Positions 1 through 64,000 of a stretch of DNA of 64,000 nucleotides are shown in pieces. Both the position numbers and the translations under genes were made by a program. The DNA is from Lewinella sp. 4G2 (GTDB lineage: Bacteria; Bacteroidota; Bacteroidia; Chitinophagales; Saprospiraceae), in NCBI RefSeq assembly GCF_001625015.1, contig NZ_LVWJ02000014.1, forward strand, positions 3,162,001-3,226,000. Reading direction: 5' to 3'. The notes under the pieces are model-generated. The model ran no database searches. It was not told the origin of the DNA and was given only the letters and a program-made list of their open reading frames with translations. Within the stretch, counting starts at the first letter, position 1; the number at the start of each line of letters is the position of its first letter.

Positions 1-1554
1 GCCGGATTTAATTTTGACACGCAAAATCAACTCGGGCGCAACAGCGAACTTTCCCTGGATGAATTAACCGGGCTGCTCGCCGGGGTGCCAGCGCGGCAGG
101 GGACCTATTCTCTGGCGGTTTGCATTGAGGAATGGTCGCGTGACGAAACACCTATTTTGCTGAGCGAGACCAAGCGGGAGTTCCAACTGGTCGTAGCCCT
201 ATGCGGAACCGCAGTGACCGCGGATCTGGTAGAAACGGAGTTGGACGCGCAGGGCAGATTCTACATTCAACAGTGTGGCCTCGGTGAAAACACGATCTTC
301 AACGAAAGCACGGATGAGCGTTTCATAGATCGTTACGATTGGATCGTCAACGGTCCGGAAGGAAGGATAACGGGGCGAGGGCGCGATTTTAGCTACAGTA
401 TAGAAGAAGTTGGAGAGTACACTGGGATGATGATACTCAACCGTACCAGTTTCGCGGCAAACTGCCGTGATACCGCCGAATTCCTGTTGGGTGTCTTCCC
501 CGGAATCGAGCCTGACTTTGAGTTTGAGGACATCGCTTGTGAAGACCAGCCCATCAACTTTACGAATGAGTCTACTACGGAGTCGGATAACTTCATTACC
601 GGCTATTCATGGGACTTTCGTGACTCCACTGCACTGGTGACGACTACGGACGCCACGCATCAATTTACCTTCCCGGGGACGTACCCCGTCCGGTTGGTGG
701 CGACGGATAATAATCTGTGTAAGGACTCGATTGACATCGACGTACCCTTCTTCCCAATTCCAAAAACGGTGATCGTCCCGCCGGACGGATCGTTTGGTTG
801 CTTGCCGTTGGTGAAGAAATTCCCCAACCTAAGTTCCCCCATCTCGGAAGAGTATGACTTCGAGTGGCGGTTCGGCGACGGTGGTACCAGTGATGAACTC
901 AGCCCAACTTATGCGTACGATACGGAGGGTATTTATGATGTTTACCTAAAGATCACCAGCCCCCTGGGTTGTTCGGTAGATACTACACTGCTGGAATTCG
1001 TAGACGTACGCCAATCCCCGATGGCGGACTTTTTCTGGACGCCGGAACGACCAACGCGATTGGCACCCGACTTTCAAGTATTCGATGCCTCCCAGAACTC
1101 GCTGGGTAAGAAGTACTGGGTCAGTAATGCGAACGGAGACCGACTCTTCGCCACGCCAAACGCCAGTTTTCCCTACACGCTGCGGGATACCAGTTCCATT
1201 TTTATCACCCAGGTAGTGAGCCACCCCAGTGGATGTACCGATACGATTGTGAAGTCTCTGCGATTGGCGGGAGCGAGCACATTTTATGTCCCGAACGCTT
1301 TCACGCCGAATGGTGATGGCCTAAACGATATCTTCTTCCCAAAGGGAGAGCTCAACGAAATCACTGAGTACCGATTCCGCGTGTGGAACCGTTGGGGTGA
1401 GTTGGTCTTCAGCACTTCCGACCCGGAGCAAGGTTGGAACGGGCAATTCAGGGAAATTGATAGCCCCGGTGGCGCCTATTTGTGGGATGCAGAGTTTCTT
1501 GACCCCCTCGGTTTGGAACAGCGGTTTAAGGGCGGGGTAGTGCTCATTCGCTGA
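1..1554 (+). CDS. PKD-domain surface/adhesin protein with type IX secretion C-terminal domain (5' truncated)
   Basis: The frame is open from the first base, so the N-terminus lies outside the window; a GTG at 85 is internal. The visible part is extracellular-type beta-sandwich sequence. Two PKD-like repeats are recognisable, one around nt 600-735 (SWDFRDS ... YPVRLVATDN) and one around nt 860-960 (FEWRFGDGG ... GIYDVYLKI). The last 90 or so residues are a gliding motility-associated C-terminal domain (CHU_C / T9SS type B) with the hallmark VPNAFTPNGDGLND near nt 1288-1329 and a terminal GGVVLIR. In this family that domain sends the protein through the type IX system to the cell surface or medium. 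Its role is probably adhesion or gliding, but the ligand is unknown. A strong hairpin terminator follows 23 bp after the stop. Confidence 0.9.
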   Translation, partial: AGFNFDTQNQLGRNSELSLDELTGLLAGVPARQGTYSLAVCIEEWSRDETPILLSETKREFQLVVALCGTAVTADLVETELDAQGRFYIQQCGLGENTIFNESTDERFIDRYDWIVNGPEGRITGRGRDFSYSIEEVGEYTGMMILNRTSFAANCRDTAEFLLGVFPGIEPDFEFEDIACEDQPINFTNESTTESDNFITGYSWDFRDSTALVTTTDATHQFTFPGTYPVRLVATDNNLCKDSIDIDVPFFPIPKTVIVPPDGSFGCLPLVKKFPNLSSPISEEYDFEWRFGDGGTSDELSPTYAYDTEGIYDVYLKITSPLGCSVDTTLLEFVDVRQSPMADFFWTPERPTRLAPDFQVFDASQNSLGKKYWVSNANGDRLFATPNASFPYTLRDTSSIFITQVVSHPSGCTDTIVKSLRLAGASTFYVPNAFTPNGDGLNDIFFPKGELNEITEYRFRVWNRWGELVFSTSDPEQGWNGQFREIDSPGGAYLWDAEFLDPLGLEQRFKGGVVLIR

Positions 1555-1576
1555 CCATCCGCGACAAGACATAGGA

Positions 1577-1614
1577 AAGGCCGTAACGCATTCTTTTGCG
1601 TTACGGCCTTTTTC
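1577..1614. terminator. Bidirectional intrinsic terminator
   Basis: A perfect 14-bp stem (1577-1590 with 1597-1610) has a 6-nt loop and is followed by a T-run on the plus strand, with an A-run before it serving the minus strand. It sits between two convergent genes, the PKD protein ending at 1554 and the small secreted protein ending at 1636, so it probably ends both transcripts. Confidence 0.9.
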
Positions 1615-1635
1615 AATTGTGGAACCGAAGGGTTG

Positions 1636-2016
1636 TTACTTCCCGCGAGTAAATAGGTACTGCGTGCTACCCCCCGTGGAACTGGCGTTGCCTTCGGTCG
1701 GGAGGACCATGGATTCTTCGTAAACCCATCCATTAGCAATGAGGAAGTTGACGGCGTGCATCACGGAGTTGAAGCGCATCCGTTTCCCGTCGCGGGGGTT
1801 GATAACCTCCATGCGCTGGCGGCTACCACCGGCTACGGATTGGCCGTAATCGACGAAGATCGTCACCTTATTGGAAAGGAAGCGCTCCTGGGCGATCATG
1901 CGGACCATGAAGACTTCCTCCAGATTGTTGATGTTAACGCCGTCGACGACGACCTGGCTGAAGGCAGCGGTAGTACCGGCAAAAACGAGGGCGAGGGCAA
2001 AAAAGAACTTTTTCAT
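1636..2016 (-). CDS. Small secreted protein of unknown function
   Basis: 126 aa, starting at the ATG at 2016; a TTG 18 bp upstream would only add residues before the signal peptide. A clear Sec signal peptide (MKKFFFALALVFAGTTAAFS, then QVV) is followed by a compact domain of about 100 residues with no cysteines. That domain contains DYGQSVAGGSRQRMEVINP, suggesting a small beta-rich fold. No family is recognised. Bacteroidota genomes carry many such small periplasmic or exported proteins next to T9SS substrates, but neighbourhood alone gives no function. It converges on the PKD gene across the terminator at 1577-1614. Confidence 0.7.
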   Translation of the reverse strand: MKKFFFALALVFAGTTAAFSQVVVDGVNINNLEEVFMVRMIAQERFLSNKVTIFVDYGQSVAGGSRQRMEVINPRDGKRMRFNSVMHAVNFLIANGWVYEESMVLPTEGNASSTGGSTQYLFTRGK

Positions 2017-2158
2017 ATGGCTTTGTTTTGTCAAGTAAACCGGTATGTCGAGGTCTGGTACATACCACGACGCGAGAATAGTGTTTTCTTAACAAAATTG
2101 CGTCCGTCGTCTTACGTTATTCAGGGCAGTTGCCACTTCTGATCCATCTACTTTAACT

Positions 2159-2521
2159 ATGAAGATGCTCTTTGCTCTTTTATTAACGGTTATATCCTGG
2201 TCCCAGCAAGCTGACCTACCGGTGCAATGGGTGGGCAATAAGGACGTAGTGCTGGGAACCATTCCCAGAGGAGAGGACCATACCATTACCTACCAATTCC
2301 GCAACCTGACGGACGGGCCTTTGCTAATTGAAAACGTACGAACCTCCTGCGGATGCACTTCCTCAGATTGGGAGGAGCGGCCGGTAGCACCGGACAGCTT
2401 TGGATCGATCAACGTCACCTACGACTCGACGAAACGCGGGTATTTCCGGAAGAACGTCAAGGTTTTCTTCGTCGGCCACCGGGGAGGGCACCGCCTTTCA
2501 CTCTCGGGGTTCGTCGAATAA
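2159..2521 (+). CDS. DUF1573 domain protein, exported
   Basis: 120 aa. The short N-terminal hydrophobic segment (MKMLFALLLTVISWSQQ) is a signal peptide ending near residue 17. The rest is a single DUF1573 Ig-like domain: the diagnostic motif is RTSCGCTSSDW in the middle, preceded by a strand reading ITYQFRNLTDGPLLIENV and followed by PDSFGSINVTYDS. DUF1573 proteins are common exported proteins of Bacteroidota with no established biochemical role. The two cysteines of SCGC are conserved in the family. The gene lies 78 bp upstream of the signal peptidase gene and may be cotranscribed with it, though a separate promoter-like box (TACCTTCG near 2569) lies between them. Confidence 0.85.
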   Translation: MKMLFALLLTVISWSQQADLPVQWVGNKDVVLGTIPRGEDHTITYQFRNLTDGPLLIENVRTSCGCTSSDWEERPVAPDSFGSINVTYDSTKRGYFRKNVKVFFVGHRGGHRLSLSGFVE

Positions 2522-2599
2522 GCACTCCCCGTGGTAGATAGCGGTGGGGCGGACCTGGCTAATGTGTTACCTTCGCCGCCGTTATAAAACAAGACAACT

Positions 2600-4210
2600 A
2601 TGACCTGGTTAACCCTCGTCTTACTCTTCGGATACATTGCCCTCAGCGCCGCATTGTACCTGCTATTTCCCAAGGCCGGCCGCGACGCCAAGCTGGCCCT
2701 GATCCCCGGCTACAATATGTGGATCGTGGCTGAAATCGTTGGCCGCAAGGGGTGGCACAGCTTGCTGTTGCTAATACCTTATTTTAATATCTTCATCTTC
2801 GCGGGGCTGATGGTAGATCTCGCTCGGTCGTTTGGCCGCTACTCCTTCGGGGAGCACGTGCTGGCGGTCATTGCCTCCTGGGGGTACTTCGGCTGGGTAG
2901 CCAAACAGGACGGCCCAACCTTCGTTTATAATGGCCCTATCCTGGAAGTGGAGCGCCAGTACCAGGCGGAACTAAAGACCGCCACCAAGACCGGGGAGAA
3001 GCGGGAGATCAACAAGGTCCACGCGCGTTACCCGCAGTTTGAAAAGCCATTCTATCAGGACTGGGCCGAGGCGGCGGTCTTCGCCATCTTCGCGGCCGCG
3101 CTGATCCGTCTGCTGCTGATTGAATCCTACATTATTCCTACGCCTTCGATGGAGGGTAACCTGAACGTGGGTGACTTTCTGTTTGTCTCTAAGGTCCACT
3201 ACGGTTTGCGGTTGCCCCAAACCTTGTTGATGATCCCTCTGGCGCACAACCGCGCGCCACTGGTGGGTGGGGAGAGTTACATTGACGGAGCGGACTTGCC
3301 CTACCGTCGTTTGCCTAAGATTGAAAGCATTGACCGGTATGACCCGGTCGTGTTTAACGTACCCGCCGGTGATAGTGTGTACCTCATTCCCGGGCGCGCT
3401 ATCTATCCCCACGACATTCGCCACGGTGGCAACCCCCAATTGGCGCAGGCCGTGGAGAGTGGCCGCCTGGACCTCATCACCCGCCCCGTCGACAAAAGAG
3501 ACCATTACGTGAAGCGCTGCGTAGGTTTGCCGGGAGAAACGTTGGAAATCAGGGAACGGGACGTTTTTGTTAACGGTACTAAGATCGAGGACCCGGAGAA
3601 CGTCCAGTATTCCTACTTGGTAGACGGCGTGCCGTCGACACTCCCGGAGAAGTGGCGGGATATGAAGATCAGCCCGGATGATTTCCAGGCTCGCGGTGAC
3701 GGACGCGCGGTGATGATCCTATCCAACGAGCAGAAGGAGACCCTTCAGTCTCAGAACCCGGGCATGACCTTTGAGTACACCGAAGTACCTGGAGGCGTCC
3801 AGTACTACCCCCACGACGCCCGCTACTGGGGCCAGCAGGGGAGGGATAATTTCGGCCCGGTTCTGATCCCGGAACGGGGTATGACCACCAAGTTGGATGA
3901 GAAAACCTACGCACTCTACTGGAGGTGTATCCGCGTCTACGAGGACAACCCCAGCTTCGAAAAGCGGGGCAAGAAGTTTTACCTGGACGGCCAGGAGATT
4001 ACCGAGTACACCTTCAAGATGGATTACTTCTGGATGATGGGAGATAATCGCCACAACTCCGAAGACAGTCGGGTGTGGGGATTCGTGCCGGAAGATCACA
4101 TCCTCGGTAAACCGCTCTTCGTATGGTTCTCTATCAAAGAGGGTAGCCTGGCGAATGGCGTGAACTGGAACCGGATCGGACGCAGCGCTTCCAAAATTGG
4201 TGGCCTCTAG
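2600..4210 (+). CDS. lepB: Signal peptidase I, large Bacteroidota type
   Basis: 536 aa membrane protease that removes signal peptides from Sec-exported proteins. An N-terminal region (about residues 1-115) contains two or three membrane segments and resembles the DUF5684-type domain often fused to Bacteroidota signal peptidases. A further membrane segment near residues 155-175 leads into the catalytic domain. The Ser/Lys dyad is visible: Ser183 in PTPSMEGNL and Lys305 in HYVKRCVGLPGE. The C-terminal box GDNRHNSEDSRVWG lies near residue 480. The catalytic domain carries long insertions, which explains a length well above the usual 250-350 aa. Substrates in this window would include the many signal-peptide proteins. 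dapB follows after 39 bp. Confidence 0.95.
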   Translation: MTWLTLVLLFGYIALSAALYLLFPKAGRDAKLALIPGYNMWIVAEIVGRKGWHSLLLLIPYFNIFIFAGLMVDLARSFGRYSFGEHVLAVIASWGYFGWVAKQDGPTFVYNGPILEVERQYQAELKTATKTGEKREINKVHARYPQFEKPFYQDWAEAAVFAIFAAALIRLLLIESYIIPTPSMEGNLNVGDFLFVSKVHYGLRLPQTLLMIPLAHNRAPLVGGESYIDGADLPYRRLPKIESIDRYDPVVFNVPAGDSVYLIPGRAIYPHDIRHGGNPQLAQAVESGRLDLITRPVDKRDHYVKRCVGLPGETLEIRERDVFVNGTKIEDPENVQYSYLVDGVPSTLPEKWRDMKISPDDFQARGDGRAVMILSNEQKETLQSQNPGMTFEYTEVPGGVQYYPHDARYWGQQGRDNFGPVLIPERGMTTKLDEKTYALYWRCIRVYEDNPSFEKRGKKFYLDGQEITEYTFKMDYFWMMGDNRHNSEDSRVWGFVPEDHILGKPLFVWFSIKEGSLANGVNWNRIGRSASKIGGL

Positions 4211-4249
4211 GACGAGCTCCCCTGTTTATCATCAATCGAAGTATTGACC

Positions 4250-5014
4250 ATGAAGATCGCACTACTTGGCTACGGCAAGATGGGCCGCGTCATTGAGGGA
4301 CTGGCCCAAGCTGCCGGCGACGAGATCGTACTGCGGGTCGACGAGAGCAACCGAGGAGACATCACTGCGGCCGACCTGGCTAAAGCTGACGTCGCCATTG
4401 AATTTAGCCGTCCGGAAGCCGCTCCCGGTAACATCGATTTGGCACTTGCTGCTGGCGTCCCCATCGTAGTCGGGACGACTGGCTGGTTAGCGCAGTTACC
4501 CGCCATTAGCGAGAAGGTAGTGGCTGCGGAGGGTGCCCTTTTCTGGGCGTCCAATTTCAGCGTTGGAGTGAACGTGTTCTTTGCGGCGGCAAAACAGTTG
4601 GGGCAGTTGCTCGGTCAGTACCCAGGCTACGCGGCCAGCGTGGAGGAGATCCACCACTTACAGAAGTTGGATTCGCCGAGTGGGACGGCCATTACCTTGG
4701 CGGAGTCCTTTGCAGCCGGAAATCCTGCTTACGGCAGTTGGTCCTTGGACCGAGTTACGTCTATAGTCCCCCAACAAAACATTGCACCTGCGGCAGCGCC
4801 CGCAAATGGTGAAAAGGCGGTACCGATCCACAGTATTCGTGAGGAGGGCGTGCCAGGGACGCACTTGCTAACGCTAAGCTCTGGCGTGGATACGATTGAG
4901 TTGAAACACACGGCACACTCCCGGGAAGGCTTTGCGAAAGGTGCTCTGGTGGCGGCTAACTTTTTGCGGGATAAGAAAGGTGTCTTCACGATGGAAGACC
5001 TTCTGAAGCATTAG
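4250..5014 (+). CDS. dapB: 4-hydroxy-tetrahydrodipicolinate reductase
   Basis: 254 aa, starting at the ATG at 4250 (an in-frame TTG lies 6 bp upstream). It catalyses the NAD(P)H-dependent reduction step of the diaminopimelate/lysine pathway in the cytosol. The nucleotide-binding loop is GYGKMGR near the N-terminus, and the substrate/catalytic segment EEIHHLQKLDSPSGTA contains the family His-His and Lys. The C-terminal dimerisation part has REEGVPGTH. Between these domains is an Ala/Pro stretch (IAPAAAPANGEKAVP) where other DapB proteins have a short variable loop. This stretch is encoded by one copy of the dispersed 17-bp element (4784-4800). The gene follows lepB after 39 bp. Confidence 0.95.
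   Translation: MKIALLGYGKMGRVIEGLAQAAGDEIVLRVDESNRGDITAADLAKADVAIEFSRPEAAPGNIDLALAAGVPIVVGTTGWLAQLPAISEKVVAAEGALFWASNFSVGVNVFFAAAKQLGQLLGQYPGYAASVEEIHHLQKLDSPSGTAITLAESFAAGNPAYGSWSLDRVTSIVPQQNIAPAAAPANGEKAVPIHSIREEGVPGTHLLTLSSGVDTIELKHTAHSREGFAKGALVAANFLRDKKGVFTMEDLLKH
4784..4800 (+). repeat. Dispersed 17-bp element, copy 1 (inside dapB)
   Basis: Exact match to GCACCTGCGGCAGCGCC. Here it is in the reading frame that encodes Ala-Pro-Ala-Ala-Ala-Pro, in a variable loop of DapB. Confidence 0.8.
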
Positions 5015-5039
5015 GGAACAATTGGACCGGCTTGCGTTG

Positions 5040-5047
5040 TATGTTTG
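5040..5047 (+). promoter_or_regulatory. Bacteroidota-type -7 box for the beta-propeller gene
   Basis: TATGTTTG matches the TAnnTTTG -7 consensus of the Bacteroidota housekeeping sigma factor. It ends 19 bp before the ATG at 5067, giving a short leader. No convincing -33 TTTG is seen at the expected spacing. Confidence 0.45.
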
Positions 5048-5066
5048 CCACCGCAAAACACCCGCT

Positions 5067-5957
5067 ATGTACCGCCTCCAATACTGCCTCTTTTGCCTGC
5101 TGATGACCGGTTCGCTCTTCGCGCAACTGCCCAATACGCAAGTGTACGTTTTCGACATGGCCGTACGGGATACGAGTATCACTTTTTCGAAGCCGTTGTA
5201 CGTATCGGGTTTTAACCCAAAGGGCTACAACAATCAGCCTGGCTGGATTGACCGGAACAATTTGCTGATGACGGTCGCCATGCCGGGAGATGATCAGCCC
5301 GAGATCTACAAGATGGATCTGGCCCGCCGCAAAAAGACGCGGCTCACGGCGACGGCTTCCGGCGAGTTTAGCCCGAAAGTGATGAGCACCGGAACCAAGT
5401 TCTCTGCCGTCCGCCAGGAAGTGATCGGCCAGGATACCGTACTGCGACTTTGGGAATTTCCGCTGGACCTGACTACGAACGGTAAACCAGTTTTCAGCCA
5501 AATCACCGGCACGGGCTACTACGAGTGGCTAAACAGCGTGCAGTTGGCGCTCTTTCAAGTGGAAGACCCCAGTAAACTAATGCTCGCCGCTACGGATAAT
5601 GGCGCACCTACTCAGTTAGCTAAGCGTATTGGCCGCTCTTTCGCTCGACAGCCTAACGGCAACCTCGCTTACGTCGATAAATCTCGCCAGCCCTGGCGTA
5701 TCGTGGAGAAAAGCCTCTACCGCCTCAACGATCCGGCAACGCTGGTAACGGAGGTGCGGCCCGGCTCGGAGGACTTCAGCATCCTGCCCGACGGCTCCTA
5801 CATCATGGGGCAGGGGAGTAAGCTCTACCGCTTTGACCCGTTACGCAACCCCCGCTGGGTGGAGTTAACGGACCTCCGCCTTTACGGTATCCGCGGCATT
5901 ACCCGAATTTCAACTAACAACTTCGGCCGCATCGCCATCGTCGCGACGGGCCGGTAG
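5067..5957 (+). CDS. Exported TolB/WD40-like beta-propeller protein
   Basis: 296 aa, starting at the ATG at 5067 so that the protein begins with a signal peptide (MYRLQYCLFCLLMTGSLFAQ). The mature part has repeated four-stranded blades typical of TolB-like/PD40 propellers: phrases such as QPGWIDRNNLLMTVAMPG, KKTRLTATASGEFSPKV and EDFSILPDGSYIMGQGSKLY each combine a small-residue/proline turn with hydrophobic strands. These proteins are usually periplasmic or lipoprotein-associated scaffolds, and no catalytic residues can be assigned. It follows dapB by 52 bp but has its own promoter-like box. Confidence 0.7.
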   Translation: MYRLQYCLFCLLMTGSLFAQLPNTQVYVFDMAVRDTSITFSKPLYVSGFNPKGYNNQPGWIDRNNLLMTVAMPGDDQPEIYKMDLARRKKTRLTATASGEFSPKVMSTGTKFSAVRQEVIGQDTVLRLWEFPLDLTTNGKPVFSQITGTGYYEWLNSVQLALFQVEDPSKLMLAATDNGAPTQLAKRIGRSFARQPNGNLAYVDKSRQPWRIVEKSLYRLNDPATLVTEVRPGSEDFSILPDGSYIMGQGSKLYRFDPLRNPRWVELTDLRLYGIRGITRISTNNFGRIAIVATGR

Positions 5958-6019
5958 ATTAAAGGCTACCGGACTAACCACCCGGCATTCATCCGATCAC
6001 CCACCACAACTACCAAATT

Positions 6020-7111
6020 ATGATCATCGGTTGTCCAAAGGAAATTAAGAACAATGAAAACCGGGTCGCCCTTACGCCCGGTGGAACCCTCGAACTCGTG
6101 CGCCGCGGCCATACGGTTTACGTCCAAACCCAGGCCGGCACCGGGAGTGGATATGCGGACGAAGATTACGTCGAGAGTGGCGCGGTGATTCTGCCCACCA
6201 TTGAAGAAGTGTACGGGAAAGCGGAGACCATCGTCAAGGTCAAAGAGCCCATTGCACCGGAGTACGATTTGATTCGGGAAGGGCAGTTCCTCTTTACCTA
6301 CTTCCACTTTGCCAGTTCGCGCCCACTGACGGAAGCGATGATCAAATCCAAAGCCATCTGTTTGACTTACGAGACGGTTGAAGCGCCGAATGGCTCCCTG
6401 CCACTGTTGATTCCCATGAGCGAAGTAGCCGGCCGCATGGCCGTGCAGGAAGGGGCGAAGTACCTCGAGGCGCCCTCCGGCGGGCGGGGAATTTTGCTCG
6501 GTGGCGTCCCTGGCGTTCGCCCCGCCAACGTTCTTATTCTGGGCGGTGGCGTAGTTGGTACCGAAGCCGCTAAAATGGCTTCCGGACTCAACGCCAACGT
6601 GACTCTGATGGACATCAGCCTCAGCCGGATGCGCTACCTCTGCGAAATCCTGCCGAAGAACGTGACTACCCTGTACAGCAGTGAGTACAACATTCGTAAG
6701 CAACTTTCTACCGTAGATCTGATTATCGGTGCTGTCCTTATTCCCGGAGCTAAAGCACCGCACCTCATCACCCGGCAGATGCTGAGTGAAATGCGGCCGG
6801 GCTCCGTCGTCATCGACGTGGCCGTAGACCAGGGGGGCTGCATCGAGACTTGCCACCCAACGACGCATGAGGACCCCACGTACGTGGTGGATGACGTCAT
6901 CCACTACTGCGTTGCCAACATGCCAGGAGCGGTACCTTTCACCAGCACCCAGGCGCTTACGAACGCAACCTTCCCCTACCTACTGCAGATTGCTCAGAAG
7001 GGTTGGAAGCAAGCTTGCGACGATAACGCCGGCCTGGCCAAAGGCCTCAACGTGATGGACGGCAAGATCGTCTACCAACCCGTCGCCGACGCCTTTGCTG
7101 ACTTAGCCTAA
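6020..7111 (+). CDS. ald: Alanine dehydrogenase
   Basis: 363 aa, matching the family length of about 370. It interconverts L-alanine and pyruvate plus ammonia with NAD. The N-terminus MIIGCPKEIKNNENRVALTP is the AlaDH/PNT signature. Lys75 in IVKVKEP and His96 in FTYFHFASS match the substrate-binding Lys and catalytic His of characterised alanine dehydrogenases in both residue type and numbering. The Rossmann loop GGGVVGTEAAK lies near residue 175. It is followed after 5 bp by a GreA-like gene, so the two are probably one transcript. Confidence 0.95.
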   Translation: MIIGCPKEIKNNENRVALTPGGTLELVRRGHTVYVQTQAGTGSGYADEDYVESGAVILPTIEEVYGKAETIVKVKEPIAPEYDLIREGQFLFTYFHFASSRPLTEAMIKSKAICLTYETVEAPNGSLPLLIPMSEVAGRMAVQEGAKYLEAPSGGRGILLGGVPGVRPANVLILGGGVVGTEAAKMASGLNANVTLMDISLSRMRYLCEILPKNVTTLYSSEYNIRKQLSTVDLIIGAVLIPGAKAPHLITRQMLSEMRPGSVVIDVAVDQGGCIETCHPTTHEDPTYVVDDVIHYCVANMPGAVPFTSTQALTNATFPYLLQIAQKGWKQACDDNAGLAKGLNVMDGKIVYQPVADAFADLA

Positions 7112-7116
7112 ACCAA

Positions 7117-7581
7117 ATGATTGAAGAAGGACTGGAACTGAAGGAGGCCTGCCTCGAGCACTGCTCACACTTGTTAGCGGACCAACTGGCAACCCTCAGT
7201 TCCAGCCTCGAATCCATCCGGGGTTCTCGCTCGAGTGAGACGAAGTCCAGTGCCGGAGACAAATTTGAGACCGGCCGGGCTATGTTGCAATTAGAGGAGA
7301 ATAACCTCAAACAGCAACTTGCCGCTGCGCTGGAGACGCGGCGCCTACTTGACCAGGCGCACCGTAGTACCACCGGCGATCGTATCGCTCACGGTAACCT
7401 GGTAGCCACGAATCGTGGAATTTATTTACTGGCGGCTGGGTTTGGTAAGATCAAGGTGAAGACGCGCGACGTGTTTTGCATTAGCCCTGGAAGTCCAATT
7501 GGTAGGCGTCTGCTAGGTAAAATTGCCGGCGAGGCATTTCTATTTAACGAAGTGAGGTTTCAGGTGCTGGGGTTTGTGTAG
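7117..7581 (+). CDS. GreA/GreB C-terminal-domain-like protein with coiled-coil N-terminus
   Basis: 154 aa. The N-terminal 80 residues are charged and helical (KFETGRAMLQLEENNLKQQL), as in the coiled coil of Gre factors. The C-terminal half ends in ISPGSPIGRRLLGKIAGEAF, which resembles the FKBP-like C-terminal domain of GreA/GreB (SP-hG-ALLGK). Gre factors bind RNA polymerase and stimulate cleavage of backtracked RNA. Bacteroidota encode a short paralogue of this kind, sometimes labelled 3-oxoacyl-ACP synthase in annotation, which this sequence does not support. The tip acidic residues needed for cleavage activity cannot be identified with confidence, so activity is uncertain. It lies 5 bp after ald. 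Confidence 0.6.
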   Translation: MIEEGLELKEACLEHCSHLLADQLATLSSSLESIRGSRSSETKSSAGDKFETGRAMLQLEENNLKQQLAAALETRRLLDQAHRSTTGDRIAHGNLVATNRGIYLLAAGFGKIKVKTRDVFCISPGSPIGRRLLGKIAGEAFLFNEVRFQVLGFV

Positions 7582-7583
7582 TT

Positions 7584-7692
7584 CCCCCCGGTAGTAGTCC
7601 CCCCGGTAGGTTGACCTTTAGGTCAACCCATGAGGAGAAGACTACCAATTTACAGGTTGTGTTTGTGAAGGTTGCGCCCGACCTAAAGGTCG
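7584..7692. repeat. Intergenic palindromes with ACC-TTTA-GGT cores and a 15-bp direct repeat
   Basis: Two copies of CCCCCCGGTAG (7584-7594 and 7599-7609) are 15 bp apart. They run into a perfect palindrome, GGTTGACC (7609-7616), loop TTTA, GGTCAACC (7621-7628). A second palindrome, CGACC-TAAA-GGTCG, lies at 7679-7692. The region separates the convergent gre-like and scoB genes. There is no T-run, so a terminator role is unproven. The first palindrome recurs at 12775-12792. Confidence 0.75.
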
Positions 7693-7719
7693 AGCCTACG
7701 ATAGAGCCTACGGTCGTGC

Positions 7720-8373
7720 TTACAACCGTATCTCCGGCACTTCCGCCGGCACCACCAGCCGTCCTTCCGTAGCCGCTTTGATCTCTTCCACCGTAACCCC
7801 CGGCGCACGTTCCCGCAGCAGAAAACCATCCGCCGTTACGTCAAGTACGGCGAGGTTAGTGACGATCTTCTTCACGCAGCCTAGCCCCGTGAGTGGCAAA
7901 CTGCATTGCTTCAGCAGCTTGGATTGCCCCGCCCGATTGGTATGGCTCATGGCCACGATGATATTTTCGGCGGAGGCGACGAGGTCCATGGCGCCACCCA
8001 TCCCCTTGACCATTTTGCCCGGGATCTTCCAATTAGCGATGTCCCCGGTATCGGACACTTCCATCGCGCCGAGTACCGTCAACTGGACGTGCTGGCCGCG
8101 AATCATTGCGAAACTGGTGGCGGAATCGAATATGCTGGCGCCCGGCAACGAGGTGATGGTTTGCTTGCCGGCGTTGATCAAGTCGGCATCCTCTTCACCC
8201 GCGTAGGGGAAGGGGCCCATCCCGAGAATGCCATTTTCGGATTGGAAGGTGACGTCGATTCCTTCGGGGATATAATTGGCGATCAGGGTAGGGATGCCGA
8301 TACCTAGGTTGACATACCAACCGTCCTGCAGTTCTTGGGCGATGCGTTGAGCGATGCCGTTTCTATCGAGCAT
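7720..8373 (-). CDS. scoB: 3-oxoacid CoA-transferase, subunit B
   Basis: 217 aa beta subunit of a two-subunit CoA-transferase that moves CoA between succinyl-CoA (or an acyl-CoA) and acetoacetate. The catalytic glutamate is in [11 protein letters not shown] (Glu46), the signature of the family B subunit, and [16 protein letters not shown] is the conserved N-terminal segment. Length matches the family. It lies 62 bp downstream of scoA on the same strand, as expected for the heterodimer. The likely role is ketone-body or acetoacetate use. The exact acyl donor (succinyl-CoA versus acetyl-CoA, as in AtoDA) cannot be decided from sequence alone. Confidence 0.92.
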
Positions 8374-8435
8374 AATTGAAGGTTAGGGGAGGGGAAGATG
8401 GAAAGGGTTTGAGGGCGAGTGCCCTGGAGCTTACG

Positions 8436-9137
8436 TTATGCTTTTCGCTCGCGCACGGTCCGTTGCTCGATTCGCTTTTCGTAGTCTACCCCCTGGAAGA
8501 TGCGTTGTACAAAAATCCCAGGTAGGTGAATTTGATTGGGGTCCAGCTCTCCTGGTTCAACGAGTTCTTCCACCTCCGCTACCGTAATTTTTCCGGCCAT
8601 GGCCATCATCGGGTTGAAGTTGCGGGCGGTGCCTTTGAAGATGAGGTTACCGTCGCGGTCGCCCTTCCAGGCTTTCACGAGGGCGAAATCGGCCGTCAGG
8701 GCCATCTCCAGGATGTGGGGTTTGCCGTTGAACTCGCGTACCTCTTTCCCTTCCGCTACTTCCGTACCGTACCCGGCCGGTGTGAAGAAGGCGGGAATGC
8801 CCGCACCGCCAGCCCGGCAGCGTTCGGCGAGGGAGCCCTGGGGGATGAGGTCGACCTCCAGCGTGCCGTCCAGCATTTGCCGTTCAAATTCCTTGTTTTC
8901 GCCAACGTAAGAAGAGATCATCTTTTTGACCTGGCGCTTCTGCAGCATCAGGCCAATGCCAAAGTCATCAACCCCGGCGTTGTTGGAAATGCAGGTCAGA
9001 CCAGTCGTTCCGGCCCGGACTAATGCGGCGATACAATTCTCGGGGATGCCACAAAGGCCGAAGCCTCCTAGCATGAGGGTCATGCCATTTTTGAGGCCGG
9101 CGATGGCGGCGTCGGCGTTAGCAACAGTCTTATTCAT
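8436..9137 (-). CDS. scoA: 3-oxoacid CoA-transferase, subunit A
   Basis: 233 aa alpha subunit partnering the product of the next gene. The N-terminal segment MTLMLGGFGLCGIPENCI and the SNNAGVDDFGIGLML segment are characteristic of the CoA-transferase family I A subunit. The C-terminal part (EVEELVEPGELDPNQIHLPG) matches the usual subunit A ending. It is the first gene of the scoA-scoB pair. A DUF547 lipoprotein gene ends 43 bp upstream on the same strand, so read-through is possible. Confidence 0.92.
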   Translation of the reverse strand: MNKTVANADAAIAGLKNGMTLMLGGFGLCGIPENCIAALVRAGTTGLTCISNNAGVDDFGIGLMLQKRQVKKMISSYVGENKEFERQMLDGTLEVDLIPQGSLAERCRAGGAGIPAFFTPAGYGTEVAEGKEVREFNGKPHILEMALTADFALVKAWKGDRDGNLIFKGTARNFNPMMAMAGKITVAEVEELVEPGELDPNQIHLPGIFVQRIFQGVDYEKRIEQRTVRERKA

Positions 9138-9179
9138 GGTGTGGGCTTGATCAACTCTATAATGGTTCGGGCAAGATAG

Positions 9180-10304
9180 CTACTGCTTATTCAACGCCCA
9201 ATCGTAGTCCCGGAAACCAATCTCGACGTCGGCGGGGATCGGGGTCGGTAGGTATTTATTTAAGTAGGTGCGCAGGTCGCCGAAGTCTTCACCGTACCAA
9301 TCAAAGATCTTGGAAACGGCCACTTCATCACCGATGGTATTGTACGCTGGGTTGCGGACGAATGCCCGTGTCCGCTCCGTCAGTAAGGATTCTACATTAG
9401 CCGCCATGAAAGCCTTATTCGGGAGGGGTGGGCAGGATTTAGCGGCACAATTCACGGCGAAATGAATCCGTGCATCTTTAAAGCGCGGGCGAATGATGTC
9501 GTGCTCGATGTTGTTCAGGCTGTACGTTTCACCCTCAATTTCGATCCATTTTACTTTCCACGGGTCGCCTCCGTCGAGATCCGTAATGGACGCTACGGGG
9601 TAGTCCCGCAAAATGCGCTTTATGGTAAAGGCATTGTACGCGTTGATCCAGTAGGCTAGGGAAGCCCTCCGGCCCCACGTGCCCTTTGGCGCCGTCTCTT
9701 GTAGGGTGGCTAAGTAAGCGTCGAGTTCGCTTTCGCTACTTTTAAATCCTGCATAATCGACGTTACCAGCATCGTCAACGTAGCGTTGCAATAGAGTATT
9801 CCAGGGCTGGTGTGAAGGCGAGGCTGGCGGAATTTCCAACGCTTCCTCTACTTCCATTGTAGCTGGCTCATCAGAAGATGCTTCAGCAGAAGCGGGCGCT
9901 GCCGCAGGTGCCGGGGAAGTTGGGGAAGCCGCCACGGGAGCGTTCACGACCGGACTGGAGGTGACGGGCTCCGCTGCAGGACGGACCGGCGTAGAAGGAG
10001 CTGATGCGGTAACCGCTGGCGCAGAGACGGCCGTCGGCTTTACTCTTGGGTTGATCTTCGGTTTTTCAGTATCAATAGAACTTGGGGTGGGTTCCGGCAT
10101 TCTTTCTGGCTCGACGGTACTGGGGTCCACATTACGGGTGAACTCTACCTGATCCTGTTTGACGGGTAGGTCTTTTTGGACGGGTGCCTCCGCCACGGAG
10201 GGCTGACTTTTGGTGCTAGCATCGTCACTCCGAGCCCGCGTTCCACAGGAGATGAGTAGAAGAACGGTGATAAGAAGGCTAAGTGATTGAAGGGTTAATT
10301 TCAT
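9180..10304 (-). CDS. DUF547 domain lipoprotein with Ala/Pro-rich linker
   Basis: 374 aa. The signal peptide ends in a lipobox (LLISCGTR, Cys20), predicting a lipoprotein. Residues about 25-165 are a low-complexity linker rich in Ala, Pro, Ser and Val. The C-terminal 200 residues are a DUF547 domain: WNTLLQRYVDDAGNVDY, then SLAYWINAYNAFTIKRIL, NNIEHDIIRP and HFAVNCAAKSCPPL, all typical of the family. DUF547 proteins are widespread in marine bacteria with no assigned enzyme activity. The linker includes a copy of the dispersed 17-bp element (9895-9911) read as Ala-Pro-Ala-Ala-Ala-Pro. Confidence 0.85.
   Translation of the reverse strand: MKLTLQSLSLLITVLLLISCGTRARSDDASTKSQPSVAEAPVQKDLPVKQDQVEFTRNVDPSTVEPERMPEPTPSSIDTEKPKINPRVKPTAVSAPAVTASAPSTPVRPAAEPVTSSPVVNAPVAASPTSPAPAAAPASAEASSDEPATMEVEEALEIPPASPSHQPWNTLLQRYVDDAGNVDYAGFKSSESELDAYLATLQETAPKGTWGRRASLAYWINAYNAFTIKRILRDYPVASITDLDGGDPWKVKWIEIEGETYSLNNIEHDIIRPRFKDARIHFAVNCAAKSCPPLPNKAFMAANVESLLTERTRAFVRNPAYNTIGDEVAVSKIFDWYGEDFGDLRTYLNKYLPTPIPADVEIGFRDYDWALNKQ
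9895..9911 (-). repeat. Dispersed 17-bp element, copy 2 (inside DUF547 gene)
   Basis: The minus strand reads GCACCTGCGGCAGCGCC exactly. It lies in the Ala/Pro-rich linker of the DUF547 lipoprotein, read in the Ala-Pro-Ala frame. Confidence 0.8.
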
Positions 10305-10427
10305 TATTCGGCTGGGTGGTACGCTGGGGTAACGTTCAATCAGGCCTACGGGGTTTGCCAGTACCGATAAGATTCTACGCAGCGGCGGGTGGAATACTTT
10401 GTGTAAGAACTTTTGCGAGCCAAATTG

Positions 10428-10458
10428 TTGTTCCTTCCCCGGCGGCGATATACCTTTG
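10428..10458 (+). promoter_or_regulatory. Promoter of tRNA-Ser
   Basis: A perfect -7 box TACCTTTG (10451-10458) is preceded, 20 bp upstream, by TTG (10428-10430, within TTGTTG), fitting the Bacteroidota -33/-7 arrangement. Transcription would begin about 15 bp before the mature tRNA at 10482. Confidence 0.7.
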
Positions 10459-10481
10459 CGGCCAGCTAAATCAGCACTACC

Positions 10482-10566
10482 GGAGGAATGGCAGAGCGGT
10501 TTAATGCACCGGTCTTGAAAACCGACGTACCGAGAGGTACCGGGGGTTCGAATCCCTCTTCCTCCG
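10482..10566 (+). tRNA. tRNA-Ser (anticodon UGA)
   Basis: 85 nt class II tRNA. The acceptor stem GGAGGAA pairs with TTCCTCC, followed by discriminator G. The anticodon loop CTTGAAA places TGA at 10516-10518, decoding UCA. A long variable arm (TACC-GAGA-GGTA) is typical of serine tRNAs. The T arm GGGGG-TTCGAAT-CCCTC is intact. The base of the anticodon stem has one apparent C-A mismatch. CCA is not encoded. Confidence 0.95.
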
Positions 10567-10571
10567 CAACG

Positions 10572-10612
10572 AAATGGCCCGACGTTCCCCCCCGAACGCT
10601 CGGGTCATTTTG
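10572..10612 (+). terminator. Intrinsic terminator after tRNA-Ser
   Basis: A long hairpin: AAATGGCCCGA (10572-10582) pairs with TCGGGTCATTT (10600-10610), with one G-U. It continues inward as CGTTC/GAACG around a C6 loop, and T-rich sequence follows. It starts 6 bp after the tRNA. Confidence 0.85.
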
Positions 10613-10707
10613 GTTTTGGGCTGCCTTCAACTACTACTGGACTTCCTTTCCCCGTACGCTCAACCCTGGGGTAGGGGAGGCGTTAGTCGAGTTAACTGCT
10701 TATTACT

Positions 10708-11832
10708 ATGGAAGAATCGAAGATCGTCCGGGCACTGGCCGGCGTACAGGACCCCAACACCGGTACGGATATCATCACCGCCAATATGGTCCTGCACCTC
10801 AAGGTGGATGCCCCGAACGTCAGCTTCACCCTCCAGCTGCCGAAGTTGGATAATGATTATAAGCAGCAACTAAACTTCGCCTGCCAGGAGGCCATCTTAG
10901 GCATTTATCCCGAAGCGAACGTGCACGTCCACATGCAAAACCCATCTTCCGCTGCACCTGCGTCAGCGCCAAATGGAGCACCGGGTGGGCCGCAAAAAGC
11001 GAACCCGCTGCCGCACGTGCGAAACATAATCGCCGTGGCCAGTGGTAAAGGTGGGGTAGGGAAGTCTACCGTGGCCGTCAACCTGGCCCTGGCTTTGCAA
11101 GAGATTGGTGGCGCCGTCGGCCTGCTGGATGCTGACGTTTACGGGCCCTCTGCGCCAACGATGCTGGGCCTGGTAGGGCAGAAACCGAAGGTGGAAAAGG
11201 TATACGGTAAACCGAAGATCAAGCCACTGTTCGCCTACGGAATGCCAGTGATGAGTACCGGATTTGTGGTGGAACCCGAACAAGCCGTCGTCCTCCGGGG
11301 CCCCCGCCTGAGTGGTATCATCAAGCAGTTCCTGGAAGAATGTATCTGGCCGCCACTGGACTACCTCATTATCGACTTACCCCCAGGGACAGGTGACGTG
11401 CAACTCAGTTTGGTACAAACGGTGCCCGTAACTGGTGCCGTTCTGGTTACGACCCCACAGGATGTCGCCCTTGCCGATGCGGTAAAGGCAATGAATATGT
11501 TCTTCCTGCCAGACGTTCAGGTTCCCGTGCTCGGGGTCGTCGAAAATATGTCCTGGTTCACTCCCCGCGAACTGCCGGATAACAAGTATTACCTCTTCGG
11601 GAAGGATGGTGGAAAAACGCTGGCCAAAAAATCCAACAGTATGCTGCTGGGCCAAGTGCCGCTGATCGAAGGCATCCGCGAAGGGGGAGACGACGGCAAG
11701 CCGGCTTTCCTAGACCGTGACGACGAAATGGTCCGTGAGGTCTGGTTGAAGGTAGCCAAGAACGTTGCCCGCCAAACCGCCCTGCGCAACGAAATGATGG
11801 AGCAGACGCCCATTGTTCAGATCAAGTCCTAG
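10708..11832 (+). CDS. Mrp/ApbC family P-loop ATPase (Fe-S cluster carrier type)
   Basis: 374 aa. The N-terminal 95 residues are a MIP18/DUF59 domain. An Ala/Pro/Gly linker (about residues 80-105, PSSAAPASAPNGAPGG) leads into a P-loop ATPase with the deviant Walker A SGKGGVGKS at residues 112-120, and DLPPGTGDVQLS further on. Mrp proteins of this family carry or transfer iron-sulfur clusters. The CxxC that binds the bridging cluster in many members is absent: the equivalent place after VVENMSWF reads TPRELPDNKYY. So cluster carriage in the classical way is uncertain. The linker contains a copy of the dispersed 17-bp element (10954-10970). The stop codon lies 3 bp from the stop of the convergent NlpC-like gene. 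Confidence 0.88.
   Translation: MEESKIVRALAGVQDPNTGTDIITANMVLHLKVDAPNVSFTLQLPKLDNDYKQQLNFACQEAILGIYPEANVHVHMQNPSSAAPASAPNGAPGGPQKANPLPHVRNIIAVASGKGGVGKSTVAVNLALALQEIGGAVGLLDADVYGPSAPTMLGLVGQKPKVEKVYGKPKIKPLFAYGMPVMSTGFVVEPEQAVVLRGPRLSGIIKQFLEECIWPPLDYLIIDLPPGTGDVQLSLVQTVPVTGAVLVTTPQDVALADAVKAMNMFFLPDVQVPVLGVVENMSWFTPRELPDNKYYLFGKDGGKTLAKKSNSMLLGQVPLIEGIREGGDDGKPAFLDRDDEMVREVWLKVAKNVARQTALRNEMMEQTPIVQIKS
10954..10970 (+). repeat. Dispersed 17-bp element, copy 3 (inside mrp)
   Basis: Exact GCACCTGCGTCAGCGCC, encoding Ala-Pro-Ala-Ser-Ala-Pro in the interdomain linker of the Mrp ATPase. Confidence 0.8.
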
Positions 11833-11835
11833 ACC

Positions 11836-12696
11836 TTAAAAGATCGCTAGCTGATTCTCGGCCTGTTCTTCAATTCGCTCCTGCTTGCTGAGGAGGATGC
11901 CCGTGTTGTCGCTATCCGGCAACAGGCGTTTGGCGATGCGCAGCCGGTGGGTATAGCGCCCGAGCTCGTAGTTGTAGATACCGAAGTGATCGACGGCGTC
12001 AATCCGCACCCGGTCCCCCACGTGGAGGATGGTGCTATCCGGCAGCAAAATGCCTACGTGGTTGATTTCCCGCTTCCGGTTATCGAAAAACGCCAGGTCA
12101 CCTACTTGGGCCTGGACCATGAAGTCTACCATCCGCCCACTGCCGGCCATGGCCTCTGCGGTACGTGGCAGCTTAACGTTGATGAGCCGGTACAGTAGTT
12201 GGATGAGCGCAGAAGCATCCACGCCAACTGGCGTCCGACCACCGCGCATGCCGGGAGCATACAGCCATTTGCGGGCGAAACGAATGAGCAGATCAGCATC
12301 CGTTCGTAAATCCTCGGAAAGGGCCGCCTGCCCTGAGTAATTAAAGGTTTTGCCGCCGTGGGTGAGTCGCAAACCATCATATTCCGGTAGTCTGGCCCCG
12401 AAGGTGATGGGGATACCTTCCCGTTCGCCGAGGATGGTAGAGAACAGGTCGAGATTGAACGCAGGGTTATCCCGCTGCAAACGGAAAGTTCGCTCATCCA
12501 CCCCAATCAACTGGTCGGTGCGGACGTAGCCTTCAAACTCATCATCGGAGCAACGGATGTGTGCAAAGTGCTTGCCCGCTTCCAGGATGGTCACGGGTTC
12601 ACCGAAGAGCAGTTGGGAACTGAGCTCCGCGTCCTTTTTGGGGCGGGCCAGGATGGCTGCGGCGGCGAATTTGCCGGTGGCGAACTTTTGCATCAT
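11836..12696 (-). CDS. NlpC/P60-like SH3 protein lacking the catalytic cysteine
   Basis: 286 aa from the ATG at 12696. An upstream TTG/GTG-type extension to 12825 would add a peptide encoded by 15-bp tandem repeats, and a -7 box 4 nt before 12696 argues for the shorter form. The N-terminal half is SH3-like (PVTILEAGKHFAHI ... EGYVRTDQLIG). The C-terminal half aligns with NlpC/P60 (C40) cell-wall peptidases, which cleave peptidoglycan stem peptides. But the motif usually reading DCSG is DASA here: GGRTPVGVDASALIQ, with Ala codon GCT at 12214-12216. The histidines are kept (EINHVGILL and TILHVG). It is therefore predicted to bind rather than cut. Confidence 0.82.
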   Translation of the reverse strand: MMQKFATGKFAAAAILARPKKDAELSSQLLFGEPVTILEAGKHFAHIRCSDDEFEGYVRTDQLIGVDERTFRLQRDNPAFNLDLFSTILGEREGIPITFGARLPEYDGLRLTHGGKTFNYSGQAALSEDLRTDADLLIRFARKWLYAPGMRGGRTPVGVDASALIQLLYRLINVKLPRTAEAMAGSGRMVDFMVQAQVGDLAFFDNRKREINHVGILLPDSTILHVGDRVRIDAVDHFGIYNYELGRYTHRLRIAKRLLPDSDNTGILLSKQERIEEQAENQLAIF

Positions 12697-12700
12697 GGGG

Positions 12701-12708
12701 CGAAGGTA
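12701..12708 (-). promoter_or_regulatory. -7 box just upstream of the NlpC-like gene
   Basis: The minus strand reads TACCTTCG ending 4 nt before the ATG at 12696. This matches TAnnTTTG with one change and implies transcription starting at or near the start codon. No clear -33 box is seen. Confidence 0.45.
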
Positions 12709-12728
12709 AGCACCTTGTTCTTCACGTT

Positions 12729-12792
12729 GGTTGACCTCCGGTTGGTTGACCCCAGGTAGGTTGACCCCAGGTTGGTTGACCTTTAGGTCAAC
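12729..12792. repeat. Four 15-bp tandem repeats ending in a palindrome
   Basis: GGTTGACC recurs at 12729, 12744, 12759 and 12774, exactly 15 bp apart, with the units differing in their last bases. The last unit becomes the palindrome GTTGACC-TTTA-GGTCAAC (12775-12792), the same palindrome as at 7609-7628. If translated with the downstream gene it would encode a VNQPG-like pentapeptide repeat, but the gene probably starts after it. Confidence 0.8.
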
Positions 12793-12933
12793 ACTGATCT
12801 GCCGGTTGCTAATAATTCCAGTCACGTTTAGTCGTATTCAGTATTTAATCTGGTTTAGCACATGTTCGTTACACTTCTTTTGTGACCACCACGAAGTAGC
12901 AGCGCAGCTAAAAGAAGCAAAAGCTTTGTCCTG

Positions 12934-13116
12934 TAACCGTGGCTTAACGCGATTTTCCGGTGGAAAGGCTAAAATCTGCCAACTCGCCAAACGTCCTTTG
13001 CGCTAAGCTTAAATCATTTGATTGCATTATTCTTTTGGCCTTCAATCAATCTTTCGCGTGCTCAAACAGTGCAGATTTCTTAACGCCTTTCCACCGGAAA
13101 ATCACTACCACGGTTA
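12934..13116. repeat. Interrupted inverted repeat, possible miniature element
   Basis: Three matched blocks face each other across about 90 bp. TAACCGTGG (12934-12942) pairs with CCACGGTTA (13108-13116). A perfect 19-bp block at 12951-12969 pairs with 13085-13103. AAATCTGC (12972-12979) pairs with GCAGATTT (13071-13078). CTTAAC occurs in direct orientation in both arms. The rest of the gap from 12793 to 13190 holds no gene I can support: the short open frames across it lack ribosome sites and homology. Confidence 0.7.
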
Positions 13117-13190
13117 AGGGACGGATGCCGTTTAGGGGAATAGGTATCTCGTCTAAATCTAAAATCTAGCTTCTAATATCCCTAGAAATT

Positions 13191-14021
13191 CTAACGTCCT
13201 CGAAGACTTCTCTGCCGCAACGCCAAACTTACCTCTTCCCCCAAATAGTTATTGATCAACCGGTGGGCTAGGTAGATCACTGGGGTGAGGAGGATGGCGG
13301 AGACAAATTTGAAAACGTACTGAACGGTAGCTACGGCGAGGATGCGGGACCAGGGCCAAGGATCGGCAACCCCGTCAAAAAGCTCGGGGCCAAGTTTGAA
13401 GGCGACGTAGAGGACGACAAAACTGTCCACTAACTGGCTGATGACCGTGGAGCCGGTGCTGCGGAGCCAGAGCATTCCTTCCCCAGTGCTGCGTTTGATG
13501 CGCTGAAAGACGAATACATCCGTCAATTGGGCGAGGAGGAAAGCGGCGAGGGAGCCCACGATGATGAATAGCCCTTGACCAAAGGTGACAGCAAAGGCCG
13601 CCTGACTATCCGATACTCCTCTATCCACGGATTGGGTCACCCACCAATCCGCTGGGCTCAGGGATATGGCGGCGAAGATCATGGCGAAGGCGTAAAGGAT
13701 GAGCCCAACCGTTAGGTAGCTCAGCAGTTGAACGCCGTGTTTGCCGTAGTAATCATTGAGTACGTCCGTCATCACGAAGACGATGGGCCACAGCAATACG
13801 CCGGCACTGAACTGAAGGGCGCCTACTTCACCGAAGAGGTTGAAGTTCCAGGGGACCACCCCCAGGGTATCTTCCAACGCAAAGATTTTGACGCCAATTA
13901 ACTCCGCTACCACGGCATTGGCCACGAAGAAGCCGGCCAGGATGATGAACAAGCGGCTGGGTTTGTGGGACGTTACGTCGAGGGCAACTTCTGGGGTACT
14001 GTGCGGAGATACGCTGGGCAT
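13191..14021 (-). CDS. Queuosine precursor transporter, YhhQ/VUT family
   Basis: 276 aa integral membrane protein. It has at least six membrane segments (FIILAGFFVANAVVAELIGV, LLSYLTVGLILYAFAMIFAA and others). The characteristic YhhQ/VUT sequence includes FSAGVLLWPIVFVMTDVLNDYYG, with the conserved TD-LN-YG motif. A later segment reads TGSTVISQLVDSFVVLYVAF. Members import 7-deazaguanine precursors of queuosine for tRNA modification. I found no preQ1 riboswitch in the 254-bp divergent upstream region. No other queuosine gene is present in the window. Confidence 0.88.
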   Translation of the reverse strand: MPSVSPHSTPEVALDVTSHKPSRLFIILAGFFVANAVVAELIGVKIFALEDTLGVVPWNFNLFGEVGALQFSAGVLLWPIVFVMTDVLNDYYGKHGVQLLSYLTVGLILYAFAMIFAAISLSPADWWVTQSVDRGVSDSQAAFAVTFGQGLFIIVGSLAAFLLAQLTDVFVFQRIKRSTGEGMLWLRSTGSTVISQLVDSFVVLYVAFKLGPELFDGVADPWPWSRILAVATVQYVFKFVSAILLTPVIYLAHRLINNYLGEEVSLALRQRSLRGR

Positions 14022-14275
14022 AAACCATGAATTGAGTCAGGGGCGGGAAGGGGCAAGCAGGGAATATCAATCGAATTCCTTTCGGTGCGGATGGGCAAAT
14101 GTATTCAGAAGCAACGTAACCGTCTTCCTGGAATGGCTCGCCGTCGGTGGCCGCTCTCCTTGCATTCACGCTAAGCCTCTCGACGAATCTTGCTACTTTT
14201 AGCGCCAAGCCCCCAACGTTTGCGCTTCGTATGAACGTCTAGCGAATAATTGAACTACTACCGAGATTGCCCCAG

Positions 14276-15175
14276 ATGCGTATTACACTCTTGCTGTTAT
14301 TTTTCCTGTCGGTACATTCGCTTACCGGGCAGAAACTAAGGGGCCGGATTCACCACAGCGTGACAATGTTGGATACTACGGTGACCCATCAGCTGATACT
14401 GCTGGACTACAGTAAGTTGCTCGGGACGGCCGTCCGCTTTACCCCCGATTCCCTGTTCTTTCGGATGCACGCTGCAGCGGAGGTCTCCGCATTCCCGGCG
14501 GAACAGGTACGTTACTTAGGTGTCTATCAGCCCAAGTTCAATCCTGATGACGAGCAATTTGCGTCATCCGCACCCGGCTTTCAGGACCTAACCTACGAGC
14601 GTACCGCGCTACCCTTCCAGGAGAAGGCCAGGTTTAAGATCATCAACCTGCTTTACCTGGGTACGGAATTTGCGCTCAACGACAATTTTGAAGTTGGGGT
14701 AGGCTTAGCTCCGGTAGGATTACTCCTAACCCAACGAGCTCGGGTAAGCATTACGCCAAAAGTGCACGTGGGAGTCAGTAATCAATCGATCTACTTTCCA
14801 TTTTTTGGTAATACCAACCGGGGTGGGACGGGGGTACTGGTTGGTGACGTCACCGCACTACTTACCCTCGGCGACGATCGCGGATTTCTGAACATTGGTA
14901 GCGGGTATTTTTACAATACGGACGTCCGTAATGAAAGAATATTTCTACAACGACTGGCAGCGGGCGGACGTGTCAGCAAGTACTGGCACCTCTACGCAGA
15001 GGCTATGGCATCCTTAAACCGCCGCAATGATGACGCGGAACTCTACCCTAGTTTCACCGCCGCCTACGGGAAGCGGCGCCACCGTTGGCGGTTCGGAGTC
15101 TTTACGGTGTACCAGCAGGAACGTAGAGTGCGGATACCACCTTTACCTTACGTTGGCTACACGCGCTACTGGTGA
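14276..15175 (+). CDS. Exported protein of unknown function, possibly outer-membrane beta-barrel
   Basis: 299 aa, starting at the ATG at 14276 (a TTG lies 9 bp upstream). The signal peptide is MRITLLLLFFLSVHSLTGQ. The first third resembles a short carbohydrate-free exported domain (VTHQLILLDYSKLLGTAVRF). The last two thirds alternate hydrophobic strands and turns (NDNFEVGVGLAPVGLLL, GVLVGDVTALLTLGDD, WRFGVFTVYQQERR) and end in an aromatic residue (YTRYW), consistent with a small outer-membrane barrel. No family name can be given. It is divergent from yhhQ across a 254-bp gap. Confidence 0.65.
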   Translation: MRITLLLLFFLSVHSLTGQKLRGRIHHSVTMLDTTVTHQLILLDYSKLLGTAVRFTPDSLFFRMHAAAEVSAFPAEQVRYLGVYQPKFNPDDEQFASSAPGFQDLTYERTALPFQEKARFKIINLLYLGTEFALNDNFEVGVGLAPVGLLLTQRARVSITPKVHVGVSNQSIYFPFFGNTNRGGTGVLVGDVTALLTLGDDRGFLNIGSGYFYNTDVRNERIFLQRLAAGGRVSKYWHLYAEAMASLNRRNDDAELYPSFTAAYGKRRHRWRFGVFTVYQQERRVRIPPLPYVGYTRYW

Positions 15176-15198
15176 TCAGCTGATTTTCTAGCTCAGCC

Positions 15199-16215
15199 CT
15201 AGAAGTAGTCGTAGCCGACCAGTAAGGGTTGCATGGTATTGGCGTGCAGCAATACCCAATCTTCGCCACCGTTGATGAAAGCACTGTAAGCCGATACGCT
15301 ACCACTATTGATTTGTAATTCCCCTTCCCGGGAATCACCGCTGAGCGGATCGTCCGAATAACGGGGGTAGACGGCCATGGTCTGCGGCTTCTGCCCCTCC
15401 TGAGTGATGGAGATGATGGCAAATGGCACCTGATTGTTGGCCCTTTCAATCACCTTTAGGTCCTTATTCTCAAAACTGGAGATGTAATACTCTTCGTACC
15501 GGGAGAGGACGCCTTCCACACCACCTTTGGGAATCATACGAGTCTGCTGAGGGCCTTCGTACAGTGGGGCTAACTGGAATCGATCCTCCATCTTAGTCAG
15601 TTTGAAGCTTGCGCCCTGTTGTTTGGGGTAATCGATCTTAAACTCCGTGACTTTATCCGGGTCAACGCGCCAGTACACTTTGTCCCGCCATTCATCATCC
15701 CAGTGCATAAAGCGCTGGCGGATGTTGCCGGTGAAGCCGGGAAGGTGAACGACGTAGGGGTCCTCGACGCCTTCTTTGATGGCGTAAGTACCCAGTTCAT
15801 CATTGTTGCTTCCTCCTAGATAGTAGCCCTGGAGTTTCTGGCCGGACTCATCAAACAGTTGTACCAGAATGCCGGAAGTCGCAATATCCTCAATGATGTT
15901 GGGGATGGCTTTGTAGCTGGGGAGCGACTGAATGTCCAGACCCCGAACCACGTGCAGAATACCCTTCACAATGTTGGCGTTGGCTGGCTCACCGTCCGCC
16001 AGCCAGCCGGAGACACCGCCTCGGGTGAGATTGACCTGGTGGCCATTACGATCGGCAATGAAGATGCGGTCGATCGCCTCCACGTTGGCGTAGCTGAATT
16101 GCCGGCTCTCCGCCTTATCGGCAAGGCTAGTCTCGGTGTCGTCACTCCGCAGGGCGAAGTAGGTGATGCCTCCCAATACGAGGACGGCTAGTAGCAACAG
16201 GAAAGTACGGTTCAT
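15199..16215 (-). CDS. DUF4340 domain protein, gliding-gene neighbour
   Basis: 338 aa. An N-terminal membrane anchor (TFLLLLAVLVLGGITYFAL) is followed by a DUF4340-type domain seen in phrases such as YANVEAIDRIFIADRNGHQV and WRDKVYWRVDPDKVTEFKID. DUF4340 genes commonly sit next to gldG-type ABC transporter accessory genes, as here, 57 bp downstream of gldG. A role as an envelope component working with the Gld/ABC system is inferred from that linkage only. No enzymatic residues are apparent. Confidence 0.8.
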   Translation of the reverse strand: MNRTFLLLLAVLVLGGITYFALRSDDTETSLADKAESRQFSYANVEAIDRIFIADRNGHQVNLTRGGVSGWLADGEPANANIVKGILHVVRGLDIQSLPSYKAIPNIIEDIATSGILVQLFDESGQKLQGYYLGGSNNDELGTYAIKEGVEDPYVVHLPGFTGNIRQRFMHWDDEWRDKVYWRVDPDKVTEFKIDYPKQQGASFKLTKMEDRFQLAPLYEGPQQTRMIPKGGVEGVLSRYEEYYISSFENKDLKVIERANNQVPFAIISITQEGQKPQTMAVYPRYSDDPLSGDSREGELQINSGSVSAYSAFINGGEDWVLLHANTMQPLLVGYDYF

Positions 16216-16272
16216 GCTAAGTCAGGTAACGTGGTCAGGGGCACCTCGAAAGGCCAGGAAGTAGGTGAGCGA

Positions 16273-18009
16273 TCAGGCGCGTTTTTTCGCGTAGCGACGC
16301 TTGCGCACAAAGTTAAACCCAAGGCCGAAGAGGGCGAGCAGCAGCAGCGGAAGACCGATGTTAAGTAAGCGCCACGACGTAGCGTTCGCCACCGCCGCTT
16401 CCTTGTCAGTGAGGCGCAGTTTAACCTCCTTGCCACGAGCACCAATCACCCCATTCGGGTTGAGCAGGTATTCGATGGCATTCAACATGAAGGTTTTGTT
16501 GGCGTACTGAAATTTCTCAAATTTGTTGAAGCCCAACGGGTAGTAGGGATTCTGTTTTCCCACCTCGTTGGAGAGCACGTCACCGTCAGCGATGATCATC
16601 ATCCGGGTTGGCTCGGATTTGGCTTTGAACGCGATTCCATTCTCCCGTAACATGGCTTCGTTTTCCTTGCGCAGCCGGTTAGCATAAGGGCTGGTGAAGG
16701 AACCTTCCAGCAACATGGCCAGGGGTAAGGCCTCCTCGTCAAAACGGTCCAGGTCGAGACTGAATTTCTGCGCGTCCAGATCAATGGGGGAGGGAAGCCG
16801 TTGCCGGCGGGAACGGGGGCTCGTCGTCAGCAACACCGTTTTCTTGACGTCGGGGTCGTCGCTTACCGACTCGATCACAGTAGGGAAGCGAAGATCTACC
16901 GGGTCCAGATTTTTTACTACGGGGTGGTCTTCGCGCGGGATGGATTTTACGTGGTAGGGAAAGTCCACGAGAGTAATGTTGGTCCCTTCCGCACTCCGCC
17001 CCGTCGCCATAGCAATCTTGGTGTTTGAAAGATCCAGGGCGAGCACCGGCGGTAGGCGGAATCCGTATTTAAAGAAGATGTCCTCCAGCCCAGTGGAGTA
17101 AGGTTGGGGGTAGAATTCGTTCCGACCCTGCAAAGAGTCTAGGTCCATTGAAACGGCATCCACGGCCCAGAGGACTTTGCCGCCATTCATGATGTACTGG
17201 TCCAACTTGAATGCTTCAAAATCAGAAAAGGGAATGGTGGGCTTGGCGACAATCAGCAATTCAATGTCGTTGGGAATGAGCGCGAAGCTATCCAAATTCA
17301 CTGGCCCCAGGTCGTAATCTTCGCGGAGGTTCCGCACGAGGTCGATCGTATTGATGCCGGGTAATTCCCCGTGGCCCATCGTGAAGCCAATGAGCGGCTT
17401 ATCATTATTGGTCAGTCCCTCAATGGCGCGGCTCAGGTTGTACTCCAGCAAACTCTCCGCCTGGTTAATCCGTCGGATCTCACTCATGCCGGGTAGGGAA
17501 GGCGCAAGAAAAGGAACGACCCGCTGGCGCGTACCGTACGTCAATACGGCGTAGGGATAGACGGCGTTCAGGCTTCTTTCGGCTGCAGTGGCGGCAGAGT
17601 AAACCGTTACCGGGACGATGCCGAAGTCTTCTTGCAACTGCCGTTGGCGGTCGCGTACGATCTCGGGGTCACCACTCAGGGGATCGGAGAACTCCCACTC
17701 AATATTGTTGGTGTAAGAGGAGAAATCCAGCAGCAGATCGGAGACCTTTTCCTTCAGTCGTTCGTAATTGGCGGGCAACTTACCCGTGAGGAGAATGCGG
17801 ATGGTGAGGCGCTCTTCCAGGTTCTCCAGCTGTTCGGCGGTATTATCCGTAAGCGTGAAGCGCTTGTCTTCCGTCAAATCCCAGGCGCCGTAGAGGGCCG
17901 TCCCGCCGATGCGTGCATTGGCCAGCACGTTGATGATCACGAGCAGGGCTACGGCCAAGGCGAACTGGACGAGCGATTGGTTGCGGTGTTTCTTTTCTAG
18001 TTGGGGCAT
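16273..18009 (-). CDS. gldG: Gliding motility-associated ABC transporter accessory protein GldG
   Basis: 578 aa. The N-terminal membrane segment (VQFALAVALLVIINVLANA) is followed by a large extracytoplasmic domain of the ABC-2 accessory/GldG type: RFTLTDNTAEQLENLEERL, LLDFSSYTNNIEWEF, and QAESLLEYNLSRAIEGL. A C-terminal membrane helix (LLNIGLPLLLLALFGLGF) and a basic tail (RKRRYAKKRA) follow. In Flavobacterium GldG works with GldF and GldA as an ABC transporter needed for gliding. Here gldF is not next to gldG: the upstream neighbour is a DEAD-box helicase. DUF4340 follows downstream. Confidence 0.88.
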   Translation of the reverse strand: MPQLEKKHRNQSLVQFALAVALLVIINVLANARIGGTALYGAWDLTEDKRFTLTDNTAEQLENLEERLTIRILLTGKLPANYERLKEKVSDLLLDFSSYTNNIEWEFSDPLSGDPEIVRDRQRQLQEDFGIVPVTVYSAATAAERSLNAVYPYAVLTYGTRQRVVPFLAPSLPGMSEIRRINQAESLLEYNLSRAIEGLTNNDKPLIGFTMGHGELPGINTIDLVRNLREDYDLGPVNLDSFALIPNDIELLIVAKPTIPFSDFEAFKLDQYIMNGGKVLWAVDAVSMDLDSLQGRNEFYPQPYSTGLEDIFFKYGFRLPPVLALDLSNTKIAMATGRSAEGTNITLVDFPYHVKSIPREDHPVVKNLDPVDLRFPTVIESVSDDPDVKKTVLLTTSPRSRRQRLPSPIDLDAQKFSLDLDRFDEEALPLAMLLEGSFTSPYANRLRKENEAMLRENGIAFKAKSEPTRMMIIADGDVLSNEVGKQNPYYPLGFNKFEKFQYANKTFMLNAIEYLLNPNGVIGARGKEVKLRLTDKEAAVANATSWRLLNIGLPLLLLALFGLGFNFVRKRRYAKKRA

Positions 18010-18129
18010 ACGTACGCTAAAAGAACGCGAAGGTAGGGCTTTGTATTTGGTCCGAAAACAGATTGCGGGCCCACCATCATTGGTTTCGTCGGCCAGACTT
18101 TAAACGCCAACCCTAAAGCATCCGCCGGC

Positions 18130-19353
18130 CTACTTTTTCTTCTTTTCCCAGGCTTCCGCCTCCTTCATCAAGTCCTCCAGCGACATATTATCGGTGCGGC
18201 TGAAGTGCAGCGTTTCTTTGTATTCCTGCCGGTCCAATTCCACTATTTTGATCTCGGTTCCGGTGTAAGCTTCGATGGCCCGCAACTTGTCGTGCTCATT
18301 CGGAGCGCAGAAGGTGTAAGCGATTCCCCGGCGGTCGCCACGGCCGGTCCGGCCCACACGGTGGACGTAATTATCGGGCTGGTCCGGCAGATCGTAGTTG
18401 ATCACGTGGGTCACGTCGGCGATGTCAATTCCGCGGGCACTTACGTCGGTGGCGACCATCATCCGGGTAGCGCCTTCCCGGAAGTCTTCCAGCGCTTTAT
18501 TCCGGTCGTCCTGGCTCATGTCTCCGTGTAGGACCAGGGCTTCAATACCGACGCGTGCCATTGCTTTTGTTACTCTTTCGGCGCGGACGCGGGTGCGAAC
18601 AAATGTAAGGAGCTTCGCCTCCGGGTTTTCTTTGTAGAAGCGCTCGAGGAAAAATCGCTTATCATCCATTTCGATGAAGACGACGGAGTGATCGACGTTG
18701 CGAGAAATAGGATCCTTCGGTGAGATCTGAATTCGTATCGGCTTTTTGACCAGCGTGTAGGCCAATTTCTTGATCTTCTCATTGATGGTGGCCGAAAAGA
18801 ACAGGGTCTGCCGTCGTTTGACGAGGTGGCCCATGATGCCACGGATATCATCAATAAAACCAAGGTCGAGCATCAGGTCCGCTTCGTCCAGTACGAGGAT
18901 GTTGACGCGGCTGAGGCGCAGCGCTCCCTGATTCAACAAGTCAAACATCCGGCCGGGGGTGGCGATGAGGATGTCGACACCATCCTGCAACTGCGCGATC
19001 TGTGGGTCCTGTTCCACCCCTCCGGTCAGGGCAAATATATTGACGCGGGTACCCTTCGCCAGGTCGGAAAACACCTGATCCAATTGCATGGCCAACTCCC
19101 GGGTAGGGACCATTACCAGACACTTGATGCCGTCCTTCCGCCGCTGCCGTTCTTTCCCGGTGTGGATCAACTGGATGACCGGGATGGCGAAAGCCGCCGT
19201 CTTCCCCGTGCCGGTTTGGGCGATCCCCATCACATCTTCACCTTTCAGGATATGGCGGATGGCCTTGTACTGGATATCCGTAGGTCGTTTCCAACCCAGC
19301 TTACCGATTGATCTTTTGATTTCCGGAGCGAGGGGATATTGGTCGAATTTCAT
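18130..19353 (-). CDS. DEAD-box RNA helicase, RhlE-like
   Basis: 407 aa ATP-dependent RNA helicase. All core motifs are visible in order: the Q motif region WKRPTDIQYKAI, motif I AQTGTGKTAA, Ia PTRELA, Ib TPGR, II LDEADLML, III SATI, then ARGIDIADVTHVINYDLP and the final HRVGRTGRG. The C-terminal tail after the core is short, as in RhlE/DeaD-like proteins of Bacteroidota. The likely role is ribosome assembly or mRNA turnover, especially in the cold, though the sequence does not define the substrate. A -7 box ends 4 nt before the start codon, suggesting a leaderless message. Confidence 0.93.
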   Translation of the reverse strand: MKFDQYPLAPEIKRSIGKLGWKRPTDIQYKAIRHILKGEDVMGIAQTGTGKTAAFAIPVIQLIHTGKERQRRKDGIKCLVMVPTRELAMQLDQVFSDLAKGTRVNIFALTGGVEQDPQIAQLQDGVDILIATPGRMFDLLNQGALRLSRVNILVLDEADLMLDLGFIDDIRGIMGHLVKRRQTLFFSATINEKIKKLAYTLVKKPIRIQISPKDPISRNVDHSVVFIEMDDKRFFLERFYKENPEAKLLTFVRTRVRAERVTKAMARVGIEALVLHGDMSQDDRNKALEDFREGATRMMVATDVSARGIDIADVTHVINYDLPDQPDNYVHRVGRTGRGDRRGIAYTFCAPNEHDKLRAIEAYTGTEIKIVELDRQEYKETLHFSRTDNMSLEDLMKEAEAWEKKKK

Positions 19354-19357
19354 GCTG

Positions 19358-19365
19358 CGAAGGTA
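19358..19365 (-). promoter_or_regulatory. -7 box abutting the helicase start codon
   Basis: The minus strand reads TACCTTCG, then 4 nt, then the ATG at 19353. The spacing is identical to that before the NlpC-like gene (12696) and the aminotransferase (34808). Confidence 0.45.
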
Positions 19366-19382
19366 CGGCCCCCCGGGGGCAG

Positions 19383-21800
19383 TTACTGAAACTTAAAGCT
19401 GTACCCGAGGCTGATCACCGGAGCTCCAAAAATGGTCAGCCGGAAGCTCTCCAGCGGGCTGCCGGAAGTCTCCGCGGTAGCGGCGCCAGAAGTGCGGGGT
19501 TGGTAGTAGATATTGTAGGCGTTCTTCCGGCCGTAGAGATTGTAGACCGTAAAGATCCAGTCGCCCACCCATCGTTTTTCCTCCAGTTTGGCGTTGTGAA
19601 TGCGCCAACTGAAATCCAACCGGTGGTAAACGGGAAGCCGCGCATTGTTGCGTTCCAGGAACAACGGAACCGGCGTCTCACCAATCTGCAGAACCCCGTT
19701 AGGAACGGTGTACGGACGATTGGATTGCACCACGAAATTGAGACTGATTTGGTTAGCCTTCTGGTCGTCCAGCGTCAGGTTGAGGTTGAAGGTGTGGGGT
19801 TGATCGAAGTACCCATTGTACTGCTGGCCGGCGTTAACGCTGGTATTGAAAGTTGGCCCATCCACCGTGTTAAGGCTGCGCGCGTAAGCGTAGTTGATCT
19901 CTCCGGTAAAATTGCCCTTCCGTCGTTTGATGCCCGCCTCAATACCGTAGGCTACTCCTTGTCCCTGGATGAGGTCGGTCTCGACCGTTGGGTTGAGAAA
20001 AAAGTCCGCGCCCGGTTTGTATTCCAGTAGGTTATCGATGTCCCGGTAGTAACCTTCCAGGCTGAGTTCGTAGCCCTTGTCGCCCGGCAGCCAGTAGAAT
20101 CCGCTGCTGTAAAGGGTTGCCTTCTGTGGCAGGATGTTGTTGTCCGACAGCTTCCATCGGCTACTAGGCAGTGGCGTTGTGGAGTTGAAGATGTTCTGGA
20201 GGTACTGGCGATTTAGTGCGTAGGCTGCCTTAAAACTCAGCTTCGGGGATAGCTGGTAACTTAAGCCCAATCGTGGTTCGAATCCATTGTAGGTCTGCAT
20301 ATTCTCGCCGCTTCCGAACTCCTCCGTTTCGGTAAGGCGGTCGGGATCCAGGATCTCCTCGTTGTCGTAAATCCGGTTTGTTCCGGGGCCCAGTTGTGCG
20401 TACTGGGTGAAGCGGAGGCCGGCGGAAAGAGTGAGGGCGTCACTGACTTTCCACTCATCCTCCACGAAAAGACTGGCTTCCAGCGATTGCTCGGTATCCA
20501 GATTCACCGGAAGGATGGATTCCACGCCGTCGGGGTCCAGACCGCCGGGGTCGATGTCATAGCGAATCAGCTGTCCTCCACCGGAAAGGCGGTGACCATT
20601 CTCGGTGTTATAGCTGAATATGGATTGCGCGCTGTGGTACTGAATGCGGCTATCGAATTCTATCACGTTATCCGTATCCGCTTGCGGGAAGAGCAACCGG
20701 GGTTTATGGTCGCTCCGGACCAACTGGGTATTCAGGCTCGCCCGATCGTTGAAGATCTTCAGCCACTCCGCCGTTCCATTCAAAGTGGAGTACGTATACT
20801 GATTGCGATCAGACGTTATGCCACTAAACTGATTGAGGAGATCGATCTGGTAAAAGTCAGCACTGTAAAAACCGGACACGGTGAAGATATTCTTCTCATT
20901 CGCGGTGTACCGTAATTTGACGGTGGCATCGGCGAAGCGGGATTCCGTATTCTTCAGGCGGTCGATCTGTTTAAAGATGAAGTCGTTGAATCCACCCCGT
21001 ACTGCGGCCAGAACCTTCACCTTCTTCTGTTTGTCAACCGGTGTTTCAATGCTGAGGTGGCTCGATACGATGCCAATACCTCCCTGCATTTTGAAGTTGT
21101 CTGAAGTGGGATTACGACTCTTGACGTCGAGTACCGAACTGATGCGGCCGCCGAATTTAGCGGGAATGTTTGCCCGGTAGAGGTCGACGCCCCCAATAGC
21201 ATCCGGTGTAAAGACAGAAAATAGACCGAAGAGGTGAGTCGGGGTAAAGACGGGAGCCCCATCGTACAAAACCAGATTCTGATCAATGGTACCACCCCGC
21301 ACGCTTAGCCCATTGCTCGCTTCTCCGGCAGAGTTTACGCCGGAGATCAACTGAAGACCTTTAAATACATCCACTTCACCCAGGGCTACGGGGATTAGCT
21401 CAATGGCTTCAATGTTGAGTCGCTCCACACCCATCACCGGCCGGCTCAATCGTTCACTGGCATCGTTTGAGGTGACGGTGACCGTCTCAATCTGCTGAGC
21501 GGAGGGTACGAGCATAAGCTCAAGGGTTTGGGTAGGGCCGGCCATCCGCACGGTTTGGCTGAGTTGTTCGTAACCTAGAAAGCTGGCCAAAACGGTGAAG
21601 TTTTTGCTGTCCGTTTTCAGCACAACCGTACCTGAGCCGTCTGTCGTTCCGTTTATCGCGGCATCTTCGATCTGGACGTTCACGAATTCCAGCGGAGTCT
21701 TGGTCGACCCATCCGTCACCCGAACGGTCAGTTCATAGGCTTGTCCAGAAGCGAAAGTACTCAGGGTGATAGTCAGTAGAGCAACGATAAAAATCCGCAT
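19383..21800 (-). CDS. TonB-dependent outer-membrane receptor with carboxypeptidase-regulatory-like domain
   Basis: 805 aa. A signal peptide (MRIFIVALLTITLSTFASGQ) precedes a CarboxypepD_reg-like/Ig domain (residues about 22-105, TPLEFVNVQIEDAAINGTTD). The plug domain includes DVFKGLQLISGVNSAGE and GLSVRGGTIDQNLVLYDGAP, and the rest is a 22-strand-type barrel ending in the aromatic SLGYSFKFQ. Such receptors take up ligands across the outer membrane using TonB energy. Pairing with a DUF4249 lipoprotein gene 96 bp upstream is typical of one Bacteroidota subgroup whose ligand is unknown. Confidence 0.92.
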   Translation of the reverse strand: MRIFIVALLTITLSTFASGQAYELTVRVTDGSTKTPLEFVNVQIEDAAINGTTDGSGTVVLKTDSKNFTVLASFLGYEQLSQTVRMAGPTQTLELMLVPSAQQIETVTVTSNDASERLSRPVMGVERLNIEAIELIPVALGEVDVFKGLQLISGVNSAGEASNGLSVRGGTIDQNLVLYDGAPVFTPTHLFGLFSVFTPDAIGGVDLYRANIPAKFGGRISSVLDVKSRNPTSDNFKMQGGIGIVSSHLSIETPVDKQKKVKVLAAVRGGFNDFIFKQIDRLKNTESRFADATVKLRYTANEKNIFTVSGFYSADFYQIDLLNQFSGITSDRNQYTYSTLNGTAEWLKIFNDRASLNTQLVRSDHKPRLLFPQADTDNVIEFDSRIQYHSAQSIFSYNTENGHRLSGGGQLIRYDIDPGGLDPDGVESILPVNLDTEQSLEASLFVEDEWKVSDALTLSAGLRFTQYAQLGPGTNRIYDNEEILDPDRLTETEEFGSGENMQTYNGFEPRLGLSYQLSPKLSFKAAYALNRQYLQNIFNSTTPLPSSRWKLSDNNILPQKATLYSSGFYWLPGDKGYELSLEGYYRDIDNLLEYKPGADFFLNPTVETDLIQGQGVAYGIEAGIKRRKGNFTGEINYAYARSLNTVDGPTFNTSVNAGQQYNGYFDQPHTFNLNLTLDDQKANQISLNFVVQSNRPYTVPNGVLQIGETPVPLFLERNNARLPVYHRLDFSWRIHNAKLEEKRWVGDWIFTVYNLYGRKNAYNIYYQPRTSGAATAETSGSPLESFRLTIFGAPVISLGYSFKFQ

Positions 21801-21896
21801 GCGTGGCTGCTTTGGCGTGTCAGTTCCAGACGGTGGGAGTGACGCTGAATAAGGTAAATGGGGGTGGGTTATCCGGGAGGACTAGCTAAGTTTTGC

Positions 21897-23027
21897 CTAA
21901 TCGATCCATCCGGCGGGCCGGACGGTCGTGCGGTTCAGACCAATACACGGGGCGGCGGGTGGTGGTGGGATACGGGGCTCGAGCCGTAGCGTCCCGTCGA
22001 AGGGCAGGCTACGACCACCGAAAGTATCCCGCTCAATCATGACGCGGTCAACAGTCAGTGCGGCCGCCTTCACGTAACCCAGGACGGGCATGTTCCCCTG
22101 GCTGACGTCACTAAGATTACCGACGAGGGCCGCGGGTAGGGGAGCGTTGAGCCCGCCCGATCCTTCGGCCAGGTCCTGGACCAAGCTGCTAAATTCAAAT
22201 GCCTTACGCGTTACGTTGAATTGTCGGATCTCAAACAGGAGCCGGCCGGGCCGGTTGTAGTCCGTCCGGTTAGCCACCACACCGGAGATCAACTGTCCAT
22301 CACTGAATTCGTCGGAGAAAAGATCGACGTTGGCCGACTCGCTCGTCACCCAGCAGCGCGTATCGCACAAGTAGTCGTACCGTTCTACGAAACGGGACCC
22401 GGGCGTCGGCATACATTCTCCGTTATTGTAGACCGACCGAAAACAGGAGGCACATACCTCGATCGTTTGAAACGTCCCTGAAGTGTACTCGTAATAATTG
22501 GCCTCACCCGCCGGATCCTGTACATCCACCAACACTTGGAAGGCGGGAATGAAACGGTCACGTGCCTCGCTGAAGTAGGACTCCTGTTCAAACTCCACCC
22601 GTACGTTTTGGAAAGGCACGGGTTCGGGTAGTACTTCCGCGGTGGACTCCACCATTTCGCCCCGTGGCGTCGCAATTTGCAGGCGGTAGCTTTCGCCGGG
22701 GATGCCCGCCCAGTCGGTTGGGGGCACGTAGACGCCTGGTGTGGAGGTACTAATCCAATTTACCCCTTGTCCTGCTCCGTCAATACTGGTTACAACGACG
22801 CCTTCGATGGGTTGCAGTACGGAATTACCAAAGAGCAACTCACTACGACTGACCTTTACCTGGCTTTCTCCGGCCACGTTGGTGATGGTGCCGTCCACCA
22901 ACAGGAAGCCTTCCTCGAACTGGAATTCGGGAGCTACGGCGTCAGTACACGTACAGAGTAACAGGAGGAGCGGGAGCAACCCCATCAGTCTCGCTAGGGG
23001 CCGTCTCAGCATTTTCGTTTCATTCAT
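21897..23027 (-). CDS. DUF4249 lipoprotein, partner of TonB-dependent receptor
   Basis: 376 aa from the ATG at 23027 (MNETKML); a longer in-frame version to 23036 is possible, but a TACCTTGC box 5 nt upstream of 23027 favours this start. A lipobox (LLCTCTDA) predicts a lipid-anchored protein. The mature domain shows DUF4249 features: FLLVDGTITNVAGESQVKVS near the start, a central VLVDVQDPAGEANYYEY and a Cys-rich patch (VCASCFRSVYNNGEC, YLCDTRCWV). DUF4249 proteins are thought to be surface lipoproteins cooperating with the adjacent receptor. Here DUF4249 is transcribed before its receptor rather than after it. Confidence 0.85.
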   Translation of the reverse strand: MNETKMLRRPLARLMGLLPLLLLLCTCTDAVAPEFQFEEGFLLVDGTITNVAGESQVKVSRSELLFGNSVLQPIEGVVVTSIDGAGQGVNWISTSTPGVYVPPTDWAGIPGESYRLQIATPRGEMVESTAEVLPEPVPFQNVRVEFEQESYFSEARDRFIPAFQVLVDVQDPAGEANYYEYTSGTFQTIEVCASCFRSVYNNGECMPTPGSRFVERYDYLCDTRCWVTSESANVDLFSDEFSDGQLISGVVANRTDYNRPGRLLFEIRQFNVTRKAFEFSSLVQDLAEGSGGLNAPLPAALVGNLSDVSQGNMPVLGYVKAAALTVDRVMIERDTFGGRSLPFDGTLRLEPRIPPPPAAPCIGLNRTTVRPAGWID

Positions 23028-23079
23028 CGGCCGCAAGGTAAGTCTTCAGGGGGAAGTGTGATCCCACTATCCTTGCTTC

Positions 23080-23096
23080 GCACCTGCGGCAGCGCC
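23080..23096 (+). repeat. Dispersed 17-bp element, copy 4 (intergenic)
   Basis: Exact GCACCTGCGGCAGCGCC in the 98-bp gap between the DUF4249 and DUF1501 genes. The left flank ATCCTTGCTT is shared with the copy at 59926. Confidence 0.85.
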
Positions 23097-23125
23097 CAAC
23101 TGAATGGTAGCTAGAAAACTAGCCT

Positions 23126-24970
23126 CTATTGCTTGATGAATTTGCGGGAGAAGACCTTGCCATCCGCTGTGCGCAGTCGGTAAACGTAAGTGCCGGGAGC
23201 AAGACCACCGGGCCGCAACGCGACGCGGGTATCGACGCCGCCGGGAAGCGTGACCGTGCCCGTGCGTAGGCGCTGACCGCGAACGTCGAAGACCTCGAAG
23301 TTGGCCGTGCTATCAACGGGAGCGTAGACCTTAAGGTAACTATCGGACCGCACCGGATTAGGGCGAGGAAGGCCCACCGCCCAGTCTCCCTTGGCCGTGC
23401 CGCGCAGCCGCGCCGTCTGGATGGGGCTGTATTCGAAGGAGCCGGAAAGATCCTCCTGACGCAGGCGATAGTAGTAAAGTGCCCCGAGGCGGACGTCCGT
23501 ATCCTCAAAAGAATACTCGTTGATGCTATTACCCTGCGCGCCGGGTCTTACCCGACCGATGGCGCGAAAATTGCGCCCGTCCTCGCTGCGTTCGACCACG
23601 AAACCGGCATTGTCAGTTTCCCGGGAAGTGGACCATTCTACCTTGATAGACTTGGTTAGGCCACGGGCCGTAATACTCATCAGATCAACGGGTAAGGATA
23701 GGTTACATCCGTTAAAAATAGGGAGGTACTGGAAGCCGGGGTAGACGAGGTTTTGCACGGTGGTCTCCGGCACGTCGAACCAATCCATCAGCACCGAACC
23801 GTAGACGTCGCGGAAATCATACTGGTACGGGACGCCAGTAATTTGGTCTACCTCGGTGTCAATGACTGGGTTGGTTCCCGTGATGCCACCGGCGACGCAA
23901 TTGCCGAATACAAAGAGGGAGCCGGCGTCGCCGTGGTCGGAACCATTGCTCGCGTTGTCCTTAATGCGGCGGCCAAACTCGCTGAACGTCATGCCCATAA
24001 CGCGGTCCGCCAGCCCGAGCGCTTCGAGATCATCCTGGAAAGCTTTGATGCTGTCGGATAATTCCGTCATCAATTCCGCGTGGCGGCCGGTCAGGCGATC
24101 GCCGTCGTTTACCTGCGCGGAGTGGGTATCGAAGCCAGTCAGCGTAGCCACGTACACCTTTGTCTTCAGCCCGCCACTAATGAGGTAGGCAATGTCCCGC
24201 AACTGTTTGCTGAGGCGGCCGGTCGTGTAATTATCGGCGAGGCTGTTGCCGGCGTTGGCGGCATTCTGAACGACTTCACCGTACTCGTTACTCTGGCCAA
24301 TCAGGGTGCGTACGAAGTCAACTTCCGTACCGTAGTTGGTACCCACGGGTAACGGCGTATCGCCTCCGGGGGCAATGTAGAGGTAGTTGAAGGGGTTGTT
24401 GACGGCAACGCTAAAGTTGGAGCTCGTGCCCTGGCAGGTTTCGCTGATTACCGTACCCATCGTCATCGCGAGCGGGTCAGTGTATTCAGTGCTCGGGTAT
24501 CCAGTCGGATATTCGGGGTGGTCATTTTCGAGGTAGCGACCGAGCCAACCGGTGGTGATGACTTCGTCGGCGTCGGAAGCGGACGTCCAAATGTCGGTGC
24601 TGCGGAAGTGAGAGCGGTTTTGGTTGGGATAGCCAACGGCCTGAACGGCGCCCAGTTTGCCCTCGTCGAAGAGCGTCTTCATCCCCGTCATGGCGGAGTG
24701 GAGCCCCGTTTCTGGCGTAAGATCAATGATGCCGGAATCGGGTAGGGCGATGTTGGGCCGCACGATCCGCAGGTTCTCAATCTGGTCGGTACCGATGAGC
24801 GTATTCAAGCTATCGTTACCGCCGGCAAGTCGTATCAGCACGAGGACCTTGTCGCTATCCGGGTTGATAAATTGGGTGAAAAGTTGGAGGGGAGCACCGG
24901 CCACCCCATTGTTCAGGAGGGCTGGGATACTCAGCGCACCAACGCTGCGGAGGAAGTTTCTTCTTTTCAC
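23126..24970 (-). CDS. DUF1501 family protein with T9SS type A sorting domain
   Basis: 614 aa. The N-terminus MKRRNFLRSVGALSIPALL carries a twin-arginine-like signal as in most DUF1501 proteins. The body has the family motifs DKVLVLIRLAGGNDSLNT, TGWLGRYLE and a sulfatase-like MTFSEFGRRIKDNASNGSDHG, placing it in the alkaline-phosphatase-like superfamily. The last 80 residues (LPRPNPVRSDSYLKVYAPVD to FSRKFIKQ) are a Por-type secretion C-terminal domain, with a fibronectin-like segment before it. It is therefore predicted to be exported by the type IX system. It is transcribed after DUF1800 with a 74-bp gap. The pair is usual in Bacteroidota and Planctomycetes, with function undefined. Confidence 0.92.
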   Translation of the reverse strand: MKRRNFLRSVGALSIPALLNNGVAGAPLQLFTQFINPDSDKVLVLIRLAGGNDSLNTLIGTDQIENLRIVRPNIALPDSGIIDLTPETGLHSAMTGMKTLFDEGKLGAVQAVGYPNQNRSHFRSTDIWTSASDADEVITTGWLGRYLENDHPEYPTGYPSTEYTDPLAMTMGTVISETCQGTSSNFSVAVNNPFNYLYIAPGGDTPLPVGTNYGTEVDFVRTLIGQSNEYGEVVQNAANAGNSLADNYTTGRLSKQLRDIAYLISGGLKTKVYVATLTGFDTHSAQVNDGDRLTGRHAELMTELSDSIKAFQDDLEALGLADRVMGMTFSEFGRRIKDNASNGSDHGDAGSLFVFGNCVAGGITGTNPVIDTEVDQITGVPYQYDFRDVYGSVLMDWFDVPETTVQNLVYPGFQYLPIFNGCNLSLPVDLMSITARGLTKSIKVEWSTSRETDNAGFVVERSEDGRNFRAIGRVRPGAQGNSINEYSFEDTDVRLGALYYYRLRQEDLSGSFEYSPIQTARLRGTAKGDWAVGLPRPNPVRSDSYLKVYAPVDSTANFEVFDVRGQRLRTGTVTLPGGVDTRVALRPGGLAPGTYVYRLRTADGKVFSRKFIKQ

Positions 24971-25044
24971 TTGAGAGCTATTCTTGGGGCCGGAAGCGGC
25001 GGGGTAGGCTTAAAAATTGGAGAGAGGGGAGGCAAGGTCGGTGA

Positions 25045-26667
25045 CTAGTGCACGTGGAATTCAGCCAGTTGCATGAGGCCGTACATCATGCTGCGGATGC
25101 GGGACGTGACGGCATCGATGCCGGCCATATCGTTGGGGTTCGCCTGGTAATCTGAGTATTCGTTCGTCCAGACGAAGTCCTCCTGGCCACCCAGCAGTAA
25201 TTCAACGAGGGCGTCGGTTTGCTCTTGTTCCAAAGGTTTGGGGAGGAGGATGGAGCACATTTCCTCGACCACGGAGATCGAATCGTAGGGGTTGTTCAGT
25301 CCGTCGACTACGCTCAGCCAATCGCAGCGGTAGGCAGTTTGGTCCCAGTAGAAAGCACCCGTCGTGCACCTGCGGGCGTGGCTGGTTCGCGCCTGAATGG
25401 TACTGGTGTTAAGCCAGATACGGTGGAAGCTGGGCTCCTGGTAGTAGGCCGTCCATCCAGCCACGGACGGTGGGGTGAGCAAGTCCATTCCCGTATCCCG
25501 GGCGTGAATGAAGCCTCTGCGCGCCGCTTGTTGGCCGTTTTGTACGGTGTCCTGTTCGTAGAAATTGGCCACCCGAAAGGTACTCTGAACAAGGTCCAGC
25601 GGCGTCTTGATCATCCCACCAATAATGGAGGTTTCGTAAAAATGCTCGCAGGATAAGAGGGCGCGTAACGCAGGTGCAATGTCGTATTGGTTATCGATCA
25701 CCAATTGCGACATGGGGGCGATGATGTTCGTCTCCACCTCATCAGTGACGTCGTAATAAACGAAGTGGCGGTAGAGTTTGCGGCAGAGGTAGCGGGCGAC
25801 TTCGTCCTTAGTGAAGATGATATCGACAACGTCGAGGTACTCGTTCTCTTCGTTGTTGGTGATGACTTGATTATCGAAGCGGTAGCTCAAAGTTTTATCC
25901 GTCCGGTCGTGGCGGTTAGTGACGTATTCCGCGTAGCTGTCGAGGCCGGGGGAGATGGTATTGAAGTTGATTGTCCGCCAACCGGTAAGGGCGCGGGCTA
26001 ATTCGGTGACGTCCTGCTCGGTGTAGTTGGTGTAGTCTCCCGGAGCTACCTGCGGCCCCTTACCGATGGTGAAGAGTTCGAGTAGTTCTCGCGCGTAGTT
26101 CTCGTTGGGGTTCTGGCGGGTACTGACGTGGCCATCCAAGAAGCGGAGCATGTAGACGTCGATGGTCATTAGTTTGACCAATTCTTTAAAGTTGCCCGTG
26201 GCGTAATCCCGGTAGGTATTGAGGAAGCGCACACGTTCCCGGTCGGCGTTTATGCCACCCATCCCGAAGTGGTTGTGCCAGAAGAGGACCATTTTTTCCC
26301 GAATGTTGAACCCGGCTTCGGCGGTGGATTGAAACCACCAGGCCTGAACGCTCCGTGCCCGGGCACTCCTGTCGGCACTGGCGTCAAATTCTGATACCGC
26401 AAGATTCATCCACTCATCACCGATACCGGCCTCACCGTCGGGGCGGACGTAGTCGACATAGGTAGGATTAGCGGGAAGAGCAATCGACTCGAACAGCCGG
26501 TCCAGCGCCGCATCCAAACCGAGGGAAGTCGCCTCATCCAATTCGGCTTTAGTGGGGGCAAAAGTGGCCCGCCGTAAAAGGTGGCTTGCCTGTTGAAATT
26601 CCCACGGGCCCGAGTAAGCAGCGAAAGAGGTGGAAACAGCAGCCGTTAGTACTGATGTTGAAGACAT
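25045..26667 (-). CDS. DUF1800 family protein
   Basis: 540 aa. The opening FQQASHLLRRATFAPTKAEL is the DUF1800 signature, followed by MVLFWHNHFGMGG, NYARELLELFTIGKG, and ELARALTGWRT, all in expected order. Near the end comes TPLDLVQSTFRVANF. No strong signal peptide is visible, though a short hydrophobic N-terminal stretch (STSVLTAAVSTSFAAYSG) is present. DUF1800 and DUF1501 genes are almost always neighbours and their products probably act together outside the cytoplasm. The activity is unknown. This is the first gene of the pair. Confidence 0.92.
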   Translation of the reverse strand: MSSTSVLTAAVSTSFAAYSGPWEFQQASHLLRRATFAPTKAELDEATSLGLDAALDRLFESIALPANPTYVDYVRPDGEAGIGDEWMNLAVSEFDASADRSARARSVQAWWFQSTAEAGFNIREKMVLFWHNHFGMGGINADRERVRFLNTYRDYATGNFKELVKLMTIDVYMLRFLDGHVSTRQNPNENYARELLELFTIGKGPQVAPGDYTNYTEQDVTELARALTGWRTINFNTISPGLDSYAEYVTNRHDRTDKTLSYRFDNQVITNNEENEYLDVVDIIFTKDEVARYLCRKLYRHFVYYDVTDEVETNIIAPMSQLVIDNQYDIAPALRALLSCEHFYETSIIGGMIKTPLDLVQSTFRVANFYEQDTVQNGQQAARRGFIHARDTGMDLLTPPSVAGWTAYYQEPSFHRIWLNTSTIQARTSHARRCTTGAFYWDQTAYRCDWLSVVDGLNNPYDSISVVEEMCSILLPKPLEQEQTDALVELLLGGQEDFVWTNEYSDYQANPNDMAGIDAVTSRIRSMMYGLMQLAEFHVH

Positions 26668-26894
26668 GAAGTAGAAAATCTAAAGTGAAAATCTGTGAAC
26701 ACGAAGGTATGAATTCCACGAATCCTCCGTGCCCGCATTGTTCGGAAGTGTTACCCGTACGTCCATTCTCATGACAGAGGCGACGCAGTTTCGATACCAT
26801 GCAGGCGAACGTAAACGCTTAAATTCGCAAGTATTCGTTTAATGCTCGATTAATTATTGGATGGGGCAAGATCATTGTGGCATAATCGCTACGA

Positions 26895-27275
26895 ATGAAC
26901 CCCAATAACCACGTGCAACTCTACGGACGGCTTGCCTCCCAGCCGGAGATAACAACCCTAACCGACGGAACCTCCCTGGCACGAGTACGGCTGTATCCCC
27001 TTACTACCTCGGCCGTGCCCGATGAGCCAGACGGGCCGCAATCCTTTCATTTGGTGGCCTGGCACCGACTAGCAAGCCTTATGCACCAAGAGCTACGGCG
27101 GGGTGACCGCATCCAGATCCAGGGTGAACTACGTAACCGCAGGTGGGTCCAAGCCGGCCGGACCCAGGTACGTACGGAGATACACGTCCGCCACTTCATC
27201 AGATCAGCGAATAGCCGGACGGAGTACCCGCCTTCGCCGCAGCCAGCTAATTCCTCCTCACCAACAACTTTCTAA
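26895..27275 (+). CDS. Single-stranded DNA-binding protein, short form 1
   Basis: 126 aa with a single OB fold: MNPNNHVQLYGRLASQPEIT at the start, then SLARVRLYPLTT, QSFHLVAWHRLASLM and RRGDRIQIQGELRNRRWVQ. These correspond to the standard SSB strands. The C-terminal 20 residues are Ser/Pro rich (PPSPQPANSSSPTTF) and lack the acidic DDDIPF-type tail that recruits repair and replication proteins in housekeeping SSBs. A second short SSB gene begins 20 bp downstream, so the two are cotranscribed. It is probably an accessory SSB, for example for natural transformation or recombination; the main ssb is presumably elsewhere. Confidence 0.85.
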   Translation: MNPNNHVQLYGRLASQPEITTLTDGTSLARVRLYPLTTSAVPDEPDGPQSFHLVAWHRLASLMHQELRRGDRIQIQGELRNRRWVQAGRTQVRTEIHVRHFIRSANSRTEYPPSPQPANSSSPTTF

Positions 27276-27295
27276 CCATCAAAATTAAACTACCC

Positions 27296-27622
27296 ATGAA
27301 TCAACTTACCCTCATTGGCCAGGTCCGCAAACCCATGACTTACCACTGCACGGAAGGCGGCCGCGATATGCTCCGCTTTGCCGTGGCTACCGGTGGGACG
27401 GAGACGGCCAGCAATTCCAAAGCGGGAACAACGTACTATCCCGCCCTCACCGAACACCACTGTATTGCCTGGGGCCCGGCTGCGCTGGATCTCCACGCCC
27501 ACCTCGGAAAGGGGGACCGCTTAATGATCAACGGAGAACTCCACTACCGGACCCACCGTAATAGGAAGGGAGATCTTCAGCGATTCGCGGAGATCTACGT
27601 GCGGGGGTACACTTATCTGTAA
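27296..27622 (+). CDS. Single-stranded DNA-binding protein, short form 2
   Basis: 108 aa, second of two tandem SSB-like proteins. The OB fold is complete: MNQLTLIGQVRKPMTYHC, DMLRFAVATGGTETA, HHCIAWGPAALDLHAHLGKG, and RLMINGELHYRTHRN. The protein stops right after the last strand (RFAEIYVRGYTYL), with no tail at all. It is clearly related to, but diverged from, the upstream copy, so the pair may form a heteromer. It ends 199 bp before glgX. Confidence 0.85.
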   Translation: MNQLTLIGQVRKPMTYHCTEGGRDMLRFAVATGGTETASNSKAGTTYYPALTEHHCIAWGPAALDLHAHLGKGDRLMINGELHYRTHRNRKGDLQRFAEIYVRGYTYL

Positions 27623-27713
27623 GGACTTGCCGGATTTGATCGTTTGGGGGCAAACAAATTTGCAAGCCTGGGGCTTAAACGCCGTGAGGAATGCGAGAAG
27701 CCTCCCTGACGAT

Positions 27714-27721
27714 TACCTTCG
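27714..27721 (+). promoter_or_regulatory. -7 box candidate for glgX
   Basis: TACCTTCG lies 100 bp upstream of the glgX ATG. It is one base off TAnnTTTG. The region between holds a GC-rich imperfect hairpin near 27730-27750. Confidence 0.35.
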
Positions 27722-27821
27722 CGAACCGGCGGGGACCAACGACCCGGCCGCTTTTTGATAAACTATCCCCCGAGCCAATATTTATTGCTCAATCCGTACC
27801 CCAGTTTTAGTGATCAAGTGT

Positions 27822-30098
27822 ATGACGACGACCCAACAAATTTGTGACCTCCAGGAAATTAAAGCCTACGGTAAATTCGGTGACATCGAAGTGTGGCCTG
27901 GCCGGCCCTATCCGTTGGGCGCTACCTGGTCGCCGAAGGGCTGCAACTTCGCCGTCTACAGCGAAGACGCTACCCGGATGGACCTCTGTCTTTTCCGTGA
28001 GGAAGCAGCTGACGTCGAAGTGTACCGGATCCGAATGATGGAGCAAACCGACTTGGTGTGGCACGTCTTCATTCCGGATCTACCCACCGGCTGGCGCTAC
28101 GGCTACCGGGCCCATGGCGAATGGAACCCCCGTACCGGACGACTTTACAACCCGAACAAATTGCTGATCGACCCCTACGTAAAGGCGGTCGATGGAGAGA
28201 TCAAGTGGCACGAAGCCATGTTCCCGTACCCCGTCAAGGAACAAGCCGAAGACCGGTACTTCCAGATGGACGAATCCGACAGTGGCCCTTATCTCACCAA
28301 AGGCGTTGTGATCGATACCAGCTACGATTGGGAAGGGGATACTCTCCTGGAACGGCCAATGCACGAGACGGTCATCTACGAAGCCCACGTCAAGGGTTTC
28401 ACCCAGCTGATGCCCGAAATCCCCGAACAAGAGCGGGGTACTTATGCCGCGCTCGGGCATCCGGCTACCATCGAATACCTGAAAAATCTGGGGGTGACGG
28501 CAATCGAGCTGATGCCCGTCCACCATTTTGTGCAGGACGAGCGGCTCGTCAATATGGGATTACGGAACTACTGGGGTTACAACAGCCTCTGCTTCCTGGC
28601 TCCCCACGCTGACTACGCCGCAGCTGAGAAGCCGGAGGACCAGGTGCGAGAGTTTAAGGACATGGTCAAAAAGCTTCACAAGGCCGGTCTGGAGGTTATC
28701 CTTGATGTAGTGTACAACCACACCGCCGAAGGAAATCACTACGGCCCGATGCTCAGCATGAAGGGCCTCGACAATGACCATTATTACCGCTTAGTGGATG
28801 GCGACCGGCAGTTCTACATGGACTACACCGGAACGGGAAATACCATTGACATGACCAACCCGCGGACCCTCCAGATGGTCATGGACAGCCTCCGCTACTG
28901 GATCACCGAGATGCACGTGGATGGGTTTCGTTTCGATCTCGCCAGCGCCCTCGCTCGTGGCCTGTACGAAGTCGGCAAACTGAGCACCTTCCTTGATACG
29001 ATCCACCAGGACCCGGTCATCAGCCAGGTAAAGCTGATTGCGGAGCCCTGGGACGTTGGCCCCGGTGGTTACCAAGTCGGTGCCTTCCCCGTCCTTTGGT
29101 CAGAATGGAACGGTAAGTACCGCGATAACGTCCGGGCTTACTGGCGGGGTGACGACGTTGGGGTGGGGGAGTTGGCCTCCCGCTTAAGTGGATCCTCCGA
29201 CCTTTACGAGTTAAGTGGACGACGCCCAGCAGCCAGCATCAACTTCATTACGGCCCACGATGGTTTCACCCTCCGCGATCTGTACAGCTACAACGAAAAG
29301 CACAATGAGGCGAATGGGGAAGGAAACCGCGACGGCGAAAGCCACAACCTCAGCTGGAATTGCGGCGTAGAAGGACCTACCGATGACCCGGAGATCAATG
29401 CCCTCCGTCTACGGATGCAACGGAATATGCTCACCACGCTGTTCTTGAGCCAGGGCGTCCCGATGCTCACGATGGGTGATGAGTACGGCCGGACTCAGGG
29501 CGGTAACAACAATGCGTACTGTCAGGATAACGAGATCAGTTGGTTCAATTGGGAATGGACGGCGGACCAAACTGCACTACATTCCTTCACGCGTAACCTG
29601 ATCGCGCTGCGGCGGGATAACCCCATCTTCCACCGCCGCCGCTTCTTTAACGGGCGGACAGTCAACGACTCCACCCTCGGCGACATCCTTTGGATCAACG
29701 CCAACGGTGACGAGATGCAAGGTGAAGAATGGAGCAGTACCCACACCCGTAGCCTCGGCATGCTCCTCAACGGCGAGGCGATGGATGAGTACGATGAGCG
29801 TGGCAACCGGGTAAAGGACGATATCTTCCTGGTCATACTCAATGCTTACTGGGAGGGTGTCGACTTTCGCTTGCCCGGTGTAAAAGAGTTCAGTATCTGG
29901 GAGGAGATTATTGACTCACACACCAGCGAAATCCCGGTAGAAGGAGATTACCCGGCGGATAGCAAGTTTACGGTTGGTCCACGCTCCATCCACGTATTCC
30001 GCCTCAAAACGCGGAAAGCAAACATCACGCCGGAAGGCCGCCGCAAGGTCACCATCGTCGATCAGGTGCGGAGATTGTGGGATATGATACAGGAGTAA
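27822..30098 (+). CDS. glgX: Glycogen debranching enzyme GlgX (isoamylase-type)
   Basis: 758 aa from the ATG at 27822 (a GTG 12 bp upstream is also in frame). It hydrolyses alpha-1,6 branches of glycogen or related glucans. An N-terminal CBM48-like domain includes RPYPLGATWSPKGCNFAVYS. The GH13 barrel follows with its conserved regions in order: VILDVVYNHTAEG, VDGFRFDLAS (nucleophile Asp), KLIAEPWD (acid/base Glu) and NFITAHDGFTLRDL (transition-state Asp). A C-terminal beta domain completes it. Length matches GlgX/TreX enzymes. No other glycogen gene is adjacent. Confidence 0.94.
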   Translation: MTTTQQICDLQEIKAYGKFGDIEVWPGRPYPLGATWSPKGCNFAVYSEDATRMDLCLFREEAADVEVYRIRMMEQTDLVWHVFIPDLPTGWRYGYRAHGEWNPRTGRLYNPNKLLIDPYVKAVDGEIKWHEAMFPYPVKEQAEDRYFQMDESDSGPYLTKGVVIDTSYDWEGDTLLERPMHETVIYEAHVKGFTQLMPEIPEQERGTYAALGHPATIEYLKNLGVTAIELMPVHHFVQDERLVNMGLRNYWGYNSLCFLAPHADYAAAEKPEDQVREFKDMVKKLHKAGLEVILDVVYNHTAEGNHYGPMLSMKGLDNDHYYRLVDGDRQFYMDYTGTGNTIDMTNPRTLQMVMDSLRYWITEMHVDGFRFDLASALARGLYEVGKLSTFLDTIHQDPVISQVKLIAEPWDVGPGGYQVGAFPVLWSEWNGKYRDNVRAYWRGDDVGVGELASRLSGSSDLYELSGRRPAASINFITAHDGFTLRDLYSYNEKHNEANGEGNRDGESHNLSWNCGVEGPTDDPEINALRLRMQRNMLTTLFLSQGVPMLTMGDEYGRTQGGNNNAYCQDNEISWFNWEWTADQTALHSFTRNLIALRRDNPIFHRRRFFNGRTVNDSTLGDILWINANGDEMQGEEWSSTHTRSLGMLLNGEAMDEYDERGNRVKDDIFLVILNAYWEGVDFRLPGVKEFSIWEEIIDSHTSEIPVEGDYPADSKFTVGPRSIHVFRLKTRKANITPEGRRKVTIVDQVRRLWDMIQE

Positions 30099-30168
30099 GT
30101 TGGATCCGTCGCATCAGAAGAGCACCTTCGCAACTTGCTAAATACACCACAACCGGTGTGTTGACAAG

Positions 30169-30198
30169 ACCAGCAGGAAGGCGACGCCTAGCGCTGGT
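30169..30198 (+). terminator. Weak hairpin after glgX
   Basis: ACCAGC (30169-30174) pairs with GCTGGT (30193-30198), with a partial inner AGGCG/CGCCT pairing, followed by a short TTT. It sits about 70 bp after glgX and is only a weak terminator candidate. Confidence 0.3.
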
Positions 30199-30265
30199 TT
30201 CGCTGGGTAATTTAACTCGGACGTTCAGTCCATAGCCGCAGGGCATGGATTAGGGTACAGCCGTT

Positions 30266-30273
30266 TATCTTTG
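30266..30273 (+). promoter_or_regulatory. -7 box for the phosphoribosyltransferase gene
   Basis: TATCTTTG is a perfect TAnnTTTG match and ends 32 bp before the ATG at 30306. No -33 TTTG is obvious at the expected distance. Confidence 0.5.
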
Positions 30274-30305
30274 CTCCTCTACCTTCTAAAAGTAAGCTTG
30301 CCCCT

Positions 30306-30800
30306 ATGGAACTCCTCAACCATCAGCAGATCAACGCCAAGATTGACCGTTTGGCGATGGAGATCCTGGAGCGGAATACTGCCGAGCAGGAGTTGTACAT
30401 CATCGGCATTAACAACCGGGGTTTGGAATTGGCGGAACGGCTCGTCAGTTCCTTGCGAACAATTAGTGAAGCGCCCATTCACTTATGGCCACTGACGATC
30501 AGCCCAGCGACACCGCTTGACCCAGGCCCTTCGCTAACGAACGACGTCACACAACTAACCGATAAGGCCGTCCTCATAGTCGATGACGTCGCCAATACGG
30601 GGAGGACGCTATTCTACGCCATGCTTCCCCTGCAACAGGTGCTGCCAAAGAAGATCGAAGTTTGCGTACTCGTTGACCGCCGCCATAAAAACTGGCCGGT
30701 CTACGTGACCTACAGTGGGATGGACCTCAGTACGACCATCGAAGAGAACGTGCTGGTCACCTTTTCCGGACCCAACGGTGACGAGGCTACTTTGGAGTAG
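30306..30800 (+). CDS. PyrR-like phosphoribosyltransferase family protein
   Basis: 164 aa type I phosphoribosyltransferase. The PRPP-binding loop is visible as VLIVDDVANTGRTLFYA, preceded by ELYIIGINNRGLELAERL, which resembles the start of PyrR, and followed by VCVLVDRRHKNWPVYVTYSG. PyrR proteins act as uracil phosphoribosyltransferases or pyr-operon attenuation regulators. In Bacteroidota most such proteins are not linked to pyr genes, and here too the neighbour is glgX. So neither the exact nucleobase nor a regulatory role can be assigned. pyrG lies 1 kb away on the other strand. Confidence 0.8.
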   Translation: MELLNHQQINAKIDRLAMEILERNTAEQELYIIGINNRGLELAERLVSSLRTISEAPIHLWPLTISPATPLDPGPSLTNDVTQLTDKAVLIVDDVANTGRTLFYAMLPLQQVLPKKIEVCVLVDRRHKNWPVYVTYSGMDLSTTIEENVLVTFSGPNGDEATLE

Positions 30801-30850
30801 TAATTCAGCTACAAGGTTAGCCTAATATCGAGTATCAAACCTGCTTAAAA

Positions 30851-31714
30851 CTAGTAGGTCTTCGTCATCGTAGCCGGGACGGTAAAGATGAAGTCCGCCT
30901 TTCCCTCATTCTCTTTCAGCAAATCATCAACTTCTTCTTGTTCCACGACGGTGATTGTCATCACTTTCTTTTCTGGAGCGTATCTGTCCAAGTACCAATA
31001 AATGCCTTGGTAGTTATCCGAATGAAAGCTGCCGTTAAGATGGAAGAGCCGACCGTTTTCGGGTAGGACCTGGCTGATGCGCCAAGCCATGGTAGCATCC
31101 TTGATGGCCTGCGCTTTGGGGAAGTTTTCACCGCCGTGGCCGCCGGGCATCATTTCCAACATTTCTACGTAGGCGGGTTGATTTGGATCGTACGGAATTG
31201 GTAAAGGGGGGAATTCACCACTTTCCGCCATTGGCCGTAGCCCTTTAAAGCCTTCCCGGAATACGACGCGGGCGTACTTGCGGGGAACGTTCGTGCCGTA
31301 AACGCTGATACCGTTTGCCTGAGCCCACTTGGCGATGGGTTCGTAGTCCGTACGGAAGTTGGGCCAAACGCCTTCGCCGACTTCATCCAGTGCTTTGAGC
31401 TCTATGTCGCCTACCAAATAATCCTCCAAAGCTTGCTGTTGGTCTACTTCAAACATCTCCATCCCCAGCGCGAGGGGGCGACCATCAAGATCCTGCAAAT
31501 CACGGAAGACGGTATTCTGCAGCCAGTGACCGAGTGCGTCGTTGTGGGATTCGCCGAATAAGATGATGTCTGCCTTGGCAGCCGATTTAAGCAGCTTCTT
31601 GTACTTCGTCGCTGTCCCCTCCTTGGTGAAAAGATTATAGGCGAGTGGTAGCTTTTGTCCCATCGATAAGGTACTAGTCAGGCAAAGTAACAGGGGAAGC
31701 AAAAGTCGGAGCAT
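30851..31714 (-). CDS. ChaN-like (Tiki/EreA superfamily) exported protein
   Basis: 287 aa with a signal peptide (MLRLLLPLLLCLTSTLSMGQ). The core carries ChaN family motifs: ADIILFGESHNDALGHWLQ near residue 50, then RPLALGMEMFEVDQQQALEDYL, YEPIAKWAQANGISVYGTN, and GRLFHLNGSFHSDNYQGIYWYL near the end. ChaN is a haem-binding lipoprotein and the wider Tiki superfamily includes metalloproteases. The Glu-Ser-His and His-x-Asn motifs are retained, so metal or haem binding is plausible. No lipobox is seen. It ends transcription of a minus-strand pair starting with pyrG (48 bp upstream). Confidence 0.85.
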   Translation of the reverse strand: MLRLLLPLLLCLTSTLSMGQKLPLAYNLFTKEGTATKYKKLLKSAAKADIILFGESHNDALGHWLQNTVFRDLQDLDGRPLALGMEMFEVDQQQALEDYLVGDIELKALDEVGEGVWPNFRTDYEPIAKWAQANGISVYGTNVPRKYARVVFREGFKGLRPMAESGEFPPLPIPYDPNQPAYVEMLEMMPGGHGGENFPKAQAIKDATMAWRISQVLPENGRLFHLNGSFHSDNYQGIYWYLDRYAPEKKVMTITVVEQEEVDDLLKENEGKADFIFTVPATMTKTY

Positions 31715-31762
31715 GGCGAATCGATTAAGCAGCTATCAAAAGGGGAGCCAATTGCCATTCTA

Positions 31763-33385
31763 CTAGTCCGTAGAGCTGGCCTTATGCTTCATCGCTGCGG
31801 CAACGAAAGCCGTAAACAGCGGATGTGGTTGCTCCACGGTGGACTTTAATTCCGGGTGGAACTGAACGCCGACGAAATAGGGGTGATCTTTCAATTCTAC
31901 TACCTCCACCAGTCCGGTCTTGGGGTTTGTACCGGTGATCTGTAGTCCGGCGGATTTTAACTGATCGAGGTACTCATTATTGAACTCGTAACGGTGGCGG
32001 TGGCGCTCGCTGATCTTCGTCGTCCCGTAGGCCTTTGCGGCGTTAGAGCCCTTTACCAGTTCGCAATCGTAGGCGCCGAGGCGCATGGTCCCGCCCTTGG
32101 TGGTTACGTCTTTCTGGTCGTTCATCAAATCGATGACCGGGTGGCTAGCCTTTGGGTCAACTTCCGTGGACATGGCCCCCTCAATTCCAGCGACATTGCG
32201 GCTGAACTCCACCACGGCACACTGCATCCCCAGGCAGATACCGAAGAAGGGGATCTTGTGCTCGCGCAGGTACTTGATGGCGTTGATCTTACCCTCAATT
32301 CCACGCTCCCCGAAGCCGGGGGCTACCAGGATACCGTCGAATTTTTCCAAGAATTTCCCGACGTCTGCGGAGGATCCTTCCAATTGTTCGGAGCTGACGG
32401 GGACCACCTTGACCCGCGTTTCGTTGACGGCCCCGGCGTGAATGAAGGCTTCGTAGATGGATTTGTACGCGTCCTGTAGGTCAATGTACTTCCCGACGAG
32501 ACCAATCGTCACCTCACCGGTAGAATTTTTGAGGCGGCCGAGGAAGTTTTTCCAGCGGCGCAGGTCCGGTTCTTTCCGGTCCTGAATGCGCAGTTTGCTG
32601 ATCACCTGCGCGTCAAGGCCTTCTTTCAGCATTAGCAGGGGTACGTCATAAATGGTACTCGCATCCAACGCCTCGATGATGCAGGATTTTTCGACGTTGC
32701 AGAATAGCGCAAGTTTGCGGCGGATGCTGTCGTCAATCTCGTGCTCGGTCCGCACAACCAAAATGTCGGGTTGAATACCGGAGCTAAGCAATTCCTTGAC
32801 GCTGTGCTGCGTCGGCTTCGTCTTGAGTTCTTTAGCGGCGGCGAGGTAGGGAATCAGGGTGAGGTGAATGCATATACAGTTGTCACGGCCGAGTTCCCAG
32901 CGCAATTGCCGCAGGGATTCCACGTAGGGTAGGGATTCGATATCGCCCACGGTACCTCCCAGTTCGGTAATTACGATGTCGTATTCACCCGTCTGGCCGA
33001 GGAGTTGAATACGGCGCTTGATCTCGTCCGTAATGTGGGGCACCACCTGTACGGTCTTGCCCAGGAAAGCGCCTTCGCGTTCGCGTTCGATGACGGTTTG
33101 GTAGATCCGCCCTGTCGTCACGTTATTGGCCTGGCTGGTGGGGGTATTGAGGAAGCGTTCGTAGTGCCCGAGGTCGAGATCGGTCTCGGCGCCATCGTCC
33201 GTCACGTAGCATTCCCCGTGTTCGATCGGGTTGAGGGTACCCGGGTCCACGTTGAGGTAGGGGTCGAACTTTTGGATGGTAACGGAAAGGCCACGCGCCT
33301 GCAACAACTTGGCCAAAGAGGCGGCAATAATGCCTTTTCCGAGGGATGAAGTCACCCCGCCCGTAACGAAAATATACTTGCTCAT
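31763..33385 (-). CDS. pyrG: CTP synthase
   Basis: 540 aa, exactly the usual size. It makes CTP from UTP, ATP and glutamine. The N-terminal synthase domain starts MSKYIFVTGGVTSSLGKGI and includes FDPYLNVDPGTLNPIEHGE and ITELGGTVGDIE. The C-terminal glutamine amidotransferase domain has the nucleophile Cys in FFGICLGMQ and the His/Glu pair in VQFHPELKS. The start is fixed by the conserved N-terminus. A perfect -7 box lies 19 bp upstream. ChaN-like follows downstream. Confidence 0.97.
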   Translation of the reverse strand: MSKYIFVTGGVTSSLGKGIIAASLAKLLQARGLSVTIQKFDPYLNVDPGTLNPIEHGECYVTDDGAETDLDLGHYERFLNTPTSQANNVTTGRIYQTVIEREREGAFLGKTVQVVPHITDEIKRRIQLLGQTGEYDIVITELGGTVGDIESLPYVESLRQLRWELGRDNCICIHLTLIPYLAAAKELKTKPTQHSVKELLSSGIQPDILVVRTEHEIDDSIRRKLALFCNVEKSCIIEALDASTIYDVPLLMLKEGLDAQVISKLRIQDRKEPDLRRWKNFLGRLKNSTGEVTIGLVGKYIDLQDAYKSIYEAFIHAGAVNETRVKVVPVSSEQLEGSSADVGKFLEKFDGILVAPGFGERGIEGKINAIKYLREHKIPFFGICLGMQCAVVEFSRNVAGIEGAMSTEVDPKASHPVIDLMNDQKDVTTKGGTMRLGAYDCELVKGSNAAKAYGTTKISERHRHRYEFNNEYLDQLKSAGLQITGTNPKTGLVEVVELKDHPYFVGVQFHPELKSTVEQPHPLFTAFVAAAMKHKASSTD

Positions 33386-33404
33386 AAACTGCGATTACGG
33401 GGCA

Positions 33405-33412
33405 CAAAGGTA
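33405..33412 (-). promoter_or_regulatory. -7 box of pyrG
   Basis: The minus strand reads TACCTTTG, a perfect TAnnTTTG box, ending 19 bp before the pyrG ATG at 33385. Confidence 0.55.
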
Positions 33413-33550
33413 CGGCAAGAATGTCCCCCTGCGACCGTTCTCCGGCAACTATTATTTGCTTGCCAAAACAACTTTATTCCTTCCAATGTTAAGCCAATGT
33501 AAATTTTGGATTAACTTAGCCTTTACAAGACCCATCCAGTGTTAAGAGTA

Positions 33551-34522
33551 ATGTCACATCCCAGCTCCAAAAGTCGCCTCCTCGGTGTTTTGGCCCTGCT
33601 CGCCGCTTTCGGCCAGTGGGCGCTGGCGCAGGTGCCCAATACGGTGGCAAGCAACGAGGTGGCCAACTATTTACGGGTGGACGCTAACGATAAGTTCAAG
33701 GACCTACGTCCCGGTCTGACGGCCGGCGCCCAGTCCTTCGACTTCTCCAACAATCTCATTTACTTCACCGCCGTCGCCGATGGGAAACGCGGAAACTTCA
33801 TTCTCGATACCGGAGCCCCCGAGGTACTGATCAACGACCGTGGCCTGGCATCCCGCGGCAGCGCCCCCGTGGGAATTGCCGCCGGAGGCGAAGTATCGTT
33901 GGCAGATCATTTCATCAAATCGTTTGTGTTTACCGGAAAGGAACACCGCAAAATGTGGGCCTATTCCCTGGACCTCCGCCCCCTCGAAACCAGGATCGGC
34001 AAAGAGGTAGACGGATTCGTAGGCTACAACTTGCTCGGCGACAGCGAATTGCGGATTGACTATTTCGCACGGACATTTCAGTTGGTAGCCTCAGAGAAAA
34101 GACCGGTGCATTTCGGCCGCCAACCCGATCATGAAGTCGCCTTCTCGATGGTTGGTCATCTACCGGTAGTCACCGTAAAACTGGGAAAACAGAAACTGCG
34201 CCTTGCGCTAGACACCGGCGCTAGCGTAAGTCTGATTGATGCCTCCGTCGCGCAGACTAAACCTTCCGGTTCGAAAATGAATATCCAGGGGCTGGACGGC
34301 GAAGCCTTCGTAGCCAACCTGGTGAACCTGGACGGTAACGCTGACCTTCCACAACTGGAGAATCTTGAGTTTGCTTCATTTGAGGTAACCCAACAAAGTG
34401 CTTCCCGTAGTGGTAAGGACATTCACGGAATTTTGGGTAGTGATTATTTGTCCAAATTCGTGATTGGTATTGATTACCGTCGCCGTCGTTTATATCTTTG
34501 GAACCCCAGCCTAAGCAAATAA
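33551..34522 (+). CDS. Exported retropepsin/pepsin-like aspartic protease with two DTGA motifs
   Basis: 323 aa from the ATG at 33551 (an in-frame GTG lies 12 bp upstream). The signal peptide ends in WALA before QVPN. Two Asp-Thr-Gly-Ala motifs are present, NFILDTGAPEVLIN (Asp86) and LRLALDTGASVSLID (Asp221), each with hydrophobic flanks, and hydrophobic-hydrophobic-Gly motifs follow (GFVGYNLLG; IHGILGSDYL). Retropepsin-like bacterial proteins usually have one motif and dimerise. Two in one chain suggest a self-contained pepsin-like protease. The signal peptide region encodes a variant of the dispersed 17-bp element. A 78-aa gene starts 1 bp after the stop. Confidence 0.85.
   Translation: MSHPSSKSRLLGVLALLAAFGQWALAQVPNTVASNEVANYLRVDANDKFKDLRPGLTAGAQSFDFSNNLIYFTAVADGKRGNFILDTGAPEVLINDRGLASRGSAPVGIAAGGEVSLADHFIKSFVFTGKEHRKMWAYSLDLRPLETRIGKEVDGFVGYNLLGDSELRIDYFARTFQLVASEKRPVHFGRQPDHEVAFSMVGHLPVVTVKLGKQKLRLALDTGASVSLIDASVAQTKPSGSKMNIQGLDGEAFVANLVNLDGNADLPQLENLEFASFEVTQQSASRSGKDIHGILGSDYLSKFVIGIDYRRRRLYLWNPSLSK
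33619..33635 (-). repeat. Dispersed 17-bp element, copy 5 (inside protease signal peptide)
   Basis: The minus strand reads GCACCTGCGCCAGCGCC; the free central base is C, unlike the G/T of other copies, so this is the least certain one. It spans the predicted signal peptide cleavage site. Confidence 0.55.
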
Positions 34523-34523
34523 A

Positions 34524-42783: not shown

Positions 42784-43505
42784 CAAGGTTGTAGTTGCAC
42801 CGCCAGGGCGGGGTAGAGCACCTCTTCCACCCAGCGGCCGTACTGGCTGGCTGACGGGTGAAGACCATCCGTGGCTACCAACGAAGGATCGTTCAAGCCC
42901 TCCCGGGAGATATCAGTGATGAAGTAGTTATTTACCCCGGCTGCATCCGTGATCTCTTTCGCCGCGGCGTTAAAACGGTCCACGCCCCGACTGATGTCTT
43001 CCCTTCCGTTACCAAACGGCGTAAAGGCATAGTCGGGGATTGATACTACAAACACCCTGTCGCTTTCACCCCCGGCCCGCTCAATGGCTTCTTGTAAAAG
43101 CTGCATAAATTCCATCCGGTATTCCTCCAAACTCCGGTTCTGAAATTGGTTGTTCACGCCGATGAGCAGGCTTACCAAATCATAGTTTTCTCGCAGATCA
43201 TCGCGCCCCTTTATTCCGCGAATGAGATCGCCCGTCGTCCATCCATTCACCGCAACGATGTCCAGTACGTTAGCTTCGGTGGGCCAGGTGACGACCCCCT
43301 CCGTCTCCAGCCGGCGTAGCAATTGGCGGGGCCACTGCCCTTCCTCCGCTACGGAAGTACCGACGGTGTAACTATCTCCCAGCGCGAGGTAGGTGAAGGG
43401 AGCATCCGGAGTTGGTTCGGGTGGGGTTGGGGTAGTCATTCCATCGTCGTCGTCAGCACAAGCCAGGGTGAAAAATAGCAAGCACAGGTAGCAAAGATTT
43501 TTCAT
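42783..43505 (-). CDS. SGNH/GDSL hydrolase lipoprotein
   Basis: 240 aa from the ATG at 43505. The signal peptide with lipobox reads FFTLACADDDD, predicting a lipid-anchored esterase. Block I is YLALGDSYTVGTSV (Ser nucleophile). The Gly/Asn blocks appear as VNGWTTGDLIRG and SLLIGVNNQF. The C-terminal block DGLHPSASQYG carries Asp and His. All catalytic residues are present, so it should be an active esterase or deacetylase of unknown substrate. Between residues 23 and 36 is a Thr/Pro-rich spacer (TTPTPPEPTPDAP). A one-mismatch copy of the dispersed element abuts the start codon (43507-43523). Confidence 0.9.
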   Translation of the reverse strand: MKNLCYLCLLFFTLACADDDDGMTTPTPPEPTPDAPFTYLALGDSYTVGTSVAEEGQWPRQLLRRLETEGVVTWPTEANVLDIVAVNGWTTGDLIRGIKGRDDLRENYDLVSLLIGVNNQFQNRSLEEYRMEFMQLLQEAIERAGGESDRVFVVSIPDYAFTPFGNGREDISRGVDRFNAAAKEITDAAGVNNYFITDISREGLNDPSLVATDGLHPSASQYGRWVEEVLYPALAVQLQP

Positions 43506-43602
43506 GGGCGCTGTCGCGGGTGCCGAGGTAAGGGCGAGTAATTTGTAGGACACGCCCAGTTGAAGTGATCCAGTTCAGCTTGGTCTCACCCACCATAAAA
43601 GG

Positions 43603-43824
43603 CTATTCCTGGACTAAGGTTTGGACAACAACCTTATGGGTGATCGCCCGCGTCGGACAAATTTCTTCGCACAACAGGCAGGCAATGTCGCAGGGGCGGT
43701 CCACTGCGATGGTATCGAAGGGGCTAATGAAGCCGGCCTCCTGCGGGCAGATGGCCACGCAGGCTCCACAGTTGATACAGGCGTTCCAGGATACGTCGAA
43801 TAGGACGGGTTCTTTTTGGCTCAT
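43603..43824 (-). CDS. 2[4Fe-4S] ferredoxin, partner of geranylgeranyl reductase
   Basis: 73 aa. The start ATG at 43824 overlaps the TGA of the upstream reductase (ATGA), so translation is coupled. Two cluster motifs are visible: CINCGACVAICP and, with an extra residue at the front, CDIACLLCEEICP. Each supplies cysteines for a [4Fe-4S] cluster, as in bacterial-type ferredoxins. Coupling to a flavin-dependent geranylgeranyl reductase suggests it delivers electrons to that enzyme. It ends the operon. Confidence 0.9.
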   Translation of the reverse strand: MSQKEPVLFDVSWNACINCGACVAICPQEAGFISPFDTIAVDRPCDIACLLCEEICPTRAITHKVVVQTLVQE

Positions 43825-44999
43825 ATCTTTTTGTATTCGGAGTTGGGGTCGAAGTAATCCGACATCGTTTCGTACAAATAGGCATCCCGGGTGGGGATAT
43901 CCTCGTGGTGGAAGACGGCCGTTTTCTTGCGGTAGAGCTTCCACATCTTGTCGCCGAGGGCTTCCAGCCAGGCGTCCTGGTAGCCCTTCATGTCCGCGGC
44001 AGTGAAGGAGTTGCCGCCCTTCGCTAGGTGATCAATCAGGAAGCGGGCGGCAATCTTCCCACCGTTGAGGGCCGTGTGGATGCCACCGCCGGTGATGGGG
44101 TTGACGTGCCGCGCAGCGTCGCCCACCAAGATCATATTGTCCGCGTACTGAGTTCGTAAAGGAGCCGCCAGCGGAACGCCGCCGCCCTGCACTTCCAGGA
44201 TCCGACTGTTGGCAAACCGGTCCTTAAAGAAGGACTGCTTGATGAACTTATCCAAGTGCCACTGCGCAGATTGCTTGGTCATGGTGGGGATCACTCCCAA
44301 TCCGATCTCCGCGTAGCCGTGGCCCTTCGGGAATACCCAGGCGTAGCCACCCGGTGCCCATTCGTGGCCGGTGATGATCTCGAGTAAGCCTTCGGTTTCT
44401 ACGTTGTCGACGATAAACTGCAGGCAACCCGCGAGCTCGGTGATCTTGATGTGGGTTTGCAACCCCGCCCACTTCCCGACCTGGCTCATCAATCCGTCAG
44501 CCCCGACGAGCACTTTGCAGGTAACGGCAATCTCTTCGTTGTACCGTTTTAGCTGAACGACGCAGCGGCCGTCGGGTAGGGGAGCGTAGCCTTTGGCCTC
44601 GGTCTTCAACCAGGTATCTACGCCGGCCCGTTCGGCCTGGGTCATGCAGTAGCGGTCGAAGCGGCGGCGGTCGACGACGTAGCCGAGGGGTTTCTTTCCC
44701 GGTTCCGGTCCGTATTCGTCCTCCTTCAGTTTGCGGTAATCGATCTTGGTGGCTTCGCCCACCTGGTTGTAGATGGCGAATCCGTAGATGGGTTCCAGGA
44801 TGTACTCTTCGTCGAGGGGCAGATTCACTTCTTCGAGGGCGTGGCGGCTGACGGCACCGGAGCACTGGATCGGGGCACCGAGCTCCTGTTTTTTGTCCAC
44901 CAGTAAGACGGAGAGACCTGCTTCCGCGGCGTAGCGGGCAACGGTGGCGCCGGCGGGTCCGGATCCGACGATCAACAGATCATATTCCAATGGGGTCAT
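43821..44999 (-). CDS. Geranylgeranyl reductase family flavoprotein
   Basis: 392 aa. An N-terminal FAD-binding GSGPAGATVARYAAEAG (residues 12-28) is followed by GAPIQCSGAVSRHAL, VDRRRFDRY and the family motif GGYAWVFPKGHGYAEIGLGV. NMILVGDAARHVNPITGGGI completes the FAD site, and the chain ends in a short hydrophilic tail. These enzymes hydrogenate isoprenoid double bonds of lipids or quinones. The neighbour is a coupled ferredoxin, so electrons probably come from it rather than NADPH. The substrate, perhaps menaquinone side chain or a carotenoid/phytyl chain, is not identifiable here. Confidence 0.9.
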   Translation of the reverse strand: MTPLEYDLLIVGSGPAGATVARYAAEAGLSVLLVDKKQELGAPIQCSGAVSRHALEEVNLPLDEEYILEPIYGFAIYNQVGEATKIDYRKLKEDEYGPEPGKKPLGYVVDRRRFDRYCMTQAERAGVDTWLKTEAKGYAPLPDGRCVVQLKRYNEEIAVTCKVLVGADGLMSQVGKWAGLQTHIKITELAGCLQFIVDNVETEGLLEIITGHEWAPGGYAWVFPKGHGYAEIGLGVIPTMTKQSAQWHLDKFIKQSFFKDRFANSRILEVQGGGVPLAAPLRTQYADNMILVGDAARHVNPITGGGIHTALNGGKIAARFLIDHLAKGGNSFTAADMKGYQDAWLEALGDKMWKLYRKKTAVFHHEDIPTRDAYLYETMSDYFDPNSEYKKI

Positions 45000-45071
45000 T
45001 CCTACGTGTTGGGTTGTCGCTCTGCATCAGGCGAGCAACTGGGTTGGCCGCTAATGTACCACCTTCCCCCT

Positions 45072-45088
45072 GCACCTGCGTCAGCGCC
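45072..45088 (+). repeat. Dispersed 17-bp element, copy 7 (intergenic)
   Basis: Exact GCACCTGCGTCAGCGCC in the divergent gap between the geranylgeranyl reductase gene (start 44999) and msrA (start 45169). No frame through it is coding. Confidence 0.85.
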
Positions 45089-45168
45089 CGAATAAATAGG
45101 CGCCGGTTACTAACTCGCGGTGGGCGAACTAATTCTGGCCACAGCGATTTACTTGAAAAAGAAAATCA

Positions 45169-45750
45169 ATGGCACATTTTGCGGAAGTTGTAACCGATGT
45201 AACGAATACCCCGACCCACGAAACGATCATCCTCGGCGGCGGCTGTTTCTGGTGCGTAGAGGCGGTCTTCGTAGAATTGAAGGGCATCAAGCGCGTGGTA
45301 AATGGTTACGAGGGCGGAAAGGAAGCCACGGCTAACTACGAAGCCGTGTGCTCTAAAAGTACTGATCACGTGGAAGTTGTACTAGTTGACTTCGACCCGA
45401 CTATAATCTCTGCGAAGGAAGTATTAGAAGTGTTTTTTGCCACTCACGACCCCACGACGCCCAACCAACAGGGTAATGATCGCGGGCCGCAATACCGGAG
45501 CGCTGTTTTCTATACCACTGAAGAACAGCGGGAACTAACGGAAACCATCATGAAAAACACGGTACCGGGCCTGTACGGTAAGCCGGCCGTGACCGAGGTG
45601 GCGCCCCACACGACCTTCTACGCCGCAGAAGCTTACCACCAGGATTACTACCGCAAAGTTGGCGCCCGGAATAGCTATTGTAGCTTTGTGATCACGCCGA
45701 AGGTGGGTAAGTTTCGGAAGCAATTTTCTCATTTGCGGAAGGGAGCGTAG
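45169..45750 (+). CDS. msrA: Peptide methionine (S)-S-oxide reductase
   Basis: 193 aa. It repairs oxidised methionine in proteins. The catalytic Cys26 lies in GGGCFWCVEAVF, followed by the family GYEGG (normally GYAGG), CSKSTDHVEVVLVDFDP, and FFATHDPTTPNQQGNDRGPQYRS-type segments. YAAEAYHQDYYRK near the end is also conserved. The N-terminal 17 residues before the conserved core are short and lack a signal peptide, so it is cytosolic. Recycling cysteines are not obvious at the C-terminus. Confidence 0.95.
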   Translation: MAHFAEVVTDVTNTPTHETIILGGGCFWCVEAVFVELKGIKRVVNGYEGGKEATANYEAVCSKSTDHVEVVLVDFDPTIISAKEVLEVFFATHDPTTPNQQGNDRGPQYRSAVFYTTEEQRELTETIMKNTVPGLYGKPAVTEVAPHTTFYAAEAYHQDYYRKVGARNSYCSFVITPKVGKFRKQFSHLRKGA

Positions 45751-45791
45751 GGCGCAAAGCGCTGATTTCGACTATAGAATAAAACGTAGTG

Positions 45792-46817
45792 ATGCCCGGC
45801 ATTAACCTAATCTCCGATACCGCCACCAAACCAACAAAAGCCATGCTCGCCGCAATGATGGCGGCCGAAGTGGGCGACGACGTATTCGGACAAGACCCCA
45901 CCGTAAACCGGCTCGAAGCGACGGCCGCCGAACGGTTTGGCATGGAGGCGGCACTGCTTTGCCCGTCCGGAACGATGACGAATCAGCTCGCCATTAAGTG
46001 CCATACCCGGGCCTTGGACGAGGTGATTTGCGAAGAGAAATCACACATCTACCAGTACGAAGCCGGGGTGTACAGTCTGCTTTCGAGCGTAAGCGTGAAT
46101 CTGATCAAAGGGGAACGGGGGAAGATCAGCCCCGGGCAAATTTCCGCCGCGGTGAAGGACCACCAGGACTGGTTACCGATCTCCAAACTAGCTGTGCTGG
46201 AAAACACCTGTAACAAGGGTGGTGGCTCCATTTATACCATCGCACAAGCTCGGGAGTTAGCCGAGGAAGCCCGCCGCCACGACCTGGCCGTTCACCTCGA
46301 CGGCGCGCGCCTTTTCAACGCCCTGGTGGAGACCGGCGAATCGTGCACGGATTGGGGAGCTACCTTTGATACCATTAGTATCTGCCTTAGTAAAGGATTG
46401 GGGGCGCCAGTGGGCAGTTTGCTACTGGGTGATAAAGATTTGATCAAACGGGCCCGCCGTTTCCGCAAGGCGATCGGAGGCGGAATGCGGCAGGCGGGCT
46501 ACCTGGCCGCCGCTGGTCTGTATGCTTTGGAACACCACGTTGACCGGCTGAAAGAGGATAATGACCGAGCCAAACGATTGGGCGCAACCCTGAGCGAGTT
46601 GCCCTTCGTGGCCGGAGTAGAACCGGTGGAAAGCAACATCTGCATCTTCCACCTGGCTGGTGAGCGAAAGGCGGCGGACTTCCTCAAAGTGCTGGCGGAC
46701 AAGGGAATACAGGCCGTGCCCTTTGGGCCACAGACCATCCGTTTCACCACGCACCTGGGCGTTAGCGATGAGGACATTACTCAAGTAATCTCTACCCTGG
46801 AAGAACTGGAATACTAA
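45792..46817 (+). CDS. ltaE: Low-specificity L-threonine aldolase family protein
   Basis: 341 aa from the ATG at 45792 (an in-frame GTG precedes it). A PLP-dependent fold-type I enzyme that splits threonine or allo-threonine to glycine and acetaldehyde. It opens with INLISDTATKPTKAMLAAM, has VGDDVFGQDPTVNRLE, CPSGTMTNQLAIKCH, LDGARLFNAL and the PLP lysine in CLSKGLGAPVGS (Lys201). All match the family. The stop codon overlaps by 4 bp the stop of the convergent gene ending at 46814. It lies 41 bp after msrA and may be cotranscribed. Confidence 0.93.
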   Translation: MPGINLISDTATKPTKAMLAAMMAAEVGDDVFGQDPTVNRLEATAAERFGMEAALLCPSGTMTNQLAIKCHTRALDEVICEEKSHIYQYEAGVYSLLSSVSVNLIKGERGKISPGQISAAVKDHQDWLPISKLAVLENTCNKGGGSIYTIAQARELAEEARRHDLAVHLDGARLFNALVETGESCTDWGATFDTISICLSKGLGAPVGSLLLGDKDLIKRARRFRKAIGGGMRQAGYLAAAGLYALEHHVDRLKEDNDRAKRLGATLSELPFVAGVEPVESNICIFHLAGERKAADFLKVLADKGIQAVPFGPQTIRFTTHLGVSDEDITQVISTLEELEY

Positions 46818-47524
46818 CCGTATTTGATCTTGTGAGCGAGTGCATCCAGCATCTTCTGGTGGCGGCCCATATCGAATACCGTTTCCTTCAGGTTGCTGTC
46901 GACGACCAGCTCAACGCGGGTTTTTCCCTGTGGCAACGGTGTGATCCACAGCAGAATCTGTTCCCCAAAGCGGGCGTGGGAATTGCCGGCCGTCATTGCC
47001 TTTAAGGTTCCGCCCTCCCGGTCACCTCGTTCGATCTCGACGTTCTGGGCCCGCAGCGCCTGGACGCAGCGGTGGTAAGTCGCGCCGTAGGATTTGTCCG
47101 TTTCGACGGTGGTCCGCTTGGCCGACGGGCTACCCTGATAACCGATGGTTCCGGTAAATCCCTTCGCTTCCTCACTGTGGGCCGCCGGTTCTGGTTCCGG
47201 GTCTTTTTCGCGGTCCTTAAACTCGGGATCTAACTCCCGACCGAGGATGTCGGCGATGGAGCGGGGTTTCTCCACGATGGGGATGCGACTCAGTAGTAAC
47301 TGCAATTGCTTGACGAGCGCATCGTTCTCGTTGCGAATTTCCAGCGGTGTATAGTCGCCCCGGCGCTTGCCCTGAAAGTGCTCGTACTGCCCGGTAAGCT
47401 TGGCCAGTTTCTCCCGATCGGCGGTAGCAGTCTCCGCAATGAGTGGCTCAATCAGTTCAATGGCGGGGCCAATGCGGTAGGCGCTGAGGTGCTGGTGGAT
47501 GGTTTGCTTTTGCTGGCTGGTCAT
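46814..47524 (-). CDS. Protein with EAD11-like N-terminal helical domain and unknown C-terminal domain
   Basis: 236 aa. The first 70 or so residues (AYRIGPAIELIEPLIAE, LTGQYEHFQGKRRGDYTPLE, NDALVKQLQLLLSRI) resemble an effector-associated domain (EAD11 type), the short death-like adaptor helices found in bacterial conflict and signalling proteins. A charged linker (about residues 90-120) joins an alpha/beta C-terminal domain of about 110 residues (GATYHRCVQALRAQNVEIER, GEQILLWITPLPQGKTRVEL). This may be a helix-grip or DUF1499-like fold, and I cannot name its family. No NTPase, nuclease or other EAD partner is adjacent. It converges on the threonine aldolase gene. Confidence 0.6.
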   Translation of the reverse strand: MTSQQKQTIHQHLSAYRIGPAIELIEPLIAETATADREKLAKLTGQYEHFQGKRRGDYTPLEIRNENDALVKQLQLLLSRIPIVEKPRSIADILGRELDPEFKDREKDPEPEPAAHSEEAKGFTGTIGYQGSPSAKRTTVETDKSYGATYHRCVQALRAQNVEIERGDREGGTLKAMTAGNSHARFGEQILLWITPLPQGKTRVELVVDSNLKETVFDMGRHQKMLDALAHKIKYG

Positions 47525-47632
47525 GATGGTTGGGAACTATTCGGTCACGCTCAAGATAAGCCTAAGCCAAAGAATAGTCGGTCTACAAGCACATCTTCCT
47601 ACTCCTATGACTACCTCAGATCAGGACAAGCA

Positions 47633-48538
47633 TCACACTGCCACCGGAGCTCGAATCCCCGGCGCGGGATCGTAACCTTCCAGGATAATGTCGTCAAACT
47701 CAATCTCGAAAATGCCGGGGGCACCGTCGCGGAAGGAGATGGTAGGTAGCGTTTTTGGCTCCCGACTGAGTTGCAGCGCTGTTTGCTCGAAGTGGTTGTT
47801 GTAGAGATGGGCGTCGCCCAGGGTGTGGACGAATTCACCCACTTCGTAACCGCACTCGCGAGCAACGAGGTGAATCAGCAGCGAATAGGTAGCGATGTTA
47901 AAAGGAACACCTAAGAACGTATCCGCCGAGCGTTGGTAGAGCTGGCAACTGAGCTTGCCTTCCGCCACGTAAAACTGGAAGAGGGTGTGACAGGGAGGAA
48001 GGCCGGCTTTCGCCATCTCGGGAATGTCTTCCGGGTTCCAGGCGGTGACGATGTGGCGGCGGCTGTTCGGATTTTGCTTGAGTGATTCGATGACGCCCTT
48101 CAACTGGTCGACGCCATTGAAGTTACGCCACTGCTTTCCGTAGACGGGGCCGAGCTCCCCCCACTTGGCGGCAAACTCATTGTCCTCGATCACGCGTTGT
48201 ACGAAGCTTTTCATCTCCGTTTTCCAAGCATCGGAGTACTTAGGGAATTGCTCTTCTAAACCGTTCTCCTGCAGGTAATACTGAAAGGGCCACTCATTCC
48301 AGATCCGGACGCCGTGCTTGACGAGGTACTGCAAGTTGGTATCGCCGCGGATGAACCACAGTAATTCGTGGACGACGCTTTTCCAGTGGACTTTCTTCGT
48401 AGTGAGTAGCGGAAATCCCTGCGCCAAATCAAAACGCATCTGGTAGCCGAAGACGGATTTGGTGCCCGTTCCGGTGCGGTCGCCCTTTTCTACGCCGTTG
48501 TCCAGGATGTGTTGCAGGAGATCTTGATAGACTTTCAT
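47633..48538 (-). CDS. thyA: Thymidylate synthase
   Basis: 301 aa, longer than the 264-aa E. coli enzyme and close to versions with a mid-protein insertion. It methylates dUMP to dTMP with methylenetetrahydrofolate. Motifs: [39 protein letters not shown] (catalytic Cys), [17 protein letters not shown] and the terminal IRAPVAV. The insertion ([20 protein letters not shown]) lies after VRIWNEW. The 275 bp upstream, shared with the divergent SDR gene, shows no recognisable riboswitch. Confidence 0.96.
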
Positions 48539-48813
48539 GGGTGGAGATTTCGGTAGGCTGGATTCTGGACAACTTCTTGTTAGAAATTGTGGCCCGCGTC
48601 CGGCATCGAAGAAAGGGCCGCAAAGCTAAGTGATTCCTAACGTTAGTGACGATCCACAGGCGCGACCGTCTCACGTGTAGGTACAACAAACAAAACGTTC
48701 ACGCAACCCAAATTGTAGTTGGCCACTTTTAGATGGCGTAACGAGCGGAGACGTACCCACGGAATTTGACGCGGCCGCTTCTATTTCAAGTTTCATTTTA
48801 GTCCAAACCAAGC

Positions 48814-49680
48814 ATGAACTATCAACCTTTTATCGGCAAGACTGCCATCATCACCGGTGCGGGTGAGGGTATCGGTTTTGCCATCGCCCAGCACCTCATG
48901 AATGAGGGCGCTAACGTTGTGATCAACGACATTAACCCGGACGCCATCGACAAAGCTTTAGCCAAGCTGAACGACGGCCACCACGACAACGTCGCTTACG
49001 GCATGCCCGGTGACGCCGGCAACGTAGAATTCATCCGTACAATGGTTGAATTCGCCGACAGCATCGAGGATAGCAATCTGGAAATGATCGTCCCTAACGC
49101 CGGCCTCACGGAGTTCGGTGACTTCTTTGAGTTTAATCCCGACAGCTTCCAGAAAGTCGTTGACCTTAACCTTCGCGGTACCTTTTTCCTGTGCCAGATC
49201 GGCGCGGCGAAGATGCGCGACAACGGCAGCCAGGGTAACATCGTACTCATCGGCAGCAACGTCGGTGAGCGGGCTTACCTCAACCTGGCCGCTTACGGCA
49301 TGAGCAAGGCTGCCATTTCGATGCTGGCCAAGCAACTCACACTTCCCCTCGGTCCCCTGGGCATCAGCATCAACTGTGTCTCTCCGGGCGCCACGCTCAC
49401 GGAGCGGACGGCCGCCGAAGTGGAGGATTACGCCGGCACCTGGGCCATCCTCAACCCCAACGGACGGGTCGGTACGACGGACGACGTGGCGCACGCCGTG
49501 TCTTTCCTCCTCAGCCCGCAGTCTCGCCACATCACTGGCCAGACTCTCCTGGTTGACGGTGGCTGGACGGCTTACGGACCTTCCCCGTACACGGCGGAGA
49601 AGATCAAGAACGCCAACCCGAGCTCAAAGAATACCACTAAGAATGGTGCACGAAAGGTCAGCATAGAGACTGGAAAATAG
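48814..49680 (+). CDS. Short-chain dehydrogenase/reductase
   Basis: 288 aa SDR. The cofactor loop is TGAGEGIGFAIAQ near the N-terminus, followed by VVINDINPDAIDKAL (Asp after the second strand favours NAD). NAGL, the Ser-rich VLIGSNVG, and the catalytic YGMSKAAIS are present, then ISINCVSPGATLTERT and GQTLLVDGGW. The family covers many alcohol, sugar and keto-acid substrates, and this one is not identifiable. It stands alone, divergent from thyA and followed by a strong terminator. It has a basic C-terminal tail. Confidence 0.9.
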   Translation: MNYQPFIGKTAIITGAGEGIGFAIAQHLMNEGANVVINDINPDAIDKALAKLNDGHHDNVAYGMPGDAGNVEFIRTMVEFADSIEDSNLEMIVPNAGLTEFGDFFEFNPDSFQKVVDLNLRGTFFLCQIGAAKMRDNGSQGNIVLIGSNVGERAYLNLAAYGMSKAAISMLAKQLTLPLGPLGISINCVSPGATLTERTAAEVEDYAGTWAILNPNGRVGTTDDVAHAVSFLLSPQSRHITGQTLLVDGGWTAYGPSPYTAEKIKNANPSSKNTTKNGARKVSIETGK

Positions 49681-49724
49681 TCCGCTCGCGACCTTAAGCT
49701 ACCTCGGCCAGCTGGTTGAGTGCG

Positions 49725-49771
49725 AAGGCGTGGTTCCCAACCGTTGTGGTGGGAGCCACGCCTTTCTTTTT
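49725..49771 (+). terminator. Intrinsic terminator after the SDR gene
   Basis: A 15-bp stem (49725-49739 with 49750-49764, one G-U) with a 10-nt loop is followed by TCTTTTTG. It lies 45 bp after the SDR stop codon. Confidence 0.88.
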
Positions 49772-49846
49772 GTCCGCAGGTGATGTGGTTGGAGAGATTT
49801 GTTGGTGGAGCCTATTTAATCCATCTCCCAAACTATCTTGCGGACT

Positions 49847-51151
49847 ATGAAAAATCTCGCCCTCCACTGGAAGATCCTCATCGGCATGGCTGCCGGCATC
49901 CTGTTCGGTATCGTTGCCAATAAATTTGGCTGGGCGGAATTTGTCGGCGATTGGATCAAGCCCTTCGGGACGATCTTCATCAATAGCCTCAAACTCATCG
50001 CCATCCCACTGATCGTCGCGAGTTTGATCAAGGGCATTACGGACCTTAAAGACATCTCCAAACTCTCCGCCATGGGTGGCCGGACCATTGCTATTTACGT
50101 AGCAACGACGGTGGTGGCAATCGTCATCGGCCTCGGGGTGGTGAACCTGGTTAAGCCGGGCGCATCTATCGATCAGGGCACCCGCGATTCCCTGCTCGCC
50201 GATTACGCTGCGGATGCCGGCAAACGCATTGCGGCCGCTGAGGGGCAATCCGCCGCCGGACCGCTGCAGGCTTTGGTTGATTTGGTGCCTGATAATATCG
50301 TCGGCGCCGCTTCCAGCAATGGCAATATGCTCCAGGTCATCTTTTTCGTCATCTGCTTCGGCATCGGTCTGGTCCTGATCGCTCCCGAAAAGGCCAAACC
50401 GGTCAAAGATTTCTTCGACGGGGTGAATGACGTGGTCCTCAAACTCATCGATCTGATTATGATTGCGGCCCCGTACGGCGTTTTCGCGCTCCTGGCTGCC
50501 TTAGTGGTGGAGTCGCCTTCGCAAGCCCTATTCATTGCGCTCATTAAGTACAGCCTGTGCGTACTGGCGGGCCTGGCGGTGATGATTTTCATCGTTTATC
50601 CCGTGCTGGTGGTGACCTTTACGGGCCGCAGTTACGGTTCTTTCTTCGCGGGTATGAGCCCGGCGCAACTGTTGGCCTTCTCGACCAGCTCATCCGCCGC
50701 CACCCTGCCGGTTACGATGGAGCGCGTCGAAGAGCACCTCGGGGTAGATGAGGAGGTAACGAGTTTTGTTCTCCCCATCGGCGCCACCATCAATATGGAT
50801 GGCACCAGTCTATACCAGGCCGTTGCCGCAGTCTTCATCGCCCAGGCCTACGGGATGGAGCTGGGTCTCGGTGCCCAGTTGGGTATCATCACAACGGCGC
50901 TGGCGGCGTCCATCGGCTCCGCTGCCGTCCCCGGTGCGGGGATGGTGATGTTGGTCATCGTCCTCGGCCAGGCGGGTATCCCCGAAGCGGGCCTCGCCCT
51001 CATATTCGCCGTTGACCGCCCGCTGGATATGTGTCGCACCGTCGCTAACGTGACGGGGGATGCTACGGTGGCGATGCTGGTGGGTAAATCGGTTGGGAAG
51101 TTGGGGGAGCCGGTGGAACGGCGGTTGGATGATCATTATGGGGTGGGGTGA
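49847..51151 (+). CDS. Dicarboxylate/amino acid:cation symporter (DAACS/SDF family)
   Basis: 434 aa from the ATG at 49847. It carries the family signature STSSSAATLPVTMERVEEH and the later INMDGTSLYQAVAAVFIAQAYG plus PGAGMVMLVIVLG hairpin, which form the substrate and Na+/H+ sites of glutamate/C4-dicarboxylate transporters. Eight membrane segments and re-entrant loops fit. The loop PGASIDQGTRDSLLADYAADAGK is extended. It could carry glutamate, aspartate or C4-dicarboxylates. A hairpin at 51176-51212 follows the stop. Confidence 0.93.
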   Translation: MKNLALHWKILIGMAAGILFGIVANKFGWAEFVGDWIKPFGTIFINSLKLIAIPLIVASLIKGITDLKDISKLSAMGGRTIAIYVATTVVAIVIGLGVVNLVKPGASIDQGTRDSLLADYAADAGKRIAAAEGQSAAGPLQALVDLVPDNIVGAASSNGNMLQVIFFVICFGIGLVLIAPEKAKPVKDFFDGVNDVVLKLIDLIMIAAPYGVFALLAALVVESPSQALFIALIKYSLCVLAGLAVMIFIVYPVLVVTFTGRSYGSFFAGMSPAQLLAFSTSSSAATLPVTMERVEEHLGVDEEVTSFVLPIGATINMDGTSLYQAVAAVFIAQAYGMELGLGAQLGIITTALAASIGSAAVPGAGMVMLVIVLGQAGIPEAGLALIFAVDRPLDMCRTVANVTGDATVAMLVGKSVGKLGEPVERRLDDHYGVG

Positions 51152-51175
51152 TTGATTCTTTGGTAGACACGAAAA

Positions 51176-51236
51176 CCCAGGGTCGCATCGGCTACGCCTC
51201 TTTGACCCTGGGCTAGTGGGGACCCCTTTAGGGTCC
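51176..51236 (+). terminator. Two hairpins after the symporter gene
   Basis: CCCAGGGTC (51176-51184) pairs with GACCCTGGG (51204-51212) around a 19-nt loop. A second palindrome GGACCC-CTTTA-GGGTCC occupies 51220-51236, related to the ACC-TTTA-GGT palindromes at 7609 and 12775. There is no T-run, so this may instead be a repeat. Confidence 0.45.
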
Positions 51237-51348
51237 AACGATGGAAGGATAGAAGACTCGGGATCTCTAGAGACAAAGCAGCGCCGCAGGCCTCTCCATC
51301 TCTCCAACCTCCCCAACTCCTGCGAAATAAATCCCGCGAGTAGCAGGG

Positions 51349-51365
51349 GGCGCTGCCGCAGGTGC
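51349..51365 (-). repeat. Dispersed 17-bp element, copy 8 (intergenic)
   Basis: The minus strand reads GCACCTGCGGCAGCGCC exactly. It is upstream of the flavin disulfide reductase gene and outside any supported frame. The flank ATTGTTTG matches the copy at 38431. Confidence 0.85.
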
Positions 51366-51489
51366 CAAACAATAGGCAAGCAATCAGTATCGGCCAAAAT
51401 CGCATGTGGCAACTGTCGCCAACGGACGGAGCACCAACGGAAAGAGTAAACCTTCACCAAGGGAAAACCTTCTACCCAAAAACCAACCC

Positions 51490-52929
51490 GTGGCCAAAGA
51501 CTCAACCTACGACCTAATTGTAATCGGCGCCGGCGCCGGAGGACAGGGCGCCGCCGGCTTCGGCTCCATGATCGGGTTGAAGGTGGCCCTGATCGACAAG
51601 GAGGCGAAGAACTTCGGCGGGGATTGCCTGAACTACGGTTGCATTCCCTCCAAAGCCTTGTTGCACGTGGCCGCCCAATTTGCCGGCGCGAAGGAAGCGG
51701 AGAAATTTGGCCTCCAAACTTCGGGCAAGGCCGACTTTAAAAAGGTGATGGCGTACGTCCACGCCCAACAGGAGGTTATCCGGGCTAAGGAGACGCCTGA
51801 GTATTTCGCGGAGGAATTTGGTACGGAATGCATCATCGGTACCGCCCGACTGAGTGAAAGACGAGAGGTAACCGTAAACGGTAGAACGTTACGGGCACGG
51901 CGGATTGTTTTGGCGACGGGTAGCGTCCCCCGCCACCTGGACTTGCCCGGTTCGGATGCCGTGAAACAGTGGGACAACGAATCTCTCTTCTGGGAACTAG
52001 ACGAATTACCGGGACATCTCCTCATCATCGGTGGTGGTCCCATCAGTTGTGAGATGGCCCAGGCTTTCGTCCGCCTCGGTAGCCGGGTGACGCTGCTCGT
52101 GCGGGGAAACCGGCTGTTACAAAAAGATCCACCGAAAATGGGAGAGATCCTGGCCGAACGGCTGCGCTATGAAGGGGTTGACTTAAGGTTGGAGACGGAA
52201 ATAGCGTCCTTCTCGCAGCCTTTCCAGGCCTTGTTGAAAGATAGTGGAGAGGAAGTTGATTTCTCTCACTTGCTGGTGGCGATCGGCCGCACCGTCCGCA
52301 CGGAAGGGCTCGGCCTCGCGGATGCTGGAGTCGAAGTAAAAAATGGCAAGATCGTCGCTGATGATTACTACCGGACGACGAACAAGCACGTCTACGTCGT
52401 CGGGGATGCCTACGGCCGGGAGATGTTCAGCCACGGCGCCGAAAAACACAACACGGATCTGTGGACCAACCTCCTCAGCCCCATCGACAAACGCCACCGC
52501 CTCGATAATTTCTCTTGGGTCACCTTCACCGACCCGGAGATCGCCCACTTCGGCCTCACCGCGGACCAACTGGACGAACGCGGCATCAGCTACCGCACCA
52601 TCCACCAATCCCTGGAACATGACGACCGTGCCGTCGCCGCCGATTTCCGATACGGGCACCTGATCCTCTACGTCAAAACCAGTTGGCGGGGGAAGGGCAA
52701 GTTACTCGGTGGTTGCCTCGCCGCCCCGGCTGCGGGAGAGATGATTCAGGAGTTGTCTCTACTGCAAACCCTGGGCAAGAAGTACAGTACGCTTACCCAG
52801 AAGCTCTACGCCTATCCCGTGGCCAGCCGTATCCACCAAAAACCGGCGCGAGACGAGGCGGCGAAGGTGTTGAAATCCGCTGCCGTAGCTAAGGCGATGC
52901 GGGTAGCGTTCCGTCTGCAGAATAGGTAG
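51490..52929 (+). CDS. Pyridine nucleotide-disulfide oxidoreductase (dihydrolipoamide dehydrogenase/mercuric reductase-like)
   Basis: 479 aa from the GTG at 51490; a GTG at 51406 would add a low-complexity 28-residue leader that has no counterpart in the family. FAD site: YDLIVIGAGAGGQGAAGF. The redox-active pair is GGDCLNYGCIPSKALLH. The NAD(P) loop is HLLIIGGGPISCEMAQ. The dimerisation domain should end HxHPTLSE with catalytic His and Glu, but here reads YAYPVASRIHQ, so both are lost. It is therefore not an active lipoamide dehydrogenase and lies nearer the uncharacterised MerA/RclA-like group. Substrate unknown. No Hg-binding or lipoyl genes are near. Confidence 0.85.
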   Translation: MAKDSTYDLIVIGAGAGGQGAAGFGSMIGLKVALIDKEAKNFGGDCLNYGCIPSKALLHVAAQFAGAKEAEKFGLQTSGKADFKKVMAYVHAQQEVIRAKETPEYFAEEFGTECIIGTARLSERREVTVNGRTLRARRIVLATGSVPRHLDLPGSDAVKQWDNESLFWELDELPGHLLIIGGGPISCEMAQAFVRLGSRVTLLVRGNRLLQKDPPKMGEILAERLRYEGVDLRLETEIASFSQPFQALLKDSGEEVDFSHLLVAIGRTVRTEGLGLADAGVEVKNGKIVADDYYRTTNKHVYVVGDAYGREMFSHGAEKHNTDLWTNLLSPIDKRHRLDNFSWVTFTDPEIAHFGLTADQLDERGISYRTIHQSLEHDDRAVAADFRYGHLILYVKTSWRGKGKLLGGCLAAPAAGEMIQELSLLQTLGKKYSTLTQKLYAYPVASRIHQKPARDEAAKVLKSAAVAKAMRVAFRLQNR

Positions 52930-52943
52930 CCTGACGTGGACGT

Positions 52944-53260
52944 AAGAAGCACGGCCCCGAAGGGCCCGCCTGCGTAGCGATGGCACTGGCGTCAGCCTGG
53001 CCCATCGTACAGGGGCGAAGTTGGATCAAGCGAAGGTGGCGAGAATAAAAATGATGCCTTCGAGCAAATCCGGACCGGAGGTCCGGAACCGAGAACCGTG
53101 GGGAACCAAAGGCAAAAGAAGCACGGCCCCGAAGGGCCCGCCTACGTAGCGATGGCACTGGCGTTAGCCTGGCCCATCGTACGAGGGCGATGTTGGACCA
53201 AACGTTGGTGTAGTTATCGCAGGTGATAACTAACAGAAAATCCGGACCGGAGGTCCGAAA
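52944..53260. repeat. Direct duplicate of a structured intergenic module (172-bp spacing)
   Basis: The 75 bp starting at 52944 recurs at 53116 with only a few changes (AAGAAGCACGGCCCCGAAGG start). Each copy ends with the palindrome CCGGACC-GGA-GGTCCGG region, while the middle differs. Predicted hairpins are GGGCCC-TTCG-GGGCC (with a UUCG loop on one strand) and GATGG ... CCATC. Copy 2 also holds GTTATC ... GATAAC. It lies between convergent genes. No protein gene is supported in 52930-53274. Confidence 0.75.
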
Positions 53261-53274
53261 CCGGCACGGAACCT

Positions 53275-54762
53275 TCAAACCAAGCCCAACACCAAATACA
53301 ACAAACAAGCCAACCCACCAGCAATCCCCGCATAAGGCAGCTGCGTCTTCACGTGGTCCACGTGATCAGTAGCGGAGGCCATGCTGCTCAGGATGGTTGT
53401 ATCGGAAATGGGGGAGCAGTGGTCGCCGAAAACGCCACCACCCAGCACGGCGGCGATGGCCATCAGCACGTTGGCATCGAGATCGCGGGCCATCGGGACG
53501 GCGATCGGAATCATGATCGCAAAGGTGCCCCAGCTCGTACCGGTGCTGAAGGCGATGAAGCACGTCACCACGAAAACGAGGAAGGGGACGAGGCCGGGGG
53601 AAAGGAATCCCTTCGCCACGTCCGCTACGTAAATGCCGGTTTCCAATTTTTTGCATAATCCACCAATGGCAAAAGCGAGGAGCATCAGCAGGGCCAGCGG
53701 GATGAGGCCGGCGATCCCCTTTAGTACGAGGTCTACGCTTTCGCGGATGCCGAAGATCCCCTGCACTTTGTAGTAGGCCATGCTGACCAGTATGCTCAGG
53801 GTCACGGCTACCAGCACGGCGGTTGACCCGCTTCCACTGCCGATGGCCTGGAAGACCAATTCCATCGCACCTGCGTCAGCGCCCAAGAGCTCTTTGGCAG
53901 AGGACCAGCCCGTATAGGCCAGCATGAAGGGCATGAAAACGACCATCACCACGATGGGTAGAATCATGTTGCGCGCACGTTGGGGCACGCCTTCCTTGGC
54001 GGAGATATCGGTGAGTTCAGTATCGACGACGGGAGTGGCTCCCTCGCTGAGGACTTCGCCCGCAGCGGCCCGTTCGGCGGCCTTGCGCATGGGCCCGAAA
54101 TCGCGTTTCAGGAGAATGATGACCGGCACCAGCAGCAGCGCAAAGATGGCGTAGAAATTGTAGCCGATGGCTTGGATCATCGTGCTGAAAGGGTTGGCAA
54201 AACCCTCCGCCGCTAGCAGCGTCATGATGAAAGCGCCCCAGCCGTTGAAGGGGATGAGGATGCTACTCGGTGCGCTGCTCGAGTCTGCGATGTAGGCCAG
54301 TTTCTCGCGGCTAATGCCCAGTTTATCGAAGATCGGTCGGTAAAGCGTGCCGACGGTGAGGACGCTGATGCTAGACTCCACGAAGACGAGTGCGCCCGTC
54401 AGCCAGGCCAGTAATTGGACGACAACCCGGCCCTTGCCATCCGCCTGCGCTTCGTACTTCGCCAGCCTCCGCTCGACGGCCGCGATGAAGCCCGCCACGC
54501 CACCCGAGCGCTGCATGAACACAATGAGCGAACCGACGAGGGCGCAGAACATGATCGTCCGCGTGTTGCCGGCATCCGCGAACACATCGACCAGCCCTTG
54601 CATCGTATCCAGGAAGCCCAGCCACGGATTACCGCCGGCCAGAATGACATAGCCCAGGAAGATGCCCGCAATCAGCGAAATGAAAACCTGGCGCGTAGCG
54701 ATGGCCAAAATGATGGCGATGACGGGAGGGAGGAGGGTGAGGATGCCTAGGGTTTCTGCCAT
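53275..54762 (-). CDS. NhaC-family Na+/H+ antiporter
   Basis: 495 aa from the ATG at 54762 (MAETLG); a longer version would add a non-membrane leader. About eleven membrane segments are visible, for example ILTLLPPVIAIILAIATRQV, GALVFVESSISVLTVGTLY and VPFLVFVVTCFIAFSTGTSW. The segments SSSAPSSILIPFNGWGAFI and GGGVFGDHCSPISDTTILSS carry the family motifs, including a conserved Asp/His pair. It exchanges Na+ for protons, or may take up other substrates as in some NhaC relatives. A dispersed element copy (53867-53883) lies in the coding sequence. Two composite hairpins lie just upstream. Confidence 0.92.
   Translation of the reverse strand: MAETLGILTLLPPVIAIILAIATRQVFISLIAGIFLGYVILAGGNPWLGFLDTMQGLVDVFADAGNTRTIMFCALVGSLIVFMQRSGGVAGFIAAVERRLAKYEAQADGKGRVVVQLLAWLTGALVFVESSISVLTVGTLYRPIFDKLGISREKLAYIADSSSAPSSILIPFNGWGAFIMTLLAAEGFANPFSTMIQAIGYNFYAIFALLLVPVIILLKRDFGPMRKAAERAAAGEVLSEGATPVVDTELTDISAKEGVPQRARNMILPIVVMVVFMPFMLAYTGWSSAKELLGADAGAMELVFQAIGSGSGSTAVLVAVTLSILVSMAYYKVQGIFGIRESVDLVLKGIAGLIPLALLMLLAFAIGGLCKKLETGIYVADVAKGFLSPGLVPFLVFVVTCFIAFSTGTSWGTFAIMIPIAVPMARDLDANVLMAIAAVLGGGVFGDHCSPISDTTILSSMASATDHVDHVKTQLPYAGIAGGLACLLYLVLGLV
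53867..53883 (+). repeat. Dispersed 17-bp element, copy 9 (inside nhaC)
   Basis: Exact GCACCTGCGTCAGCGCC, antisense to the gene, which reads through it as Gly-Ala-Asp-Ala-Gly-Ala in a loop between membrane segments. Confidence 0.8.
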
Positions 54763-54787
54763 AGGGGGAAGATAAGAACTCGGGACG

Positions 54788-54936
54788 GTCGTCGGACGAT
54801 TCACCATATTTTGCGTAGCAAAATTTGGCATCGTCCGCCGACTATTGTAAGGTCTAATCTAAGTTTAGGCATGGCTGAGTCGTCGGACGATACTAATCTT
54901 GCGCTTCGCTACAGATTAGTGAATCGGCCGACGACT
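54788..54936. repeat. Two tandem composite hairpins
   Basis: Hairpin A has outer arms 54788-54800 and 54830-54842 (one mismatch) and an inner ATTTTGC/GCAAAAT pair. Hairpin B has outer arms 54878-54891 and 54923-54936 (one mismatch) and an inner ACTAATCT/AGATTAGT pair. Both start with GTCGTCGGACGAT. B ends on the dgkA stop codon. They resemble REP/BIME-like repeats more than simple terminators. Confidence 0.8.
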
Positions 54937-55304
54937 TAGACAAACTCATCCACCACCAATAGAATAGCAATCACCCCCGAGGCCATACTCGCGAAGAGGA
55001 CTCCGGCGGCGGCGACGTCTTTGGCTTTGCCGGCCAGGACGTGGTATTCGGGGGAGACCAAATCTACTACGTACTCTACTGCGGTATTCAAGGCTTCGGC
55101 GGCGAGGACCAGGCCTACGCAGAGTATCACGATGCACCATTTCCAGAGGGCGAAATCCAGGAAGGTGCAAACGGCCATCATGGCGAAGAAGGCGGCGATA
55201 TGAATTTTGGAGGGGGCGTGGTTGGCCAGAAGATCCCACGCGCCTTTGAAGGCGTAGCCGAAGGCCGCCCAGCGCGATTTGGAGAACTCAATGAATTTTT
55301 TCAT
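54936..55304 (-). CDS. dgkA: Diacylglycerol kinase (DgkA family)
   Basis: 122 aa, three membrane segments, starting at the ATG at 55304, which overlaps the TGA of the upstream small membrane protein (ATGA). The catalytic signature EALNTAVEYVVDLVSPEYH and GKAKDVAAAGVL match the family (also undecaprenol kinases). It phosphorylates diacylglycerol or undecaprenol with ATP at the inner membrane. A composite hairpin ends at its stop codon. Confidence 0.93.
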   Translation of the reverse strand: MKKFIEFSKSRWAAFGYAFKGAWDLLANHAPSKIHIAAFFAMMAVCTFLDFALWKWCIVILCVGLVLAAEALNTAVEYVVDLVSPEYHVLAGKAKDVAAAGVLFASMASGVIAILLVVDEFV

Positions 55305-55516
55305 GCTTGCATCCACTCGATCTCACCGCGCAACAGTACGTACAGCACGAGTGCGAGGGCCGGGGCGAGCCAACCGGTCAGGGTGTACCGATAATAAGCG
55401 GATGCGACCCTGCTGGGTTCGATCCATTCTACAATATGGCTGATGGACCATACGGCAAAACAGATTGCGCCAATGATGGCCGCGAAGAGGGTGCCGGCGT
55501 ATTCCGCCGCCCACAT
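55301..55516 (-). CDS. Small membrane protein upstream of dgkA, start uncertain
   Basis: The 71-aa frame from the ATG at 55516 has two membrane segments (GTLFAAIIGAICFAVWSISH, LTGWLAPALALVLYVLL) separated by VEWIEPSRVASAYYRY. It is translationally coupled to dgkA by an ATGA overlap. The open frame continues upstream without ATG, GTG or TTG and there encodes INYLLAFLAQLTAYLIL, a convincing further membrane helix. The true start may therefore be a non-standard codon such as ATC at 55567. Unknown function; related small proteins are common in Bacteroidota, by recollection rather than alignment. Confidence 0.6.
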   Translation of the reverse strand: MWAAEYAGTLFAAIIGAICFAVWSISHIVEWIEPSRVASAYYRYTLTGWLAPALALVLYVLLRGEIEWMQA

Positions 55517-55605
55517 CAGGATGAGGTAGGCCGTCAGTTGGGCAAGGAAGGCTAGGAGGTAATTGATGGTGGAGGCTACTGGGGCGGGAAATCGCGGTGA
55601 ATGGC

Positions 55606-56967
55606 TTACTTCTTGGAAATGACTTTCCCACGCAGCTTTTGCAATAAGTGGTTGCCTACGTTTTCGCCCTGAATGACGCCTTCGGTGATGGCGGGCATGT
55701 AGTGAATGCCTCCGTACAAACGGCTGATGGCGGCTTCCTCACTGGCGTGTTTGAAGCTGGTGTAGCTTCGTTCCGGGAGGTCATATTCTACTTCGGAGTC
55801 GTCCGTGAAGGCAAAGTCTTCGCCGTAGAGGTCCGTCAGCACGATCGCACAGGCGCGGCTCACCACGCTGTGGCCGGAGGTGTGCTCGGGGAAAGGAGGC
55901 GTCTGGAGCAGCGGTGCCCAGTCTTCGTCGATGTGGGTGTTGATGAAGGTTTCGGGGCGGACGAGGTTGGAGCGGTATTTTTCGTCCCAGCAACTGATGA
56001 AGCCGTCGTGCATGGCCATGCTCACGAGGGCGTAGGCTTCCACGGTTTTGGCGAAATCGGCCTTTGCGAGGCGGCTGGTGATGGCCGTAATGTTGATCCA
56101 GTGGCCGCCGGGGGTGATTTTTTTCGTGGCGAACATCATGTGCCCCACGTGGTGGCTGACGTAGGGATTGCAGTCCCAAAATTTAGCGATGGCGATGCGT
56201 TCGGCGCGTTCGGCTTCGTCCTCCACTTTCAGGGCGTCGTAGACGATCTCGGCGCCTTTGAACCAGTCCGAGCCTTCCTTCGGGTCGTACTCCGTGGGTG
56301 GTTTGGGCTTGAATTGGTCGGCGCTTTCTAGGGTGAAGGGGCGAATCTTTGCCCAGCTCGGTTCGATGCCGTCCATGTAATCCGGCGGGGTGGGTTGCCA
56401 CTTCGAGGGGTCGCGCGTCACGCTGTATTTCGGGAAGGTCCGCGACTGTTTGTAGAGGTCACCATCGTACCAGGCAATCACGTGGTCGGCAACGCGGTGG
56501 CCGTATTCGATGGAGGCGAACAGCACTTCGTCGGGCACCCCGATGTCGTCGATTTCTATGACGAGGGAATCGGTGAAGGTTTGCAGCCGATCTTCAGAAA
56601 AGATGAGGGATTTGCCCACTTTCTGCTGGGCGGCGATGGCGGCGATCGGGTAGCTGATCTCCACGTCGGAGTTGGGCGCTGGCGCGGGTGCGAGGTGGGG
56701 AATACGGCCAGCCAGACTCTCCAGTTCCGGATCACCCGCAGCGAGGGCTTCGTAACCAGCAATGGAGGAATAGGCATAAATACGGCCGGCAACGGGCGGG
56801 GAAAAGATGTCGTGCACAATCACGTCCGTCAACTGCTTAACGGACCGGTGGTAGAACTCTGGTTGGGCGACTTCTTCCTGGTAGTTCGGGTTGATGTCTT
56901 CGCCGCAGGAAGTGACCAGGAGGGAAAGGGTTACTAGCGGGAGGAGAAGGTGGCGGGCGAGTTGCAT
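55606..56967 (-). CDS. Vanadium-dependent haloperoxidase/PAP2-like lipoprotein
   Basis: 453 aa. A lipobox (LSLLVTSCGED) predicts a lipoprotein. The C-terminal half has the vanadate/phosphate-binding motifs of the PAP2/haloperoxidase superfamily in order: EKYRSNLVRPET, FPEHTSGHSVVSR and AISRLYGGIHY. All key Lys, Arg, Ser-Gly-His and Arg/His residues are present. Members are either vanadium haloperoxidases or acid phosphatases. Close relatives in Bacteroidota are annotated as haloperoxidases, but the sequence cannot decide. A one-mismatch variant of the dispersed element lies at 56674-56690 in an Ala/Pro stretch. It precedes the small membrane protein and dgkA. Confidence 0.85.
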   Translation of the reverse strand: MQLARHLLLPLVTLSLLVTSCGEDINPNYQEEVAQPEFYHRSVKQLTDVIVHDIFSPPVAGRIYAYSSIAGYEALAAGDPELESLAGRIPHLAPAPAPNSDVEISYPIAAIAAQQKVGKSLIFSEDRLQTFTDSLVIEIDDIGVPDEVLFASIEYGHRVADHVIAWYDGDLYKQSRTFPKYSVTRDPSKWQPTPPDYMDGIEPSWAKIRPFTLESADQFKPKPPTEYDPKEGSDWFKGAEIVYDALKVEDEAERAERIAIAKFWDCNPYVSHHVGHMMFATKKITPGGHWINITAITSRLAKADFAKTVEAYALVSMAMHDGFISCWDEKYRSNLVRPETFINTHIDEDWAPLLQTPPFPEHTSGHSVVSRACAIVLTDLYGEDFAFTDDSEVEYDLPERSYTSFKHASEEAAISRLYGGIHYMPAITEGVIQGENVGNHLLQKLRGKVISKK

Positions 56968-57093
56968 GTCACGCGGGTTTTATTCGGTACGGCTACGCCG
57001 AGTTCAAAAAAGGCGTATTAAGGAAACAAAGGTACGCAGTTGGGTGGTTGAGGGAGATGCGTAGGTTGTTTGTTGTTAAGAGGACCTTTTTTT

Positions 57094-57406
57094 GATTCTC
57101 GATTGGCGATTCTTGATTGGCTCCGCACGCGACAGATACTCGATACTCGATTCTCGATACTCGATTCTCGATTTGCTCCGCACGAGGTCGATATGTGACA
57201 TTTGATAGGTTATAGTTGATATGTGATTTGCTCCGCACGCGACAGATTCTCGATTCTCGATACTCGATTAGCGATTGGCTCCGCACGGCTCAGGCACTCG
57301 CCACTCGCCACTCGTCACTCGCTACTCGAAACTTGCTACTCGCCACTCACTACTCGCTACTCGAAACTTGCCACTCGATACTCGTCACTCGCCACTCGAT
57401 ACTCGC
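57094..57406. repeat. Heptamer tandem-repeat array
   Basis: Runs of 7-bp units such as ACTCGAT, TCTCGAT and ACTCGCC fill about 310 bp. A higher-order unit is marked by CTCCGCACG at 57121, 57176, 57231 and 57279 (spacing 55, 55, 48 bp). The array resembles STRR-type short tandem repeats known from cyanobacteria. It covers most of the 417-bp gap after 56968 and runs 21 bp into the 3' end of the NCS1 permease gene. The remaining 57001-57093 contains no gene I can support. Confidence 0.85.
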
Positions 57407-58803
57407 TGCAAGCGTTTACTGAAGACCAAAAACAACACGCCACAGAGCAGCCAAGCCGGCAGAGTTACGAAGGAGACGAAAATGTTGAACTGGAGGGAAA
57501 GGAAGTAGAAGAGGCCGAAGCTGATGGCCCAGGCACCCAGCACCGCAGGGTTGAACTGGAGGCCGGCGACTTCCGCGTAATTCTTCTGAATGCCCGCCTG
57601 TTTGTGGAAGAAGTGCTCGAAGACGATCACCGCACCGAAGGGGGCCAGGACGAAACCGTAGAAGCCTACGAAACCAAGGAGCTGCATGGCGAAAGCGGGG
57701 AAGAGGCCCGCCACCGTCGCCAGGGTGCCGGCGATGAGGACGCCCCAGGCCGCCGGCTTTTTGGGGATGAGGGTTTGGAAGGCCAGACCGGCGCGGTAAA
57801 TGGTGGGGTTGGCGGTCGTCCAGCCGGCGAGGACTACGGCAATGATGCCGAACCAGCCGATGGCGTTGTAGGCAAGAGGGCCGGGAGCCACTTTGATGTC
57901 TCCACTTTCGAGCATGGCTACGCCTTCGGGGGTGCGGAGGAAAACGGCGAACAGCAGGGCGGCGGCAATCCAGGCCATGTAGTGGCCGACGTACATGCCG
58001 GCGGCGGTCGTCCAGCCGGAGGAGGCTTTTTTGGCGAAGCGGAAGACGGAGAGGTCGGACATCCCGATGTGCATGGCGGCGTTGGCGAACCAGGACCAGA
58101 TAACCACGTGCCAAAAGGTGTACTTGATGGAGCCGCCCATGGGCTCACCGCCGTCGCCCCAAATCGCCCAGAACTCGTCAAAGCTACTGACGCCCAGTTG
58201 GCCGAGGGCCACGAAACCACACACCAGGAAGGCCAGGACGATAATGGGGGACATCCAGCCAGCCGCTTTCGACACCGTATCGTAACCCTTCGCGGCGATC
58301 AGGGTAGTGACGGCACCCACCAGCAATACGATGATGACGTAACTGATTCCGTTTGGCCCGACGGCATCGAGCGCGGGCATTTCCATCCCGACGGGGATAC
58401 CGATGGCCGTTGCGGAAACGGTGAACATCGATCCGGCCAGGAAGCAGAAGAGCACCCCGTTTGCGACATTGTAGAACTTCACGAGGGTCGCGCCACTTAT
58501 CTTTTCCAGCTGAAAATAAAGCGTCAACCGGTTTTTGATGGCTACCTCCGCCGTCAGGAAACGCCAGCTGAGGACGGCCAGGAAATTACCCAGCAGCAGA
58601 CCGACGATGAGGTCGAAGGCGCTTACACCGGCCGTCAGAAAGAGGGGGCCAATCATAAATTCGGTACCGGCAGCGTGTTCGCCGGCGTACATGCCGAGGA
58701 AGCTTTTCCAGCCCTTCCAACGGGAGGCGGGGACGGGTTCGCGCTCGAATTCACCGCCGGCGGCGTCTTCCAGGTATTCTTCTTCTTGGGTGTTCTGTAG
58801 CAT
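57385..58803 (-). CDS. NCS1-type permease, last gene of the rhamnose cluster
   Basis: 472 aa with about twelve membrane segments. The N-terminal SFLGMYAGEHAAGTEFMIGPL and MSPIIVLAFLVCGFVALGQ resemble the nucleobase:cation symporter-1 (cytosine/allantoin/hydantoin) family. SWFANAAMHIGMSDLSVFRF and AGWTTANPTIYRAG are family-like signature positions. Most characterised members carry nucleobases or vitamins. Here the gene closes an L-rhamnose cluster in the same direction, so it may import L-rhamnose or a related deoxy sugar. The final residues VSSGE derive from the heptamer array. Confidence 0.85.
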   Translation of the reverse strand: MLQNTQEEEYLEDAAGGEFEREPVPASRWKGWKSFLGMYAGEHAAGTEFMIGPLFLTAGVSAFDLIVGLLLGNFLAVLSWRFLTAEVAIKNRLTLYFQLEKISGATLVKFYNVANGVLFCFLAGSMFTVSATAIGIPVGMEMPALDAVGPNGISYVIIVLLVGAVTTLIAAKGYDTVSKAAGWMSPIIVLAFLVCGFVALGQLGVSSFDEFWAIWGDGGEPMGGSIKYTFWHVVIWSWFANAAMHIGMSDLSVFRFAKKASSGWTTAAGMYVGHYMAWIAAALLFAVFLRTPEGVAMLESGDIKVAPGPLAYNAIGWFGIIAVVLAGWTTANPTIYRAGLAFQTLIPKKPAAWGVLIAGTLATVAGLFPAFAMQLLGFVGFYGFVLAPFGAVIVFEHFFHKQAGIQKNYAEVAGLQFNPAVLGAWAISFGLFYFLSLQFNIFVSFVTLPAWLLCGVLFLVFSKRLQRVSSGE

Positions 58804-58867
58804 GATCGGAAAAACTAAGGTGGAGGGAAAGTTGTAACGGCGGTTCGGAATCTACTTCTGGATCGGT

Positions 58868-60241
58868 CTAATTTAAGATGTACGGTTGGTGCTTGCGCAA
58901 TCCGTAATTCTGTTTCAGGAATTTGGAGTCCAGGGTTTTGTCCGAAATGGCGATCGCGGCGCCGAGGGCGGAACCCAGGGACGAGTCCGTCGTCCGGACT
59001 TTGAGGTGGCGGTAGCGGTGGGCGATTAGTTTTACGTAGACGGCGTTGTCGCTGAAGCCACCGTCGATGAAGAGTTTGCGGACTTTCGTTTCGCCCAGGG
59101 CCGCGTCGAGGCTGCGGCACTGGAAGTCGACCAATTCGCGCATGAGTTGGTGGTAGGCGCGTTCGTAGGTCCAGGACTTCGGCAGTTTGGTTTTGCCCGG
59201 CTGCCCGGTGTTGTCCAGGTGCTTGAAGTGGAAGCGGGGTTTGGGCTTGGCCGCTAGCTCATCGTTGATCTTCCGGTTGAAGGTGACGGATTTGTGGCGG
59301 CTGCGGTCTACTCCGTAATGTTCGGCCAGGGTGGTGATCTGGTGTTTGTACTCCTCGCCGAGGAAGAGCCGGGCGGCCTTCACCGGTTTGCCGTCGATAC
59401 GCATGTAGTTGATGCAGTTGCGGTCGAGGTCCTCCTGCGTAAGCTGGCCTTCGGCGAAGGGGTTCAGCGAGATGCTCCAGGTGCCGGTGGAGATGAGGAC
59501 AAAGGGCTTCCGTTCCGAGCGGATGTACGGCAGCAGGGCCGCCGAACTGTCGTGAATCCCCACGCCGATCTTCATCCGCCGACCGTTGTAGTTCATGTTG
59601 ATGCTCGTCTCGGTCGAAACGATGGGGGGAAGTACGCGGTGGATGTCTTCCTTATATACCCATTTGTGATAATCCCCCTTTCCGTAATCCCACAGCGCCG
59701 TGTGGCAGCCGATGCTCGTGTATTCGCTGATGGGAATTCCCGTAAAGACGTAGCTCAGGAATTGGGGGAGGTGGAGGGAGTACTTGATCTTCCGAAACAC
59801 CTTCGGCCGGTGGTGCTTGAGCCAGTACAATTGCATCCCCGAATTCAACATCCCCGATGGGGGAGATCCGGTGCTCATGGTGAGGGTATTCCCGGGCCCA
59901 TACCTGCGTTCAAAATCCTTGCTTAGCACCTGCGGCAGCGCCTTCTCGTAATTGTAGAGCGGCGTGAGGACCTGGCCGTCCGCATCGAGGTGGACGAAGC
60001 TGGCGCCGTAGCTCGAAAAATTGATGGCCTTGACGTGGTACTCGCGGGCCTCGAGGATGCGGTGAAACACCTCGCATAGCCAGCTGCTGAGGGCGTCGAC
60101 GTCTTCGGTGGGGAAGCCATCCTCGTCCTCGATCATCTCGAAAGTGACGTATTCCCGGTGGACCTCGCGGAAATCCTCGTCGAAGAGAAAGAACTTCTTA
60201 TTGCTGCGGCCAATGTCGAAAACGGCGGTGACGCTTTGCAT
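58868..60241 (-). CDS. rhaB: FGGY-family carbohydrate kinase, predicted L-rhamnulokinase
   Basis: 457 aa. The N-terminal actin-like fold has AVFDIGRSNKKFFLFDED and INFSSYGASFVHLDADG. The C-terminal half has LISTGTWSISLNPFAEG and RKLFIDGGFSDNAVYVKLIA with ALGAAIAISD at the end, all FGGY features. Its place between rhamnose isomerase and permease genes argues for phosphorylation of L-rhamnulose at O-1. FGGY sugar specificity is not visible in sequence, so fuculokinase or xylulokinase activity cannot be excluded. A dispersed element copy (59926-59942) lies in the coding sequence. Confidence 0.82.
   Translation of the reverse strand: MQSVTAVFDIGRSNKKFFLFDEDFREVHREYVTFEMIEDEDGFPTEDVDALSSWLCEVFHRILEAREYHVKAINFSSYGASFVHLDADGQVLTPLYNYEKALPQVLSKDFERRYGPGNTLTMSTGSPPSGMLNSGMQLYWLKHHRPKVFRKIKYSLHLPQFLSYVFTGIPISEYTSIGCHTALWDYGKGDYHKWVYKEDIHRVLPPIVSTETSINMNYNGRRMKIGVGIHDSSAALLPYIRSERKPFVLISTGTWSISLNPFAEGQLTQEDLDRNCINYMRIDGKPVKAARLFLGEEYKHQITTLAEHYGVDRSRHKSVTFNRKINDELAAKPKPRFHFKHLDNTGQPGKTKLPKSWTYERAYHQLMRELVDFQCRSLDAALGETKVRKLFIDGGFSDNAVYVKLIAHRYRHLKVRTTDSSLGSALGAAIAISDKTLDSKFLKQNYGLRKHQPYILN
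59926..59942 (+). repeat. Dispersed 17-bp element, copy 10 (inside the FGGY kinase)
   Basis: Exact GCACCTGCGGCAGCGCC; the gene reads through it on the opposite strand as Ala-Leu-Pro-Gln-Val, a frame unlike those at 4784 or 10954. Its left flank ATCCTTGCTT equals that of the copy at 23080. Confidence 0.82.
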
Positions 60242-60297
60242 TTGGGTGGTTTGTGGAAATGATCGGACCGGTTAAAGAGGAAGCGTAAGAGGCTGAA

Positions 60298-61575
60298 CTA
60301 CAGTCCAGTAGCCACCGTGTGCTTACCCCGCTCCTTAATGAGGCCGTCGCGCACCTGCAACGCGCGGTAGGCACCGATGGGGTCGAGGGCACCGCCAGTG
60401 GAGAGCCGTGCGCGCTGGAGGAGGGGCCTAACGTCCGTCCGGTAGGCGCCCTGGAGGATCTCCTGGCACTTGACGACGTCGTGGTTTTCCTGAGCCTGGG
60501 TGAGCGCATCCTGGTCGATGAGGAGCGCCTTGGCGTAGGCTTCCTGGATGGCTTCGAGGCTCTGGATGAGGTCTTCGAGCGGGTCCTTGATGTTGTGGCT
60601 GGCGTCGATCATCCAGGCCAGATCGGGATTGTGGGCGTTGTGTTGCATCCCGTAAACGAGCTCGTTGAAGATGAGGAAGAGCGCGTAGGGTTTGATGCTC
60701 CCGACCGTGAGATCGTCGTCGCCGTACTTGCTGTCGTTGAAGTGGAAACCACCCAGTTTGCCCTTGCTCATGAGGGTCGCTACGACCTGCTCGATGTTGG
60801 AATTGGGTAGGTGATGACCCAGATCCACGAGGGTGTAGGCGCGGTCGCCGCAAGCGTTGGCGAGCATGAAACTGGTGCCCCAATCCATGATGACCGTACT
60901 GTAAAAGTTGGGTTCGTAGGGCTTGTATTCGATGAGCAAACTCCAGTCGGCGGGCAGGCCGGCGTAGATTTCTTTACAGCTCTTTTCCGTCTGTTGAAGC
61001 GCCTTCTGGAAACTCCGCTGGCCGGGGAAACTGGTGCCGTCGGCGAGCCAAACCGTGAGCGCCTTGGAACCCAGTTTTTCGCCGATGCGCACCACTTCGT
61101 GGTTGTGCTCGACGGCCTGCGCGCGAATCGCCTCGTCCGTGTTGGCGAGGGAGCCGTGCTTGTAGCTGAGTGTGGCGCCGGGCTGGTCCTGAAAAGTATT
61201 GGAATTGATGGCGTCGAACACTATCCCGTGCTGGTCGGCGATCTGTTTAACGGCTTCGTAATCGGTCGGGGTATCCCAGGGAATGTGGAGGGAAACGGCG
61301 CCGGCCGTCCGCGTCAGGGCGTGGAGGATACCGACGTCGCTGATCTTTTGTTCGAGCGTGCCGGGTTCGCCGTGGAAGGAGAAGCGGCCGAAGCGGGTGC
61401 CGCCGGCGCCGAGCGCCCAGCTGGGGACGGCTACTTGGAAATCGGCTACTTTTTTTACTAGGGCGTCTACGTTTATGCCACTTGCGGAGAGGTTATTGGC
61501 TAGGTGGTTGTAGTTGGACTCGTGGGTGTTGAGGGGGCCGTTGGTGGTGGCTATTTGGTCTTTGGTTAGCTGCAT
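60298..61575 (-). CDS. rhaI: L-rhamnose isomerase (RhaI type)
   Basis: 425 aa from the ATG at 61575, where MQLTKDQIATTNGPLNTHES begins; an upstream ATG at 61725 would add unrelated residues. It is a TIM-barrel metalloenzyme converting L-rhamnose to L-rhamnulose. Typical segments: WALGAGGTRFGRFSFHGEPG, KALTVWLADGTSFPGQRSF, LLIEYKPYEPNFYSTVIMDWG, DLGHHLPNSNIEQVVATL and GGFHFNDSKYGDDDL. These carry the metal-binding Glu, Asp and His of the Pseudomonas-type rhamnose isomerase. It is flanked by RhaEW and a sugar kinase. Confidence 0.92.
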   Translation of the reverse strand: MQLTKDQIATTNGPLNTHESNYNHLANNLSASGINVDALVKKVADFQVAVPSWALGAGGTRFGRFSFHGEPGTLEQKISDVGILHALTRTAGAVSLHIPWDTPTDYEAVKQIADQHGIVFDAINSNTFQDQPGATLSYKHGSLANTDEAIRAQAVEHNHEVVRIGEKLGSKALTVWLADGTSFPGQRSFQKALQQTEKSCKEIYAGLPADWSLLIEYKPYEPNFYSTVIMDWGTSFMLANACGDRAYTLVDLGHHLPNSNIEQVVATLMSKGKLGGFHFNDSKYGDDDLTVGSIKPYALFLIFNELVYGMQHNAHNPDLAWMIDASHNIKDPLEDLIQSLEAIQEAYAKALLIDQDALTQAQENHDVVKCQEILQGAYRTDVRPLLQRARLSTGGALDPIGAYRALQVRDGLIKERGKHTVATGL

Positions 61576-61738
61576 GATGGGTGTTGATCGTTTTCGACAA
61601 GAGGAAAAAGAGGGAAAGGAGGAAAAGGGGGCTTCGCTTATCTCCTTCAGCTTCGCTAAAGGTTGTTTCGCAAAGAAGTATAAGGCGAAAGAGAGGATTG
61701 AGAGGGCGTGATAGTGAGACATCACGTTTGCTGAATGT

Positions 61739-61802
61739 CACGCCTATCACGCCTATCAAATCTGCCACGCCTATCACGTCTCCCCTCTCCTTCGGAGAGG
61801 GG
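61739..61802. repeat. CACGCCTAT repeats and a GC hairpin between rhamnose genes
   Basis: CACGCCTAT occurs at 61739, 61749 and 61766, and a hairpin CCCCTCTC-CTTCG-GAGAGGGG type structure (61782-61802) with a UUCG-like loop follows. They lie in the 263-bp gap between RhaEW and RhaI. They may be an mRNA-processing or operator region, with no proof. Confidence 0.5.
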
Positions 61803-61838
61803 TCGGGGGAGAGGATTTCTACGCGGGGAGCGGGCCTC

Positions 61839-63944
61839 CTACCTAACAAAAGCCGTAGCCATCCCTCCATCCACATTAATGATATTACCCGTTGTTTTTG
61901 TGAGGATGCCTACGCAGGCGAAAACGCCATCGGCGATATCGTCCGGGCGGATGATTTCGTTGAGGAGGTTGCGTTTGGCGTAATGGGCGGGGAGTTCCTC
62001 GACGGTGATGCCGTAGGCTTTGGCGCGCCCTTCAGCCCACTTGCCTTCCCAGATCTTGGAGCCGATGATGACGCCGTCGGGGTTGACGGTGTTGACTTTG
62101 ATGTGGTCTTTGCCGAGTTCGGCGGCGAGGAGGCGGCTCATGTGTTGCTGGGCTGCTTTGGCCGTGCCGTAGCCGACGTTGTTGGGGCCGGAGACGAGGC
62201 CGTTTTTGGAGGCGATGGAGATGAAGTCGCCACCGGTGCCCTGGTCGCGCATGATGCTGGCGGACGCCTGGGCCAGCATGAATTGGCCCTTGACGAGGAC
62301 GTTCTGGAGGATGTCCCAATCCTTCTCTGTGTGGTCTTCGAGTGGCTTTGAGATGGCCAGGCCGGCGGAGTGGACGACGATGTCTACGCCACCGAATTCG
62401 AGGGCGGCGGCGTCGAATGCTTTTTCGATGGAGTCGGCGCTGGTCACGTCGCAAACGGCGTAGGTGGATTGGTCGCGCTTGTAGGTGGCGTTGGCTTCTT
62501 TGAGCGCTTCTTCGTTGATGTCGGAGAGCACCACCACGGCGCCTTCCGCAGCGAGCTTATCGGCAATGGCCTTACCAATACCGCCACCAGCGCCGGTGAC
62601 GAGGGCCACCTTGCGGCTGAGAGTTTGTTCGGCGGGCATCCGCTGCAGTTTGGCTTCTTCGAGTAGCCAGTATTCGATGTCGAAAGCTTCCTGACGTGGC
62701 AGGGCCGTATACTCGGTGATGGCCTCCGCGCCACGCATCACGTTGATTGCGTTAATGTAAAATTCACTCGCCACGCGGGAGGTCTGTTTGTTCTTCGCAA
62801 AGCTGAAGAGACCGACGCCCGGATAGAGAATGATGACGGGGTTCGGGTCGCGTACGGCGGGGGAGTTATCCCGTTTGTGGTCGTTGTAGTATTTATGGTA
62901 ACCGGCGCGGTAGTCTGCGAAGGCGTCCTTGAGCTTGCTTAGGATGGCGTCGCGATCGGAAAGATCTTCGTCCGGCGCGAGGTCGAGCACGAGTGGTTGG
63001 ATCTTGGTGCGCAGGAAGTGGTCCGGGCAGGAAGTCCCCATCGGCGCGAGGCGGTCGATGTCGTAAGAGTTCGTGAATTGCAGCACGACGTCGGTATCCT
63101 GAAAGGTACCCACCTGCCGCTTTTCGCTGCTGGTGAGGCCGCGGAGCAGTGGCATCAATTTAGCTGCCTGCGCTTTCCGGGCGTCCGGCACGAGGCTTTC
63201 AACGCGTTGCCCGCCGAATACTTTATCGCCCTGAGCGGCCACCTTTTTTTCGATGTATTCGGAGGCCATCTCAATCACCTCCAGGCTGTTCATGTAGCTC
63301 TCGTAACTGGTATCGCCCCAAGTGAAAAGTCCGTGGCTCCCGAGCACGATCCCGCGGATTCCGGGGTTCTCGGCGAGGCAGCGTTCGAGTTGTAGGCCGA
63401 GGTCGAAACCCGGGCGTTGCCACGGCACCCAGCCCATCGTGTCGCCCCAAATTTCCTTGGTCACCTGCTCGCTGTCCTTGGCGGCGGCCACGGCGATCAG
63501 CGCGTCGGGGTGGAGGTGGTCGATGTGCTTAAACGGCAGTAGCCCGTGCAGCGGCGTATCAATAGATGGCGCGCGGCTGTCAAGATCATAAATACAGTGT
63601 TGGAACAGGCCGACCATGCGGTCTTCGTCTTCGAGGCCCCGGTATACTTTTTTAAGGTCGCGCAGGCGGTCTACGTAGAGCCCGGCGATGCCTTGGCGCG
63701 TCAAAGTTCCAATGTCCCCACCGGATCCTTTGACCCACATGACTTCCACGTCTTTTCCGGTCAGCGGATCCTTTTCGATCGTCTTGCAGCTCGTGTTTCC
63801 GCCGCCGTAGTTGGTGATCCGGAGGTCCGCCCCGAGGATATTCGAGCGGTATAAAAAGAGGGCAACCTGGTCGTCGCCGAGGCTGGCGGCGTGGGCGTCG
63901 TCCCAGAGGTAATCGACGTATTTAAAGGTAGTTGCGCTGGTCAT
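61839..63944 (-). CDS. rhaEW: Bifunctional rhamnulose-1-phosphate aldolase / L-lactaldehyde dehydrogenase (RhaEW)
   Basis: 701 aa fusion, first gene of the rhamnose cluster. The N-terminal half is a class II aldolase/adducin domain with metal-binding histidines (PFKHIDHLHPDALIAVAAA and IVLGSHGLFTWGDTSYESYM). It cleaves L-rhamnulose-1-phosphate to DHAP and L-lactaldehyde. The C-terminal 270 residues are an SDR with VALVTGAGGGIGKAIADKL, VVHSAGLAISKP and the catalytic VGYGTAKAAQQH, expected to oxidise L-lactaldehyde to L-lactate. This fusion is known from several rhamnose pathways. The start is fixed by the conserved beginning TTFKYVDYLWDDAHAASLG. Confidence 0.93.
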   Translation of the reverse strand: MTSATTFKYVDYLWDDAHAASLGDDQVALFLYRSNILGADLRITNYGGGNTSCKTIEKDPLTGKDVEVMWVKGSGGDIGTLTRQGIAGLYVDRLRDLKKVYRGLEDEDRMVGLFQHCIYDLDSRAPSIDTPLHGLLPFKHIDHLHPDALIAVAAAKDSEQVTKEIWGDTMGWVPWQRPGFDLGLQLERCLAENPGIRGIVLGSHGLFTWGDTSYESYMNSLEVIEMASEYIEKKVAAQGDKVFGGQRVESLVPDARKAQAAKLMPLLRGLTSSEKRQVGTFQDTDVVLQFTNSYDIDRLAPMGTSCPDHFLRTKIQPLVLDLAPDEDLSDRDAILSKLKDAFADYRAGYHKYYNDHKRDNSPAVRDPNPVIILYPGVGLFSFAKNKQTSRVASEFYINAINVMRGAEAITEYTALPRQEAFDIEYWLLEEAKLQRMPAEQTLSRKVALVTGAGGGIGKAIADKLAAEGAVVVLSDINEEALKEANATYKRDQSTYAVCDVTSADSIEKAFDAAALEFGGVDIVVHSAGLAISKPLEDHTEKDWDILQNVLVKGQFMLAQASASIMRDQGTGGDFISIASKNGLVSGPNNVGYGTAKAAQQHMSRLLAAELGKDHIKVNTVNPDGVIIGSKIWEGKWAEGRAKAYGITVEELPAHYAKRNLLNEIIRPDDIADGVFACVGILTKTTGNIINVDGGMATAFVR

Positions 63945-64000
63945 GTGTGGGTAATTAATGATGAAAGTCGGCCGTTTTGGCGGGTGTTGCTAAGTTATGG

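Follow-up and report, generated by a model that had tools for sequence, protein, structure and literature searches.

Why should one 17-base sequence with a single variable position (N) stand ten times, on both strands, in the 64-kb window analysed here (the whole 64,000-nucleotide stretch of Lewinella sp. 4G2)? All ten exact copies were recovered at the positions and on the strands given in the preliminary description. Copies within genes include 4784..4800 (+, N = G), inside the dapB frame (ORF 4244-5014, +), where it is read as APAAAP; 9895..9911 (-, N = G), within an Ala/Pro-rich stretch of a DUF547 protein gene (ORF 9180-10304, -); 10954..10970 (+, N = T), in the linker of an Mrp/ApbC-like gene (ORF 10708-11832, +), where G005, a relative, has its own dialect facing the other way; and 38431..38447 (-, N = T), in a TonB-dependent receptor gene (ORF 36016-38523, -), where it encodes GTCVSAQ, which looks like the end of a signal peptide. 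Others run antisense to genes: 33619..33635 (-, N = C) close to the beginning of an aspartyl-protease-like gene (ORF 33539-34522, +), 53867..53883 (+, N = T) in an Na+/H+-antiporter-family gene (ORF 53275-54831, -), and 59926..59942 (+, N = G) in an FGGY-kinase gene (ORF 58868-60241, -). The copy at 23080..23096 (+, N = G) is flanked by two minus-strand genes, that at 45072..45088 (+, N = T) lies between divergent geranylgeranyl-reductase-like and peptide methionine sulfoxide reductase genes, and that at 51349..51365 (-, N = G) is intergenic, upstream of ORF 51406-52929 (+).

Two one-mismatch copies had been placed at 43507 and 56674; the first is exactly there, and the second begins at 56675. 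Both carry C at position 6. Which start codon is used decides whether the former (43507..43523, -, N = A) falls at the 5' end of ORF 42783-43553 (-) or just before it; the latter (56675..56691, -, N = C) is within ORF 55606-56967 (-). A further near copy at 18580..18596 (-) has C at positions 6 and 12; at position 12, several other species of the genus usually have C. With up to two mismatches allowed, 13 matches are found in the window, against 0.04 expected from shuffled sequences.

The repeated sequence is real, and the phenomenon is larger than first described. The whole genome contains 545 exact copies of the 17-mer (280 on the plus and 265 on the minus strand), far above chance, while the reversed control has none. 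C at position 6 is an ordinary variant, accounting for 27 of the 35 copies with one mismatch in the initial 464 kb; with this letter allowed (the Y6 pattern), a 1.264-Mb sample of the genome holds 223 exact copies (113 + and 110 -), or one motif per 5.7 kb. Copies with 0, 1 and 2 mismatches in this sample number 223, 55 and 26, the reversed control giving 0, 4 and 19, and 200 permuted Y6 patterns gave a mean of 0.01 exact copies and a maximum of 1. The 17-mer is the core of a longer motif with a pyrimidine tract upstream, and the flank beyond the core adds about 8 to 11 bits in both genic and intergenic sites. The flanks shared by some copies in the window, as noted earlier, are pieces of this degenerate tract.

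Conserved protein sequence does not explain the motif. By home-made gene calls (scored on codons, with each start moved out to the farthest ATG), which make the counts approximate, 119 of the 220 classified sites in the 1.264-Mb sample lie within genes, in both orientations, and 101 between genes; the three remaining sites, at the ends of pieces, fall outside this classification. All six reading frames are occupied, where at least three had been claimed, and a protein-motif explanation is rejected because of this and of the intergenic sites. The motif seems to be tolerated in Ala-Pro linkers and in signal peptides. An element acting as hairpin or RNA was also set aside, as the partial CTG-CGN-CAG pairing of the genome's own dialect is, by eye, lost in other dialects.

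The origin of the copies was examined in 46 sites compared with orthologues (E up to 1e-25, identity of at least 45%, weaker pairs dropped, some pairs entered from both sides). Among 20 sites whose best orthologue is motif-free, 14 align without gaps and one has a net insertion, 4-8 residues long. Control windows were gapless in 96%; the lower share at motif sites is as expected of variable stretches. On these alignments, sites arise through substitution rather than insertion.

The arrangement of the copies follows a one-way rule: those in the same orientation avoid each other over about 4 kb, while those in opposite orientations do not. In the 1.264 Mb, only 2 of 54 pairs closer than 2.5 kb have the same orientation, compared with a mean share of 0.56 and a minimum of 0.33 for control 7-mers (200 of 1292 candidates). 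Such pairs amount to 0 of 11 on other contigs of the genome, 0 of 10 in G011, 0 of 9 in G001 and, over 14 relatives, 4 of 21. By distance, same-orientation pairs number 0 below 1.5 kb, where 27 are expected, and 14 at 4.5-5.0 kb, where 7.6 are expected. The rule was tested after the pattern had been noticed in G000. For contigs C11 and C12, G011 and G001, where the pair tests cover listed places, exact copies and part of each genome, neighbours within 5 kb are alike or opposite in 5/20 (p 0.0041), 6/18 (p 0.023) and 2/15 (p 0.0023) cases, respectively; at any distance, the ratios of 22/37 (p 0.067), 46/46 and 39/52 (p 0.21) are not significant. In the parts of the literature available, such exclusion was not found described for known uptake sequences.

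Of 63 tiles sampled across the chromosome (20 kb each), three are empty of sites. Outside a low-GC island, the counts per tile are more even than chance (variance/mean 0.54, p 0.0013); within the two contiguous pieces, the distances between neighbours show no significant excess of regularity over random placement (p 0.128 and 0.133). Two tiles at 37-38% GC, from the one island sampled, contain no sites where about 7 are expected. Orientation shows no bias with replication in two chromosome parts (54+/55- and 58+/53-) split roughly at an origin placed from GC skew.

Among 60 genomes searched, the motif is limited to members of one genus, apparently Neolewinella, a marine and harmless genus. Near-copies number 245-1631 in each of 18 of the 21 genus genomes, two of the other three have dialects of their own with 477 and 289 copies, and the 39 genomes outside the genus have no exact copy. 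At least four dialects are clearly distinct (the own type, G004/G017, G001 and G011), the comparison of dialects with lineages being made without a species tree; G013, G015 and G020 were represented by 40 kb each, too short for a profile. Five of 59 genomes outside the genus, representing five other genera of the family, were searched for a dialect over 80 kb each; they yielded arrays, repeats of REP-like or gene-internal kind, or nothing, and no comparable motif. A scan of public genomes with the 17-mer matched at least 120 genomes, with three Neolewinella among the matches listed; 79 of the best 80 have one match and one has two. The best 80 of at least 120 matches in a public viral scan divide in the same way (79 with one, one with two).

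Genes for natural transformation are present throughout the genus: comEC in 21 of 21 genomes and dprA in 20 of 21, the missing one being from a genome 55% complete. The motif lies within the comEC frame in 17 of 21 genomes (15 exact to the dialect pattern and two with one mismatch) and within dprA in 10 of 20, compared with an exact copy within the frame of mrp, the sole control gene and half the length of comEC, in 2 of 20; comEC and dprA sites are shared by descent, so independent events are few. At one comEC position, nine species carry the motif and a tenth its divergent dialect. The dprA of the genome studied here contains no site. The platform family PF00482 of type IV pili and type II secretion systems (T2SS) was found in none of the 21 genus genomes and in 13 of 14 control genomes, and thus the machine of known uptake systems is missing. 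In Riemerella anatipestifer, also of the Bacteroidota, ComEC, DprA and a DUF5689 protein are required for transformation, and no preferred uptake sequence is mentioned in the available part of that account (PMC8459023). The first two are thus shared, whereas DUF5689 occurs in only one of the 21 genomes; the other of the two Riemerella competence domains searched for occurs in 20. No uptake experiment for the genus was found in the literature searched.

Of the three candidates first put forward, an uptake or recognition sequence has the strongest support. We lean, with restrained confidence, towards the motif being a signal for recognising self-DNA that is spread over the whole genome. A sequence-specific protein would read it in double-stranded form while DNA is being exchanged, most probably in natural transformation. 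A receptor, probably not a type IV pilin, would bind some 30-35 bp of outside DNA, and uptake or the recombination that follows would extend to one side only, probably 3', for about 4 kb. A second site facing the same way would then add little, while an opposite one would cover other DNA. Biased exchange would spread and correct the copies, so that they would follow when the preference of the receptor changes.

Known self-DNA signals offer partial parallels. According to the available parts of two studies, the DUS of Neisseriaceae form species dialects that follow phylogeny, with many near-perfect copies in permissive parts of the core genome and none in recent acquisitions (PMC3630211, PMC2397512). 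The present motif resembles them in copies, dialects and location, and the two empty tiles of the one island sampled may echo the last feature. It differs from DUS, which are read by the minor pilin ComP, in its phylum, the lack of PF00482, its greater length, its lower density and the same-orientation exclusion. It shares with the USS of Pasteurellaceae, as far as the source seen in part describes them, a core with an extended flank, origin by substitution and dialects, of which USS have two, by subclade (PMC1626085). Unlike USS, its flank is pyrimidine-rich rather than AT-rich, a type IV pilus machine is lacking, and the orientation rule applies; its spacing is 5.7 kb as against an average of about 1 kb in Haemophilus, roughly one-fifth of the density, by the portion of the report available (PMC7811141).

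A further early candidate, a chromosome-organisation or recombination site, retains some probability, and the one-sided spacing keeps a directional recombination signal in view. A Chi-like signal, read in one orientation by a helicase-nuclease such as RecBCD or AddAB that directs recombination to one side, would make same-orientation neighbours redundant, and the density of one per 5.7 kb is close to that of Chi in E. coli. Known Chi sites, however, are 5-8 bases long, while the core here has 17 bases and its flank adds about 8 to 11 bits; the orientation of Chi is biased with replication, whereas no such bias is seen in the rough GC-skew split; changes of dialect and absence from the island do not follow either, and we regard this reading as unlikely. 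Also unlikely is a binding site for a nucleoid protein, be it one for chromosome organisation, for segregation or for another role, which would suit the even 20-kb counts and the use of both strands; the 63 tiles, under the same rough split, reveal none of the polarity toward the terminus, or restriction to it, that marks KOPS- or matS-type sites, occupation is nearly general, and species dialects replace hundreds of copies. The rise of same-orientation pairs near 4 kb, after their absence below 1.5 kb, would agree with a packaging signal, at which a particle or an export machine would begin to take in DNA, one way and always over some 4 kb. This is very improbable, gene transfer agents being described, in the part of the source available, as packaging non-specifically (PMC7947584).

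The density of intergenic sites, about 4-6 times that of genic sites by the way non-coding DNA is counted, with its peak in the gaps separating divergent genes, where 33.6 kb contain 34 sites, could point to a binding site of a global transcription factor, against which stand the many sites inside genes in both orientations; such a role has little chance of being the right one. High copy number could reflect a mobile mini-element or REP-like repeat inserting copies, the remaining early candidate. A longer REP-like repeat is present in G084, of another genus of the family. The largely gapless orthologue alignments rule against insertion, a long shared flank is not seen and the orientation rule is not expected of such repeats, leaving this explanation hardly credible.

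Returning to self-DNA recognition, a broader claim can be made tentatively, somewhat short of an even chance: the motif may mark a third, independently evolved system, in Bacteroidota without a type IV pilus platform, whose sites act directionally over about 4 kb and tile the chromosome in two interleaved opposite series, and whose receptor specificity has changed repeatedly within the genus, dragging hundreds of sites along. If so, such systems would evolve without ComP-like pilins, molecular drive would become testable in the genus, and a new question would arise as to what sets a one-way length of about 4 kb. The four or more dialects would also be usable for finding the receptor by co-variation. 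G007 showed no clear dialect, a profile seeded from the G001 dialect drifting to a weak consensus. It may possibly carry a decayed or further dialect, since it has 7 exact copies of the G001 dialect, and 80 kb of it contain 20 places with at most four mismatches versus 3 for the control. The genome encodes both ComEC and DprA.

The 17-mer GCACCTGCGNCAGCGCC occurs ten times in the window, and every copy reported in the preliminary description was confirmed at its position (4784, 10954, 23080, 45072, 53867 and 59926 on the plus strand; 9895, 33619, 38431 and 51349 on the minus strand). Allowing up to two mismatches, 13 matches are found against 0.04 expected. The window spans positions 3162001-3226000 of contig C14 (4.17 Mb) in a genome of 5.2 Mb, and the repetition holds across that whole genome: exact copies number 545, split 280 to 265 between the strands, and the reversed pattern does not occur at all. 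Position 6 is ordinarily variable, with C in 27 of the 35 one-mismatch copies in the first 464 kb. The pattern accepting T or C at this position (Y6) is matched exactly 223 times in 1.264 Mb (144 with T, 79 with C), with 55 near copies at one mismatch and 26 at two; the reversed pattern gives 0, 4 and 19, respectively. Extrapolation yields about 840-920 Y6 copies genome-wide. The sharp peak of these counts at the perfect form means that this form is being maintained by something.

The motif is non-palindromic. When sites are picked by their 17 core bases only, flank position -4 is C in 86% of intergenic and 89% of genic sites, T is found at -7 and -6, positions -12 to -9 are C-rich, and position +1 is C in 70% of intergenic and 78% of genic sites, followed by A/T-rich letters. 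Information totals about 8.5 bits (intergenic) and 6.6 bits (genic) in the upstream flank, and 2.4 and 1.7 bits in the downstream flank. As coding and non-coding sites have the identical flank, it is a DNA-level signal. The 223 sites are balanced between strands (113 vs 110). Classification with our own gene caller (coding fraction 0.83) covered 220 of them, three at piece ends being left out, and gave 119 genic, 34 divergent-intergenic, 53 tandem-intergenic and 14 convergent-intergenic sites. Genic sites occupy all six frames in unequal numbers (32, 29, 25, 24, 8 and 1) and frequently lie within Ala-Pro stretches; one reading frame of the motif falls in apparent ends of signal peptides.

Sixty genomes were searched: that of Lewinella sp. 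4G2, 20 of the same genus and 39 from outside the genus. The exact 17-mer is present in 18, all within the genus, where it is missing only from G001, G007 and G011 among the 21 members; none was found in the 39 outside genomes searched. The genus is probably Neolewinella, since records named Neolewinella lacunae, N. antarctica and N. aurantiaca are among the matches listed in a public genome scan, together with at least 117 others scattered over other taxa. When two mismatches are tolerated, 245-1631 copies are counted in 18 of the 21 genus genomes (control, 27-278); the counts of G011 (13 vs 17), G001 (41 vs 46) and G007 (85 vs 59) are not conspicuous. Species-specific versions, or dialects, were sampled in 40-80 kb per species from 17 of the 20 relatives. 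Most of these versions have C at position 12 (GNCCGCGCC or GNCCCCGCC), and GCTCCCGCGNCCCCGCC is favoured in G004 and G017. The dialects of G011 and G001 were found by word enrichment without a prior pattern. That of G011, GCTACTTTG followed by NNAGCC and then A-rich letters, has 477 copies in its genome (control, 2) and no more than two in any other of the 21; that of G001, TACCTGCGCTCCGCCGCC, has 289 (control, 0), with seven in G007 and at most one elsewhere. An abundant version is thus seen in 20 of the 21 genus genomes, and no clear one was found in G007.

The comparison across species covered 46 sites in genes for which a good orthologue was available, an orthologue being counted as a carrier if it had at most one mismatch to the general motif pattern at the same place. 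The motif is found at the orthologous place in 26 cases and not in 20. Most of the motif-free orthologues align without gaps (14 of 20), so the motif replaces existing residues, in stretches more variable than the rest, mean identity at motif-free sites being 34% vs 70% in 920 control windows (96% gapless). A net insertion, of 4-8 residues, is seen in one of the 20, and these alignments argue against the mobile mini-element proposed in the preliminary description; the uptake or recognition sequence also proposed there is the best fit. In overlapping pieces of two similar species, all six G017 sites past the cut are also present in G004.

Site counts per 20-kb tile are more even than chance, with a variance/mean of 0.65 over 63 tiles (p 0.013) and of 0.54 over the 61 tiles outside a low-GC island (p 0.0013). 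Between neighbours within the two longer contiguous pieces, spacing shows no significant evenness (200 kb, p 0.128; window, p 0.133). Three tiles are empty, two of them, with about seven sites expected, at 37-38% GC and sampling a single island. This island lies beyond the window's end on C14 (tiles 3240001-3260000, L298, and 3300001-3320000, L380; about 55% GC otherwise), and neither tile has a motif copy. Among eight of its large ORFs tested, one encodes a DDE_3 transposase and one, of 700 residues, an MCU (calcium uniporter) domain; the other six match no Pfam family.

Neighbouring sites alternate in orientation (124 opposite vs 50 alike, p 2e-8) because sites of the same orientation exclude each other at short range. 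Below 2.5 kb, only two pairs share an orientation, where about 44 were expected; convergent pairs number 17 and divergent ones 35, each against an expectation of about 21-22. Same-orientation pairs number 0 vs 27 expected below 1.5 kb, 8 vs 41 at 1.5-4 kb, and 21 vs 15 at 4-5 kb. Their share of pairs below 2.5 kb is 0/11 in contigs C11 and C12, 0/10 in G011, 0/9 in G001 and 4/21 in 14 relatives; for control 7-mers of similar abundance (200 taken of 1292 candidates) it averages 56%, with a minimum of 33%. In the C11/C12, G011 and G001 lists, alternation is significant for neighbours within 5 kb and not significant for neighbours at any distance. Pooled divergent pairs outnumber convergent ones (63 vs 36, p 0.009), which weakly suggests that a site serves DNA on its own 3' side.

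At somewhat better than even probability, the motif serves in DNA exchange as a sequence by which self-DNA is recognised. Its copies would spread and be corrected through biased exchange, and each site would serve DNA on one side only, so that a second same-facing site would be redundant within about 4 kb and an opposite-facing one would not. Five alternatives are considered less probable: a signal of the Chi type, a site for a nucleoid protein, one for a regulator, a signal for packaging, and a mobile repeat. In the passages cited, uptake signal sequences (USS) of Pasteurellaceae arise by substitution, as the motif does (PMC1626085), and DNA uptake sequences (DUS) of Neisseriaceae, read by ComP, occur as dialects, as it does (PMC3630211); DUS are conserved, lie in permissive core-genome places, are absent from recent acquisitions and have a spacing that matches conversion fragments (PMC2397512). 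The one-sided exclusion over about 4 kb goes beyond DUS and USS as described, a distinction that lies in the descriptions only: a published orientation passage concerns pairs within 14 bp (PMC7811141), orientation bias within genes is mentioned in part of PMC2346458, and no mention of orientation was found in the cited part of PMC2397512. No earlier report of an uptake sequence in Bacteroidetes/Bacteroidota, Lewinella, Neolewinella or Saprospiraceae was found among the open-access papers listed, and a passage from 2025 names Neisseriaceae and Pasteurellaceae as the only families known (PMC12616744).

The competence gene comEC (PF03772) was found in all 21 genus genomes and dprA (PF02481) in 20, the remaining genome being 55% complete. 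The comEC frame contains the species' own motif in 17 of the 21 (15 exact to the dialect pattern, two with one mismatch) and none in G001, G002, G006 and G007. On the protein alignment these sites fall mainly at two columns, 628 in nine species (in one of them with a mismatch) and, in the opposite orientation, 140 in seven others. The very different dialect of G011 occupies column 627, oriented as at column 628. Since the position retains a site while the letters differ, this is the clearest sign that a putative reader protein and its sites change together. Of the 20 dprA frames, 10 hold a site, nine of these nearly co-located by locus coordinates; the frame of Lewinella sp. 4G2 holds none. 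The sole control gene, mrp, half as long as comEC, has an exact site in two of 20 scanned loci (Lewinella sp. 4G2 and G005) and a near copy in G019. The comEC and dprA counts are taken as supporting only, because shared descent leaves few independent events. The type IV pilus/T2SS platform family PF00482 was found in none of the 21 genomes, and ComP-like machinery is therefore not expected. According to a passage on Riemerella, Bacteroidota are able to transform via a partly different machine, with ComEC, DprA, ComF, RecA and four other proteins required (PMC8459023). Two domains from these four were tested: PF07075 is present in 20 of the 21 genomes, and DUF5689 in one, G011 (contig C115, three matches in one reading frame). 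The dialect of this sole carrier found is also the most divergent one.

Other repeats were encountered. The window contains heptamer-like degenerate repeats of the ACTCGAT/ACTCGCC type (57089-57421), a pair of repeat units 172 bases apart and 91% alike over 95 bases (52944-53263), and a second repeated word family with GGTTGACC units and ACCTTTAGGTCAAC palindromes (about 7585-7627 and 12723-12792). In G099, from another genus of the family, a 10-mer set with about 166 copies in 80 kb (L445-L448) resembles an array of the tandem or CRISPR-like kind. In G084, also of another genus, a longer REP-like repeat is built around AACCCTCCGCC..GGCACCTCCC, each core word occurring nine times in 80 kb (L453-L456).
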